Shown here: positions 1 through 64,000 of the stretch, piece after piece
How the letters are laid out: every line of letters begins with the position of its first letter
Numbering within the stretch: the first letter of the stretch is position 1
Source: Polytrichum commune
Lineage: Eukaryota > Streptophyta > Polytrichopsida > Polytrichales > Polytrichaceae
Assembly (NCBI GenBank): GCA_950295325.1
Contig: OX485803.1
Coordinates: forward strand, 9,362,001-9,426,000
Length of the DNA stretch: 64,000 bases
Direction of reading: 5' to 3'
The notes under the pieces: model-generated
Database searches by the model: none
Seen by the model: only the letters and a program-made list of their open reading frames with translations
What the model was told of the DNA's origin: nothing
Position numbers and translations under genes: made by a program

Positions 1-3000
1 CGGATGTGACACTTTGAGACCTCTAGGCATCTAGTTTAGGACCATCACGAATAGTGTACTTAACACTAAATACCATAAATGATCTATTTGTACAGTAGGA
101 TCCATACTATGCATGGTCATGATGAAAATTGTTGTTGTGGAAATGCCGACAAAACTGTCCAACAGGGTCTGGACTTCCGACTCCTGACTCTGAGCAGCCT
201 GCATGGTCTTTAGTACTTATCAGTTCAAATTGTCTGACAGATCTTCTTTGTGATTTGGCAATTAGAATATCCCAGGAAATTATCCAAGGACATTTCAATC
301 TTATTGTTAATGAAGTCTAAATTCTTTTCAGAGAAAGGAAGAACACATAGAAATTTGTGGACAAAGAAGTATCGCAGAACTAGCACAGTGTACCTTTAAG
401 TCACTTAGACTTTCAAGTTTAAGTCTCAGAAGGACCCCTATGAGACTCATCACTTTAGCACAAAAGAGCTTAGGAGAAGAATATTGTTGATCAACTGGTA
501 GTTCTGTAACAAAGTATTCCATCAATTCCTGTCTATTTCCATAATGCACAAAAATTTACCTTAGTGATGTAATTTTTTTTTGCAGAAAACGTGAAAACAA
601 CATTATCAATCCCCATAGCATAGGAATCTCTCATTTCAAAAGCCATTACCTGAGCCGATTTAAAATGTCACATCTCACTTACTAATGTGACCATATCCAA
701 TTCACCATCTAGTGTTTTGACAATATAGTACAGAGAAAATGGTACTAAATGATATATACAATTCTACGTCCACCCAACACAGATAAATTGATGAAAGATT
801 TTGTGCCTGACCAACACTGGCTCCAGTTGAAGGAATCTATATCAAAGAGTGCAGATTGCATGAGACTTATGATAGTGTGCAACATCATATGGCCTCCTCA
901 GATGAATGTGGCATCTGCAATCTACATGGTTGTGGCTGCAGCTAAATTTATGATTGATCCATGGTCCTCTAACCCTTTGATTGATTGTCTCTGCGGTGGT
1001 CTATGCAAGGAGCTAATTTAATTTTGCACAAACTTATACTTGAATATGTTTTAAGGAACCTTTTATCTACTCATAACTTGACATGGTCCAGGGACATTTC
1101 CATCTTGTTCCAGAATGTTTGCAATTGCATGGTTTTGTTATCTTAATTAATAAAACAGGCTGCTGATCAATTACATGGAGAGGCAGACTCATGATTTGAT
1201 TTCTAGTTCAGTAACCGATAAGTTGAATAAGATGCTCGTCATCCAACAGTCATCCTTTGTCACTTAATAGTTTTAATTATCTTGCAAATTCCACATGACA
1301 GCAAGGATTGCACCTGGCCCACCATTCCCTGACTTGGTCTTCTGTCTGTATATTTGGACTTACTGGACCTGGGCCCACTGGCCCTAGTATCAATGGAATT
1401 ATTGAGCAGGGCCCACAAGCAGGACTTATTATGCCTAATTCCCTGACATAGTGATATCATTGGTCCCAAATCCAGAGTTTAAAGACCAAACTATGGTGGT
1501 CACACGTAATTGTAATGGTCATCAGTTTCCGTACAAAACGTTTATTTTCTTGAGTGAGGGTTCAAACTCATTATTTAAAAGAAATTAATGTGGCATGAAA
1601 TTAATCTTGTCACAGTCAGCTCGACAAGCAAAAAGCCTAAACTGATAAGGTAGGTGCAAATCTGTTGCGACCACAGTGAGGCAGATGAGACTCATGGTGC
1701 AGCTCCAAGGGACTTTTGAACTGTGAAAGTATCATAGAATGGGTCCTGCTTGGGCTTCAAACAAAATAAACATTTCTAAGAACTTCCACACAGCAATCTT
1801 ACATTTGTTGGTGCCCATGCAAACCCTATGTGGAAAATATAGTTCAACATCAAAAACATGAATCAGGAAGCACATGATGATGATTGAAATTGGCCACGTA
1901 GCTGATGCATGAGGTTGCAGGAAACATCCACATTTCAATCACCTGTCCAACAAATAATTGTCATTTTAGTAGACTAACCTTGGAATGATTAAAAAAAACT
2001 GTAAAAACGATATTGCTCAGTGTACAAGTTTGATCGAATTGCATGTATGCCATCCTGTTATAAATACAGTGGTAGCATCCAAAAAGCCAAGGTGGATAGG
2101 CAAATAATATGTAAAATGAAACCAAGTCATCTGGCTTCTTCTTCGTTGTCTTAGTATACATGAACCTGCTACAGGCATTAAGCGCCCAAAGTCTTCTCAA
2201 ACCAAACAATATATGGTAAGTAATTTCAAGACTTGACTCACTCATCAATTGGTTCACCACCAAAATATTGAATCGCAGAATATTATTGTCCATTAAGTGG
2301 CAACATTTGAACACCATACACACGCCCCCTAGACTATAAATTTATAAGACTGCTCACTATCCTCCCCTTGCTCTTTATGTGAGCCACCGCCATAGCTGGC
2401 CAGCAGCTAAGCAGTGCCACATGCCATCGATCCCAACTCATTGCAACTTCGTGAAACCTGGAGAATAGCTCCCATCGCTCTCACTTCGAGGTCCAGAGAC
2501 CTCCTCCAAATCGAGAGGTTCATTTAATAGTTATCAATCTCTCCACAATATATTTGATAATAGTTTAACTTAGTCTGGTCCCTGTCTGGTCAGTGTGGGT
2601 GGCAGGTGAGTCAAGACACCTGGCCCCAAGCATTAATTTTTGGGCACCTTTGGGTACGGGTGAAAAATTGCATTTGGATTTTGGCAACAAATCTCAGGGG
2701 TGAGGCCTCCTGCAAGGAGACCAGAGCAATCATTTGGAAACAGTTACATTGAACTAGTCTCTCTTTACAGACCTAGAAACCTATTGCATCGTGAACCAAA
2801 CTGAAGAGGCACAAAATAAGGTTCTGTCTTGCTAAAATTATACACTGGCTATCCAAATTCCAAAGCTCCACATTAATTTAGGTCATCTGTATACCTAATG
2901 TCTGCAAGATATGTTTGTATATCTAGAGTCTATAAGGTATGTCTGTACACCTAGTGTCTACAAAGGTATGTACCTTGAAGCATCCGGGGTGAGCCCCCAG

Positions 3001-4951
3001 TGCAGCTTGTAATCGGCCTACACCTCCACAATTAGCATTAATTTTCTCATATAGCTCGATGATAACCCTAACTAAGATTTCGACATGGCAGGAGACATAA
3101 GTTAGTTTCCAATCATTTATCCAGAGCATATTCTCATGATTATTCACCAACAGATATATGACGATGGTGAGCCCTCACATCTGTGATTGATATATGGTAG
3201 AAACTAAAAACATCACTGATTAAGGTAAAGGCATCCACAGTCAACCAGGTCCATTGAACCGCTCATTTGAGTCATGTAATGCCAACATGGATGAGATCTA
3301 TAATTTGAAGGTGAATGGAATTAAGGTTTATGTGGTGATGGCTTGTGATTGATTACCCTCATGACAATTTTGACAACTGTCATTAGAATTTAGATGAGTG
3401 GTTATGGGTTAATCTATAAATCGACTATGTGTTACCCTAACTTTATCGTTTCAAAAATTGTAGCAATTTCCATATTCAATAAAATTCTAAAAATTGCATT
3501 CTCCTTAGAATTTGTTTCTCTTCACAGAAAAATAATTCCCCCTTATTACTCCTCCTAAACAGATGCAAACTCTCTTATTTGATCGCTTATAGATGCCTCA
3601 ACCTTATTAGGTCTCCAGTTGATAGGTAATCCTTTCTGCACTTTCCTTAAGGTTTTGAGGAGACAAAGTTGATAATCTTATGCGTAGACCGTAGCATTGC
3701 CTCTTTTTTTACTAGAAGAGCTGGGGCGGTGGTATGTCTTGCAACCAGCAGAGAGCCGTAGGGTAATTGGCTTTTACAGGATAGGTCTCTACTTGTAGCC
3801 CATTTATTTAAGGGGGGAAATGCTGGGGAGGGAATCAGAAGATACCTTCTCACTTGAGATAGTTTTATAATACTAATTTTATAAGCTGTGGCTTGTAGGG
3901 TCATGCAACCGACCAATATGTCCTCAAGAGTTGAATCCACATCAAGTTGGATAACTTACACTTAAATGCACTCATGAGACGCAGAGAATATGGAGCCGGC
4001 CAAGGGTGGACCAGGGAGCAGGAAGATGCAATTTGTGCCTCCAATTACCTCCATAGGGCGGTGATACTGTGTGATCCCACAAGCTGTAATCTTCCAGACA
4101 ACCCCCAGATTTTGAGATCTTGATTGCCAATTCAAAAGCTCGAAACATGTCAAGTGTGAAGATTAGTCAGTTTTTCCCATCACATTATCATCCAAAATAT
4201 CATGTGTGTTTGTTCTAGAGTAGTAGTACATCTGACTGAAAAATGGTGAGTCCAGTACTCAAATGAAAGCCACAAAATATTGTTCCGATGGTATTGAGTT
4301 CCACCATAGCACTGTAGGCTGCAAGAATGGCTAGCTAGATCCCCGGGAAATGCCTGAACAGCACCCTGACACAAGTCTGAGCGTGTCCAGGCTCCTGATC
4401 TGAGAACCCTAGCCTTTTGCTGTCTAAGATCTTGCAACACGGGTACAAAATGCCGTCATCTTTGGAAGTTTATCAAGCCCATGAATGCCCTTCAATCTTG
4501 ACATAGTAGTTGCGCATATTGGCCTCTGGAATCTAATTCCATTGACAAATCTAATGACACACCTTGTTCTCCATTAAATTACTGTGAAATTCTTCCAGCA
4601 ATTCGGAGCAAATTCATCACTACAGGGATCACAGGGTCTTAACTTACCACCATGTGGCATACACAACATCTGATTCATTCAATCTGGCAGTAAATAGTCA
4701 TGTGCCATGTCAACAAGTGTCATGTGACAATTTCTCTAGTTGCCACCCATAGTTGTAAGATAAATAATGTGGGTCGATGATGAATAGCGTGGGCCATATC
4801 AGGTGTTTACACTAAATGTGTTTTGACTGTGTTAATGTCAATTTGTTGAGCACAAAAATGTCACAAACACGAAAATTTCTCTTAGTGGAAACTTAGAATG
4901 TCACAAAGTCAACAAATGAATATGACATTAAATCCACTGTAGTCCAGTAGT
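1..4951. other. Intergenic DNA, no gene recognised
   Basis: I recognise no gene, RNA or complete transposon here. Open frames are short and unconvincing. Three consecutive minus-strand frames (4440-4180, 4153-3962, 3940-3647) could be remnants of one spliced gene, but their translations match no family I know and lack good splice junctions. The stretch reads as old intergenic DNA. Confidence 0.5.
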
Positions 4952-5057
4952 GTTAGTGCGGTTCTCTTCCACTAAATGTGCATATATCTACATACATGGT
5001 AGATAATAGATCCACATTATTCTGAGCATCTAGTGGAAGAGAACCAGTGGCACTAAT
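4952..5057. repeat. Short inverted-repeat (MITE-like) element
   Basis: Two arms of about 25 bases face each other. The left arm contains GGTTCTCTTCCACTA near 4960 and the right arm its complement TAGTGGAAGAGAACC near 5030, both flanked by TTAGTG-type ends. The unit is about 105 bp, lacks coding capacity and would fold into a hairpin. No target duplication was resolved, so the superfamily is unknown. Confidence 0.45.
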
Positions 5058-8000
5058 TAAGACCATGCAAATCCCCTTTGTGCATGAGGGTGGTGGTGTA
5101 TTCCATATGAGTTCCATATCATGCTCGTTTGCTGGAATGTCAATTGTGTCTGTGAGGTTTGGTCGATAATCTCAAATTTAGTCAACGGAATCTCACATTC
5201 TGAAACGAAGATGTTTTAATCTTCTTAGTTTACAATCTCACATTTAAGTATTATGATATTTGGTTACAACTACCATAATCTATAAAAGAATCCACTGCCA
5301 CTGCACGATAAGGATGCACTCACAGTAGGTAGAAATCGAATTTATGTACTGGCTTACAGAGTTTATTCCTCAGTTTGAATTCTCAGCTGTTCATGTCTTC
5401 CTGCACTTTTGTGGAGTCACAAGAGAACAAAAGATAAAAGTTGGTTGCTTCGCCCGATGAAATTCTCCAATTGTGCATTGGAAAATAAAACAGTAGCTTG
5501 TTCTTGCATGGCATTGTAGTTGCAACAGAGGTACCAAGGTCATGTAGACGACAACCTGTCTCCACTGTGGAAAATGACAGTTGCACCTAGAAACTTGATG
5601 GTTCTGGATCATTCAAGACGTGAACAATCCTCACCACTGTAGTGACCTTGGAAAACCAACACAACTTGCTACATCTTGAAATGCAAGTGACCATTGTTAA
5701 ATATTCAGTTAGTGTTGATACATATATACTAATGTAGCCACACCTTATGAGCACAAAGAGATGCATAGAACCAAGGAATAGAGCCAAGCCAAGACCAACG
5801 AAAGGTGAGGCCAAGAAGCTCAAGCTCACCATGGGCAGAGCTCGTTAAGGAGCAGAGCTAAGAGTAGAGGGCTTCAAGGGAGGAAACTTAAAGTGGACCT
5901 ACCACTTGGGAGCCCTGGGAGAACGGCTTGAGGACAAGGCTGGCACCACACGGTTTTACAGTTGAGTTTTTCATAGTTCTTATGAAAAAAATCGAATCAT
6001 TTGAGGTCCAACAAAATCCAGTTTTATTTAGTTTTATTGCAAATAAGTTGAGATTATGGGGCAGAGGACCTAATGTCCGCCAATGGTGCTGCCGATTGCC
6101 AAGTGCCAAGTGTTGGAATAAAACCAAAAATCGTGTTTTTTGCATTAAAACCAAAAACCCATTGCATCGGCCAAAAAAAGTTGGTTTTTCCCACCCTTGC
6201 TTGAAGAGCAGCCCATGAACGAGCGCTACCCAAGACCCGGCCAAAACGTTTCGTCGAAGAACCAGCCAAGACCTCAATCGAAGAACTTCCATTTCAAGAC
6301 TTGGTATTGAGAAGTCCAAGACTTTAAAAGTAGTTGGGAAGAACTACACTAAATATGATATTAAGTGCCAAACCATGTGAGAAAAACTATAAGGTACTTT
6401 TAATTCAAGAGATACTATCTAACTTGGATGAAATGACCCATACAATATTATATCTAAATAGGATAGGTGAAAATATAGGTAGCATTTATTTTATTTTTAT
6501 CAATATAGTAGGGTTAGTGATATTTAGAGGAACAAAGAATTCATGTGAGGTTCAAGAATATCTTTGGATTGGATGAGAAGTTGTCATCGAATGTAGTTGT
6601 TGGCAAACTTGGGGTGGTCATTGAGAGTTTTAAGATAGTGCTGGATTGTTTCAAGATGGTGTTGCAACCATGTGACATTCAATTTTATTTGCATGTACCG
6701 TTAACAAAACAATAACAATACATTATGGATTGACATCTATTTATGTCAAAATTTCAATTTTTTTGATAAATGGTATAGCTTACAAACAAAATAGAGTCTA
6801 TAAAATAAATTCATGGTGTAAATCATATTCACCTATAGGGTCTTGAAAAATACTTCAAATTGTGTTTTATCTACTAATAGGGTGTCAATTATTCAAAAAA
6901 TAATAGATAAATAGCCCATCTTACTTTAACCCCCAACCGCACGTGATTTACAAAAGTATATAGCTTATGATCTACCCGGATGTCACCAATTTTGATTGTC
7001 TTGCTCAATACTAATTGTAAACCGAGGTGTAGTGTCACCAACACTAAATATTAACCCACCATTATTTGTCATTTCTAGTAAATGTTTTGGGAAATTATAG
7101 ATTTGCAGTGTTGCAAATACTATCACTTACCAAGTGATTTTTCATCCAAATTTTGATCTTCCATGACAATATTTTATCACAAAATGGCATGTGAAATCTA
7201 TTCAAAGTAGGAAAGGGTCATCATCACAAGGAGTTCCAAGAGACAACAATTCGCCAAGCCGTCGAGGTGGACAAATCTCCCACCTTGTTGCATTGGAATA
7301 AAACTCAAAAATTCAAACTTCAAGACTCAAGGGAATATCTCGTCAACTAGGTTCAATTTTGGATGGTTAAAGAACATACTTACAATTTATGCTCGATACT
7401 TATAAGAAATCTTGCAATGATTGACCAAGCAATGTTGGAGATTAACAAGTAGAATTTTTGTCTTGAACCTTATAAGATTGCGAATAAAGTAAAAATAACT
7501 ACTTATAATTAGTAACTTAGAATAACATGCAAGGTTCCTACATACCCAAAGGACTCTTAACCATGACATTAGGATGTAAGGGAACATAACCTTGTAAGGC
7601 TTGAGAATACAACTCCCTAAGGATTTTGAGGACATATCTAAGGATAAGACTTGCACCACATTAAAGTATTACGAAGTAAGTTATAGGATATATGGATATG
7701 ACCATGGAATAATTAGAAAGGAGTTCTAGGTATACCTAGGAAATACTATCACTCAAATAAACACAAGGGAATCTAGAGTCATGTTACTTGTGTTCACCGG
7801 TTAGTAGCGGGTTACACCGTCTAAGGTTGAGGATACCTTATGACTAAAAAGGTGACCTCAACAACTAACTCAAATGTCCATTCGGCTCATGGTTCACTTA
7901 ACATTGATACAACTCGTAGTTCAAACCGTTTAAGTCGACTTGGAGCTATAAAATATAGAAACATAATTTAAAGGAAATGCAGCTCTTTGTTTGGCGGACA

Positions 8001-8058
8001 TTGATTCAATGTTGTAGTTTGGTGTAATTGAATCAATGTGAAACCAATGTTGATGGTA
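5058..8058. other. Intergenic DNA, no gene recognised
   Basis: No gene is supported. The longest open frame (5888-6319, minus, 143 codons) has no recognisable motif and looks like chance or old repeat sequence. A single MITE-like end, ACTACACTAAATATGATAT, occurs near 6343 without a partner end nearby. Confidence 0.5.
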
Positions 8059-8822
8059 CAGTCCAACCTCGTTAATACGACACTCATTTATATGACACCC
8101 TCGATATTACGACACATTTTTGCGAGACCAAACTTTCTAATTCAAAACTCCCTCTTTTATACGACTACGACACTTGATAATGCGACATTTAGAATCTCCG
8201 TTTTGTCATATTAAAGAGGTAGTTAATGCTCAAATTCCTTTCATCTATGATATGTACATCTAAAATACATCCATTTTCACTTCGGAACTACTTGGGAACT
8301 TCACATATCATTGGGAACTTCATGATAATTAGGGTAACTAAAGTAGAAAGGACATGGTTAGGGTAAGAGTGGCCTCCTGCCTAGTATGTTGCCTTGTACA
8401 TGGGTGATATAGTATCACCAGTATCTTGATGCTAAACGTCATGCATCATTATTGTCTAGTTTCTTATCAGAGAACTCTTTATATTTTGGTGTTAATGAAA
8501 TTATTAGTTTTCAAAAGTTAGTAGGGAATTTAAATAAGATGACAGTTGCTAACTTGGGTAGGCAACAACAAAAATGTCTGGACTCCTATTTCAAGAGTTC
8601 TTGAGAATATTTGTATTTGTTTGGAGTTATAAGTTATTATTTCATACCATCTATATTGCTTAAACTTGTTGTATATATTTTTAAGTTCATATTACTTATG
8701 TTTTCATATTCCCTCAATAATACGACAACTTTATGCCATTTGTCATATTAATGAGAACACGACACCTTGATAATACGACTTTTTGTGTTTCCCAAACGTG
8801 TCATGCTAAAGAGGGAGAACTG
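8059..8822. mobile_element. Nonautonomous Tc1/mariner-type (pogo-like) element, TA target duplication
   Basis: The left end starts CAGTCCAACCTCGTTAATAC and the right end, read inward, starts CAGTTCTCCCTCTTTAGCAT. The element is bounded on both sides by TA (8057-8058 and 8823-8824). Subterminal repeats of the type ATACGACAC recur several times at both ends, which is usual for transposase-binding sites in Tc1/mariner/pogo elements. There is no transposase open frame in its 764 bp, so it depended on an element elsewhere. Confidence 0.75.
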
Positions 8823-9068
8823 TATATGAAATCTGAGGTTTTTGATGTGTTCAATGTTCCTCTGCACCATGTGCCCGTAGTGTACATCTGAACAAAATCT
8901 ATATGTCCTTAGATTATAAGTTACTCACAATTAAAGGGAAGGGGGGGGGGGGGCACCTACTGAGCATCACCAGGAAAAAAATTCGCTTACTTTTTGCCCC
9001 AAAATTCCTTATTCTTTATGCGCCACCCCCACATGGGTTTTAGTCGGGGAGGGATAGAAATAACTATA
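8823..9068. other. Spacer with a G homopolymer
   Basis: Unique-looking spacer with a run of about 12 G residues near 8942-8953. Nothing coding is seen. Confidence 0.5.
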
Positions 9069-9294
9069 ACTACACTAAAAATGATACTCAGTGCCACTTA
9101 CTATTTGGAATTACACATTGCTATATCTATTTACTGTATATCCCATATTTTACCAAAAAATATGAAATTGGTAGTTCGGACATTGTAGAACATTAGCAAC
9201 TTTACTTGGTAAAAAAAGCATGTCAATAGTAAAATGATATAGCGCTGTGTAAATCTTAATAGGAAATGACATAAAATATCATATTTAGTGTAGT
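9069..9294. mobile_element. MITE with ACTACACTAAA ends
   Basis: The left end begins ACTACACTAAAAATGATACT; the right end, read inward, begins ACTACACTAAATATGATAT. The unit is 226 bp and noncoding. The termini resemble those of the MITEs at 23678-24002 and 24995-25317 but the interior differs, so it may be a related subfamily. The target duplication is not clear. Confidence 0.6.
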
Positions 9295-12200
9295 CATCCT
9301 GTGCTACAAACTCGCTGCAGCTCTTGGACTTTGCACCAAGGGAGTGTGACTATACAAAGTCACGCCGAAAGTTTCTTTTCTTAAGGAGAATGTTAGGCTA
9401 CACCAACATCGATGCAATTACCGCAATTTTCTCTGGGGACAAATCTAAATGCAACAGCTGTGACAACATAGGAACACGAAACAACAGATGTCATGTAGGA
9501 CACTTGCTGGTGGTCCTCTTCTTCAATAACAATGAAATTCAGGGTCCAAAGCTCAAAGCATTTTGGCAAATGTAGCAGGGCAATGCAATGAACGGGGAGT
9601 ATGGACTGCTAGTTACCGATGAACCCGTTGAGTTTGAGAAATAGCCGGTTCCAAGTTCAAGACTTTAGGAAAACTACTGGTCATTTTAGAGGAATTTAGG
9701 GAATATACCTCCAATCGATAAAGAAAAACCAAAAGATGTCAGCATTTAAACGGTTGGACTTGGAAACACTAGGATCTGGATCGATTATGCCCCAAATTCT
9801 CCGTGGACATTGGGGTGGCCATGTCACTAAGGCATCGTGAATGGAGGGGGTGTGGTCATGGGCAAACCACATCCAAGCCATCCATTCACAGAGCCCCATC
9901 CTACGGTCTACGAAACTACTTGGGCAGCCCGGTTAAAAAACTTTTAACGGATGAAATTTTGGCGCATGAAAAATCAATGTTTGCAAGATGCAGGGGTTGA
10001 TTGTTCATCCCCTCGTATGAGAGCATTTGTGCAGAATTATGAAGGTTCCTAAAGGGTTCCCTAAGTTCCCAATGAAGTTCCTCGAGGGGAAAAGAAACCA
10101 GAAGTTGAGGCAGCATAGGAGCCCTTTAGATCTGTCAGATCGCAATCGACGGCCGACCGCACGGGAAATGTTCACAATGCCTCAGTGACACGGCCGGGGC
10201 GGTGGTTCAATGTGCTATATATACACATTCAGAAGTGGTAAGAGAAATTCGAACGCTAGTAAATGCAGGCAGTTTTGGATGTCCCAGTAGGAAATCGGTA
10301 TGGGCCGGGGCAAGGGGTGTGGTCGGCCATATTCCTGGATGTTAAGGGGAGGAATCTCTTGAAAAACGGCTAAAAGGTGAGCGGCAGGGTCTCATTAAAA
10401 TAAAAATAATGTGGAATATCGTAGGGGGACATAACCAGAACTAGCTTGGAATTTGCAGCATGTGACCCCCTTGAGTCCCCAATCCAAACTAACTAGCACA
10501 AGTGATTTTGGGCATAGTTTGGTCGATATCCGAGGGTTTCCAAATCCAACCGGTTACATGTTGACATCCATGAGATGATTCAGATGCAGACGCTTGTTCT
10601 GTGGGGACCATAGTATTCCCGTATCTTGTCCCGGGATCCGGATCTCCCCCATAACACTATATTTGTTAATTCGGGACTTTTTCGGTATTTTGAGACATTT
10701 ACAAACAAAAGAACATGGATGAAATCGCACAGATATTGGAGAATGTTGTGAGATGCAAATATTTTGAAGCGGGCGTTCATGTCAAGACCCAATTAAAAAC
10801 TCATATCAAGATGGTTTAGGTAGGACAATCCAAACATTAGACCATATTGAAGGGAAAATCATATAACACTCATATTATTGTAAATTAAATAACATGCTAG
10901 CGCCACACATCCATTGGATAGTGCGACCTAAAATCATCCTGCCTATGGCCCAAACCCCTACGCCTACAATGGCCTATCAAGCTTTGGAAACTGCATCTTT
11001 TTCTTTTGCCGCCGATTCTTTTGCTTGCATGGCTTCAACATTCTTGAAAAGCTCTGCCCCACTACTATAGCCAAGGTCAAGGCCGGGCCCACCATAACAC
11101 ATTTTGGAGTCCGTCGACCGCCCGAATTCTACGACAAAGAATTCAAATATGATGAAGTGGATTGTTTGGCATTTCTACACAAGGCATAGAAATGCTCCAA
11201 CTCGATGGACGCATTGGACCGCGGAGGTTTAGGGTTGGACGCAGCCTACAACGCATCAAACCAAAAAACATGTGTTAGTTTGAGGAGAAAGACCCAAACA
11301 TGTTACACGCTCTTTTTAGGATAGAAGGATTGTAATGTATGGTTTGGATGTATATCTTCTTCGCCAGTGATCTCTGGGTTTTGTAGAATTGAACATCACC
11401 ATCCTTTATATAGGAGTATATGTTCAACCCCAACATCTACACATTCCCAAGTCAATAATGTTAAAATTATGCCTAAAGAAGAAAAACAAACATGACAAGA
11501 AAACCAAAACAAAGGGACCCACCTAACAAAAACAATGTCAAGTTTGGGTCCATCAACCCAAACCGGCATAGCGCCTAGTTTGGTTCGGTTGACCCAAACT
11601 ATGAACCAACTATTTAAAGTTACTTATCATGGCAACATTGATGGGTTTGGAGCCCCCAAAGATGTTGAAGATGTAGTCCCCTCTCTTTGACATATTCTAG
11701 TGGACTTCCCTTTGAACTTGGAGATTTTCGACATTGTAAAGAGGATCAGAGTGGTGCTCCTCAATCACATATGTAAGTGGTATTGCTTATAATCTTGCAG
11801 ATTATAAGTTAGTGCGTGACACTAATATCAAGCAAGCTTGGGAGGCTAGGTTCATCATGGCAAAAGAAAAGGCCACACACCTTAGAATGGAGAATGTTCT
11901 AACATCAGTAGGTTAGTTACTGTAGGACCTACTTTAATTTATTTTGGATGTTTATAATTCAAGGTTCGGGAGACTTTTGAGCTCAACCAGCTAAAATCCG
12001 CCCCTTCACAACTTCTACTTGCTTTTTCAAGATTTGACCGATTGCAAACTTGTTGTCATTAATTTGGACTGGACAATATTTATTTATTTATTTTCAAGTG
12101 CCGGCTAATTTCCTTTCCATTGTAATGACAACCGGCCAAAATTTTGGGCATTCATAAGTAAGCCGGTTTTCCAATGTAGCAAAATTATATCTACAAACAA

Positions 12201-15200
12201 CATACATCATTTAACAACAACATCCAAAGAACATGTCAACATACAACAATAATATGTAATGATATCAACATCCAACAACAATGATCAACAATTTACTACA
12301 TACAAGAAACAATAACAATGATCAACAATTTATTCATAACTAGAGTAAACCTGAACTAACCCATCAACCAGTTGATGGCCATGAATTTACTCTTCTATCA
12401 TACCCAGGTCTTAAAATCTCATATTAGATTTGAGGCCACAACATGATAAAAAAAAGTAACCTAATATATCATACTACATACAAAAATGAAATTTGTCAAC
12501 TATTAGAGTCAAAATCAACAATACCTTCTTTACTTTCAAGAGGAAAACACTATGAAAGGTATCTCTGTGGAAATGAAAACAACCATCTAAACTTTGTAGA
12601 GTTCCTCCACAAAGTGATGGCTTCCATTAGTACATTATCAAGATCACCACGAAGATCTTCCACAGAAATACGCATAATACACTCTAAATGTTTTGTGTCT
12701 AATTTATTACAAGTCTTAGTTTTGATGCAGTTTTGAATCAGTTTTGAATAGAAAATGCACACTTACATTGAGCGGTACTTACACATTGCACTCTAGCAAT
12801 GTTTGCAAGATGTGGTACTTTTAGGCCACCCCCCTCGAAGGGAGCCCAAAGGTGCCACACAAGTCATTGAGTGAGGGTGGCATGTACTTTGCATGTGCCT
12901 AAGCCGAACCCGGATGATAATTGTATAAAGTGAGCGCTTAGATTTTTGGAGGGGGATTGAAATTGTGGTTGTAGTACTTGTGGAGATTGGGCCTTAGTTT
13001 TTATTATTATGGCTTTAAATTCCACCAATTAATTTCATACCTAATTCTAACATAAACCTACAACCTAGTTTAAGTGCAGACGCACTAGCCTTAGAACCAA
13101 GACAATCCTAACCTATAAATTGAGATGGCTATGGTACACACCAACGGGGTGTAACTCATACCACCGCTAGCTCAATGGACATAATAACGACGGTTTGATT
13201 GACCATTCAATCCCTTCCTACTTCCTTATTTAATTATGTTTAAATTTCCTAAGCAAGGGGACTTGGCTTAAGTCCCATCCTTTACACAACTTTGTTCTTA
13301 CTTAGTTAATTTTTTTTTATACATCCTACCTTACTAGATTCATGTATTAGGAATCATCTCTTATCTAGTTGGTGCATCCCTTAGCTCGGAACCTTCTAGG
13401 GCCTCGTGGAGGTTCTTTGAACGCCGAATAACAACTCAAATCCTTCAGACCGTTTAAGGATTGTCTTACCAATAAGGGTTTACGATATGTTATTTTTAAT
13501 TATTATTATTAAGAGTGTTGACACTTAATGGATCATAAAATGTAACTTAATAGAGCTAAGGTGACAGACGACATGTAAATTTAACTTGTTGCACAATCTT
13601 CATAGATTGGGGCCATAACTCCCAATTTATAGGGCCAACAACACAATAATTGATTCGTGAGTCACTAACCTCATATTTCCACCAACAACATTCAAAGTAG
13701 TCATGTTGGTTATTAATCCGACTTCACCACATACGGAACTTTCCTAAAAATCAAAATTACTATCATAAAATATACCAAGGGGCCCCGAGAACAACCCCCT
13801 TTGGTACCCCCCTTGGTGGTCAAGTTTTCAACCCATTTGACCTTACAAGGTAGGTGAGTGGGCTTAGGAATGCATACCTTGGCCGTGCTCCCTTCAATCC
13901 TAAATATAAGGCTAGGATTACTTAGTTTATCTCATTGCTCTTCTATTGGTTGGGTTCGATGTAGTCCAAGCCGCTGCCTCCTTGTCTTGTTCTATTATCG
14001 GACGTTGACCTTGTCTCTTTTCTTGTAGCTAACTTGATTGTAAAGCTTAGGTTAGTCAATGATTAAAACATCATTTTAATGTACTGTAATTTTAGCCTCA
14101 TCATAATTAATTCACTTAGTACGCATCATTAACTTTCTAGGAATCTAAAATTCACTTCAATCAGATAAGAATTGCAAAAGTTACAAGGTTGGAAGCACGA
14201 TGTCTATTCAACCAATCCATTAAATTCTAAAATCCATAGTTAATTCATTATCACTTGGATTGGAACGCGCCATATACCATTCAAAAGCTATCAAAAATAT
14301 CTATAAGAAGAAAAAAAATGAGATTAACAAGGTAATCCAAGATGGATCCAACAGCCTCCCTGTAATACAACAACCAACTAAAAAGGCTTAAACTATTTAT
14401 CCCACTTTTGAAAATCCATATCTAATTCATTATTTAGTCAAATCGCACATTATACATGGCCTTGAAAAGCCAGACAAAAATTTTACTTGGGAAATTTATA
14501 TCATTATAAATTAAGGTTTTGATAAGGCCAGCAAGTCTAATCCAACACTCACTGTCCAAATGAACATCATAGTTTTTACTGCAACTTTGGAAATTTATAA
14601 CTAATTGCTATCTCAACCAATTTGCAAATGAAGAACGACTATAGATAGCTATAAAAAATTTATATAAACAAAAAATTTAGTATCAGATGATAAAGTAAGC
14701 ACTCATGCCATCAACAACCAAGATCTAGAATATGTACTCTAACCTACCTCTAAGAATGAAATAAAGAAATTTTATATGTTAACAAACACACATTTTAATT
14801 AGGAGGAAGTAGGGAGAGGGTAACCTTAAGTCTTACTACTAGGCAATTGAAATGATAAGAGAATATATCCTAATTATATATAGGCAAGTTTCAGTTCAGT
14901 GTTGAGAAAAAGAGATAGAGATTTCAATGTGGGAGGGAAGGATCTTTGAACCCTTTCAAAAAAATGGTTGGACCCCTCCACCATCAGTCTCATTGTTTTG
15001 AAACCCCCCCCTCCAAATTTGGGCTTGGGGATTTTGCCGGTTTAGGTTGCCACCCTCTTGCCTAGGTGGATGCGACGGGAGTCCTTCAAGTTTTTTCTAA
15101 TTTTTCACCATCGAGTTGGCAAGTAGACAAATAGGCAAGTGATTTTTTTGTTTTTTTTATAAAAAAATTCATGCCAATTTTGTCCTCTTATGCCGAATAC

Positions 15201-15649
15201 CTTCATTTTTCTTGTGTGGCCCACACTAACTAATAACTAATCCTTGCTTAGCTAGCCTTTATTAACTTAACATCTTAGTTAGTTGTTTTTACTAGCTAGC
15301 AATTCTTCTTACTAAGCTAGTTTCTTTCCTAGCTAATAATTTTTCCCAACTTAGCTAGTTTCTACCACTAGTTAGTTTTTTCTTTTGAATATCCCTAACT
15401 TAAGTAGTTTTTTTTTCCTTCACGGTTGAAGGCCCTAAGTCCTCAATAATTTTCCTTCCCATTTTTGGGGCTAAATATTAAATGAACTAATTTTGTCCAC
15501 AATTCCCTATTAATTCTAACTTTTAATTTTAGCATTAAAACTAAAAATGACCTTACAGAGTGGTGGACTATTTTAGGGGTTCACACAAGAATACAAAGAT
15601 GATTATATTTTCCATAAGATGATTGATTCTAACTTATCATAAACCATAC
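9295..15649. other. Intergenic DNA, no gene recognised
   Basis: Low-coding, A+T-rich DNA. Frames are short (the longest are 97 codons or less) and carry no motif. From about 12950 the composition becomes strongly A+T-rich and stop-dense in all frames. No terminal repeats of a complete transposon were found. Confidence 0.45.
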
Positions 15650-17220
15650 ATCATTAAAAATTCTATCATGCCGTCAGATGCTTGTACCTTATAGGTAAAA
15701 AATCTCTTTTGGTAGCATCAATATTTATCAAAGCACAATTTTTTTATCATCAATTTTTATATCGTTACTAAAATGATTACAAAGCCTCTTCTGCTTTGGG
15801 ACATGTAAGTTTTCCATTCCAACCTCTTTAGAAGGCAATTCTGCAGGGTTTAGTACCTTAAAACAACTCTCGATGATATTGTCTTTGAAACGGTTTTTAA
15901 ATCCTCTACAAATTTTCTCAGCAAAACAAACTTAGAAAGAAATAGTTTTTTCTAAAGCAGCCCAAATTCTATTCCTTATCATTTGAATACCATGATACTT
16001 TGCTCTTCTAATTTTTTTTTAATTTTTTTAAAAATTCCCCCAGGAGGGCCAAAATCAAGATTATATAATAACGAATTTCTTCATTAAAAGTAGATGCATT
16101 TAAATCAATGGATTCAATATTAAACAACATGAAAAACAAAGTTAGTCTAGCCTTAACAAGCGCACCAACAATACTTACATCTACATATTTGTATTGAAAT
16201 ACTTATTCAAAGCTAACAAATTATGTAAAATATTAACAAAAAATTACAAGTAATATATGTGTTTAAATATCCTTAATATTATAAAAATGAAACCATCACT
16301 TGGACCATCATCATCATTTTTAACATCACGAGAATATGTAAAAATATTTTTTAAGGTATTATACAATGTTGTGAAATACTGCCATTTAGACAACCATCTA
16401 TTTTTTCAAGGATTTTTGTGTATCATATAATTATTTTTATAATTCATTAAGACAAAAATTTATCTTGCTAGATCTTCTAAAATGAGAAGCAATTTTATAA
16501 ATTAAAATTATCAAACAAAGTAGATAAAATTTTACAAAGTGTATTATTTGCAACATCTATAGAAGTAAGGTTAATTCAATATGCAATACAATAGATACTG
16601 AAAATGAAATGATTTATTTTATCTTTTAAACATGCAACCATTTTATTGCAACTTCTTGTCATCATAGATATCCCATCAGATCCAAAACCCACAAACTTAT
16701 CAAAATCCAAACCCCACTGATTCAGGAAAATTACTAAAAATTCTTATATCATAGTAGCATTCTTCCTACCTCCTAGAATAAGTAGAAAATCTATAAATAC
16801 ACATATTAAAATACCATCCTCAATGAAAGTAGCAAACACAACCAAATGTCTTAAAATATAAATATCGGTTGATTTAACCACTGTAACGCGAAAAAACTGT
16901 AAATCTCTAACTTTATCAAACATTTTCCTTTAAATAATATTAGATATACATACTAACATATCCACACAAGCGTTGTCATCATGATATATTTTTATAGTTA
17001 TGATGGCATTTACTACAAGTAATAAATCACACAAGGTAGAAAATTTACCAAAATGATGAAATTATTTCTCCATAGAGTGTGTTGTTTTGAAAAATGTCAT
17101 TAGCGCTTTATCATAAGTCCTTATTACTTGTGTTACTATTTTCTCCATCCTTCTACTTCCACTTTGTGTAACCTATGCCGATTTCTTGTGCTCCTCCGTG
17201 TTGGCATGGTTTTGTAGGGC
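15650..17220 (-). pseudogene. Decayed hAT-like (ZNF862-type) transposase
   Basis: Read on the minus strand from about 17220, one frame gives a long homologous stretch despite stops. It starts with an ALQNHANTEEHKKSA segment at the edge of a zinc-finger region, followed by a helical stretch, then FFRVTVVKSTDI (the position of the DESTD-type catalytic Asp). Near 16690-16660 it has FDKFVGFGSDGISMMT and near 16600 a degenerate IYCIAY segment, the usual HCxAH region. Near 15830 a further in-family segment ends in LPSKEVGMENLHVP. This order is that of hAT-type, ZNF862/DUF4371-like transposases. Many stops and small indels are present, so it is long dead. No intact terminal repeats were identified. 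Confidence 0.7.
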
Positions 17221-19914
17221 TAAAACCTTGAAATTAGTAGATCATAATATTATAAAAACATATTTTTTTCTTGATTTTTTGCAAATTTTATAGTACAATA
17301 CTCCAAGTTCATTATTAAATTACAACCAATGGTAATCTTGTAATCATTTATCTTTTTACAACAATCTTGCAACTGCAACTACAACTTTGTTATTGGCATT
17401 TAATGAGTTAGAGTTAGATGTACTTAGGTCATTGACAACATGAACCAACTCTAATGTTGGTTCCAAAATCCTTTGATTAAAAACCCGTCAAAGTCTTTTG
17501 TCTTTTGTTGGTTGCCATCTAAATATGTAAAAACACCAAATACTACATTAGATTTAGAAAACAACCCTCAAATATTTAAACTCAACACACATAAAAACCC
17601 TAAACAAAAACAATGCTCCATCTTGAAATGTAATTCGAGCATATTGATGTTCAATGGGATTACATCGCCTCCCGATCGTAGCACCTCTTGTTCGATGACT
17701 TCAATCACAGTGCCTCCGGGTTTGATCTAAAAAACACGCATGACATCGACTCCATTCAAGGCTTCAAGCTTTGTGTCCGATCTAAGAAGCATGCATGACA
17801 TCAACTTCCTAGCTTTGCAATCGACGAGCAAATTGTTCGCAAATAAATTTCCGCGAGCAAGTGAGAAATTAAATTGCTTGAGCTATAAAAATGAATGGGA
17901 CCCTAGATGAATCAAACCGGATGAAATCCGCTTATTTCACAATTCATCCGGGTAAAAATCCTCCTCCTCAATATGGTTACCAGTTAAAATATGTTTTTTA
18001 AAAATAAAAAATAAAAAATAAAATTTTAAAGCATAGGTTTCACATCTTCCACTTTCCCAATTTAACCAAATTTTTCACAAAACCAACCAGCTGCCATTAC
18101 ACTAAAAACCCGTTCTCCCTGGACACTGTTATTATAGTTGATCCATTCAAGAAGATGAGGGCAATGAAGGAATTCAACCCTTATAGAATATTTATGTTGA
18201 GAGCAAGATTCTAATGATGCCAAAATAGTCTCTAGTGATTGGTGAGAATGCATCAATGTTCGGGTCCATCGTATGTTATATGAAACAAGAGGTAACTCTA
18301 GAATGTTCATTTTGTTATTTGAACAAGATCTTACATGTTCTTGATAATCCAGAAAAATATTTGGTATGTAAGATGAGAGCTATTTTCAAATTTAATGTGA
18401 ATGTGGCCAATTATTATACATTAGCATCCGTCGCGTCCTATGATGGTGGAGTCAACAAGGTCATATCATCAAGGGGTAAGTTTAAAAATTTACCCCTTGA
18501 AAAATTGACATAGGTTAGTCCTAGGTCAACTGTCAAGTCAATTGCGAAGTTGACATCAAAGAGATATTTTTTTGTAAAAAATTATCTCCAAACCTCACCC
18601 CTGCCCCCCAAAATAAATAAAAATGAGCACATTGATCTTCTTGGGTGCAAGATCTAATGGTCCAAGATTTTTGGGTTTTTTTGGATTTTTTTTTGTTTGT
18701 CTTTGAGAAAATCAAACTCAAATTCAATTGTCAGATCTTGTTGGCCGCTACACTAGCCAACTGTTGTGGTCATTTGGGGGTAGTAGATTTGGAGCGGTCA
18801 ACTAGGAGCACTGGGATGTTGGTCCATTTTTGTCACTTCAAGAAAGAAACAATAAAAAAAATCCTAAAAAATTTGGACCATCGGATTTCATAGCCAACAA
18901 GATCTAAGAATTTGGTATTTTTAATCTTGTCTTGAAATCAAATGCTCTTAGCAATTGTTTGAAGCAATCAACCAAAGTAGTCAACTATTATTCAACTGCT
19001 ACCAACAATAAGCCAAAAATAATAATCATTATTGCAAAATAGAGAACTACACATAAGAGGTTATTATGTCATGTTATTTTTGACATGACATGATGGCCAA
19101 TGGCCACATCACTTCCATTTGCATAACCATGTGCATGGCCCATCAAAACTTCCCTTTGAAAGATTAAGGCGATCCATTGACAAAGAGCCTTACCTGATAA
19201 TACATCATCAAGTTCAATACATGGAGATGGTGAAATGAAGATGATGCCATCAAATTTGAAAATGTGAAAGAGGAGTAAAGAAAACCTCAACATGCTATGT
19301 ACATGATACTTAGGCCGAGCTCAGAATATCATCAGAGTGATGGACAAAAACAAGTAGATGGATAATGACACAACCAGTTTCTATGGTGAAAATTGTACCT
19401 CTTACAACTTTGTCAAATGTACTATAAACATTTAAATTGTTTTTGATTATGCATGTGGTGGCGTTGGTGGTCATGAGAGGAACCTGACTAAATTATATCA
19501 TGTGTATGCTACACAAATTATAACTTATGCTTATGTACATGTATGGAGGGCCTTTAACAAATATTCAACATTTGTACTTGTATGATAGTGTCACTAAACT
19601 TTACATGATGCATAGAAAGTTTGGTTTATTATTGGATGGAGTATAGTGATCTAATCGACTTAATGAACTACTCATCAAAGATGGAGATTGGCTTATATTG
19701 GCATAAAAAAGGAACCAATAACAAGTGGACATATGATCGTATTGATCATTTGATGATAGACTTAGAAACAATGATTGCATGAGCTTTTATGATATATATT
19801 GCAAACTTAGATGCTTATGAGTTACATCTAGAGATGAAAAGGTCTTCAATGACTTTATTGATGAATGCTAGAGTTTTGCATTACACATATGGGTGCAAGC
19901 ATGGTAAAGTGGAC
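17221..19914. other. Intergenic DNA, no gene recognised
   Basis: No supported gene. A 92-codon plus frame at 18235-18513 has a fairly balanced composition but no motif I can name, and no splice context. Elsewhere stops are dense. Confidence 0.45.
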
Positions 19915-20520
19915 CAAAGAAATGCTCTGGTATCTTGAAACCATAGTTTTTTGGGTCAAACGACAAAAATTAGTAGCAAGATGTTGCTTAAATTGAATTA
20001 TTTTTCAAGGTGGCCTATATTTTTGTGTTAAGTACTCAAATGTAGAATACCAAGATGAGATCTTCAAAACTTATCATTAAAAGTAATGCTCAAGAGCAAA
20101 TGGCTAGGTCTAGTTTTGAGCGTAAATTTCATAACCTTAACTATTTCAAACTTGATTTTTTTTTCATATTCCTTGGATTTATCATACACTTGAGGTTGTC
20201 ATCAAATACTTTTGTAGAAAATCATCAATTCGATGTAATTTTATCATATATATATATATAAATAATTACTTGTTCAATCTCACCACTTGCACACTTGCCT
20301 GCACCATCTTCTAAATTATATAGACTTTTTTTGAGATCTTTTTTGTCAACGTGCGTTGCTTGGCTTTATACATCAATATGTTTTATAAGTGTTTATGATC
20401 TTATTCTTTTTCATAAAATCCAAATTTAATATATTATTTTGAATCACTTTCACTTAAACTTGTGCAAGGATCAAGAGTTGTCCACTTTATAGTGCTTGCA
20501 CCCATATAATGATATTCAAA
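19915..20520 (+). repeat. Dispersed repeat, copy 1 (inverted relative to 26560-27170)
   Basis: This stretch aligns over about 0.6 kb with the reverse complement of 26560-27170. Shared landmarks in order are AGAAATGCT, AACCATA followed by GTCAAAC, GTACTCAAAT(G/A)TAGAAT, AAGATGAGATCT, TTTCATATTCCTTG (CTTCATATTCCTTG in the other copy) and ATCACTTTCACTTAAACT. It encodes nothing recognisable and is probably part of an older, unclassified transposon. Confidence 0.65.
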
Positions 20521-22375
20521 AGTATACTTGCACACTTATGGTGATGACCATACATTTATTTATTTTATACATATTGTCACTTATATTTTTATCATTGAAA
20601 ATGTACATGTATTGCTTAATTTAACAAAAGCAAACTTGTGTATAAAGGATTTTTAGAGTATGTTGCGAACTCATGTGTTTCTTAGGTTTTAATACAAGGT
20701 GCACCTCCCAAGGTTCTTTGTGGAGCATTTGAAATCATCGCAAAGGCATGCGCTTATACATGGAACATTTCATATCATGTTCACTTAGTATAATGTACCA
20801 GTTTGTCATGGAGCCCACCTCTTGAAAGGGAGGAAGTACCCCTACAGTGACGCTTGGTCAAACATGATCATAGTAGAGTAGAACGGGCTCCCAGCCTCCC
20901 ATTCACGTCAGGGTAAAAGAAACCCGGACGTTATTTTTATTTTATTTTATTTTATTGTATACCAGTTTGTCCCTTTTATCAATAAGGTAAAACCCTGTTA
21001 TTATGAATGCACAAATAGGTCCATGCCTCAATGATTATTTGCAGACACCTATGTATTATTTAGGAGTTGCCACATTGGGACCACAATATACAATTCATGG
21101 TGTCAATCAATCAAAATACATTTTCTTTGATTTTGATTGAGTATGACTTATTATCCAAAACAAAATCAAAGAAAAATGGTTCCATTGTGATCTCAGTGAA
21201 AAGATTGTACTTTTATTTTGATTCCAACGGTATAGTTGTTCTAGTAAATACACCTGTCACAAGTTTGTTTTTTATGTCAACTCATCTTTGATATGAGGTC
21301 TACCCTCATCTGTAGGGGTTATAATATTAATAACATAAACCGATTTCATGATAAAATGATACGTTGCTTTAGTATATACTCATCTTCTGGTGTGTTCTAG
21401 TAAAATGAAATGATTCCACTATAATATCACATTAGTATTATTTTTAAATATGATATTAATGTGTTTGTTTTATATCCATTGTTAGATAACTCTATTCAAT
21501 AGTGTTGAGACTTACTCATAGTATAAGTTGTACTTGTGGGGGATATTGATTGTCACTAAGAATTTGTGGTGTCTACATAAACTCATCTATTGGGAAGGTG
21601 AAAATTAAATGAGTTGTTGTATATCTTAAAAAGAACTGTTTTAAAACAATTCACTACATTAATGGCATTAGAGACTCCGAATTAGTCTAGTGGGGGTCTA
21701 GTAGGAATGAATCAACCCTCAACCTTTTAGGGGAATTGTTTTCGTTATGACCTTTCATCCATGATGAATGAGTTCACATGAACTCCACGAATCTCAAGCC
21801 CCAATTATATCCAAGTAAATTTACTCTATATTTGGAGTATCTATAAGCTATGTGGTGTTATGCAATTCATTTTTCATGTTCTCCAACTTCTACCAATTAG
21901 ATTCAGACGATGAAACTTGTGTTGCATTAGTAAATCTATGATGAAGCATCAACAAATATCATAATAAAAATCGAACCTCTCCTCACTTAATTATGGTTAT
22001 CACAAGTCCATGTTTGTTGCTTTCTTAAGTGAATATGTAGGTCCTCTCAATTGTGTTCGTTATCGAGTGTGGAGCAGTTAATAAAATATGAAGGTGTTGT
22101 CCAATTTCTTATAAACATGTGTCTTTATGGTGTTTGTTCTTTGATCCTCACAAAACCACTTATTGATCAAATATAGGGGTCCGAGTAAGAAAAGTAACCA
22201 AATAAAACCCGGATACCTTACATGCCAACATTGGTATTTTGCATTGCAAATAACATGATAAGCTTGCTCAATCTGAAAAATCAAAGAGAAGAAACTTGAC
22301 CTATTTGCATCAGGAAGCCATTGAATTTTTTGCCCTTCATTTATCATTCTCCGTCACGACATACAGTCAAGAGTA
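20521..22375. other. Intergenic DNA with a TTTTA microsatellite
   Basis: No gene recognised. A short (TTTTA)n tract lies near 20930-20956. The remaining frames are short and lack motifs. Confidence 0.5.
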
Positions 22376-22982
22376 CAATAATCTCCTGCTTAAGTACGCA
22401 CATGTTTAAGTGCGCAATTTTTTGGACAAATATTAGGATTCATATTTTATTGTTTGAACATATCATGCAGAGTCATTTGTCGCGAATGCATGAATTTTTT
22501 ATGCTTGACATTAAATGTTAGTTTGTTAACATTTTGTTGAAACATCTCAAATGATTGTCACAGTTTGTCCGTTTGAACATTGGAACAAAGCAATTGATCG
22601 TCGATGTCGAGGGCAGTGTTGTGTAGAGCTTCAAAGCCTTTGAAGTTTGTAGCACTTTCAGATTTAGCAGATGTCTTGATAGGCTAGATTTCATTACAAT
22701 ATGTTTTCCCGTTTGTCTCAAAACTTTTCGGATGGCGCCTTCACTGACTTCATACTCCTGTCCCAATGCCTACTTGCTCGGCGCGTTCAACTTGCTCAAC
22801 TTTGTCATGATTTCACATCGTTGGGCTTCAGTCAAGCGGGTTGCCTCAAGTTTCATTCATTTCCCATTGCGATTCATCGAATCAAAGGGTTTAGAAAGCG
22901 ATATGAGTAAAGTACGCACCTACCAACTAAGTGTGCACCAACGATTCCGGTTCAAGGTGCGTACTTAAGCAGGAGATTACTG
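22376..22982. mobile_element. Internally deleted pogo-like DNA transposon
   Basis: The ends are near-perfect inverted repeats: the left starts CAATAATCTCCTGCTTAAGT and the right, read inward, CAGTAATCTCCTGCTTAAGT, continuing into ACGCAC. TA lies directly outside each end (22374-22375 and 22983-22984), the target duplication of the Tc1/mariner/pogo superfamily. Only the N-terminal part of a pogo-type transposase remains inside (22690-22856, minus); the DDE catalytic region is absent. At 607 bp it is a deletion derivative that would need a full-length relative to move. Confidence 0.85.
22690..22856 (-). pseudogene. Pogo-like transposase, CENP-B-type N-terminal HTH fragment
   Basis: The minus frame from 22856 starts MKLEATRLTEAQRCEIMTKL, then has an in-frame TAG, then ALGQEYEVSEGAIRKVLRQT. 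This is the N-terminal helix-turn-helix of CENP-B/pogo transposases, in which a leading TxAQRxEI helix is followed by a recognition helix of the type SEGAIRKV; it binds the terminal repeats of its own element. The second CENP-B helix-turn-helix and the DDE domain are missing. The stop codon shows that even this fragment is dead. The family assignment rests on these motifs. Confidence 0.8.
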
Positions 22983-23677
22983 TATTCTAAAGCACAATAT
23001 CATAAGAATGCCATTGATAAGACTATCATTCATTCATTTATGTACACTTGAGCCCACACTGGTACCCAAATGGAGCTACTATCAATTCTCAGTCAATATA
23101 TACCTTTGATTGACAGATATGACATTTCTAACAGCTCAAGTACTCTTAGAATTGTTCATCTCTGCGAAATATGCTTGGGCAGTCATCTCTAGATTAGCAC
23201 TCATTCTCAAAAATCTCTCACAACCCAACTGTATCACCCATTGTGTCTCTTGCATGACTTAAGTTTTAACACTCACTCAATGTATTGCAATTGCGTAAGA
23301 TCTAATTGATAAAGAGAAGTTAATTAGGATGCATGCAAGTGTATTGTATCAGTGCAACACGAGGCCAAACCACTAGACAAAGTCACTGCGGGTCCCATGT
23401 CACTACAAAATGTAGATTATATTGCAGTAGAACCCAAATATAGAGTCCAAAGTCACTCATTTTTTTAGTCTCAATGGTTGTGGACACCAAAAAAAAGTGA
23501 GGAAATCCATTATTTTTGTAACATGTCATACTATTGTTGTGAAATAATAATAATAATAATAATAATAATTTTTTTTGGTCTAAGCTTAGTGTCCATACAC
23601 AGCTACCATCAATGGATATTGTTACTAGGCGTTAACATCATCATTGCCTGACGAATTTACCCATGTAATGGGTAAAG
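22983..23677. other. Intergenic DNA with an ATA microsatellite
   Basis: No gene. A (TAA/ATA)n microsatellite runs from about 23543 to 23570. Confidence 0.6.
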
Positions 23678-24002
23678 CTACACAAAATATGATATTTAGT
23701 GTTTTGATACACTAAATATGAACGCATACACTAAATATCTATAACCCTATGAAAGTAAGTAACATTAAATGTAAACTCAAACACTAAATATGAACTATGG
23801 TAATATGTGGAAGTTGCATGTTTGAATTAGTATTGATAAGGATATGAAAAAAAAGGATATAATAAAGGAGGAGGCAATAGAGAAGGTAGCGGTACACTTA
23901 TGTCTAATACTAATTGTCAAAGAATTGAAAATTAGTGTTGAGCATGGTAGGGTGGTAACAACACTAAATATAATCAAACACTAAATATCATATTTTGTGT
24001 AG
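23678..24002 (+). mobile_element. MITE, family A, copy 1
   Basis: The ends are perfect inverted repeats of at least 20 bases, CTACACAAAATATGATATTT at the left and its complement at the right. The interior carries shorter repeats of ACACTAAATAT. The sequence matches the element at 24995-25317 along its length in reverse orientation, for example around AAAGAATTGAAAATTAGTGT, so both are one roughly 325-bp family. It is noncoding. The target duplication is unresolved, so a CACTA or PIF-type origin is undecided. Confidence 0.75.
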
Positions 24003-24898
24003 TGACTATGGACAATAATGACCAGTGTTACTAAGCATGACAACATTGTGAAGGTTGTTTACAATGCAAGATGCTATAGTGTACTTGCAACGTCAACATT
24101 GTAACTATGTACTCACTAGCAACACAATCGTAGGCAAACAAGAAGAGGATGAATTTGATTTTAGGCGACTTCTTGCCACGTTTTTGCCAACTTAATGTTG
24201 TGATTTATGAATTTTTCTCTCTACAAGGGGTTCAAACCTCAACTACAAAATGTAGTCTTGCCCAGTGTAGGTTAGAGTGCCTAAACAACACAAGTTGATA
24301 AACATTCTTAGGAGACCAACCTCCAAAGTCATTCACATCAACTCAAAATCTGTGGCTCCAATTCTTGCTCTATGGAACGACATGTAACAACCAATCCTAG
24401 GAAGTTATGAATATCAAGCAACAACATTGAAGATGTGATCAAATAAAGCCCAATACTCAGGAAACCACAAAAACACTGCAACATTAGGTAGAGTAGAAAG
24501 CTCAAAAAACAACAACGCCATACTCAAGTCAAGACACTAGCAGCAAAGAGAACATAGATAGCATTTGCAAAACCAGTGGCGTCTTTGGCATCAGCTAAAT
24601 TTCGTCAGAGAAGGAAAAATGGTTCTCCTTGAATCCTCCAACCTGTGGGCTCACCATAACCTAGTTGATGATACCATTTGAAGAAGACAATGTGCCTTGC
24701 AAAGTTCTAACTATAGCAGCACCTTTCATTTCAGCTTTGTAGCCTCATCATGTATACTCTGAACAATCTGTTTTTCTAGGAAACCACTCTTAAACTTGAA
24801 CTCCCTTGCAAATTGAAGGCACCAAGAATGAGGTCTAGCAATTCAAACTCAAATTGACTTCAGAAACCACATTCAAAGGGCTCTGCGACAGCAAGAGA
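24003..24898. other. Intergenic DNA, no gene recognised
   Basis: Nothing coding or structural was recognised between the MITE and the hairpin. Confidence 0.5.
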
Positions 24899-24955
24899 AA
24901 GGTTCTAGTGGCCTAATCAAGATCTGTACATGTTTGATTAGGCCACTAGAACCTT
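24899..24955. repeat. Perfect 22-bp hairpin with 13-nt loop
   Basis: The left arm (24899-24920) contains GGTTCTAGTGGCCTAATCAA and the right arm (24934-24955) is its exact complement, separated by 13 nt. The stem has no mismatch, which suggests a young inverted duplication or a selected foldback. There is no surrounding coding sequence. A small-RNA precursor is possible but a perfect short stem is not typical of plant miRNA genes, which usually have some mismatches and longer loops. Confidence 0.6.
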
Positions 24956-24994
24956 GTGTGCAATATACACTAGTATACATGTACCTTGTTGTCA

Positions 24995-25317
24995 CTACAC
25001 TAAATAGGATGTTTAGTGTTTGATTATATTTAATGTTGTTACCATCCTACTTTGCTCAACACTAATTTTCAATTCTTTGATGAATAGTGTTAGAATATTT
25101 GCTAGAAGATATGTTGGAATTCTCCTTTTATCATTTTTATTTATTATTAAATCCTTAGTAACATTAATATCAAACATGTAACCTCCAAATATTACCATAG
25201 TTGATATTTAGTGTTCGAGTTTACATTTAATGTTACTTACTTTCATAGGGTTATTAATATTTAGTGTATGCATTTGTATTTAGTGTATCAAACATTAAAT
25301 ATCCTATTTAGTGTAGT
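24995..25317 (-). mobile_element. MITE, family A, copy 2 (opposite orientation)
   Basis: The left end begins CTACACTAAATAGGATGTTT and the right end, read inward, CTACACTAAATAGGATATTT. The interior is a reverse-oriented relative of 23678-24002. It is noncoding. The hairpin at 24899-24955 lies only 40 bp outside its left end. Two family members in opposite orientation about 1 kb apart could pair if cotranscribed. Confidence 0.75.
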
Positions 25318-26559
25318 ACTAGGAAACTATGCGAAAAAGAACCGCAATTGTTTTCCCATTGCGGTTCTTTTGACCACCCTGATCTACAGTTCTTAAACAA
25401 CTACAGATTTTTCTTTTTTTGTTTTGTAACTGTAATTTATTAAAAAAATTGGAGTGTGTAATATACTGTTGGAAAGGTATTTTCAAGACCTTTCTAGCGG
25501 TATATTACAAGATCCACGTGAATTTAGATCCATGTGGATCATCTATTTGAAAATTATATGTTAGTATTCAACCAAGGGTGTCAAGATTCTCCAGCGTTTT
25601 CTCGTCAAAAAAAGAAAAAAAGAAAAGAAAAAGGATTGCAATGACAGAGGCCCAATATCCTGAATTTCTCATATTGTTATTACATGACGTGAGGCTGGAC
25701 AATAAACCCCTTCTTAATGCCATAAAGAACTCAGGAGGAAGGGAAACTTAGTGTGTAAATGTGAGCAAATGAAGGGTCCATAGAAAAGAAATAATCTAAA
25801 CCCAACGCTGAACATAAAAACTCCGCATGGCATCAACAAACAAACATACACCGCCACTACCTCTCTTGGCTATCACAACATATTCTTTAATATATTACAC
25901 GAGAGGAGAGGGGAAGTGGATAAAACACCAACTTCTTCTACATGATGGAGAAGAAGTGTCCAAACCTTTGCACGTCCCCACAAGTAAGTACTTAAAAAAG
26001 TTGAGGTTTGTGAGGTTGATCTAGTGCTACCAAACTCTACTTGCACATCAGCTCCAAAGAATATTAGTTTAAGAAGCAAGACTACAAACAATGAGGTTTG
26101 TAACCTCGGAGGGTGTGTGTGTATGGTTTGAAATTTGGAAGGACGAGCAAGGAGCTAGTGAGAATCGGAGAGAAAATTGGAGGGAGAGCTGCCAAGAGCC
26201 ACGTGTTGCACAAATGGATGTAGGGGGTCACAATATGAGTTGGATGGTATGATATGGGCACATGCTGGTGTGTTGACGTGGGCAAAGTTCCACATGCCAC
26301 ACATGTGTCAATCACTCTAGCTACCATATTAGGGTTCAACAACTAAGAGGTCCAACAAACTCAAAAGAAGGATCCGAAACAACAACACCAATATCACAAC
26401 TTCCAACCCTAAGACATTGGTAAGGCCTTTCCTCTCTAACATCTTCGTTAAATTCTAGCTATCCGGGCCTTTGGATTGGCAGAGCAAAATCGGGTCTTTG
26501 TAGACATGGTGGTTTTGGTGTATTCTTTGCAAAGATGAGATTTGATATAGTTCTTTTTA
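25318..26559. other. Intergenic DNA with small hairpins
   Basis: No gene. A perfect 14-bp stem around AAAAGAACCGCAAT (25335-25348 with 25358-25371) and a less perfect inverted repeat around TGTAATATACTG (about 25456-25512) are present; both are probably MITE relics. Confidence 0.5.
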
Positions 26560-27170
26560 TGTTTGCAGTGATTGGGTCACAATATGGCACAAGCACAGTC
26601 AAGTACAGTACACAACTCCATTACCCAGCATGAGTTTAAGTGAAAGTGATTTAAAATTATATGCTAACTTTGAGTTTTGTGAAGGAAAAAATCAGAAACA
26701 TGTGGAAAAAAAACATTGATCTACAAAGCCAAACAATTTATGTTGATAAATTTATTTTTCCAAGAAAAATCTATATATTTTTGAAGACGATGAAAGTAGT
26801 GTGCAAGTAGGTATATTGAACACATAATTGTATTAAAAAAATTTAAAGTATGATAAAATTTATATTAAATTGATTTTTTAATATAAGAATTCATAATGTT
26901 GCCCTCAAGTTAAAAATTGATTCAAGGAATATGAAGAAAAAAAATCTAATTTCAAATATTTAAGGTCATGAAATCTATGCCCAGAATCAAATTTAGTCCT
27001 TACTTTTTGAGCGGTACTTTTAATAATAAATTTTGGAGATCTCATCTTGATATTCTATATTTGAGTACCTAACACAACAATAGAGGTAGTCATGGAAAAA
27101 AATCCAATTTAAACAACATTTTGTTACTACTTTTAGGTGTTTGACTACAAAATTATGGTTTTTGTATACT
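26560..27170 (-). repeat. Dispersed repeat, copy 2
   Basis: Reverse-oriented partner of 19915-20520, diverged by substitutions and small indels. The shared order of landmarks over about 0.6 kb shows common descent, although neither copy has recognisable ends or coding capacity. Confidence 0.65.
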
Positions 27171-28200
27171 TAAGCATTTCTTCTATATACATGACTGTGG
27201 TTGCTCCCAATAGGAGGGGGCTGAAATTGATAAGTTTGACATGTGTGGCAAATATTGATAAGTAAAACTAGGGCAAGAGGGACCTTGGAGATCCCTTGAT
27301 TGGCAACACGAGATCTTTGGCAAAAAAAATCTCTCCACATTGAGTAAGCTCTCTATAGTTTGGTTGCTCCTACAAGGCATCACATTACAGACCATTTGGA
27401 TTGAAAGGAATGACCTTACCTTTAACAACACCAAATAGGATACTTAAAAAATGTAACAAATGATTTGGCAAGGAATACTTGTTACTAGAATTGCTTGGAA
27501 CATTGGAGTTGAGAAAGAGTCTAATTATGCTGACACGATTGGGAAATATGATCAGATATGAGGAGGAACGAGATTCTCTAACACCGTGCTAATACGAGAA
27601 CCATACACTAGAACACAAGAGTGCCTAATGTTGGGTTAGTCAATCATGCTTAGGGTGTTTACAAAGTGTGGGTTGTTATGCTTCCACCATATGCACCCAA
27701 GAGGACTCACCAAATCCTCTTTCATGGCCCCCTGGTGGCCTTGTTTTTTTGGCTTTTTGGCATTGAAATAATTTTTTTGATTGTGTCACCCAAATAATTA
27801 ATAATTAAAAACACACACACACAATAGGAGGGAAATCTAGTGAAGGGAATCTAAGGGCCATTCTGATCAGCATTGATCTTGAAGAACTGTGTGCATATCA
27901 GTTTTCAATGGATCATGTATTCAATGTGGTGTCCTCTTCTTCTTTTTCAAGTGTTTCAGGTATCCGAGCAGAATAGGTCGGAGTTGGTGCAGTTTGCAAG
28001 TGACAGGATTATGGGGACAATGTGAAAGACAGTATGTGAGCCCGACTCCAAGTTTGTACATCATTCTTAAGATTAGCAAGGGCAGGCGATATAGCTATGC
28101 TTTTGCAAATGGAGGTGCGTGGTATTCTAAATTTGTTGCTTCAGCTGAACATGCTACCAACTTTCCTGTTTACTGTTGGTCCTTCTGTAGTTGGCACTTG
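27171..28200. other. Sequence upstream of the HASTY-like remnant
   Basis: No gene recognised. The plus frame through 27889-28200 is open into the HASTY-like exon, but its upstream translation does not resemble exportin-5, so I do not count it as coding. Confidence 0.4.
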
Positions 28201-28896
28201 TTGAGATACGCCTCAACATTTGAACTAGCACCGGTTGTGCAGGGTGTTGCGGCGACAATGACAACGTTTCACGAACAAGGACTCATGGTGCGGTCTGAAC
28301 TTAACCTTTTCGGCGAAGCACTGTACATTGTGGGTTCGGCAGCAGAGTAAGCCTCCTTCAATTGCGGTTGTTTGAGTAGATGATTTCTTGTTGGTAGTTT
28401 TGCAATATATCTTGCACGCCTTATTACCAGTACTTGGTTAAGTTTCCTAAGAAGATTAGTACTGCGGATGTGTACCAATCCTGCAAAAACATCTTCTGGT
28501 CCTGAACAGAATCTAGAAATGGATGCTGCAGCGGCACATTCTGGTGTAAATGCTATGGTGCTGCATCTGACCCGGATGGTGCCGCTACTTCTTAAGGTAA
28601 TTGCACTCCTGTTCGGATCCCTGCTCTACTATTGAGGTTGTGACGATATCCTGTCAGCTGACCTGGCAAATCAAAAGCTTCTAATTTTCTGTAGCATGTA
28701 TTCATGTTTCTCTCCGCTGATAGTTACTGTGTTTGTGCAGTTGCTGAGGTGTATGTATGTTCTATGGCCTCCATCAGTGTTAATGAGCTTACCACCACGT
28801 GTAAAAGGAGCTTTGGAAATGGATGTAGCTGAGCAGGCCGCATTGGTTGGGGAACTAGCGACAATACGAGGAGCTTCAGGAGCTCTCTTTGTTTCG
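28201..28896 (+). pseudogene. HASTY (exportin-5)-like exon remnants
   Basis: Three exon-like blocks follow the order of plant HASTY, the exportin-5 homologue that supports small-RNA biology. Block a (about 28216-28346) encodes EQGLMVRSELNLFGEALYIV and ends at a GTAAGC donor. Block b (about 28467-28596) ends in HLTRMVPLLLK at a GTAATT donor. Block c (28741-28896) starts after TTTGTGCAG with LLRCMYVLWPPSV and continues through MDVAEQAALVGE to another GTAATT donor. The junction of b and c is phase 0 and falls inside a conserved exportin-5 segment, which supports the reading. Only about 130 of some 1200 expected residues are visible, and the expected 5' and 3' exons are not recognised. It is most likely a gene fragment captured by a transposon or left from duplication. 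A very divergent live gene is less likely. Confidence 0.6.
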
Positions 28897-29597
28897 GTAA
28901 TTGCTGACTGAGGTACAAGATTTTAAATGCATGTGGTTGGTCCTTGTTAGCAAGGATGTAACTACAAACTAGATTATAGCGTTGACAACACTAAAATTAT
29001 GGAGGTTTCTTTGCTGTATTCATACGGGTTAACTGTTGATTCTTCACAAACTAGGTCATAAAGATGCATGTCACAATTATTTCTGCAATAGTATAGAGTG
29101 ATATTACTTTTACTGATGGTGGGTTCTCTGGGTGGACAGTTTTTGTGATGATTTTGCAGTTCCAAAGTGCAGGAAGCTGTTGCTGGACGTAAGTTCCACT
29201 TGAGTCAAAGAGTGCCAGGAGCAACTCGCAATACATTAGATTTTAGCGCAGAGGCAACTTCGGGTCAAGCAGGATTCGCAAACTCCATGCTCTCGATGAC
29301 TTGGAACTCACTTTGGAACTCAGGTAGGTCTGCACCAGCATCCGTCTCTCGTATTTGTCTATTGGTGCTCCTAGATGTGATTCTACTTATAAGGGTGTCG
29401 ACATTGCTGGTGTAATTTTACTCTGTAATCTGAAGCGGAGGTATTGAAAGCTCAACTACCTATTTATATGAGCATTGTGATCAGTCCAGTTTCTCATGCA
29501 CGCAAATTTGAATGCATTGGTAGGAAGGATATCTTGTGAATTTCAAGATATTTTTATATTCATTCTGACCATGTTTCCTTACCTGATGATCTGTGTA

Positions 29598-29818
29598 GTG
29601 ATTTCCTTAAAGAGACCAGCCCATTTCATGGTATCCCTAAATATCTAAAGAGTATGCATGGATTAAAAACGACATTTGGAGACTTGGAATATACTAGTAA
29701 GTCCAACACAAATGATACGACTGGATTCCTCTCAATGCGGCTCTCTGATGAGATCGACGATAATGGACTTCTTTCCGCTGGATTGAGGGCGGCAGTAAAT
29801 CATGGTGGAGAAAAATAA
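29598..29818 (+). other. Exon-like open block, function unknown
   Basis: After a pyrimidine-rich CTGTGTAG acceptor, a frame beginning DFLKETSPFHGIPKYLKSMH stays open for 73 codons to TAA, with balanced composition and a hydrophilic acidic middle. It could be the last exon of the gene from which the HASTY-like blocks came or of an unrelated captured fragment. It does not look like the HASTY C-terminus known to me, and I recognise no domain. A further open block at 29163-29335, after TTTTGCAG, is similar in character. Confidence 0.3.
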
Positions 29819-30044
29819 GAACTTTGAGGAGCCTGGGAAAAGCTAAGTTGGTCCTTCAACGTGGCGGCCGATTGTGAGTGTGCCGTTGGGAATTCCCAAA
29901 ACTATCTTATAATTACTTACCTACTACTGCTTGTTTAGTATGGTTCTTCTTCTACGACAAATTCATGTTCATTCAGCGGCGGTGGAAGACTCATCATCAT
30001 ATAGGAGGGTAATGTCTGCTGGCAAGTATGACTCTGGAGGTCTA

Positions 30045-30440
30045 TGGCAGCAGACGAAGTGTTTTGAAAGGCTATTTGAAGCAGGCATGTCGATACAGTG
30101 TTTCTGTTTGTTTTTCATCAACCTGCAGGGTGATGGGAAATGTATTATTTTTTCTTGAAGCCTACATTTCCGAGCATGCCCATCGCTTAAGCAGGGATTT
30201 AGGATGTGCGTGCATAAGTTGTTTCTGCTTGGTTTTTCATTACTCTGAGTTCATGATAGTGAGGAGGAGCAGGTGTGAGGTGCTAAGCTAACTTAAGTAG
30301 CCCATTCAAGGGGTGGCAGATGAACTTTGAAGTATTTTGCAAGCCCAAGTTATTCAAGCAGGCACTGAACATAGTGCCAGTGTTTCTGTTTGCATTTCAT
30401 CAGCCTGAGATGATGATGGCGAGGTGTGAGGTGGGAGCTA
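30045..30440 (+). repeat. Three degenerate copies of a short tandem motif
   Basis: Segments near 30090, 30215 and 30380 share GTTTCTG followed by TTTTTCAT or a close variant and, in the last two, a GGTGTGAGGTG tail. They appear to be diverged tandem copies of a unit of roughly 130 bp. Nothing in them is coding with confidence. Confidence 0.4.
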
Positions 30441-32848
30441 ATCCAGGGCAGCGCGGTCCCACAAATGAAGATTCATGAGGATAGGTTGATGGATGCGGAA
30501 GTTCAATTGTTGTTGCAGAAGCAGGAGCGGAAAAGAGAGGAGGAGGAGGATTGAAGTTGATCGGAGGGCAATCCCAATTGGAGTGGTGTTCCATGGAGGC
30601 ACGAGAGGATTCATCGGATGGTGCCAGAGGAGGAGGGCTCACTGGAAGGAGGCATCGATGGATCCCTTCAGTAGTTGTCCAGCAACTGTGATTTGGATCG
30701 TCCTGCACATAAGTTGCTTCTCACTGAAGCCCAAAGGATATACGTGGTAGTAGTAGAATTTGAGCAGTTAGGAGTTCTCGACAACATGCACAATTTCTTA
30801 TTGAACCCGCGTAGTCTTTGACAAAGAGAATCAGAAGGGTGACAACATTTGTCCCTTTCCAATTTGGAATTCAAGGGTTTGTTCTCCTCGTGAATATGTA
30901 CTTATAACATATAGCAGTAAATTTTTGCTCACAACCTCTATGACACTTCCATTAATTGTTGGAAGATTTGATCTACTTTCATAATGGGTTTTTACAATAC
31001 ACACCATAATTAGGGTTTCGGTTGTACCAAACAAGCATAGCTTGTAGTTGCGCTGGACAAGAATAACTTAGGTGGCAGAGGCGGTCAATTATGGAGGACA
31101 TCAACTACAATGAATTCTGGATACAATTTTTGGAATTGGCATCCATCATCAAAGTTATTCTCGTCCAGTGCAACTATAAGTTACAACTCTCCAGGGCAAC
31201 TAAAATTCTAGTTATATTGTATGTTGCAAAGACCTTGTATGGGCGTAGTGAAGTGTCAGCTCCTTTGATAATGTTTGTGTGACATGTGTTTTTTGTTTTT
31301 TTAACCAAACTTATTTCCTCACAAAAAATGCAAAGTGTTCAAATATGACACATCCCCAAGCACTACGATATTGTACACAAATTTACAAGTGGCATCTTAC
31401 ATTTTACATCAATAATACATGTATTATTACAATGACATGGCCACGTGATCCTAGTAGTGACTTGAAAATTGAACCTCACATCAAAGTTGACATGAGAGAA
31501 TTGTATACGTAGGTGATTTATGACCAAGCCAATCAAAGTGGATTGAATTCATAAGTTGTATACTGCCACCGACAAGACACAAAAATATTATCACACAAAT
31601 AAAGCCCTTGCTTGCACGCCCATAAATACTCCGCAAACTCAGGGTCTCAATTCTCAAGGATGAATGAGTCCCTTCCATGCAACATGGAATAAGTATACAC
31701 ACGTTTTGCACAATTTGCACATGGTTGCAAACTTATCTCTCCTTTCACTTGGATTTCATAATTCAATTTTCTTGAGAGACACTCATACACAGGTAGTAGG
31801 TAGATATCCCTTGTACAAATACTAGTCTTTGACGGTTTCCGATGCCTATGTAGATATTCAAGTATGAGATGTACATATATGAGAAAATATGATTATGGGA
31901 AACAAGCAACACTTTAAGAATTTTTACTCCAACAATTTTAAGTTCAATGCTCGTGTCCTTTGTTTGAATGACAATCGTGTTCATGTAGTCTTTATATTGT
32001 TCTAGGACCCTGACATATGCCAAAATGTTGGAAGGAAAACATTCTAGGGTTGTCAACCTTAGCATATGGGGTACATAGCATCTTGTGCCACTAAACATTA
32101 TGCAAATCTACTACTCTAGTAACCACATTTTGCTAAACCTCTTATTGTCCATGGCCCACATAAAATACTTATAAATAGTGAAGGTGTTGCTACTCAATAA
32201 GCCAAGGAATGCAAAGGGACGCTACACAACAATCCAAAAGTTGATCACATTTCACACTGTGAATACTAAGGACTCAAAGTGAATGTTTTGTTTTGTTTTG
32301 TTTTGTTTTGTTTGTTTGTTTGCTTAGATATTGCACATGCATGTCCTATATGAGTGTTCTTGAACATGTTGGAAAGCTCTCGGCAAGGAGGAGTACATCA
32401 AATTGGTTTTGTGATATTTTGATAAAATATGAGTGAGATTCCTATATCTCAAAGCTCATTAAATTTCTAAAAACTATGATAACCGGTATTTAGGGTTTCC
32501 AAAACAAAAACTTCTAAAAACTTATTATGTTAGTTATAGACATGCTTCCATGTCAGCCTTGGGCCTACATTAATACATCAAGCATTGGAATGGATGGGAG
32601 AAATTTCAAAGTGGACCATTGGCAGAGATAATAATATTCTAATTGAAAACCAGATAATTTTGGGGGTGCACATGCAAAAAAAAAATAGGAACCTACATTC
32701 TTTACAATATAGTAGGGTCCATTTTATTCTTTATATTTGAAGAAGCAACATAGCATTGAATAATTAGTAGAGAAAGATTTATATGTAACAAAGGGTGTAA
32801 AATATGATTGTTCTGGAGGTTTTCCATCCAGACTTGTGGATGAAGTGT
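30441..32848. other. Intergenic DNA with a GTTTT microsatellite
   Basis: No gene recognised. A (GTTTT)n tract with a (GTTT)n tail occupies about 32284-32322. The 111-codon minus frame at 31763-32098 lacks motifs. Confidence 0.5.
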
Positions 32849-32915
32849 GGAGAGAAGCTAGCATGTGAGCAATGAGTGGTAAGCATTATCATGTGAGTGG
32901 TGAGCAATAACAAGA
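32849..32915 (+). repeat. Possible solo end of the large MULE family
   Basis: GAGAGAAGCTAGC followed by TGTGAGCAATGAGTGGT and GTGAGTGGTGAGCAATAAC resembles the inward-read right end of elements 1 and 2 (GAGGGAAGCTATCTTATGAG with tandem GAGCRRTGAGC units). No partner end or target duplication was found, so it may be a truncated or chance-degenerate relic. Confidence 0.4.
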
Positions 32916-34508
32916 GACATAAGTTTCCACTTCTTAGAATATCTTGTATGAATTTCAAATAATTTGGCCACAAATGAAATGTAGGGGGGCCATTTGACAT
33001 TCAAGAAATGAACCATATTACCATAGGGTTCATGCTCTACATCTTGTCACAAGGTCTATTACCATGTTATCAACCTGACATTAGTACATTAAGAAAATAA
33101 GCCTTATATTACTATAGCTCAGATGTTAGTATGTGGGCTTTCAAAATAGCTAAAATTACTTACATGTCAAGAAAGTTCATCAAATTTGTAACTCAACAAT
33201 TTACCTAAACATCACATCTTGACTCTATATTATTGACTATTAGTGCTCAATAACAATTTGCGGCCACATATAAACTCTATACAAACACGCCAACATCCCT
33301 CTTCACTAGTTATGGAGAAAACACATAATACTACACCATAGCCAAGAAAGCTTTCGCCCACAACAAAACATTGCATGTTGTAGATGATTTAATTGATTTC
33401 TTAATCAATTAACCTTATCATGGTGGTAAATACGGTTAGGAACTAAATCATTTGGTAGGTTGGAGAACTTTATATTGGATTTTAGTTTAGCATGTAAAAT
33501 TCTAAAGCAACGGACATAAAATAATCATTAGTGGACTTGTTAAGATTGACTGAGCTAAATTCAAAGATCTATGGTAGATAAGAATGTGGCTTTTGAATAT
33601 TCCAATACACATACCTAGGGATACACCCAATCCCCTACTTCAAATGGAAAATCCAAAAAGAAATATCCACAATAAAGCCAAAAAAAACAAAGCCAACTAT
33701 TGTCTACATTCCTAGCCAACATGAAAAGAAAAATCAAAATCCCAAACATGGTCATAAAACCAAGCATCACATATGCATACTATGCCGTCCCCTTCTCCAA
33801 ACTAGACATAAGAAAAAATATATATATATATACATATCAAAGGAGATGAACAAAATAACAGATGAACTAGCCAACAAAGGAGCAACCAAAGACAAGGAAA
33901 CTCCCACCCCACATATTCATGCAACAAACTCAATGCCTTATTGGCTATCCGGTGCACCATAGGCCACACACGATTGCGCCATCCGCAATCTACACATGTT
34001 TATCAACAAAGAGCATGGGCAACAAGAAACCAATACATCTAAACACAAATTCATATATGTAGACAAATGGTTCTCCAATGAACACATAAACCATAAATTA
34101 TCTAGCTCGTTATAAAAAATATCCAATATATCCAATGCACAAACTACCCAAACAATAAAATTTAGATACACACAATACATGGCAACCATCAAGAAAACAT
34201 TTTTTTGCACACCACACATACAAATCCCAATTGCACCCTATGCCCGCAGAATGACAGAGACACTTGGCCACACCTCCTATCTACCTATACTAACCCATAC
34301 ATCAAAAGGTAAGAATTGCCAAGCACAGTAAGGAGGTAAACCTCATATTGGAATCAATAGGATATAAGATTGCACAAGCATAGATACCTATACAAAAGCA
34401 TATGAACAATGCTTGAAATGAGATAATCTTATGCTCTCCTTGCTTTGTTTTTTACTGTTTCTCTTCCCTTCATTGGTTCACGCAAACAATATGAAATAAC
34501 TCTTATCC
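32916..34508. other. Intergenic DNA, probably including the Copia 3' region on its right side
   Basis: No gene recognised. The part nearest 34508 should be the continuation, on the minus strand, of the DNA just past the Copia stop codon at 46321, because the target duplication of element 1 joins 34508 to 46259. The end of the Copia long terminal repeat could not be located. Confidence 0.4.
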
Positions 34509-34518
34509 CTCTCCGGAC
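34509..34518. repeat. Target-site duplication of element 1, left copy
   Basis: CTCTCCGGAC here is repeated exactly at 46249-46258, immediately outside the other end of the element. A 10-bp duplication is within the 8-11 bp range of Mutator-like elements. Confidence 0.9.
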
Positions 34519-34690
34519 GGGGAGTGCTATCTTATGAGCGGTGAGCGATGAGCGGTAACTTATGAGCAGTGAGGAAGATGAAAATTTTGGTAATATGGCC
34601 ACCAATATCCTATAACCGTGGAATTGTGGCCTTAAAAATGATGATTTTAGGGTTTAGTAATAAGAGGGTTGAGAAGGATAAACAACATGA
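34519..34690 (+). repeat. Element 1 left terminal inverted repeat and subterminal region
   Basis: The first 45 bp or so pair imperfectly with the right end and consist of GTGAGCGRTGAGCGG-type units. The next 120 bp (including CCTATAACCGTGGAATT) are conserved with the left end of element 2 (47600-47790) but not with the right ends. These are likely transposase-binding and promoter or terminator sequences. Confidence 0.8.
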
Positions 34691-34701
34691 AGTCCAAATA
34701 T

Positions 34702-37700
34702 TTATTCATCACTAGTAGCACTAGACATGAAACTATCTTTTGCCTCGTCATCTATATATATTCGAGCACCTTTGCATTGCGAATTGATTTTGGAACTATA
34801 GCAAGATTCTTCATTTGGATCCGAATCTTCGATATTCAACATTGCAATTGCAACATTCTCGGCATATGATGGGAGACGCAGGCTACGGCTTGGACTTCGT
34901 AGGAATTGTCTATGTGCCCAAAACGGGAGACATGTCCTCTTTCCAATCGTATTCCTGAAATCAAATCGATGAAACATGTAAATAATGTGAAGAAATAAAA
35001 ATGAACCAATGAATTGAATGAAACGAATGAATTGAATAAAAATTTATTGTATCAAAACTTACTCACACTCAAATTCAAGCATCTCCTCATCCGAGAGGTC
35101 ATCATCTTCTTTTGTGAGATCTTGTATATTCTCCTTAGATGACCCCTCTTTCAAAATCTTTTCCAAAAGCAGTTTCAATATGTGCTCAAACATGTCATTA
35201 TCACCCTCAAATGCAAGAAGATGTCTGCCACATGCGCGTGTTGCTAGGATAGAAGCTCCAGTGGAACATGTCAAATCAACAACGCGTCCATTCGATGGTG
35301 TAAACAATTCAAATAAGATCTTGAAAAAAACGCGGCGATTTTTTATATGGCCCCCTCCAAGGTCTTCCCGATTTTTGAAAAAACATGTTTTTTTCATCCA
35401 CAAAATTGGAAAGCAAGTTTTTGCTTTTCAATCCAGTGCCAAAAAAAGTGGAGTTTGGTTGTCTCGTGGATTTTGTGGTAGTAAAATCCCTTACCAAGAC
35501 ATGAGTCATAAATGCCAGAGTCTACAAAAAAATATAAATTGTGTTAAAACTATATACAATGCAAATAACACCAAAATTATTAAATAGAAACAATTGTGAT
35601 GTGTTATACTTACGGTGTACGTTGGAGACTCCGGATCCTTGAACACCATGTACGAATTGAGGCAAATAAAAGTCCTAAGAACTTTCATGTTGCCGTTGTG
35701 TAAGGTTGAATTCAAAACCTTCTTGGATTGCATATCGATAGCAGAAAATACTATGAGGACGCCATCATCAGACAAGATGGACTTGCACAAGGACATTGTT
35801 GCAACCATCCAGTTCTTGTCATATTTATTCCAAAGAGGAATTTCAGCAGGTCTATTGGAGAGGTTGAAGTCAAGACCGTCCAGAAATTGCAGAAAAACCA
35901 AGTCAACGGCAAATGGAGTCGGATTTTCCATGACATGAAATTCACGATTGTCTTTGAACTGAAATACCACAACATATCACAATATAAGACACAAAATAAA
36001 ATCCAAATGAAAGTAAGAACATTACAGAAAATACAAAATGAAGATTACTTACATTTTCAAGAAATGCCCGCCATTGGATCCATTTAGGAGGGCCTACTTC
36101 AACCCCTTCAGACTTGTTCTTCACAGCAGTAGATCGAGCAAAAGAGAGCGTGAGAAAGTTCTTTAGTATGAATAATTATTTTTTCAAAACATTCGTTGGC
36201 GCACGATGAATAGCGTCATAGGTGCTCAAGTAATGAAATTCCAATACATCGCACCCGGATATTGAACTTTCGCCTCCAAGTGTATTCTTATCCAAATCAT
36301 TGGAAAAAACAAGCAATTCTTCATGTTGCAAAATTTCCGATTGACCTTGTATTTTGGTTTCAGGAACATATTTTCTCTTACGACGTTTTGTCTCTTTTGG
36401 TACTAGCTTTCTAAGTTTAAGCTGCACAATTTGTGCTTGCAAAATTGCAGTATCACGAGGATCTACATTTTTGGCATCATTTATCTGACGGATTGTCTTC
36501 TCACTTGACAGACATGCATCCCTAGGACAATCAAGATACCAACCACAATCCTCATAGTGTGGGAGCGACCAATCCAAACAAATCTCTGTAGTGAACATGC
36601 ATGAGTCTTCCGCACCAGTGTCACGCCAATTTGGAAAAAAACGAGGTTCCCCTATAACGCATTTGTGTGAAATTAAAACATATCGGAAATACCTACACAC
36701 AAAATTATTATGAACCAAATTTTGAATGAAAAGTAAAATATAATGAAAAAATATCAAGAAATAGTAAAGAGTAAGTTGTACCTGTATAGAACACGCTTCA
36801 TAGCAAGATCAATATTCGGTTGCTCATCCTAAACGTTGTGTTTTTTTACTTTTCCGCTTTTGAATTCACAATAGAATATTAAATTGAAAGCCACAAACTT
36901 CCTGGTTTGGATATATTCGGAGAGAGTAGACACATCTGCAGGAAATTGAAGAGGAGATAAAAGAATACTTTGAAGCTCTTAAATAGTTTTTTTCTCTAAC
37001 TGTGCCCAATATATAGACTTTGATAACCAATCATCAAGTGCAGAATCAGAGAGGGGTGATTTCGGGAAATGCAATGCATCTTTGTCAAATCTATTGCCTT
37101 TCCTAAGCTTGAGCCATCCGACTTTGACATCTGGATCCACATTATTAATAGCAACATGATGAAGTTTCTCTTATAACATTTCAGGCACCGAAAATGAACC
37201 CCAATGGTGCTTAACTTCTTCAAGAAAAATAGGGGTGAGGTTGATGTCAACAATCGCTAGTTGTTTTGTAAAACTAGAAGACAACATTGCACGTTTTTTG
37301 TTGACAGCTGCGGATATTGCTTTAGAAACTCCTTCTGAAGTTCGTTCAAGAGGATGGGTTTCATTGTAAAGGTTGAGAGCAATATCGCTAGCCTCGGCAA
37401 GTTCTTGCTGAAAAATCAAACAAAATCCAAAATTAATAAGTACATATAGATGTGATGTAAATGAAAGATAAATAAGCATTAAAAACATAGTAGGAAATGC
37501 TAGAAAAACTTACACTGTACATGTAATCAAGAAAAATTGGCCGCGTTAAAGAATACCAAGTTTCAACGGACTTCTCCTCACATCGCTTATAACTTCTAAG
37601 ATCCAGTTGTTTTTTAAAAGAAATCAAAGGCATAGTGCCAATACTTTGCATCCGATACAAAGTATGCACCAAATTGGTAGAAACGTGAGAGTTTTCTGTT

Positions 37701-38535
37701 GATCTGAAAAAATATTGAATTCATGGATTTAGGATGATATAATTCAAATAACAAAATACAAACCAGAAATAAATGAAAATAAAGAAGTAAGAGCATTACT
37801 TGTTGATGTCGTGCATAGCAGTCAACAAAGTTGGAATGTCATCAAGCCCGAGCGCCAAAATGATGGAATCCACAAAGACATGACGCTCGTAATATTCGGT
37901 ATGCAAGCGATCAATATAACTTTTCCAAGCAAAAAATCTGTGATTACCATCCCATATGAAGAACATCTTGTTCTTGTATGATGTAAATGAAGGATCGGCA
38001 TCTAATTCAGTTTCAAACACCGCATTAGCTTGAACCCAATTAGGGCTCTAAGATGCACGAACCTCGTCATCCACAAATTGAAAATTTCCCTTAGAGTCGG
38101 TAGCCGATAGATAAAACACACGGTCACCATCACGATAACCATTGAAAAAGTCAGCCTCCAATTTAGTGATGTCGCCTTTCAAAGCAGAACGCACAATAGG
38201 CATCAGAACCATGCGACATAAGGGTACACGCTAACGAGATTTCGGTCCAGCACGGATTGAAGAAATTGTTGAAGTGGAATTAACCTTTCGCTTGTCCGTA
38301 AGCTCCCATACTTTCTGTTGATAGGTTTTATTATTACCATCGTTGTCTTCATCGGAGTCAAAATCATTGAGGGGCTCTTGTAATTTTTTCTTTTTCTTAT
38401 TGTTATTGTGAAGGTTTGATGAGATGTCTTGATCATGATGAACTTGTTTGGATGGACGATCTTGAGTTGAGGTTTTTGTGGAATCATCATCCGTGGAAAG
38501 AGGAACTGATTTCTCCACATCTATTGTTTGGTCCT
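34702..38535 (-). pseudogene. ParB-like plus beta-class DNA methyltransferase-like cargo protein (element 1 copy)
   Basis: The exon model on the minus strand is 38535-37800, 37703-37514, 37407-36782, 36692-36053, 35958-35614, 35521-35063 and 34954-34702, all with GT-AG junctions and preserved phase. Exon 1 starts with a charged, low-complexity tail and then the ParB/sulfiredoxin-like domain, with signature WDGNHRF at 37954-37934 corresponding to the GERRWRA-type loop of ParB. A helical middle and a Lys/Arg-rich linker follow. The methyltransferase part has motif IV position QFLDG (35889-35875) in place of DPPY, then GRPWRG and motif I VVDLTCSTGAS near 35277, the motif order of beta-class N4/N6 methyltransferases. 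Defects are in-frame stops near 38232, 38050, 37168, 36960, 36825 and 36176, and one frameshift near 35330 in a T run. The protein is recognisable from the parallel copy in element 2, but is only distantly similar to it. Its role is unknown; DNA binding or modification within the element is inferred. Confidence 0.7.
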
Positions 38536-38644
38536 AAATACAAACAATGACATAAATCTTAGAAATCTTCTTGATGTAGTATCTTCTGAAGGTATTTGAT
38601 TACATAAGAGAACATACTTAAAGGTGTAGAGAAAAAACAGTACT

Positions 38645-38856
38645 TATACCAACAGCAATACCAACACCAACAGTAGAAGAACAGCACAAAACAGGATAGC
38701 ACCACATCCAGCCAAACAAACAGCAACACCAGCTCCAGCAGTAGGAACAGGAACAACAACACCAATAGCAGCAGGAACAGCAACACCAGCACAAACACCA
38801 GCAGCAGCCCCAACACCAGCAACACCAACACCAACACCAACAGCACCAACACCAGC

Positions 38857-38887
<31 letters not shown>

Positions 38888-38925
38888 CCAATAGCAGCAG
38901 CAGCACAAACAACAACAATAAGAAC
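38645..38925. repeat. CAACAC/CAG-type simple repeat
   Basis: Irregular microsatellite of AAC, ACC and CAG triplets (consensus near CAACACCAACAC). It creates long artificial leucine-rich or Thr/Pro-rich open frames on the two strands, which I do not treat as genes. It lies just upstream of the cargo gene. Confidence 0.85.
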
Positions 38926-39155
38926 AATATATTAGTATCTGAACTAATACCACCTAAACCAATAGGAACAACACTAGAAGTAGTAGCAACACATGAGCAA
39001 AAACAAAAGAAGAAGAGCAGCAATGGCAGCAGCCACCACAACAACAAAGAACCACCAACAAGAGGAAGAATGACCAAAAAAAAATTTAAGGTGTGACTTT
39101 GGTAGTTTAAGTAGTGTGTGATTAGGGTAGCGGCTTACCCTAAACAACTAGGGTA

Positions 39156-40702
39156 GACCCTGTGCGTTAACGCACAGGGTCTACGCGCCTAGCTTTGAGG
39201 CCTACCAAAGTTGCGGGCGTAGACCCTGTGCATTAGCGCACAGGGTCTATGCACCTGACTACATATGTATAAAAGTTGCTAGCGCAGGGTCTATGCCAAA
39301 GGTTTGAAATTGGTAGATTTGCCAAAACTTGTAAAATCTATAAATAATACTAATCGTCTCCGAAAAAAAAAAATACATATTGTAAATTATCTAAATCTCC
39401 ATGGCTACAACTTTCTCTAATATTTTTTTGTGTTTGATATCGTTTTCTTTACTCATTCTTCTATCTATTTCATTGTTTTTGGCCACCACGTAAATTTTGG
39501 ATTTCTAGGCACAAAAAAATATTTCACTGTTTTTGGTCATTTTTTAGCTCCTGTCACATACTACATGAATATTTCAGTAGGCATATTATTCATTTTTTAC
39601 ATTCTAACCCCATTTTGAACAAATTTTTAGTTTCAACACTTTACATGACATTTTCAATTTATACAATAGCTATTTGTTTTACTTTTAGACATTCTAAGTC
39701 GCTGGTACATACCCTGTGCGTTAACGCACAGGGTATTCCATCCTAAATTTTAACCTTCTAAGTCGCTGCCTAATACCCTGTGCGTTAACGCACAAGATTT
39801 TCCCTCCTAACTTTTTACCTTCTAAGTCGCTCCCTAATACCCTATGCGTTAACGCACAGGGTTTTCCCTCCTAATTTTTAGGGTATCTAAGTCGCTCCCT
39901 AATACCCTGTGCGTTAACGCACAGGGTTTTCCCTCCTAACTTTTAGGGTATCTAAGTCGCTCCCTAATACCCTGTGCGTTAACGCACAGGGTTTTCCCTC
40001 CTAACTTTTAGGGTATCTAAGTCGCTCCCTAATACCCTGTGCGTTAACGCACAGGGTTTTCCCTCCTAACTTTTAGGGTATCTAAGTCGCTCCCTAATAC
40101 CCTGTGCGTTAACGCACAGGGTTTTCCCTCCTAACTTTTAGGGTATCTAAGTCGCTCGTACATACCCTGTGCGTTAACGCACAGAGTTTTCCCTCCTAAC
40201 TTTTAAGGTATCTAAGTCGCTCCCTAATACCCTGTGCGTTAACGCACAGGGTATTCCATCCTAAATTTTAACCTTCTAAGTCGCTCCCATATACCCTGTA
40301 CGTTAACGCATAGGGTATTAGGGAGCAATTTACACAGCGGAAACAACCCCGTGCGTTAACGTACAGGGTATTAGGGAGCGACTTAGAAACCCTAAACAAC
40401 CATGTGCGTTAACGCACAGGGTATTAGGGAGCGACTTACACAGCGTAAACAACCCCGTGCGTTAACGTACAGGGTATTAGGGAGCGACTTACACAGCGTA
40501 AACAACCCCGTGCGTTAACGCAGAGGGTATTGGGGAGCGACTTAGTAACCCTAAAAGTTACAAGGGAAAACCTTGTGCGTTAATGCAGAGGGTATTAGGG
40601 AGCGACTCACATATCCTAAACAACCCTGTGCGTTAACGCACAAGGTATTAGGGAGCGACTTAGAAAGCGTAAACAACCCTGTGCGTTAACGCACAGGGTT
40701 TT
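39156..40702. repeat. Array of about 18 perfect or near-perfect palindromes (TGTGCG-TTAA-CGCACA core)
   Basis: The core is flanked by CCC on the left and GGG on the right, making a perfect 22-bp palindrome. Copies begin near 39156, 39221, 39712, 39776, 39840, 39905, 39970, 40035, 40100, 40165, 40230, 40294 and 40348, then every 53-63 bp to 40678. From 39776 to 40230 the unit is a strict 65-bp tandem repeat with the spacer TCTAAGTCGCTCCCTAATA. Beyond the palindrome at 40294 the spacer is inverted (TATTAGGGAGCGACTTA), so the array is a mirror image about that copy. It sits between the divergent cargo and transposase genes. It may be a protein-binding array; it is not a CRISPR, because the spacers are repeated. 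Confidence 0.9.
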
Positions 40703-40826
40703 CCCTCCTATCTTTTAAGCTTTCTAACTCGTTGTCAGAAATGCTTTTCGGGTGGGCCGCCGATATTCCAAGGATTCACTACTCTCATACCATCGACAAA
40801 TGTATAAAAGCGTAAGAAAAAATGGT

Positions 40827-41020
40827 ATAGACATCCACCTATGGATGCGAGTTGTCTAAAGAAACTGATGTTTCGGTCTGCTCCAACTTGGGTTCGAATC
40901 TAGTTGGTTGCATTGACTGGTGCTATCCCCTAATGAGCTAGTGGTTAGGCAGGAAATACAGTAGGTTGAATACATAGAAGGCTTTCCTACGCAAGTGTGC
41001 ATAGATCCTTCTAAATAAAG
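40827..41020 (+). repeat. tRNA-derived SINE, plus orientation
   Basis: It starts GACATCCACCTATGGATGCG and carries a good RNA polymerase III B box, GGGTTCGAATCT, near 40890. About 190 bp align with the reverse complement of 45565-45770 and 61731-61937, including TTGACTGGTGCTATCCC. The tRNA-like part cannot fold as a working tRNA. This copy is the most diverged of the three. Confidence 0.7.
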
Positions 41021-41098
41021 TTTTTGTTAAATTGACTACTTTGAACAAACTAAAGCATATGCCCAACAATATCGTTGATTTACGTTGAGCTGACTTAC

Positions 41099-41512
41099 CT
41101 TTTTGTTTGTTGTCTTCTTTGAACTCGTCTTCATTTCCGACTCCGATATACGATCGTCTGCATGTGCACCTTCATCACCCTCCATCATATCAAAATCCAG
41201 TGCTTTCACAGTTTCTACTATCGTATTCAACATGTTTATTTTCCCTTCGTTGTTTGCATTCATCTTTCCTACACTCAGTCCGAACCTCTTTTTCTCAGAA
41301 GTAAAATACAAAGCTTTCCTACACCTTCTCTTCGGCCTCACGGGTGTTCTCTCTACATCCTCCACCATCGTTGGTGTCTATAATGTGTCCTCCATCAGTC
41401 CACTATCATTTATTTTTCCAATGTGTCTATCCCACATAAATCCGGTGTATATTACGATCATTCATGTTGCAATTGGCGTCCAATGAACGAAATATTTCAA
41501 CGCGTCTTTCAT
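41099..41512 (-). pseudogene. Exon of an unrecognised cargo protein, element 1 only
   Basis: From ATG at 41512-41510 one frame runs to a GTAAGT donor at 41098, with in-frame TGA (41464-41462) and TAG (41380-41378). It begins MKDALKYFVHWTPIAT; its middle is basic (VRPKRRCRKALYF) and its end acidic, then Lys-rich, suggesting a nuclear protein. I recognise no domain, and element 2 has no visible counterpart. It is divergent from the transposase start, about 270 bp away. It may be the first exon of a gene whose next exons lie across the palindrome array, or a captured host fragment. Confidence 0.45.
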
Positions 41513-41717
41513 TTTGTTTTTATTTTTATTATAGGGTCCAAAAGTTTCTGACACCCTAGCCTCGCTGTTTTGTGTGTATCTTGCTTGTAAATATTCTCTA
41601 ACTATTATTGTGATATGTTTACTTCCATATTATTAGATGCTATGGTATCACACGCTTTCATCACCATCCATTATTGTATCACGCGTTTTCAATTTCATTC
41701 ACTTCATCACACACCTC

Positions 41718-41725
41718 TATATAAA
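41718..41725 (+). promoter_or_regulatory. TATA box of the element 1 transposase
   Basis: TATATAAA lies 58 bp upstream of the transposase ATG at 41783, a suitable distance for a short plant 5' leader. Confidence 0.55.
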
Positions 41726-41782
41726 AACAACATTCACCCAAAAATTTTGTGATGTCTTGTTCAATTCATCTTTTCATTTTTC

Positions 41783-44700
41783 ATGGCTACCATTAGAGCT
41801 CATGGATCTTTTGTTCCCTTCATTTTTCCACTTCAAGATGATGGTCATGTGAATGTTTCAGAGGATTTACTTAGTTTGAGATTCAACCTCCAGATAAGCT
41901 CCATGTATTTAGAGCAGGAGATGTACTCTACAGATGGAGAGGTATATGAAACGATTTTGGTTCAAAAAAACAGAACAGAGGTTGGTTTTATGTGGATCTT
42001 AGGACCTGGTTCATATAGGGTGATAAGTCTTTCTGAGTCTCAGATGCAAGCTTCTACTGTCATATTGACAAACGAATCCGGTACATCCACAGTTCAAATT
42101 CCCTCTACCGCACATGTTAAGGTAGAACCCCTTGATGATAGTGTGTTTGTGCTATCGGATTCAGAAGATGACATTTGTGCATCTGTTGATCTTTCAAACA
42201 CATCGCCGTTTTCATTTAAAGGTGTTCATTCTACTCCTTCGTAACTTCCTATACATGTATCCAAATCTCCTTGCGGTCTTATGTACAAGAGGGTGGTTCC
42301 CCTAATCTCACCCTCTCAACGTCCTCCACTACACCCTTCACCTTCATCTACAGGGTTGACTATAGTTGATGCCTTGAAGCTAACAAAGTCAAGAAAAAGA
42401 TCAAAGTCAGATCTCGCATCCATTGATTTTGATAGTATAGATGTTCGTGATGGCAAGTACTTACCATCTTCTTTTAATGGTGATGTTTTGTTTCTCTTAC
42501 CCCCTGTGGCACTTAAAGTCCCAAGTATGTATGGCCGCTCAATGGATGGCATGGACAAGATGTGCGACGGTCACCCTTGGTACACCACCAAAACCACCAA
42601 TATCCAAAATGATTTTGGATTGTCCTTCCGGTGCTCTACTTGTGCTGGTCATCTCCAATGTCCTAATGACTCCTGTGATTACATGAATCGCAATGGGGGC
42701 CTCCGGAACAACACTAAATGGGCCGGTTCAACTCCTCTCCCATTTGTTGTGGGTAATGTTCCTCCCACTAGGTCCACTGTCGAGTGTAAGGTATGTCGTT
42801 CCACACCTGTGTGCATTGCTTCATGTCATGCTCGAATCATATACATCCACTTCACATCTGTTGGAATGTCCAGGGCTTGCATTCATATTGGTGTACATGA
42901 TCACCCTGTGGCCAATGGCACAAGCCGTGAGTCATTGGACATGGCATACCAGTGCGTTGCAAATGAAGTATTGAAAACACCCACAGCCAAAAATTCAGCC
43001 ATAGTTATGGCAGCAAGCAAATAATTCTTGGCCGATTATCTTCTCAAATCTCCCGCAAATATCGAAGGCCATCACTTGGTTGGTTCATCCCTGGAGGTCG
43101 TCATGGACAAATTCAGCACTCTTGCGTCTCCGAATTGTCGTAACTTTGTATTTGGATCAAAGTTTTTTTTGCGTAGTGAAATGAGAACTATGGATAGTAT
43201 TATGGCGCTCAAAGACCACTCTGCTTTCAAGTTCGTCCATGGTAGTCGCTTTCCAGGGCAGTCAAAGGACAAAGTGTGTGTTTTTAAGATGTCTGTAGAC
43301 CTTCCAGGTAGTGGTGTGGAGCTTGTGAAGAGGATGCAAGTCGGTGGGAACATGGAGAATTCATGGATTATGTTTGACCATGTCAAACGTTTGAAGGACT
43401 GGACGACCATGGCTTGCCATGTGCAGGACAGTCGATACTGTAAAGTGTTGACTATTGCGTGTTGTGACATGCAATCTAAAGATGGTGCAGCACAAATTCT
43501 CTTTGGGGAAAATTTAAATGCTGTCATGGAAGAAAATGGTGTACCAAACATAAACTTCAAAGGATTCATGGCTGATAGTGCTCAAGCTAATTGGAATGCG
43601 GTGAGGGCGATTTACGGGGATGGTAATCCAAGTTTGCCCATGGTTGCACGTGAGCGTACATGTCTTTTCCATTGGTCTGCAAGCTTGGATAAGGTGACCC
43701 AAAAGTATATCAAACCATCCTTGCAGTTTCAACACAAACAAATATGCAAGGATTACAAAGACGCGAAAACAATGGATGACGCTGAGACTAAGTACCATGT
43801 GATTCGTTCTTGGTGGTTGTCATCTGGAGCTGCCTCGGAAGAAGGCATCCTTCGCCTTTCAGAGTGGTTGGAATTTTGGCACTTTCGTTATAGACAATGG
43901 GGTGGTCATATGCTACTTGTAAGTACATATCAAACTTCATTATTCGCTGTCATTCAATATCTTGCCACTGATATATAATATATCTTATGTTTTTCTTATC
44001 CTTGTATTTGTGTGTTGTTCATAGGATATGACAATAGAAGAGCGTGCGGAAATGCCAACATGCAACCTTGCAGAGACTGTACACAACAAATGGCTCCAAC
44101 AGTCCGGCAACAAAATGACTTGTTTATATGAAGCTATAGTGGACGACATGATCCGTGCCTTCATGCAAATTGCAAATTACCGGACATGGTTGAAAAGGGG
44201 GTTTGATGGTAAAGGTCCTGATTCAGCATCCTTGAAACTCAAAACGGCTGCCAGGTGTGGAGATCCAAAAATGTTGACCGATGCCGTGAAGTCTTATCCA
44301 GGGGCAGAAGACGTCAACACTAGATATTGTGCATTGGAAGGGTCAAAGCTCTTTGGTTCCACCAAACGCAAATTCAACCTACCACCGGGTGCTGATTGTG
44401 ATTCTCATCGACCCGACAAAGTAAACTATTCCATTCCTCGTCCCAACACCCAAGCAACTCGTCAACGCATAGAGGAATCGTTGAGTTCTGCAATTCATGG
44501 TGTGGCTCATACTACATCCGTGTTAGAGACAGATTATCTTGCTTCCAAGTGGCACATTGCAAGATTACCACCTAACTCAGCCAAACGATGTTGGGCATTG
44601 CAGGCCATCACAGGGACTATGTGCAATGCCAAAGTCAGGATTGGGAAACATGGCACACCTGCTCCAACATACAAAGGGCTCAGGAAGGAATTTCGCTCTC

Positions 44701-45377
44701 CCAACAATGTGGAGTATGAATTTTGGTTTTGCCCTGACAACATCACACGTTGTGTGAGTGGCAGTAAGAAGAAATATGTGTTGGACTGGCCTATAGTACC
44801 CAACACGTGGCCGGTGAAGATAGGTACCAATCTATCGCGAGAGGAGGTTTTGGCACTTGAAGATGTTGGGTTTCAACTACAGCAGAGGGAGGCATTGTCC
44901 CCTCGTCGTAGGTTTTCAACAATCGCAACTCTCCCCATCCCTCGCTCGCATTTTTCTATGCCACCAAACCCGGACGCCCACCCTACATTCAGGTTTGGGA
45001 AGACAGTGCGTCGTAATCCAACAGCACCGCTAGCGGATCACAAAAACAAATGGGAGAACGCCGGACTCATGGAGGGTTACTATGTGGTTGGGGTCACTGC
45101 CATTCCATATCCAGGCTTTGGAGTGATAATCAACATTGTCTCCAAGCAGGATATCACCTACCATGTCACAATTGGCGACATCCCGGATTTCACGAAAATG
45201 TCTTCTCATGCATTGGGAAAAAAAGGAAAATGGGTGTATTGTAAACATCTTTATTATGTGTTTAGATTTTTGTGCAAGGTGGATTACGAGAGTGACAAGT
45301 TCATTCATGCACCTACATATACCTATAACGAGGTCATGCGACTACTTGAACTTGCTGGTATTGTAGAGTGTGAGTAG
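41783..45377 (+). pseudogene. MULE-type transposase with SWIM finger (element 1)
   Basis: The gene has two exons, 41783-43918 and 44025-45377, joined in phase by a CTT/GTAAGT donor and a TTCATAG acceptor, about 1160 codons. In order it encodes an acidic N-terminal region; a Cys/His-rich DNA-binding region with CSTCAGHLQCPNDSCDY and GVHDHP (WRKY-GCM1/FLYWCH-like); a DDE-like core with CCDMQS, FMADSAQANW and CLFHW; and at the C-terminus the SWIM zinc finger (C-x-C ... CKH). Defects are TAA at 42242-42244, TAA at 43022-43024 (CAA, Gln, in element 2) and a 12-bp deletion removing the first Cys pair of the SWIM finger (about 45183). Exonic identity to element 2 is high. It would cut and rejoin the element at its inverted ends; this copy is inactive. 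Confidence 0.85.
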
Positions 45378-45564
45378 TATTGCAAATGGTCTATTAAGTA
45401 CCATATATTTGAATGTCAAAATATGACATGTTTTGGTTTGGATTTTTATAATAAAAATCAGCAATGGGCTGGAAGTATTTTAAATGATTCAGTAACTTCA
45501 TTTCTATTTAGACTACGACCCAACCGTGAGCGGTTTGATTGATTGACATGGATAAATAATAACA

Positions 45565-45770
45565 AGTTTCTAAAAATAAAAAATAATTGAGAAGATTCTA
45601 TGCACATCCGCGTAGTAACGTCTTCTTGGTATCCGCCTATAGATTATTCTTGCTTTATCACTAGCTCAATTTGGGATAGCACCAGTCAATGTAACCAACC
45701 GGATTCGAACCCGGGTTGATACAGACCTAATACCAGTCTCTTACACAACTCGCATCCACAGGCGGATGTC
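45565..45770 (-). repeat. tRNA-derived SINE, element 1 3' copy
   Basis: On the minus strand it starts GACATCCGCCTGTGGATGCG, has the B box GGGTTCGAATCC near 45715-45704 and ends in an A/T-rich tail near 45565. It sits at the same place as the copy in element 2 (61731-61937), so it was inserted in their common ancestor. Confidence 0.75.
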
Positions 45771-45834
45771 TCAAAACCTAGTAGTTACCTACATATTGAC
45801 TATTTTTAATATCTAATTTCCTTTCATTTGTAGA

Positions 45835-45955
45835 TTCTGGGCCTTAACTCAACCCGTGAGCGGTTTGAGTGGCTCACAATTATGGCACCTACATGTACGT
45901 ATAATGAGGTTATGCACCTACTTGAGCTTGATGGTGTTGTGGAATGTGAGTAGTT
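45835..45955 (+). pseudogene. Duplicate terminal exon of the transposase
   Basis: After a TTTCATTTGTAG acceptor the frame ILGLNSTRERFEWL leads into APTCTYNEVMHLLEL and ends at ECE-TAG. It repeats the last residues of the main transposase gene (APTYTYNEVMRLLEL, ending at 45377). The following 3' sequence, including ATAAATGACATGTATTGGTT, is also a repeat of the DNA after 45377. It is a tandem duplication of the 3' end, now possibly an alternative last exon. Confidence 0.65.
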
Positions 45956-46199
45956 GTGCAAGTGTTGGTTGTAACTACATGTATAAGGATGTCAATAAAT
46001 GACATGTATTGGTTTGGATTATTATAATAAAAATCAGCAATGAATTGAAAGTGTTTTAAATGATCCATGGAAATAGGGCCCTTTCACTTGTGCTTCATTT
46101 AAAATATTGGCAATTTACAATTGAAAATATGCAATTAATTTGTCAAAATTTTGGTTGTGTACCCTAAATCTGTGTGTCTTTACTAAATTTGGAATCATT

Positions 46200-46248
46200 G
46201 CTCATGTGTTACTGCTCACCGCTCACCGCTCATAAGATAGCTTCCCTC
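46200..46248 (-). repeat. Element 1 right terminal inverted repeat
   Basis: Read inward, the end is GAGGGAAGCTATCTTATGAG followed by two GCGGTGA units. It pairs imperfectly with 34519-34570. Confidence 0.9.
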
Positions 46249-46258
46249 CTCTCCGGAC
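46249..46258. repeat. Target-site duplication of element 1, right copy
   Basis: Exact repeat of CTCTCCGGAC at 34509-34518. Confidence 0.9.
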
Positions 46259-47589
46259 TAGCATGGTAGCCTTATTCTAAGCTCATTCTTTTTCATGTCT
46301 CTTTCATTATATTTCTATTGACTACGAGCAATCTAATGCTTTGCCATCTACACTCCCACTTTGCGAATAGTCAAAAGCTTCTAAACCCATTGCCTTTGAT
46401 AATGCTTGATGCTTATTCTTTGAAAGTAGTTTGGTTAGCACGACCGCTATCATATCCTCTGTTGGCCAATATTTCAAACATATCTCTTGGTTTTCTAGTT
46501 TCTTTCTAATGAAGTGATGTTGGACATTGATATTTTTGGTGCGAGAATGTGTGTGGGATTCTTTACAAGTGCTATACATCCTTGTAGTAACACATTATGG
46601 ATATCGGTCCTTCTTGCACATATCCAATATCCGCCAAAAGTTGTCTAAGCCAAACCGTTTTTTTTGTACAATGGCTAGTAGCCCATGTACTCCACCTCCG
46701 TTGTAGACAATGCAATGGTTGGTTATTTTTTGCATTTCCACAAAATGACTCCAACGCCAACAACACACACGTACCCTGTGGTGGATTACCGGTTGTTTAC
46801 ATCTCCCGCCCAATCCGCATCACAAAAAACCCTCAAGACAATATCCTTGCCTCTGAGGCATAATTTGAAGTCCAAAGTGCCTTTTCAAATACCTCATGAT
46901 GCGTTTTACGGCCATCCAATGTGGTGGACCGGCCTTTGACATGAAATGGCTCACCATACTCACCGCAAATGCAATATCAACCCTCGTGGCCACCATTGCA
47001 TATATGAGGGATCCTATTCCGGCCTTGTATGAAACACCTTCTATATCCCTTTACACATGTTAAAACACTTAAGGACTTCTTTCATGTAGCTCATTTGGTT
47101 CATGGTGATGGTACAGGCTTCTCTATTCTTCTCAAATTCTACTCCTAGGCAATAATACAAATCTCTAAGACTGCTCATCTCATATTCCTTCTAGAGCTCC
47201 GATTTAAGTCACTTCAATTGGATTATATTGCTTGGCATAATGATCAAATCAACCACATAGAGGATTATCACCTAAAATATTTACCCATTTGTTCAACGTA
47301 CAACGAATGATCTACTTGGCTCCTACAAAAACCCTCGTCAATGAAGAAAGAATTGATACGGTGGTACCACGCCCTTGGCAATTGCTTGAACCCGTGCAAA
47401 GTTCTTTTGAGTTTTCACACAAGATCTTATTTCCCCTCTTGTACAAAACCCTCCAGTTGATCCATATAAATCTCTACCTTCACTATTACATTCAAAAACG
47501 CCTCACACAAAATTCAAAAGATCATCCAACAATGTCATATTATCCCGTTATTCGCCGTGTTGGGGTAGAATGCGATTCTTCCACCACTA
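46259..47589 (-). pseudogene. Copia retrotransposon pol 3' part: reverse transcriptase and RNase H
   Basis: On the minus strand the region reads through the end of a Ty1/Copia polyprotein. Near 47320-47225 it has SQVDHSLYVEQ and then LYVVDLIIM, the degenerate YVDD catalytic motif of reverse transcriptase. Near 46740-46570 it has the RNase H region with WLRQLLADIGYVQEGP, and near 46530-46420 ENQEICLKYWPTEDMIA, the conserved end of Copia RNase H. The stop is at about 46323-46321. Several frameshifts and stops are present. The left (5') side is cut at 47589 by the insertion of element 2, and the missing upstream part is found at 62461-64000. Confidence 0.85.
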
Positions 47590-47599
47590 TCCGTGCGGA
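47590..47599. repeat. Target-site duplication of element 2, left copy
   Basis: TCCGTGCGGA, repeated exactly at 62451-62460. The sequence belongs to the interrupted Copia pol gene and reads RPHG-type codons there. Confidence 0.9.
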
Positions 47600-47790
47600 G
47601 GGGAGTGCTATCTTGTGAGCGGTGAACAATGAGCGGTGAGCAATGAGTGGTAACTTGTGAGCGGTGAGGAATGTGAAATATTTGGTAATAGGGCCACTAG
47701 TATCCTATAACCGTGGAATTTTGGCATAAAAGTTTTTGATTTTAGGGTTTAATAGGGAGAGGTGTGGGGATGATAAGCAACATTGTGAGA
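47600..47790 (+). repeat. Element 2 left terminal inverted repeat and subterminal region
   Basis: The end contains four or more GTGAGCGGTGARCAATGAG-type units and then the CCTATAACCGTGGAATT block shared with the left end of element 1. Confidence 0.85.
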
Positions 47791-48271
47791 AGTGAGCAAT
47801 GAGAAAAAAAAATCCCACATGACTATGGGCATATATACATTTATCATATATAAATACATCTTTATTTCAACTATAGATAAATTATTGCATCCACATGTTT
47901 TATTTTGCGGTTCAATAATATCATCAATTGTAGCAAAATAATCAACAATGAATTTAACAATGAATTGGTGCATGGGTGCATGGATTTGGGTGCATTCCTG
48001 TGTGCACTCAAATATAGTGGGTGCATAATATGCAACTTGTACAAAATACCACAAAGAATTTCATCACAACCAAACCTAATTACAAGTGCATGTTCATGAC
48101 CGTGGTATTGAATATATATATATTTGTGGAAAATTGAAGACTATATGTACAACAACAAACATTGAAGAGTCAAAACATTAGATATATAATGATTTTAATT
48201 ATTAGAACCCAATTGAAAACTTGGCATTGGAGAACTCTCAACATATATCTTCATAATATACATGTAAAGTT
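47791..48271. other. 3' flank of the cargo gene
   Basis: A+T-rich, no coding signal; probably 3' untranslated and terminator sequence of the minus-strand cargo gene. Confidence 0.4.
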
Positions 48272-51200
48272 TCATTCTTCATGGGCCTCTATGTCCATGA
48301 ACATTTCTACTAATCGTCTAGGATGAAGATCCGTTGATTGGCTTGATGACTCTAGTGAAACTTCTTGTTGTTGTGCCATGTGTTGTGCCATTGACTTTGC
48401 ATATATTGGTAGGTCTTGTACAAAATTTGGAGTTGCTGGTACTTTTGCAAACCAATCTTTCAATCCAATGCTAATCATGTAAAAAAAACAATATTAATAT
48501 GAGTTTAAGTAATATATTGAAAAATAAATGTACACATGCAAATTCATTGTATGAAATTTGCAATAGCTTGAAGACTTACTCACTATTCAGAATCAGATAT
48601 ATCGATGGCCACAAATTTGCGCCCTTGCTTTGGAGCTTCATCCTCAAAATTTGGACCAATACTTGAGGAAGGTTTTGAGGGTGCTTGAAATACATTGGAT
48701 GCTTCAACATTCAAACTCTGGAATAAAGCATCCAATAACCCCATGTGTATTTCTTCGTCTGCTTCAAAACCAAAAATATGTCTTTCACTTTCTTTTGCAG
48801 CGTGAAAACTTGCACCTGTCCCCACGGACAAATCCAATATACGACCATGTAATGGAGAACATGCTTCAATGAGTTGTTGCATAACCAAAGGGTTTTTTTC
48901 TTTAGCTCCCCTCCAAGGTTGTCCACATTGGTTCAAACACATGTTTGTGTTCGTTATTTGATTGAACAGAACATCCAATTGTTTGATGTCCACAAATGGA
49001 TCTATGTAGCTAGCAGCATCCGAGAGGGCAAATGAACTAGATGGTTTCTTCAAGAGAAGAATGTTGGAAAGAGCAGTTTGGATACCGTTAGGAGCATTTT
49101 GTGGTAAACAGTTCACAATTGTGAATGTTTTGACATGCTCCCTTAAACAAAAATGTTTTGGACGATCTCTGGTCCCTAGTGCATAACTCACAATTTTTTC
49201 TTGCAGTCTTGGCATCTTTGGCATTGCACATGATAAGCGTGCAACCATTGTCTGAAAGTATTGATTCCAAAAAATCAAACAATGTCTCCCACCATTCATC
49301 TGTCTTCAATTGCATCCAAGAAGGAATAGTACGCCCTTCGTCAATACCATGGATTGGCATCCCATCTGGAATATCAACGATAATTAGGTCCACACATGCT
49401 TTGGTAACAATTCCATTCACATTGTTTACTTTACCCAAAGAAACATCTTTCATCCATGACATCAATTTTTTGAAATCAGGAGATGTTTTTTTGTGTTTTT
49501 CATAAAAAACATGACAATCATACCAATCACCTTTAACAAGGCCTACCTTGGGAATAAAATCAAGATTTCTTCCCGGTTTTGGTACAGTTGCAATTTGTGA
49601 TCTTGACGACACTCGACCACTTGGTGGCTTTGGATTTGGGACAATATCTTGTTCGTCGTTTTTTGTGTCGATTATTTTTCTTTTTTTCCTCAATTGAATA
49701 TGTGGTTTGGAAGACTGCGATGGTTGTTTGGAGGACTCCGATGGTTGTTCGGTTTCAAATGTTGGCATTTCACCCACATTAATACCAACACTTCTTTGTT
49801 CTTCAACTCTTGCATTGCAATCTTGAAACAATTGTGTTTCTTCTTCTGGTAAAGAACCGTTGGGAAGGTCCAAATACCAACCTCCCCCTTCGCGATGTGC
49901 AGATGGCCATTTTCTTTGTTCAATATTCCAAAGCATTCCTTCTGCAAGTGTCCAAGAAGACCACCATGATGGACGACCTCGAAGTTTTCCATTTGCAATC
50001 AAAATGAATTTAATGTATCGATAAATTATATGACACATGATTGCAGCAAAACCTGGTTGATCTTTCCATATATTGTTCCTCCACACAGTCTTTGCATTCA
50101 CCTTAGTGGGTATTTCCACTAAAAAGGCCATGTTCCCAAATTTTCCTCCCATGTTCTAATATATGAGACAACATCCGGAACATCCGAAGTCATATTGTCC
50201 AACACCAATCGTTGTGTTGCATCATCATGATTGATGTAGTAATCAATTTTTTTGTATGCCTCCTCTTTGAGCTGTATAACATACATAAAAATAATTAATA
50301 TACAATATACAAATACTTATGTATCATAATACATATATCAAACATACATATATATTATATATTTGATACATAAATATATCACATATCAAATAGTAAACTT
50401 CATATATAAATACCTGCCACCAAAATGTTCTTCTTGTCAGCCATGGATCCAATGCATCATTTCCTCCAATTTCTAAAGGAAACGATGCAGCATGTTTTGT
50501 GTCATCATTAGCATTCCAGAGCTTTAGCCAATTCGTTTTCTCTTTGGAATCAACCTGAGATTGACAAAGACGATGGAGGCGATCAAGGGTCATTTGCACA
50601 TTGTCTCCATTTTTGTCATAGTGTTTTTTGATTTCATCAAAAAACTCTGTGCCATTTCGGGATCAGCGATGGCCAAAATTTTAACCAGTGTTGACCGTTT
50701 TTTAGTTTTGATGGATTGTGACGTTGTTGCAATTATTTGTTGCAATCCGATGTGATCTGCAACCTCCAAGTTGATATAGTTTTCAGTTGCTTTTGCAACC
50801 TCGTCCTCAATTTCACTCTGTACAATACAAAGTATTGATGAGCATAAAGAAAGAAAATCTAGAAATCCATAAATATGAATTGATATAGTTAAAGAAATAA
50901 GTAAATACAAAATTTACCTTGTAAATATGTTCGACCAGGATCTCTTGTGTGACATTATACCACTTTTTGGAATTTACTGATTTTTTCTTTTTGCACAAAG
51001 CCATTTGCTCAGGACTAATCCTTCCTTCCCACCATTCCAGCGGTTCACTTCCATATTTTGTCATTTTGAAGAGTGTGTGAATGAATCGAGGTTTGACAAC
51101 ATTTTTTCTGTTGATCTGAATTTTTTCAAAATATAAACATAAATATAAAAATATGAAAAACTTAAAGATGAAACATGTAAAGAAAATTAACAATATAAGG

Positions 51201-52604
51201 TAATCAAAATAAAAATGAATAAAATACTTACATGTTGATATCATCGCAGAGACATGTGATAACAGAGTGATTTTCTTTTCGTCCATCAAGGATTATCGAT
51301 GTAGGGCTTATATGATATTCAACACCACCTAACTTCATCTCTTTGGTATTGTACCACGCTTTAAAGCGATGATTTCCATCCCAAATGTGAAACATTTTAT
51401 TTTTGAATGCATGCAAACCATGCTCTATCAAATAGGCTTCAAATTCTTCATTTTTTTGTTTCCAAATTTCATCCCATTCATTCACAATGTCATCATTGAC
51501 ATCAATCGTGTATCCCTCTTCATGCTCTACCGAGACATAAAATGATGCAGACCCAGGAATATAACCATTGAGAAACGAACGTGACAAAATTGATACATCA
51601 TCGTCCAATGCGGGCCTAACCACCTCCATGCCAATCATTCGACACAAAGGGATAGGCACAGGATATTTCATGAGACATATATCACTCAATGTCGAGTTTA
51701 TTTTTGGTTTTCGTTCCAAGAGTTTCATTCTCGTGTACTTGATGGATTTCCCTTCATGTTCAGCTGGGTTCTCCAATGTAGGCGGAGGTGTCCATAATCC
51801 TTCATGAATATTATTTTTTCCACTCTGCACAATATTCATGTATGTAAGAATATAAACCTAATAATAATAGAGAATATATATAAATTAAAAAAATTCAAAC
51901 CGTTTAATACAAATAAAAATAAATTTTACCTTCTCTTTTTTGCGACGATTAGTTACACCTTCAGAAGGTCCACCAATAAATTGAGATGTAGATATTGTCC
52001 CTTGAGACAATGTCAAAGAATGTTCTTTATGCTGTGATCATTGATTCACAAGAGAAAATTGTTGTTCTTGGAATTGTTCAGTATATTGAGAATCTGGTGT
52101 CTCCTGAAATTGTTGATTCTTTGGAGAAGTTTGTGTCACTTGAAAGTGTTGATTCTCTTGAGAGTCTTGTGTATCATCATATTGCAGATTGTCTTGATTT
52201 TCTTGATGCGATTTCTCTAAAGTGGATTCCTTAATAACTTGTTCTGCAACTAAATCCACAATATTATCCACAATTTTTGTTGCAACATCTTCAGTGATAT
52301 TTTGATGTTGTCCCAAAAGTGGCTCCAATCTTTGCGACAATGTCATTGTATTTTCTTTAGAATGGACTTGTGGTTAATCGTTTGAATGCATGGAAGATGC
52401 ACAATCTTCTTCCACTGTTTCAAGACCAACATCAGGTTGAAGTCCCTTGATGCGATGAGACCTTCGCGTAAGGGTGGAGTTTTCACCTTGTCTTCTTTTC
52501 CTAGTTGTTGATTTAACGCCTTGTTGATGAATATTTTGTATTCTTGGCGAGAGAGGTTGTAACGCATTGGAGGATGGGTCTTTTTGTTTTTCTTTAGGAA
52601 ACAT
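48272..52604 (-). pseudogene. ParB-like plus beta-class DNA methyltransferase-like cargo protein (element 2 copy)
   Basis: Exon model, minus strand: from ATG at 52604 to 51930, 51824-51232, 51115-50918, 50817-50414, 50271 to about 48598, and a last exon to TGA or TAA near 48272 joined through GAATA/GTGAGT. The N-terminal region is basic and then Gln-rich. The ParB/sulfiredoxin-like domain (51660-51235) carries VPIPLCRM and WDGNHRF (51383-51363). A region shared with element 1 contains WLKLW and ALDPWL, then GGGWYLDLPNG. The methyltransferase part has VDIPDG (49375-49361) where DPPY is expected, then GQPWRGAKEKNP and motif I LDLSVGTGAS (48834-48808) with HIFGFEAD after it, the AdoMet-binding pattern of the beta class. 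Defects are TAA at 52376-52374, TGA near 52038, and frameshifts near 50640, 50140 and 49197. Function and target are inferred only. Confidence 0.75.
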
Positions 52605-52738
52605 ATTTTCTGCAAACAAAAAACATAAATGAAAATGCAAAAAAAAATGATAGAAATAACTTCATCGTATATATATTTCAAAAAAATACATAATGGATTT
52701 TACAAATCCAATATTTTATTAATATAAAAATGTATAAT

Positions 52739-54235
52739 CTATTTCCGACGTTTGGAAGGGATTTCATCATCACAATCAATTTGACGACTATGAATTCTAT
52801 TCCGTTCTGGTAGAGTAAGATAACGTTGCCGGATGTGTTTGTTGAAGGAAAAAGTATGAAAATCTGGTTCGTGAGACAATCGATTCATGACATCAGCAGG
52901 GGTCATGCGAAGCTCCGTGGTCGAAGTGCATGACATTCGACGAATACAATGTAGCAAAAGATTATAAGAACGAGAATGAATGACTTTGAGATATATTGGA
53001 TCGACATATAAACCCCAAATAGCCTCTGCAATCTTTGATACAGAATATGACTTTGTCTTTTCAGTGTGGCACGGACGAGCATTGTGGTCTTTGGTGAAGA
53101 ACAACTCAGGATCTACCTACCAACGTTCTTGGAGCCTAGAATGTCTCAAAGATTCAGACTGCGAGAAATGATTTGAATGTCGTCTATCCGACGATATTGT
53201 TGCCGATCCCCAATCACCAATGCCTATGTGAATTTCATCTTTGTCATCCATCTCACCAAAATGGAATAAGATGTTTGTAAAGGATAAATCACAATGAAAA
53301 ACATTGTGAATGGTGAGTACATCGGCCATGATTTGAATGAAGGTGATCGCAAGGGTACAACGGTTTAACAAAAAAAACCTTAATCGCTCCAATTCTTGAT
53401 TCTTAGAGATTTGTTCTGGATGATTTTTCTTGAGTATTGTGAGACGTTGAAAAAAATCATACTTATTAGTTCCATGGTCTTTGACACTTTTGAACATATC
53501 TCCCAATGTCCCATCATTCCAATAAGGCAAGAAGATAGCAGGTGCGGGTGTCGTTTGGAAAGCAAACAGTTTGATAACACCACCATGATCTATGGATGCC
53601 ACTGAATACAACTCTTTCATGCTTGCATGATGAGGATTTCCATTATGATCCAAAAAACATTTAATGGCATATGGTACGAATGGATCAGTATCTGAATTGT
53701 CCTTAATGAAACATTTCCACACCACTCCATATAAACCACGGCCTAGTCGTTCATACTTCTCAATAACAACATCTCTCCAAACAAAAAGAAAAGCACCACC
53801 TCCAGGAATGACGTGTCGATCGACACGGTTTAAATTTTTAACATGAATTTTTCTACGTCTTGAGAGTTGTGGAATCTCCACTCGCCACCGATCGGAGTTA
53901 AATTTTTGCGCTTCTAACTTTTCCAATGTCCAATCATGCGTGACTTTCCGATGCACCTTTGAAACCACATCAGGCATTTGTCCAACAAAATTAGAAGAGA
54001 CGTTGTATTTTTTAGTATTATAATTGGACATTCTTTTGCATGATGGAAAACGTCTCGAAATGCAATCATCAATCATGATCTTCACACGCTCACGCAAAAG
54101 GATAGGGCCGAACATACCCATCGACACAAAATTTTAATGGATTGAGTCCCAAGACATGTCACCCCACCATTCTACAAGGAAGCTTTGCACACTCAAAGTA
54201 ACCATTTGATTAGGCTTATTGAGATGAGGTTCCAT
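52739..54235 (-). pseudogene. Protein kinase cargo gene with two stop codons
   Basis: One frame from ATG at 54235 to 52739 (499 codons) is interrupted only by TAA at 54136-54134 and TAG near 53119. It has a kinase fold in order: Gly loop LGRGLYGVV (residues about 164-172), ATP-binding Lys in YAIKC (about 192), catalytic loop HCDLSFTN (about 314-321, HRD changed to HCD but Asp and Asn kept), GDWG for DFG (about 340-343) and DPE for APE (about 377). Catalytic residues are thus present. The TAG arises from a 3-bp GTA duplication just before the DPE motif. The N-terminal 160 residues are unassigned; an EWWGDM motif recalls LEWWEG in the ParB-methylase gene. No counterpart remains in element 1. 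The direction and 135-bp spacing suggest coexpression with the ParB-methylase gene. The kinase family is unclear. Confidence 0.75.
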
Positions 54236-55000
54236 AGTTGTAAGCAATAATCACCTTGAATAGTTTGTTGACGATGACATCAATGAAAAATGAATACCTG
54301 CATATAACAGTCAATAAAACCACATGAAATTACCATATAGTATGGGTTGTATACTTAATGTTGTAGAAATGAAATATAGGATTTAGATACACATCTTAAA
54401 AGTAAATGATAAAATAGATTGGTACACGGATAGAAGAAAAATATATTATAGAAATACATATATGAACACCTAGGACGTAAGAATGTATTGAACATCCATC
54501 CACGTCTGCTAGGGCCATTTAAAGTTGAATGTAAAAAATCAAATCCAGGATATGCACATGAAAATTATAATCATGTGGACTATACCAGCTGGAAATGATG
54601 GGTACGATGTAATTACACGTCCTAATACCCAGGACGTGAAGAAGCATAAAACATCCATCCACGCCAGCTGAGATGATTTGGAATTTAGAACAAAAGCAAA
54701 GCAAGACAAAAAAAAATAGAACAAGGCAAAAAAAACAAAAAAAAAACAAAACACAATGGAGTCAAAAAATACCTGGAATGAAAATTGATGCCTTGGAACT
54801 TGACACACAACCAGATCGGAGGTGCACTGCTATATATGAAGTTCAGAACATCAATTCAAACAAAATCCAATTATAAACAACAATTCTCAACAACAAAGCA
54901 AAACAGAAGTTGTGAAAATTTTAAAAGCAATTAAGAACAAAATTCAAGCAAATATTAGTAGATAAACCCTAATACATAAATCGAACTACTCCTCATTGAT
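54236..55000. other. Leader and intron-like DNA upstream of the kinase
   Basis: A+T-rich, without open frames of note. On the minus strand three CAG/GTATT junctions (near 54297, 54766 and 55096) look like splice donors of leader exons. A palindromic GGACGTG-type motif occurs near 54470-54640. Confidence 0.35.
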
Positions 55001-55459
55001 GGTTGTGCGCTGGCGCACAACCAGAAAGCAGGAGTAGGGCATAACAAGCTTAAAAACATTGATAGAAGTAAAGAAAAAATAAATGGAAAAATACCTGAAT
55101 AATGGTTGTGCACCAGCACACAAGCAGAATGCAACACCAAGGCAGATGAACTGTAAACTAGAGAAAATAAAATGAAGCCTAAACTAAATGTAAGAACTAA
55201 AGCAAAAAAATTAATTGAAGCACTAAAAAAGGATTGTGCGCCAGCGCACAAACAACTTCCAGCAGAAGGGCGCAACAAATCGTATGCAAATGATAGATCT
55301 AAAGAATAAAGTAAATAAAAATAGTCCTAAGATATTTGTGCGCCAGCGCACAAACAACTCTCAGCAGCAGGGCTAAACAAATCTTATGTAACTGAAATGA
55401 TTGAAAGGAAAAATGAACAGAAGTAGTCCATATGCAGGCTTGTGCGCTAGCGCACAAGC
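55001..55459. repeat. Five spaced palindromes with TGTGCG-N4-CGCACA core
   Basis: Palindromes lie at 55001-55022, 55104-55125 (degenerate), 55233-55252, 55335-55354 and 55438-55459 (perfect, 22 bp, centre GCTAGC). Spacing is close to 103 bp for three intervals and 129 bp for one. The core TGTGCG-N4-CGCACA is the same as in element 1, although the outer bases (TT/AA here, CCC/GGG there) and the centre differ. Flanks such as AACAACTYYCAGCAG repeat, so the array arose by tandem duplication. It lies in the presumed 5' leader of the cargo transcripts. Confidence 0.85.
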
Positions 55460-55557
55460 AGGTCCAACCAGCAACTTCTCTACAAACTTGCTCTCATACG
55501 CAGTGCTAAACCGAAGCTCGCTCATGTAAGTTTGTTGTAGAAACGCCTTCTCATCCT

Positions 55558-55565
55558 TATTTATA
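55558..55565 (-). promoter_or_regulatory. TATA box for the minus-strand cargo genes
   Basis: TATAAATA on the minus strand, preceded by a G+C-rich patch (about 55566-55585) and followed about 100 bp downstream by the first palindrome. It would place the palindromes inside the transcribed leader. Confidence 0.45.
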
Positions 55566-55601
55566 CGCCTCGGCCGTGGCGGCCGTGAACGTGAAGGGGA
55601 T

Positions 55602-55622
55602 TAGGTTTAGGTTTAGGTTTAG
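55602..55622 (+). repeat. Telomere-type TTTAGG repeats
   Basis: Three and a half tandem units of the plant telomere motif, TTAGGTTTAGGTTTAGGTTT. Such telo-boxes occur in plant promoters, and this one is between the two divergent transcription units. Confidence 0.6.
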
Positions 55623-56090
55623 ATTCAGAGGGGAATGAAAGGTTGGGGGGGGGGGAAAAAAATACAAAACCCATAGATTTTAGAAAACTTTAGATAGGTA
55701 TATCTCCTACATATTAAAATTAATTAGCTTGAAATTTTTTTCTCATGGTTACACCCATCATATGTAGTGATATACAAAAAAATTAGATTTTTTTCATTAA
55801 ATTTCAAATTCCTATGAATTTCTAAAAATTCTGAAATTAATGACATCGTAGATGTTTGGGAAATCTTCCTATACGGTACATTTTGGAAATTTTCCGAAAT
55901 CATTTTTTTGCATATGATTGGGGAACATTCTAAGAAGGTTATAAGGTTTAAATCCTTCACTTCCCCAACATCATATAAAAAGTGAAATTATTCGCCAAAT
56001 TGTTATTATCGATTCATATGTATTTGTTCATTATATAACACATTTTTCAATGATGTCCGTGCTCGCGTTTCTTCCGTTTTCATTTAGGAA

Positions 56091-56215
56091 TTCATACATA
56101 TATAGATATATAGATATATAGACATATAGATATAGATATAGACATATAAACATATAAACATATAAACATATAGATATAAACATATAGACATATAGATATA
56201 TAATATACAATAATA
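56091..56215. repeat. CATATA/GATATA microsatellite
   Basis: Alternating ATATAGA and ATATAAAC units upstream of the transposase; no coding value. Confidence 0.8.
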
Positions 56216-56555
56216 TACAAGTAGACAACTCACACTGACAGTCGAAGAATTGATTAGGCCAAACATAGAACCCTAAACCAAATCCAATAAACTATCTCAT
56301 TTGGAAACAAAACCATAGCGAACCCCAATGCACAAGTGAGATGTGGATCTTAAGTCCATGACACCATAAGTCATGTCCATTATAACATTGGGAAGAATAT
56401 ATGAAGAAGAGATTTAACTAATGTATATAACTTAATAAAAATATAAACTATTTAGAATATATATCTACACCCCATTTTTTAGTACATACCATTCAGTATA
56501 ATAATCTCCGCCCATCCAATATTATTGTGACGTGCATCTATTGCTTATTTTCTCC

Positions 56556-59500
56556 ATGGCTACCATTAGAGCTCCCGGATCCTTTGTTCATTTCCTGCTA
56601 CCACTTCAGGATGATGGTTTTGTGTGTGTCTCGGAAGATTTGCTTAGTTTGAGATTCAATCTCCAACTAAGAACCATGTATTTAGAACAAGAGATGTACT
56701 CTGCGGATGGAGAGGTGTATGAAACGATTTTGGTTCAAAAGACTAGAACTGAAGATGGATTTGTATGGATTTTAGGGCCTGGTTCATTTAGGATCATAGG
56801 TCTTTCTGAATCGCAGATGCAAGCTCCAACTGTCTTATTGACCAATGAATCCGGTACATCCACAGTTCAAATGCCCACTATTGCAACTGTTAAGTTGGAG
56901 CCCAATGATGATAGTGTATTGGTGTTGTCTGATTCAGAAGATGATATTTGTGTTGCTGTTGATCTTTCAGACATATCGTCATTTCCATTTGAAAGTAAAA
57001 ACTTTCTCCTTCACTCCTTCACAACTTCCCAAATCCCCATTCAGTCCTATGTGCAACACATTGGTTCACCGTATGACACCTTCTCAGCGCCCTCCATTGC
57101 ACCCTTCACCGTCATCTACAGGGTTGACTATCGTTGATGCCTTGAAGTTCACAAAGTCTAAGAAAAGGTCAAAGTCTGATCTTGCATTCATTGATTTTGA
57201 CAATATAGATGTCCGTGATGTCAAATACTTGCCATCATCTTTTGACGGCGACGTTTTATTTGTCTTGCCCCCTGTGGCACTTGGAGTTCCAAATACGTAT
57301 GGCCGCTCCATGGGTGGTATGGATAAAATGTGCGACGGTCACCTTTGGTGCACCACCAAAACCACGAATATCTAAAATGATTTTGAATTATCCTTTCGGC
57401 GTTCTACTTGTGCAGGTCATCTCCAATGTCCTAATGACTACTGTGATTACATGCATCGCAATGGGGGTCTGCGCAACAACACTGAATGGGCCGGTTCAAC
57501 CCCTCTGCCATTTATTGTGGGTAATGTTGCCCCTACTAGGTCTACTATCCATCGTAAGGTATGTCGTTCAACACCTGTGTGCATTGCTTTGTGCCCTGCT
57601 CGCATTATATACATTCATTCCGCCTCTGCTGGGATGTCCAGAGCTTGCATTTATCTTGGTATACATGATCACCCTGTATCCAATGGTACATGTCGTGAAT
57701 CATTGGACATGGCATACCAGTGCGTTGCCAATGAAGTGTTGAAAACACCCACAGCCACAAATTCCGCCATAGTTATGGCCGCGAGCAAACAATTCTTGGC
57801 CGATTACCTTCTTAGATCTCCCACAATTGGAGAAAGCCATCACTTGGTTGGTTCTTCCTTAGAGGTGGTCATGGACAAATTCAGCACTCTAGCCTCCCCA
57901 AATTGTCGTAATTTTGTATCTGGATCAAAACGTTTTGTGCGTAGTGGAATGGGAACTATGGATAGTATTATGGCACTCAAAGACCATTCTGCTTTCAAGT
58001 TCATCCATGATAGTCGGTTCCCAGGGCAATCGAAAGACAAGGTTTTTGTTTTCAAGATGTCCGTAGACCTTCCGGGCAGTGGTGTGGAGCTTGTAAAGAA
58101 GATGCAAGTCGGGGGAGATATGGAGAGTTCTTGGATCATGTTTGACCATGTCAAACGTTTGAAGGATTGGACGACAATGGCTTGTCATGTGTACGACAGT
58201 CGATACTGTAAGGTGTTGACCATTGCGTGTTGTGACATGCAATCTGAAGATGGTGCAGCACAAACTCTCTTTTGGGAAAATATGAATGCTGTTATGGCCG
58301 AAAATGGTGTTCCAAAAACAAACTTCAAAGGGTTCATGCCAAACAGTGCTCAAGCCAATTGGAATGCGGTGCGGATGGTTTATGGGGACGGCGATCCAAG
58401 CCTGCCCATGGTCGCACGTGAACGCACATGCCTTTTCCACTGGTCTGCAAGCTTGGATAAGGTGACACAAAAATATATCAAACCATCCTTGCAGTTTCAA
58501 CACAAGCAAATATGCAAGGATTACAAGGACGCGGTAACAATGGACGATGCCGAGACTAAGTATCACGTGATTCGTTCTTGGTGGTTGTCATCTGGAGCTA
58601 CCACAGAAGAAGGCATCCTTGGCCTTTTGGAATGGTTGGGATTTTGGCACTTCCGTTATAGACAATAGGGTGGTCATATGCTACTTGTAAGTGCATACCA
58701 CACTGCATTATTCAATGTCATTGAACTTTCCCGTATTTTTTCCATTTATATAAATTTGTGTCTTCTTTTTCTTAACCCCGTATTTGTATGTTGTTCGTAG
58801 GATATGACAATAGATGAGCGTGCAGAAATGCCAACATGCAACCTTGCCGAGACTGTTCATAACAAATGGCTCCAACAATCCGGCAACAAGATGACTTGCC
58901 TGTATGAAGCTACTGTTGATGACATGATCCGTGCCTTCATGCAAATCGCAAATTACCGTGCATGGTTGAAAGGGGGGTCTCATGGTAAAGGTCCTGATTC
59001 GGCATCCTTAAAACTTAAGGCGGCTGCCAGGTGTGGAGATCCAAAAATTTTGGCTGATGCCATGAAGTCTTTTCCGGGGGCAGAAGACGTCAATACTAGA
59101 GATTGTGCATTTGAAGGGTCCGAGCTATTTGGGTCCACCAAACGAAAATTCAACATGCCCCCGGGTGCTGATTGCGATTCTCATCGACCCGACAAAGTGA
59201 ATTTTTCAATTCCTCGCCCTAACACTCGTGCAACTCGTCAACGCATAGAGGAATCGTTGAATTTTGCACAACAAGGTGTGACTCATACTACATCCGTGTT
59301 AGAGATTGATTGTCTTGCTTCCAATTGGCACATTGCAAGATTGCCACCCAACTCAGCTAGACGATGTTGGGCATTACAGGCCATTACAGGGACGATGTGC
59401 AATGCCAAAGTCGGTACTGGAAAACATGGCACACCTGCTCCAACATACAAAGGGTTCAAGAAAGAATTTCGCTCTCCCAACAATGTGGAGTCTGAATTTT

Positions 59501-60167
59501 GGTTCTGCCCTGACGACATCAAGCGTTGTGTGAGTGGTAGTAAGAAGAAATATGTGTTGGATTGGCCTATAGTGCCTAACACTTGGCCGGTGAGGATAGA
59601 CACCAATCTATCAAGAGAGGAGGTGTTGGCGCTTGAGGACGCCGGATTTCAACTACAGCAAAGGGAAGCATTATCCCCCCGTCGTAGGCTTTCTACAATT
59701 GCAACCCTTCCCATCCCTCGCTCGCATTTTCGTATGCCACCCAACCCGGACGCCCACCCTACATTCAGGTTTGGAAAGACAGTTCATCGCAATCCGACCG
59801 CACCGACAGCGGATCACAAAAACAAATGGGAGAGCGCCGGACTCATGGATGGTTATTTTGTAGTTGGGGTGACTGCCATTCCATATCCAGGTTTTGGAGT
59901 GATAATCAACATTGTCTCCAAAGAGGATATTACATACCGTGTCACAATTGGTGACATTCCGCATTGCACATGCCCGGACTTCACGAAAATGTCTCTCATG
60001 CATTGGGAAAGAAAGGAAAATGGGTGTATTGTAAACATCTTTATTATGTGTTTAGATTTTTGTGCAAGGTGGATTACGAGAGTGACAAATTCATTCATGC
60101 ACCTACATATACCTATAATGAGGTCATGCGACTACTTGAACTTGCTGGTATTCTAGAATGTGAGTAG
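56556..60167 (+). pseudogene. MULE-type transposase with SWIM finger (element 2)
   Basis: The gene has two exons, 56556-58686 and 58801-60167, with the same splice phase as in element 1. The N-terminus (MATIRAPGSF) matches. The domains are an acidic N-terminal region, a Cys/His region with GIHDHP, a DDE-like core (CCDMQS, FMPNSAQANW, CLFHW) and a SWIM finger with CTC retained near 59965. Defects are a frameshift between about 56990 and 57055, TAA at 57373-57375 (CAA in element 1), TAG at 58666-58668 (TGG in element 1) and a 1-nt deletion near 59990 that shifts the end of the SWIM region out of frame. The Asp of FMADSA in element 1 is Asn here, a change at a likely catalytic position. Two of the three lesions are C-to-T or G-to-A. 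Confidence 0.85.
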
Positions 60168-60325
60168 TATTGCAAGTGTTCTATTAAGCAACATATATTT
60201 GAATGTCAATAAATGACATGTTTTGGTTTGGATTATTATAATAAAAATTAGCAATGGACTGAAAGTATTTCAATGATTCAGTAACTTCATTTCTATTCAG
60301 ACTACGACCCAACCGTGAGCGGTTT

Positions 60326-61698
60326 TGTGAGCCCAAACTCTGTAGCCACATGTGTTCTCAAGCTGAAAAACACATTAAAACTTAGGTTTGGAGTTTTCAT
60401 CAATTAATTAAAACATAAAAAGTGTGGAGGATTGGAGTTGTGTTAGAATTAACCCTAGGGATAGGAGGTTAGTACTTAGTGTTTGAATAATGAGAGCAGG
60501 TGTAAGGGAATTGACTAGGAGGTGATTAAGGTGGTTCTTAGGCTTAGACCTTAGGCCTTGTAAGCCTGGGGTTTATGTGACTTGAAAATGCTTGGGAACT
60601 GTTCGAATTAGGCAGGTGCCACTGCACCCTAGAAAAGTGCGGATCCAGGGACTCGGACAGGCGCGATTGAGGCCGCCGCTCTCACAACTGAGCTCTCTCT
60701 CTCTCAAACAAGCTAGCAGGGGGAGGGGGACGCTGCCGCCGAGGAGTAAGGCGCTGCCGAATGCGAGGCTGGTGATGGATGTTGGAGGAGTTAGTAGGGA
60801 GCTAGGTGGGTGCCGCCGAGAATGAGGAGGAAGTGTTGTGCCAAGGAAGGGAAGGAGGCTGGAGGCTAAGCTGGAGCAAATGATAGAGGTTGCCGAGGGC
60901 GCAACTGGGATAGGCATTGTTTGAATTCGAATGCCTGGAGGCCTCGGCCTTCCAAAAAGAACTTGGCACAATGCCGCAATGCAGGGTGAGCTGGAAAAGA
61001 GAAGGTGAATTCCACAGGTTGCGACCAACATTGTTTGAACCAAATGGTTCTGAGGGCACTACAACATGACTAATGTGAAGAATGATCAAAATTGAGCGGG
61101 GAAGAGCCCAGGCCACAAGCCTCATTTAAATGGTGAATCAGCACAGAGAGGAGGTTGCACAAATGCGAATTGATGGCTGCATGGCCGAGAGTTGTGGCTG
61201 GGGTCTCAACAGTTGTGAGCGCAGGGGAAGGGTGCTCAGACCAGATAGGCGAGAGCCGCGTGTGGTAGGAAGGGTGCAAGGGATCAGCCTAGCCACGGCT
61301 GGTAACATGGCCGGTAATAGGGCCGGTAATGGCGTTGGTCTAAGAGGCCAGGAGCTGGTTGTGATTAGGCCCAAGGGCATGAAAGGACAACGGCCAACTG
61401 AGAACTAAGCTGGATTAACCGAGTTAAGCTAAGGCAGTAATATTAGTGAAGTAGTGAAGGGTGATAGTTAAGCTAGGAATTTAGGTGAAAAACTAATGTG
61501 TGACTTAATGTGTTGATTCTCACGTTCGTGTTATGACACGCATGAGTATTAGTAATAAAGTAAACGGTTATTCATTATTAAGGGTCACCTAGAGGTGGAA
61601 AGGACCACCATTGGAGGTGGGCATGTTCCAAATTATGAAAGGGTGATCCCCCACTTGCATTACGACGCAGTTAAGGGTGGGGGTGATCCTAGCTCACA
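60326..61698. mobile_element. Solo LTR inserted in element 2
   Basis: Element 1 and element 2 align on both sides (GTGAGCGGTTT, then GATTGATT), but element 2 has 1373 extra bases that start TGTGAGCC and end AGCTCACA, the TG...CA inverted ends of a long terminal repeat. The flanks GGTTT and TGTTT are a 5-bp target duplication with one mismatch. There is no internal coding region, so it is a solo LTR left by recombination. The superfamily is unknown. Confidence 0.8.
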
Positions 61699-61730
61699 TG
61701 TTTGATTGATTCACACGGATAAATAATAAA

Positions 61731-61937
61731 AAGTTTCTAAAAATAAAATAAAATTGAGAAGATTCTACGCACATCCGCGTAGTAACGTCTTCTTGGTATC
61801 CGCCTATAGATTATTCCTACTTTATCACTAGCTCAATTTGGGATAGCACCAGTCAATGTAACCAACCGGATTCGAACCCGGGTTGATCCAGACCTAATAC
61901 CAGTCTCTTACACAACTCGCATCCACAGGCGGATGTC
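61731..61937 (-). repeat. tRNA-derived SINE, element 2 3' copy
   Basis: Nearly identical to 45565-45770, with the same B box and the same position relative to the transposase 3' end. Confidence 0.75.
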
Positions 61938-61999
61938 TCAAAACCTAGTAGTTACCTACATATTGACTATTTCTAATATCTAATTTCCTTTCTTTTGTA

Positions 62000-62121
62000 G
62001 ATTCTGGGCCTTAACTCAACCCGTGAGCGGTTTGAGTGGCTCACAATTATGGCACCTACATGTACGTATAATAAGGTTATGCACCTACTTCAACTTGCTG
62101 GTGTTGTGGAATGTGAGTAGT
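62000..62121 (+). pseudogene. Duplicate terminal exon of the transposase (element 2)
   Basis: Counterpart of 45835-45955: acceptor TTTTGTAG, then ILGLNSTRERFEWL and APTCTYNKVMHLLQL to the TAG stop. It was present before the two elements separated. Confidence 0.65.
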
Positions 62122-62359
62122 TGTGCAAGTGTTGGTTGTAACTACATGTATAAGGATGTCAATAAATGACATGTATTGGTTTGGATTATTATAATAAAAA
62201 CCAGCAATGGATTGAAAGTGTTTTAAATGATCCATGGAAATAGGGCCCTTTGACTTCTGCTTCATTTAAAATATTGGCAATTTACAATTGAAAATATGCA
62301 ATTAATTTGTCAAAATTTTGGTTGTGTACCCTAAACCCGTGTGTCTTTACTAAATTTGG

Positions 62360-62450
62360 ATTCATTGCTCATATGTTACTACTCATTGCTCATGTGTTAC
62401 TGCTCACCGCTCACCGCTCACTGCTCATCGCTCATAAGATAGCTTCCCTC
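62360..62450 (-). repeat. Element 2 right terminal inverted repeat
   Basis: Read inward it is GAGGGAAGCTATCTTATGAG followed by at least five GAGCRRTGAGC-type units, longer by about 45 bp than the same end of element 1. Confidence 0.9.
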
Positions 62451-62460
62451 TCCGTGCGGA
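62451..62460. repeat. Target-site duplication of element 2, right copy
   Basis: Exact repeat of TCCGTGCGGA at 47590-47599. Confidence 0.9.
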
Positions 62461-64000
62461 CGCCGCTTTCTCTTAGGATATCTTTCATCCTTGCCAAATC
62501 TCTCAACACGGCCATCATTCTCCGCCGGAATTTCGATTCTCTCCTCATTTGCGACAAAATGATCTCCCACTTGCTCCTCACGCTTCTTACCATCATCACA
62601 CAAATATGATTTAAAATATTCATACACAACAACCTCCATAGATCCTTCATTTCTCCCACTTGGACGCATCTCCATAGCATTTCCAACGCTTGTGTGATCC
62701 TCCATGAGTACCACATATCTATATTTTATGATACTTTTAGTTTGTAAACCAATTAGTCCTCTCACAATAACCCAAAATTTTTAAAAATTATATCCTTTGC
62801 ATTGATTATACCTATTTCTTCATCTAGCACTATTGCGTAGGCAACACATCCAAACGTACATATATGTACAATGCAAGGTTTTTTTCCACTTCATACTTCC
62901 TCGGGCGAAATGGAATCCAATGCACTTATTGAACAACGGTTTCGTGGATAAACCTCATTAATCACTGCTTTTGCCCAAAACGATTTGTTGAGGTTTTGAG
63001 CATGAAGCATGCTTATTTTCATCTCCACAATGATAAGATTTGTACACTCCGCCACTCCGTTTTGTAAAAACATATACGTGGTAGCAACAGTATCAAAGTT
63101 TGAGCGCGCCATGTCCTATTCGAGGTAGTTTTCACTTCATGCACCTTCATAAAATTAATTTTGTACAAGTTACATTTGTGTGGTGCAATCGTAATGGCTT
63201 CCCCGCTGGCTTAAAATTTGACAATACATTCATTTAGGTTGAATAAGATTTTTAAACAGTTCGAAACAAGTTTGCTCACCGAGAGCAAATTGGCATACAC
63301 TTTGGAAACGTAGAATATATATATTTTTATGCAAATTTGGTTGATTTTACGTTCTAAAATTGCTTCCACAACAATGAATCACATTTAGATAGCTTGGACA
63401 ACGTTATTATCACCCAAATGTACATTGTGTGAAGTAATTACGTATCAAATGCGGCCTTACGCGAAATTATATATTTCTAGGCTCTTGTATTCATTATCCA
63501 TTTATACATGCTCTTGGAATGTACTTCGTTATGCATTACAAATGTGTAGTCGTCATCATCCTTTATATTATTTGTTTGTATTATTTTCTTTTTTTTTGTT
63601 TTCAACCAAAAATGCACAACTTGGCCTGGTTTGCCAAAATAGAAACACGATTCTTCACCTTGGTGCGGAAATGCATTGCCGCCTTTCTTTTGTTGCAACA
63701 CCATGGTGGCATCCTTACATTGGATTCCTTCTCCTTGCATTTTGACATCTCATGCATCAAACGCACCTTCATATAGTCCATCGTAAGTTCCTTCATTGGC
63801 ATCGTCTCCATGATGGTGGTAATAAAGTATTTATACGACGCCGGTAAGCTCTCGAGCAAGGTCATGATAATGTCTTCGTCTTTCATTGGTACCTTCAAAC
63901 AAGGGAGTTATTCCACAAACGCCTTGATTTTGTTAACATGGTCCAACAAGTCGTCTCCCTCTTGCATTTTGCACGTGAAATTTTTACAACGAATGAAGAA
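62461..64000 (-). pseudogene. Copia retrotransposon gag and integrase part, running off the right edge
   Basis: Minus strand, 5' end beyond the window. At 63898-63602 is the gag helical domain with IIMTLLESLPASYKY and LTMDYMKVRLMHEMSK. At 63112-62891 is the integrase core end with NGVAECTNLIIVEM, LHAQNLNKSFWAKAV and ALDSISPEEV. At 62765-62461 is the integrase-RT linker ending in the basic KRKRRPHG stretch, where element 2 inserted. The rest of pol resumes at 47589. Frames shift several times, so it is dead. Confidence 0.85.

What the first reader, a model, noticed from the sequence alone, without database searches (positions are those of the whole stretch)
34509..62460. A family of giant Mutator-like elements carrying a ParB-like/DNA-methyltransferase gene
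Two separate elements (11.7 and 14.9 kb), each with inverted ends, exact 10-bp target duplications and a MULE transposase, carry a divergent multi-exon gene joining a ParB/sulfiredoxin-like domain to a beta-class N4/N6 methyltransferase-like domain. MULEs that carry extra genes are known (for example VANDAL anti-silencing proteins, ULP1-type proteases), but I know of none with this cargo. Presence in two divergent copies shows that the cargo belongs to the element and is not a one-off capture.
Basis: partly seen in the sequence, partly recalled or inferred. Interest (0 to 1): 0.95.

Follow-up and report, generated by a model that had tools for sequence, protein, structure and literature searches.

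The report
Giant plant transposons carrying ParB-methylase gene
Two large jumping genes in this plant (probably moss) genome belong to a big family that carries, next to its transposase, a gene joining a bacterial-type ParB domain to a DNA-methyltransferase-like domain, together with arrays of palindromes that the element's own proteins may recognise.

The parts
34509..34518 (.). target duplication of element 1, left (CTCTCCGGAC)
34519..46248 (.). element 1 (11,730 bp)
34702..38533 (-). element 1 cargo gene (approximate span), ParB-like plus methyltransferase-like, multi-exon, with internal stops
37799..38230 (-). element 1 ParB/Srx-like exon
35062..35427 (-). element 1 methyltransferase motif X-I exon
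   Evidence: the sister exon in L024 matches phage DNA methyltransferase profiles
39157..40727 (.). element 1 palindrome array (CTGTGCGTTAACGCACAG, 9 exact 18-mers) in 65- and 53-bp tandem repeats
41753..45374 (+). element 1 transposase, interrupted by stops
46249..46258 (.). target duplication of element 1, right
47590..47599 (.). target duplication of element 2, left (TCCGTGCGGA)
47600..62450 (.). element 2 (14,851 bp)
48583..52615 (-). element 2 cargo gene (approximate span), with in-frame stops and frame breaks
51231..51857 (-). element 2 ParB/Srx-like exon (open frame)
48586..49305 (-). element 2 methyltransferase-like exon part (motifs X and I)
   Evidence: Pfam N6_N4_Mtase E 2.5e-5, below cut-off; sister copy L010 above cut-off
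49088..50155 (-). element 2 exon part with conserved GWYLD region and degenerate motif IV (PDG)
52739..54133 (-). extra protein kinase gene of the element-2 subfamily
55003..55457 (.). element 2 palindrome array (TTGTGCGCNNGCGCACAA, 4 exact)
56505..60156 (+). element 2 transposase, interrupted
62451..62460 (.). target duplication of element 2, right

Best explanation
This is a large family of Mutator-like DNA transposons in a plant, probably a moss. Beside the transposase it encodes a second, divergently transcribed protein: a ParB/sulfiredoxin-fold domain, a helical middle part and a permuted methyltransferase-like domain that keeps the SAM-binding motif but not the usual catalytic motif. SHOWN: anatomy, family size (lower bounds), the repeated head-to-head arrangement, ParB fold by prediction, methyltransferase homology, purifying selection on the ParB exon, and subfamily-specific 18-bp palindrome arrays between the two genes. 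INFERRED: the second protein binds these arrays as a dimer (as ParB binds parS) and builds a nucleoprotein patch on the element that keeps the shared promoter and the element open against host silencing, as VANC proteins do for VANDAL elements. The methyltransferase part would then serve as a SAM- or DNA-binding module more likely than as a working methylase.
For: Family and linkage. Ends and duplications: 54, 93. ParB fold: 51, 56, 61. Methyltransferase homology: 36, 44, 73. Selection: dN/dS 0.06 for L018-L019 and 0.16-0.22 for element 1 against its six relatives, ParB exon. Palindromes: at least 2 of one kind in 20 of 26 fetched loci and in both window elements, none in 37.4 kb of window outside them; 502 genome copies of one palindrome, reversed control 0. 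A 14-copy cluster with no listed gene nearby proved to have cargo on one side and transposase on the other. VANC target motifs likewise form variable tandem repeats in non-coding parts of VANDAL elements (PMC5735166, passages).
Against: No binding, expression or methylation data. It is not shown which protein, cargo or transposase, recognises the palindromes: elements 1 and 2 have similar transposases, different cargo, and palindromes that share TGTGCG-N4-CGCACA, which would fit the transposase equally; L034, with an element-1-like transposase, has another palindrome. Motif IV is degenerate, and the methyltransferase exons show weaker constraint (dN/dS mostly 0.35-0.8; 1.19 for one pair with a broken copy). 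The AlphaFold model of the methyltransferase part failed (pLDDT 44). No Foldseek match of the ParB model reaches E 0.001. Six of 26 loci lack a repeated palindrome of the counted form.
Confidence: 0.45

Rival explanations
1. The cargo is a transposition helper: the ParB-like domain nicks or grips DNA to help a 12-15 kb element excise or insert, as the accessory protein of MuDR is thought to help integration in maize.
For: ParB/Srx fold. PMC5512222 (passage) reports nonspecific nicking by the ParB domain of the Bacillus cereus ParB-methylase Bce_0392. [quoted passage not shown]
Against: Does not explain the subfamily-specific palindrome arrays in the promoter region.
Confidence: 0.25
2. The cargo is a working DNA methyltransferase (4mC or 6mA) that marks the element's own DNA.
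For: Pfam N6_N4_Mtase above the curated cut-off; phage DNA methyltransferase profiles; SAM motif kept in the four subfamilies aligned.
Against: DPPY is replaced by x-[YFI]-P-D-G in four subfamilies and by YPDG or YRDG in P0122-P0126; P0129 reads FPNG and P0133 MRDG.
Confidence: 0.15
3. The palindromes are sites of the transposase or of a host transcription factor and have nothing to do with the cargo.
For: Elements 1 and 2 share similar transposases and the TGTGCG-N4-CGCACA core although their ParB exons are only 32% identical.
Against: L034 lies next to a transposase whose middle part is 83% like element 1's (N-terminal part 58% to element 2's) but has another palindrome. In L018 and L026 some copies lie downstream of the ParB exon in what reads as cargo introns.
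Confidence: 0.3
4. The cargo is a chance capture carried along without function.
For: Both window copies are damaged.
Against: Found next to 73 of 125 transposases from capped lists and 5 of 6 sampled others, and next to diverged transposases, with dN/dS as low as 0.06 in the ParB exon.
Confidence: 0.03

Closest known systems
VANDAL / Hiun MULEs with VANC anti-silencing proteins (Arabidopsis)
   Same: Mutator-like element with an extra gene; family-specific motif arrays in non-coding parts and introns, differing between related families (PMC5735166, passages).
   Different: The cargo here has ParB and methyltransferase-like domains; the motifs are 18-bp CpG palindromes; inverted ends are present.
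Bacterial ParB-methylase (Bacillus cereus Bce_0392)
   Same: ParB domain joined to a methylase (PMC5512222, passage).
   Different: Eukaryotic, multi-exon, degenerate motif IV, carried by a DNA transposon with a palindrome array.
Retrotransposons carrying DNMT genes (Symbiodinium, Klebsormidium)
   Same: Transposon-borne DNA methyltransferase homologue in many copies; purifying selection reported for the Klebsormidium ones (PMC5890265, passages).
   Different: C5-cytosine enzymes in retrotransposons; here an N6/N4-type domain with ParB in an element with inverted ends.
MuDR (mudrA/mudrB)
   Same: Transposase plus an accessory gene (PMC6446971, passage).
   Different: mudrB has no ParB or methyltransferase domain as far as I recall (not tested here).
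ParB-parS partition systems
   Same: ParB fold with short palindromic sites; bacterial parS is a 16-bp palindrome (recalled).
   Different: No ParA looked for; no partition role shown.

Membership tests
Mutator-like (MULE) superfamily | target duplication of about 8-11 bp | tested here: met
   10 bp exact in both window elements; among the 7 other copies with both ends found, 10 bp exact in 5, 9 bp exact in 1, 9 of 10 in 1
Mutator-like (MULE) superfamily | terminal inverted repeats | tested here: met
Mutator-like (MULE) superfamily | MULE-type DDE transposase domain with SWIM zinc finger | tested here: inconclusive
   No Pfam MULE match on the window pieces or on a partial 691-aa open frame; SWIM at E 0.0089-0.17, below cut-off
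ParB/sulfiredoxin superfamily | ParB/Srx fold | tested here: met
ParB/sulfiredoxin superfamily | conserved G-x-x-R pocket motif | tested here: met
   DGNHR invariant in 11 of 11, each residue at 90% or more in 75
ParB/sulfiredoxin superfamily | nucleotide binding or nuclease activity | not testable with these tools
   needs biochemistry
N6_N4_Mtase (PF01555) | profile score above the curated cut-off | tested here: met
   29.9 against 26.7 bits in L010; below it in the window copy (24.8 bits) and in L024 (13.6 bits); covers motifs X and I only
N6_N4_Mtase (PF01555) | catalytic motif IV (D/N/S)-P-P-(Y/F/W) | tested here: not met
   PDG instead: filed as methyltransferase-like only
N6_N4_Mtase (PF01555) | three-dimensional methyltransferase fold | tested here: inconclusive
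   model with pLDDT 44, not searched
VANC anti-silencing proteins | VANC sequence homology and element hypomethylation | not tested
   only the motif-array arrangement was compared
ParABS partition system | ParA ATPase partner | not tested
   no dedicated search made

The most novel reading that the evidence does not exclude
A eukaryotic transposon family has adopted a parS/ParB-like system: its ParB-methylase-derived protein loads at element-specific palindrome arrays and spreads over the element as a nucleoprotein clamp that blocks host silencing or marks the element for transposition. Each subfamily has its own palindrome-protein pair, and the two halves of the element are reshuffled between lineages.
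Probability: 0.2. Interest if true: 0.96.

Novelty: new variant of a known kind. Interest (0 to 1): 0.86.

Why it matters
It would be a second, independently built example of a plant transposon that carries its own sequence-specific DNA-binding regulator with matching target arrays, this time made from bacterial-type parts. A high-copy family with at least five palindrome types would make the rules of recognition and of escape from silencing directly testable, and could supply sequence-specific tools for changing chromatin state. It also documents ParB-methylase-type genes at high copy number in a plant genome.

Tried and rejected
Rejected: one-off capture and chance palindromes. Dropped: a claim that L026 and L034 share a palindrome core because their cargo is related, since the ParB tree does not group them. 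Weakened: 'cargo swap' is not proven by tree shape, because holding the element-1 and element-2 cargo together is not rejected (p-AU 0.42, which also warns of long branches); the evidence is the contrast in synonymous divergence.

Led nowhere: ParB exon against Pfam (best DUF1015 E 0.0093 in 1 of 11 members) and against PDB sequences; methyltransferase exon against PDB sequences; viral contigs (25 stretches matched a pattern, no relative confirmed); phage records by tblastn (no match); NCBIfam (nothing near a cut-off); Rfam (0 matches); the methyltransferase structure. In the table labelled Tpase, rows with L016 or L017 seem to mix different parts of the protein and were not used; one search stopped with an error in its last table after printing most of its pairs. 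Genome-wide counts of the palindromes of the other subfamilies (asked), of the kinase and of the right end did not complete, the machine being busy.
Full report
OBSERVATION. The two elements are real. Element 1 spans 34519-46248 and element 2 spans 47600-62450, flanked by exact 10-bp duplications CTCTCCGGAC and TCCGTGCGGA. The transposase halves are 86% identical over 3.8 kb; in the same comparison the cargo genes give no DNA match, only about 155 bp at the left end do. At amino-acid level the cargo exons are 24-41% identical.

HOST AND FAMILY SIZE. The window lies in a genome of 407.8 Mb in 64 contigs. It is probably a moss: of 202 ParB relatives found, 120 are listed, and the only one listed with an organism name is a hypothetical protein of the moss Ceratodon purpureus (P0062). 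The ParB exon search had 1019 first-look candidates, 150 scored, all at E below 1e-22. The methyltransferase exon had 888 candidates, 150 scored, 152 matches, and the transposase 2080 candidates with 125 scored, all 82% identical or more. These lists are capped, so they are lower bounds.

CARGO BELONGS TO THE ELEMENT. Of the 125 scored transposases, 73 have a listed ParB (54) or methyltransferase (57) exon upstream on the opposite strand within 15 kb; element 1 itself is not among the 73, because its own exons did not make the capped lists. Random placement of the ParB hits gave a mean of 0.36 and at most 2 in 200 draws, against 54. Seven listed pairs within 15 kb have another arrangement, at three transposases, two of them being element 1 next to element 2. 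Of the 52 transposases without a listed partner I fetched 8 kb upstream of six; five hold the cargo. The sixth, L030, has an open frame that looks like a gypsy-type integrase in that stretch (my reading of the translation). In the 20 loci first fetched around ParB matches, transposase matches are visible in 13 of 20 stretches (L010, L012, L014, L016, L017, L019-L021, L023-L025, L027, L028), including transposases only 30-44% identical to the window's. The left inverted end is found in 11 of these 20. Of 12 right-end stretches fetched from other copies, 7 contained the right end: duplications were exact at 10 bp in five, exact at 9 bp in one, and 9 of 10 in one.

SELECTION AND HISTORY. The ParB exon is under purifying selection: dN 0.061 and dS 1.06 for L018-L019 (ratio 0.06), and ratios 0.16-0.22 for element 1 against six relatives. 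Very close pairs and broken copies give higher, noisy ratios, up to 0.92 and once 3.2 at dS 0.01. Methyltransferase exons give mostly 0.35-0.8, and 1.19 for element 2 against L010 in another cut. Between elements 1 and 2 the transposase has dS 0.53 (491 codons) and 0.46 (438 codons), whereas ParB (pS 0.80, 197 codons) and methyltransferase (pS 0.79, 90 codons) are saturated. Neutral change of linked genes should be similar, so the two halves have different histories and were joined by exchange (inference). The ParB tree does not reject a common element-1 plus element-2 cargo clade (p-AU 0.42), so which half moved is open. L016 (cargo 74% to element 2, transposase 33-48% to elements 1 and 2) points the same way but is badly broken.

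PALINDROME ARRAYS. A search for palindromes with arms of seven and a spacer of 0-4 that recur three times or more, without a preset sequence, found some in 19 of 26 fetched loci and in the window. The recurrent ones include CTGTGCG-TTAA-CGCACAG (element-1 type), TTGTGCG-CNNG-CGCACAA (element-2 type), GGTGCCG-N4-CGGCACC (L018, L019), TGTCTCG-GNNC-CGAGACA (L026) and CATCTCG-GATC-CGAGATG (L034); the form N5-CG-N4-CG-N5 fits these five. A further palindrome, TTGGGTCGNNCGACCCAA, does not fit it and outnumbers the first in L017, L023 and L024. Counting only the five-form pattern, 20 of 26 fetched loci plus both window elements have at least two of one kind, first-order Markov shuffles (20 each) give means of 0 to 0.05, and 37.4 kb of window outside the elements has none. 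Six loci do not reach two: L015, L016, L020, L022 (partly withheld), L028 (one exact copy) and L030 (one). The two copies in L027 lie beyond the end of its cargo gene and may not be its own. In the 17 elements or loci where both gene starts are in view (E1, E2, L010, L012, L014, L017, L019, L021, L023-L025, L028, L029, L031-L034), my comparison of positions puts every counted palindrome between transposase and cargo; in L018 (6 of 16) and L026 (2 of 17) some lie downstream of the ParB exon in what reads as cargo introns. The element-1 palindrome occurs 502 times in the genome and its reversed control 0 times. The 50 listed places form ten clusters, seven of them (29 sites by my count) within 15 kb of a listed cargo or transposase match. 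As a test I took the largest cluster with no listed match nearby (14 copies at C1:4875631-4879257) and fetched only its flanks: a cargo gene (ParB exon 90% to L023) lies on one side and a transposase on the other. The other two unmatched clusters were not looked at.

MECHANISM. ParB proteins bind short palindromes (recalled). VANC proteins bind motif arrays in non-coding parts of VANDAL elements and remove silencing there; the motifs form tandem repeats that vary between related elements, upstream of VANA and in VANB and VANC introns (PMC5735166, passages). The anatomy here is the same in kind: a second protein, arrays in the promoter region and apparently in introns, and sequences that differ by subfamily. 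I therefore think it most likely (about 0.45) that the cargo protein binds the arrays and counteracts silencing or controls the element's own expression. A helper role in transposition through ParB-type nicking is the main rival for the protein; the ParB domain of a Bacillus cereus ParB-methylase nicks DNA (PMC5512222, passage). Working methylation is less likely because of motif IV.

LITERATURE. Full-text searches for Mutator-like with ParB, methyltransferase and transposon (0 papers), Mutator with ParB and moss (3 papers, 2 listed, both unrelated by title) and MULE with transposon-encoded, adenine methyltransferase and plant (0 papers) found nothing of this kind in the held library. A 2026 review of gene capture by plant transposons (PMC13317346) has no occurrence of 'methyltransferase' or 'moss', and the MULE survey PMC6446971 none of 'methyltransferase'. 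For these papers I saw passages only.

Noticed in passing
window 52739-54133 (-): Protein kinase gene (Pfam Pkinase E 2.5e-8) between cargo and transposase of element 2, present in its six closest fetched relatives L009-L014, with remnants in L015.
   Followed up: partly
window 46259-47589: Remnant that reads like a Ty1/copia retrotransposon between the two elements (my reading of the sequence, no profile search).
   Followed up: no
L017, L021, L023-L025, L031, L032: Second palindrome type TTGGGTCGNNCGACCCAA in element-1-type copies, recurring three times or more.
   Followed up: partly
L030: Open frame resembling a gypsy-type integrase next to a transposase without cargo in view: probably a nested retrotransposon.
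   Followed up: partly
P0062: ParB-exon homologue annotated in Ceratodon purpureus; its name M758_UG129100 and 112-Mb contig suggest the U sex chromosome (my reading).
   Followed up: no
window 60326-61699: About 1.4 kb in element 2 without counterpart in element 1, insert-like, near the 3' end of the transposase.
   Followed up: no
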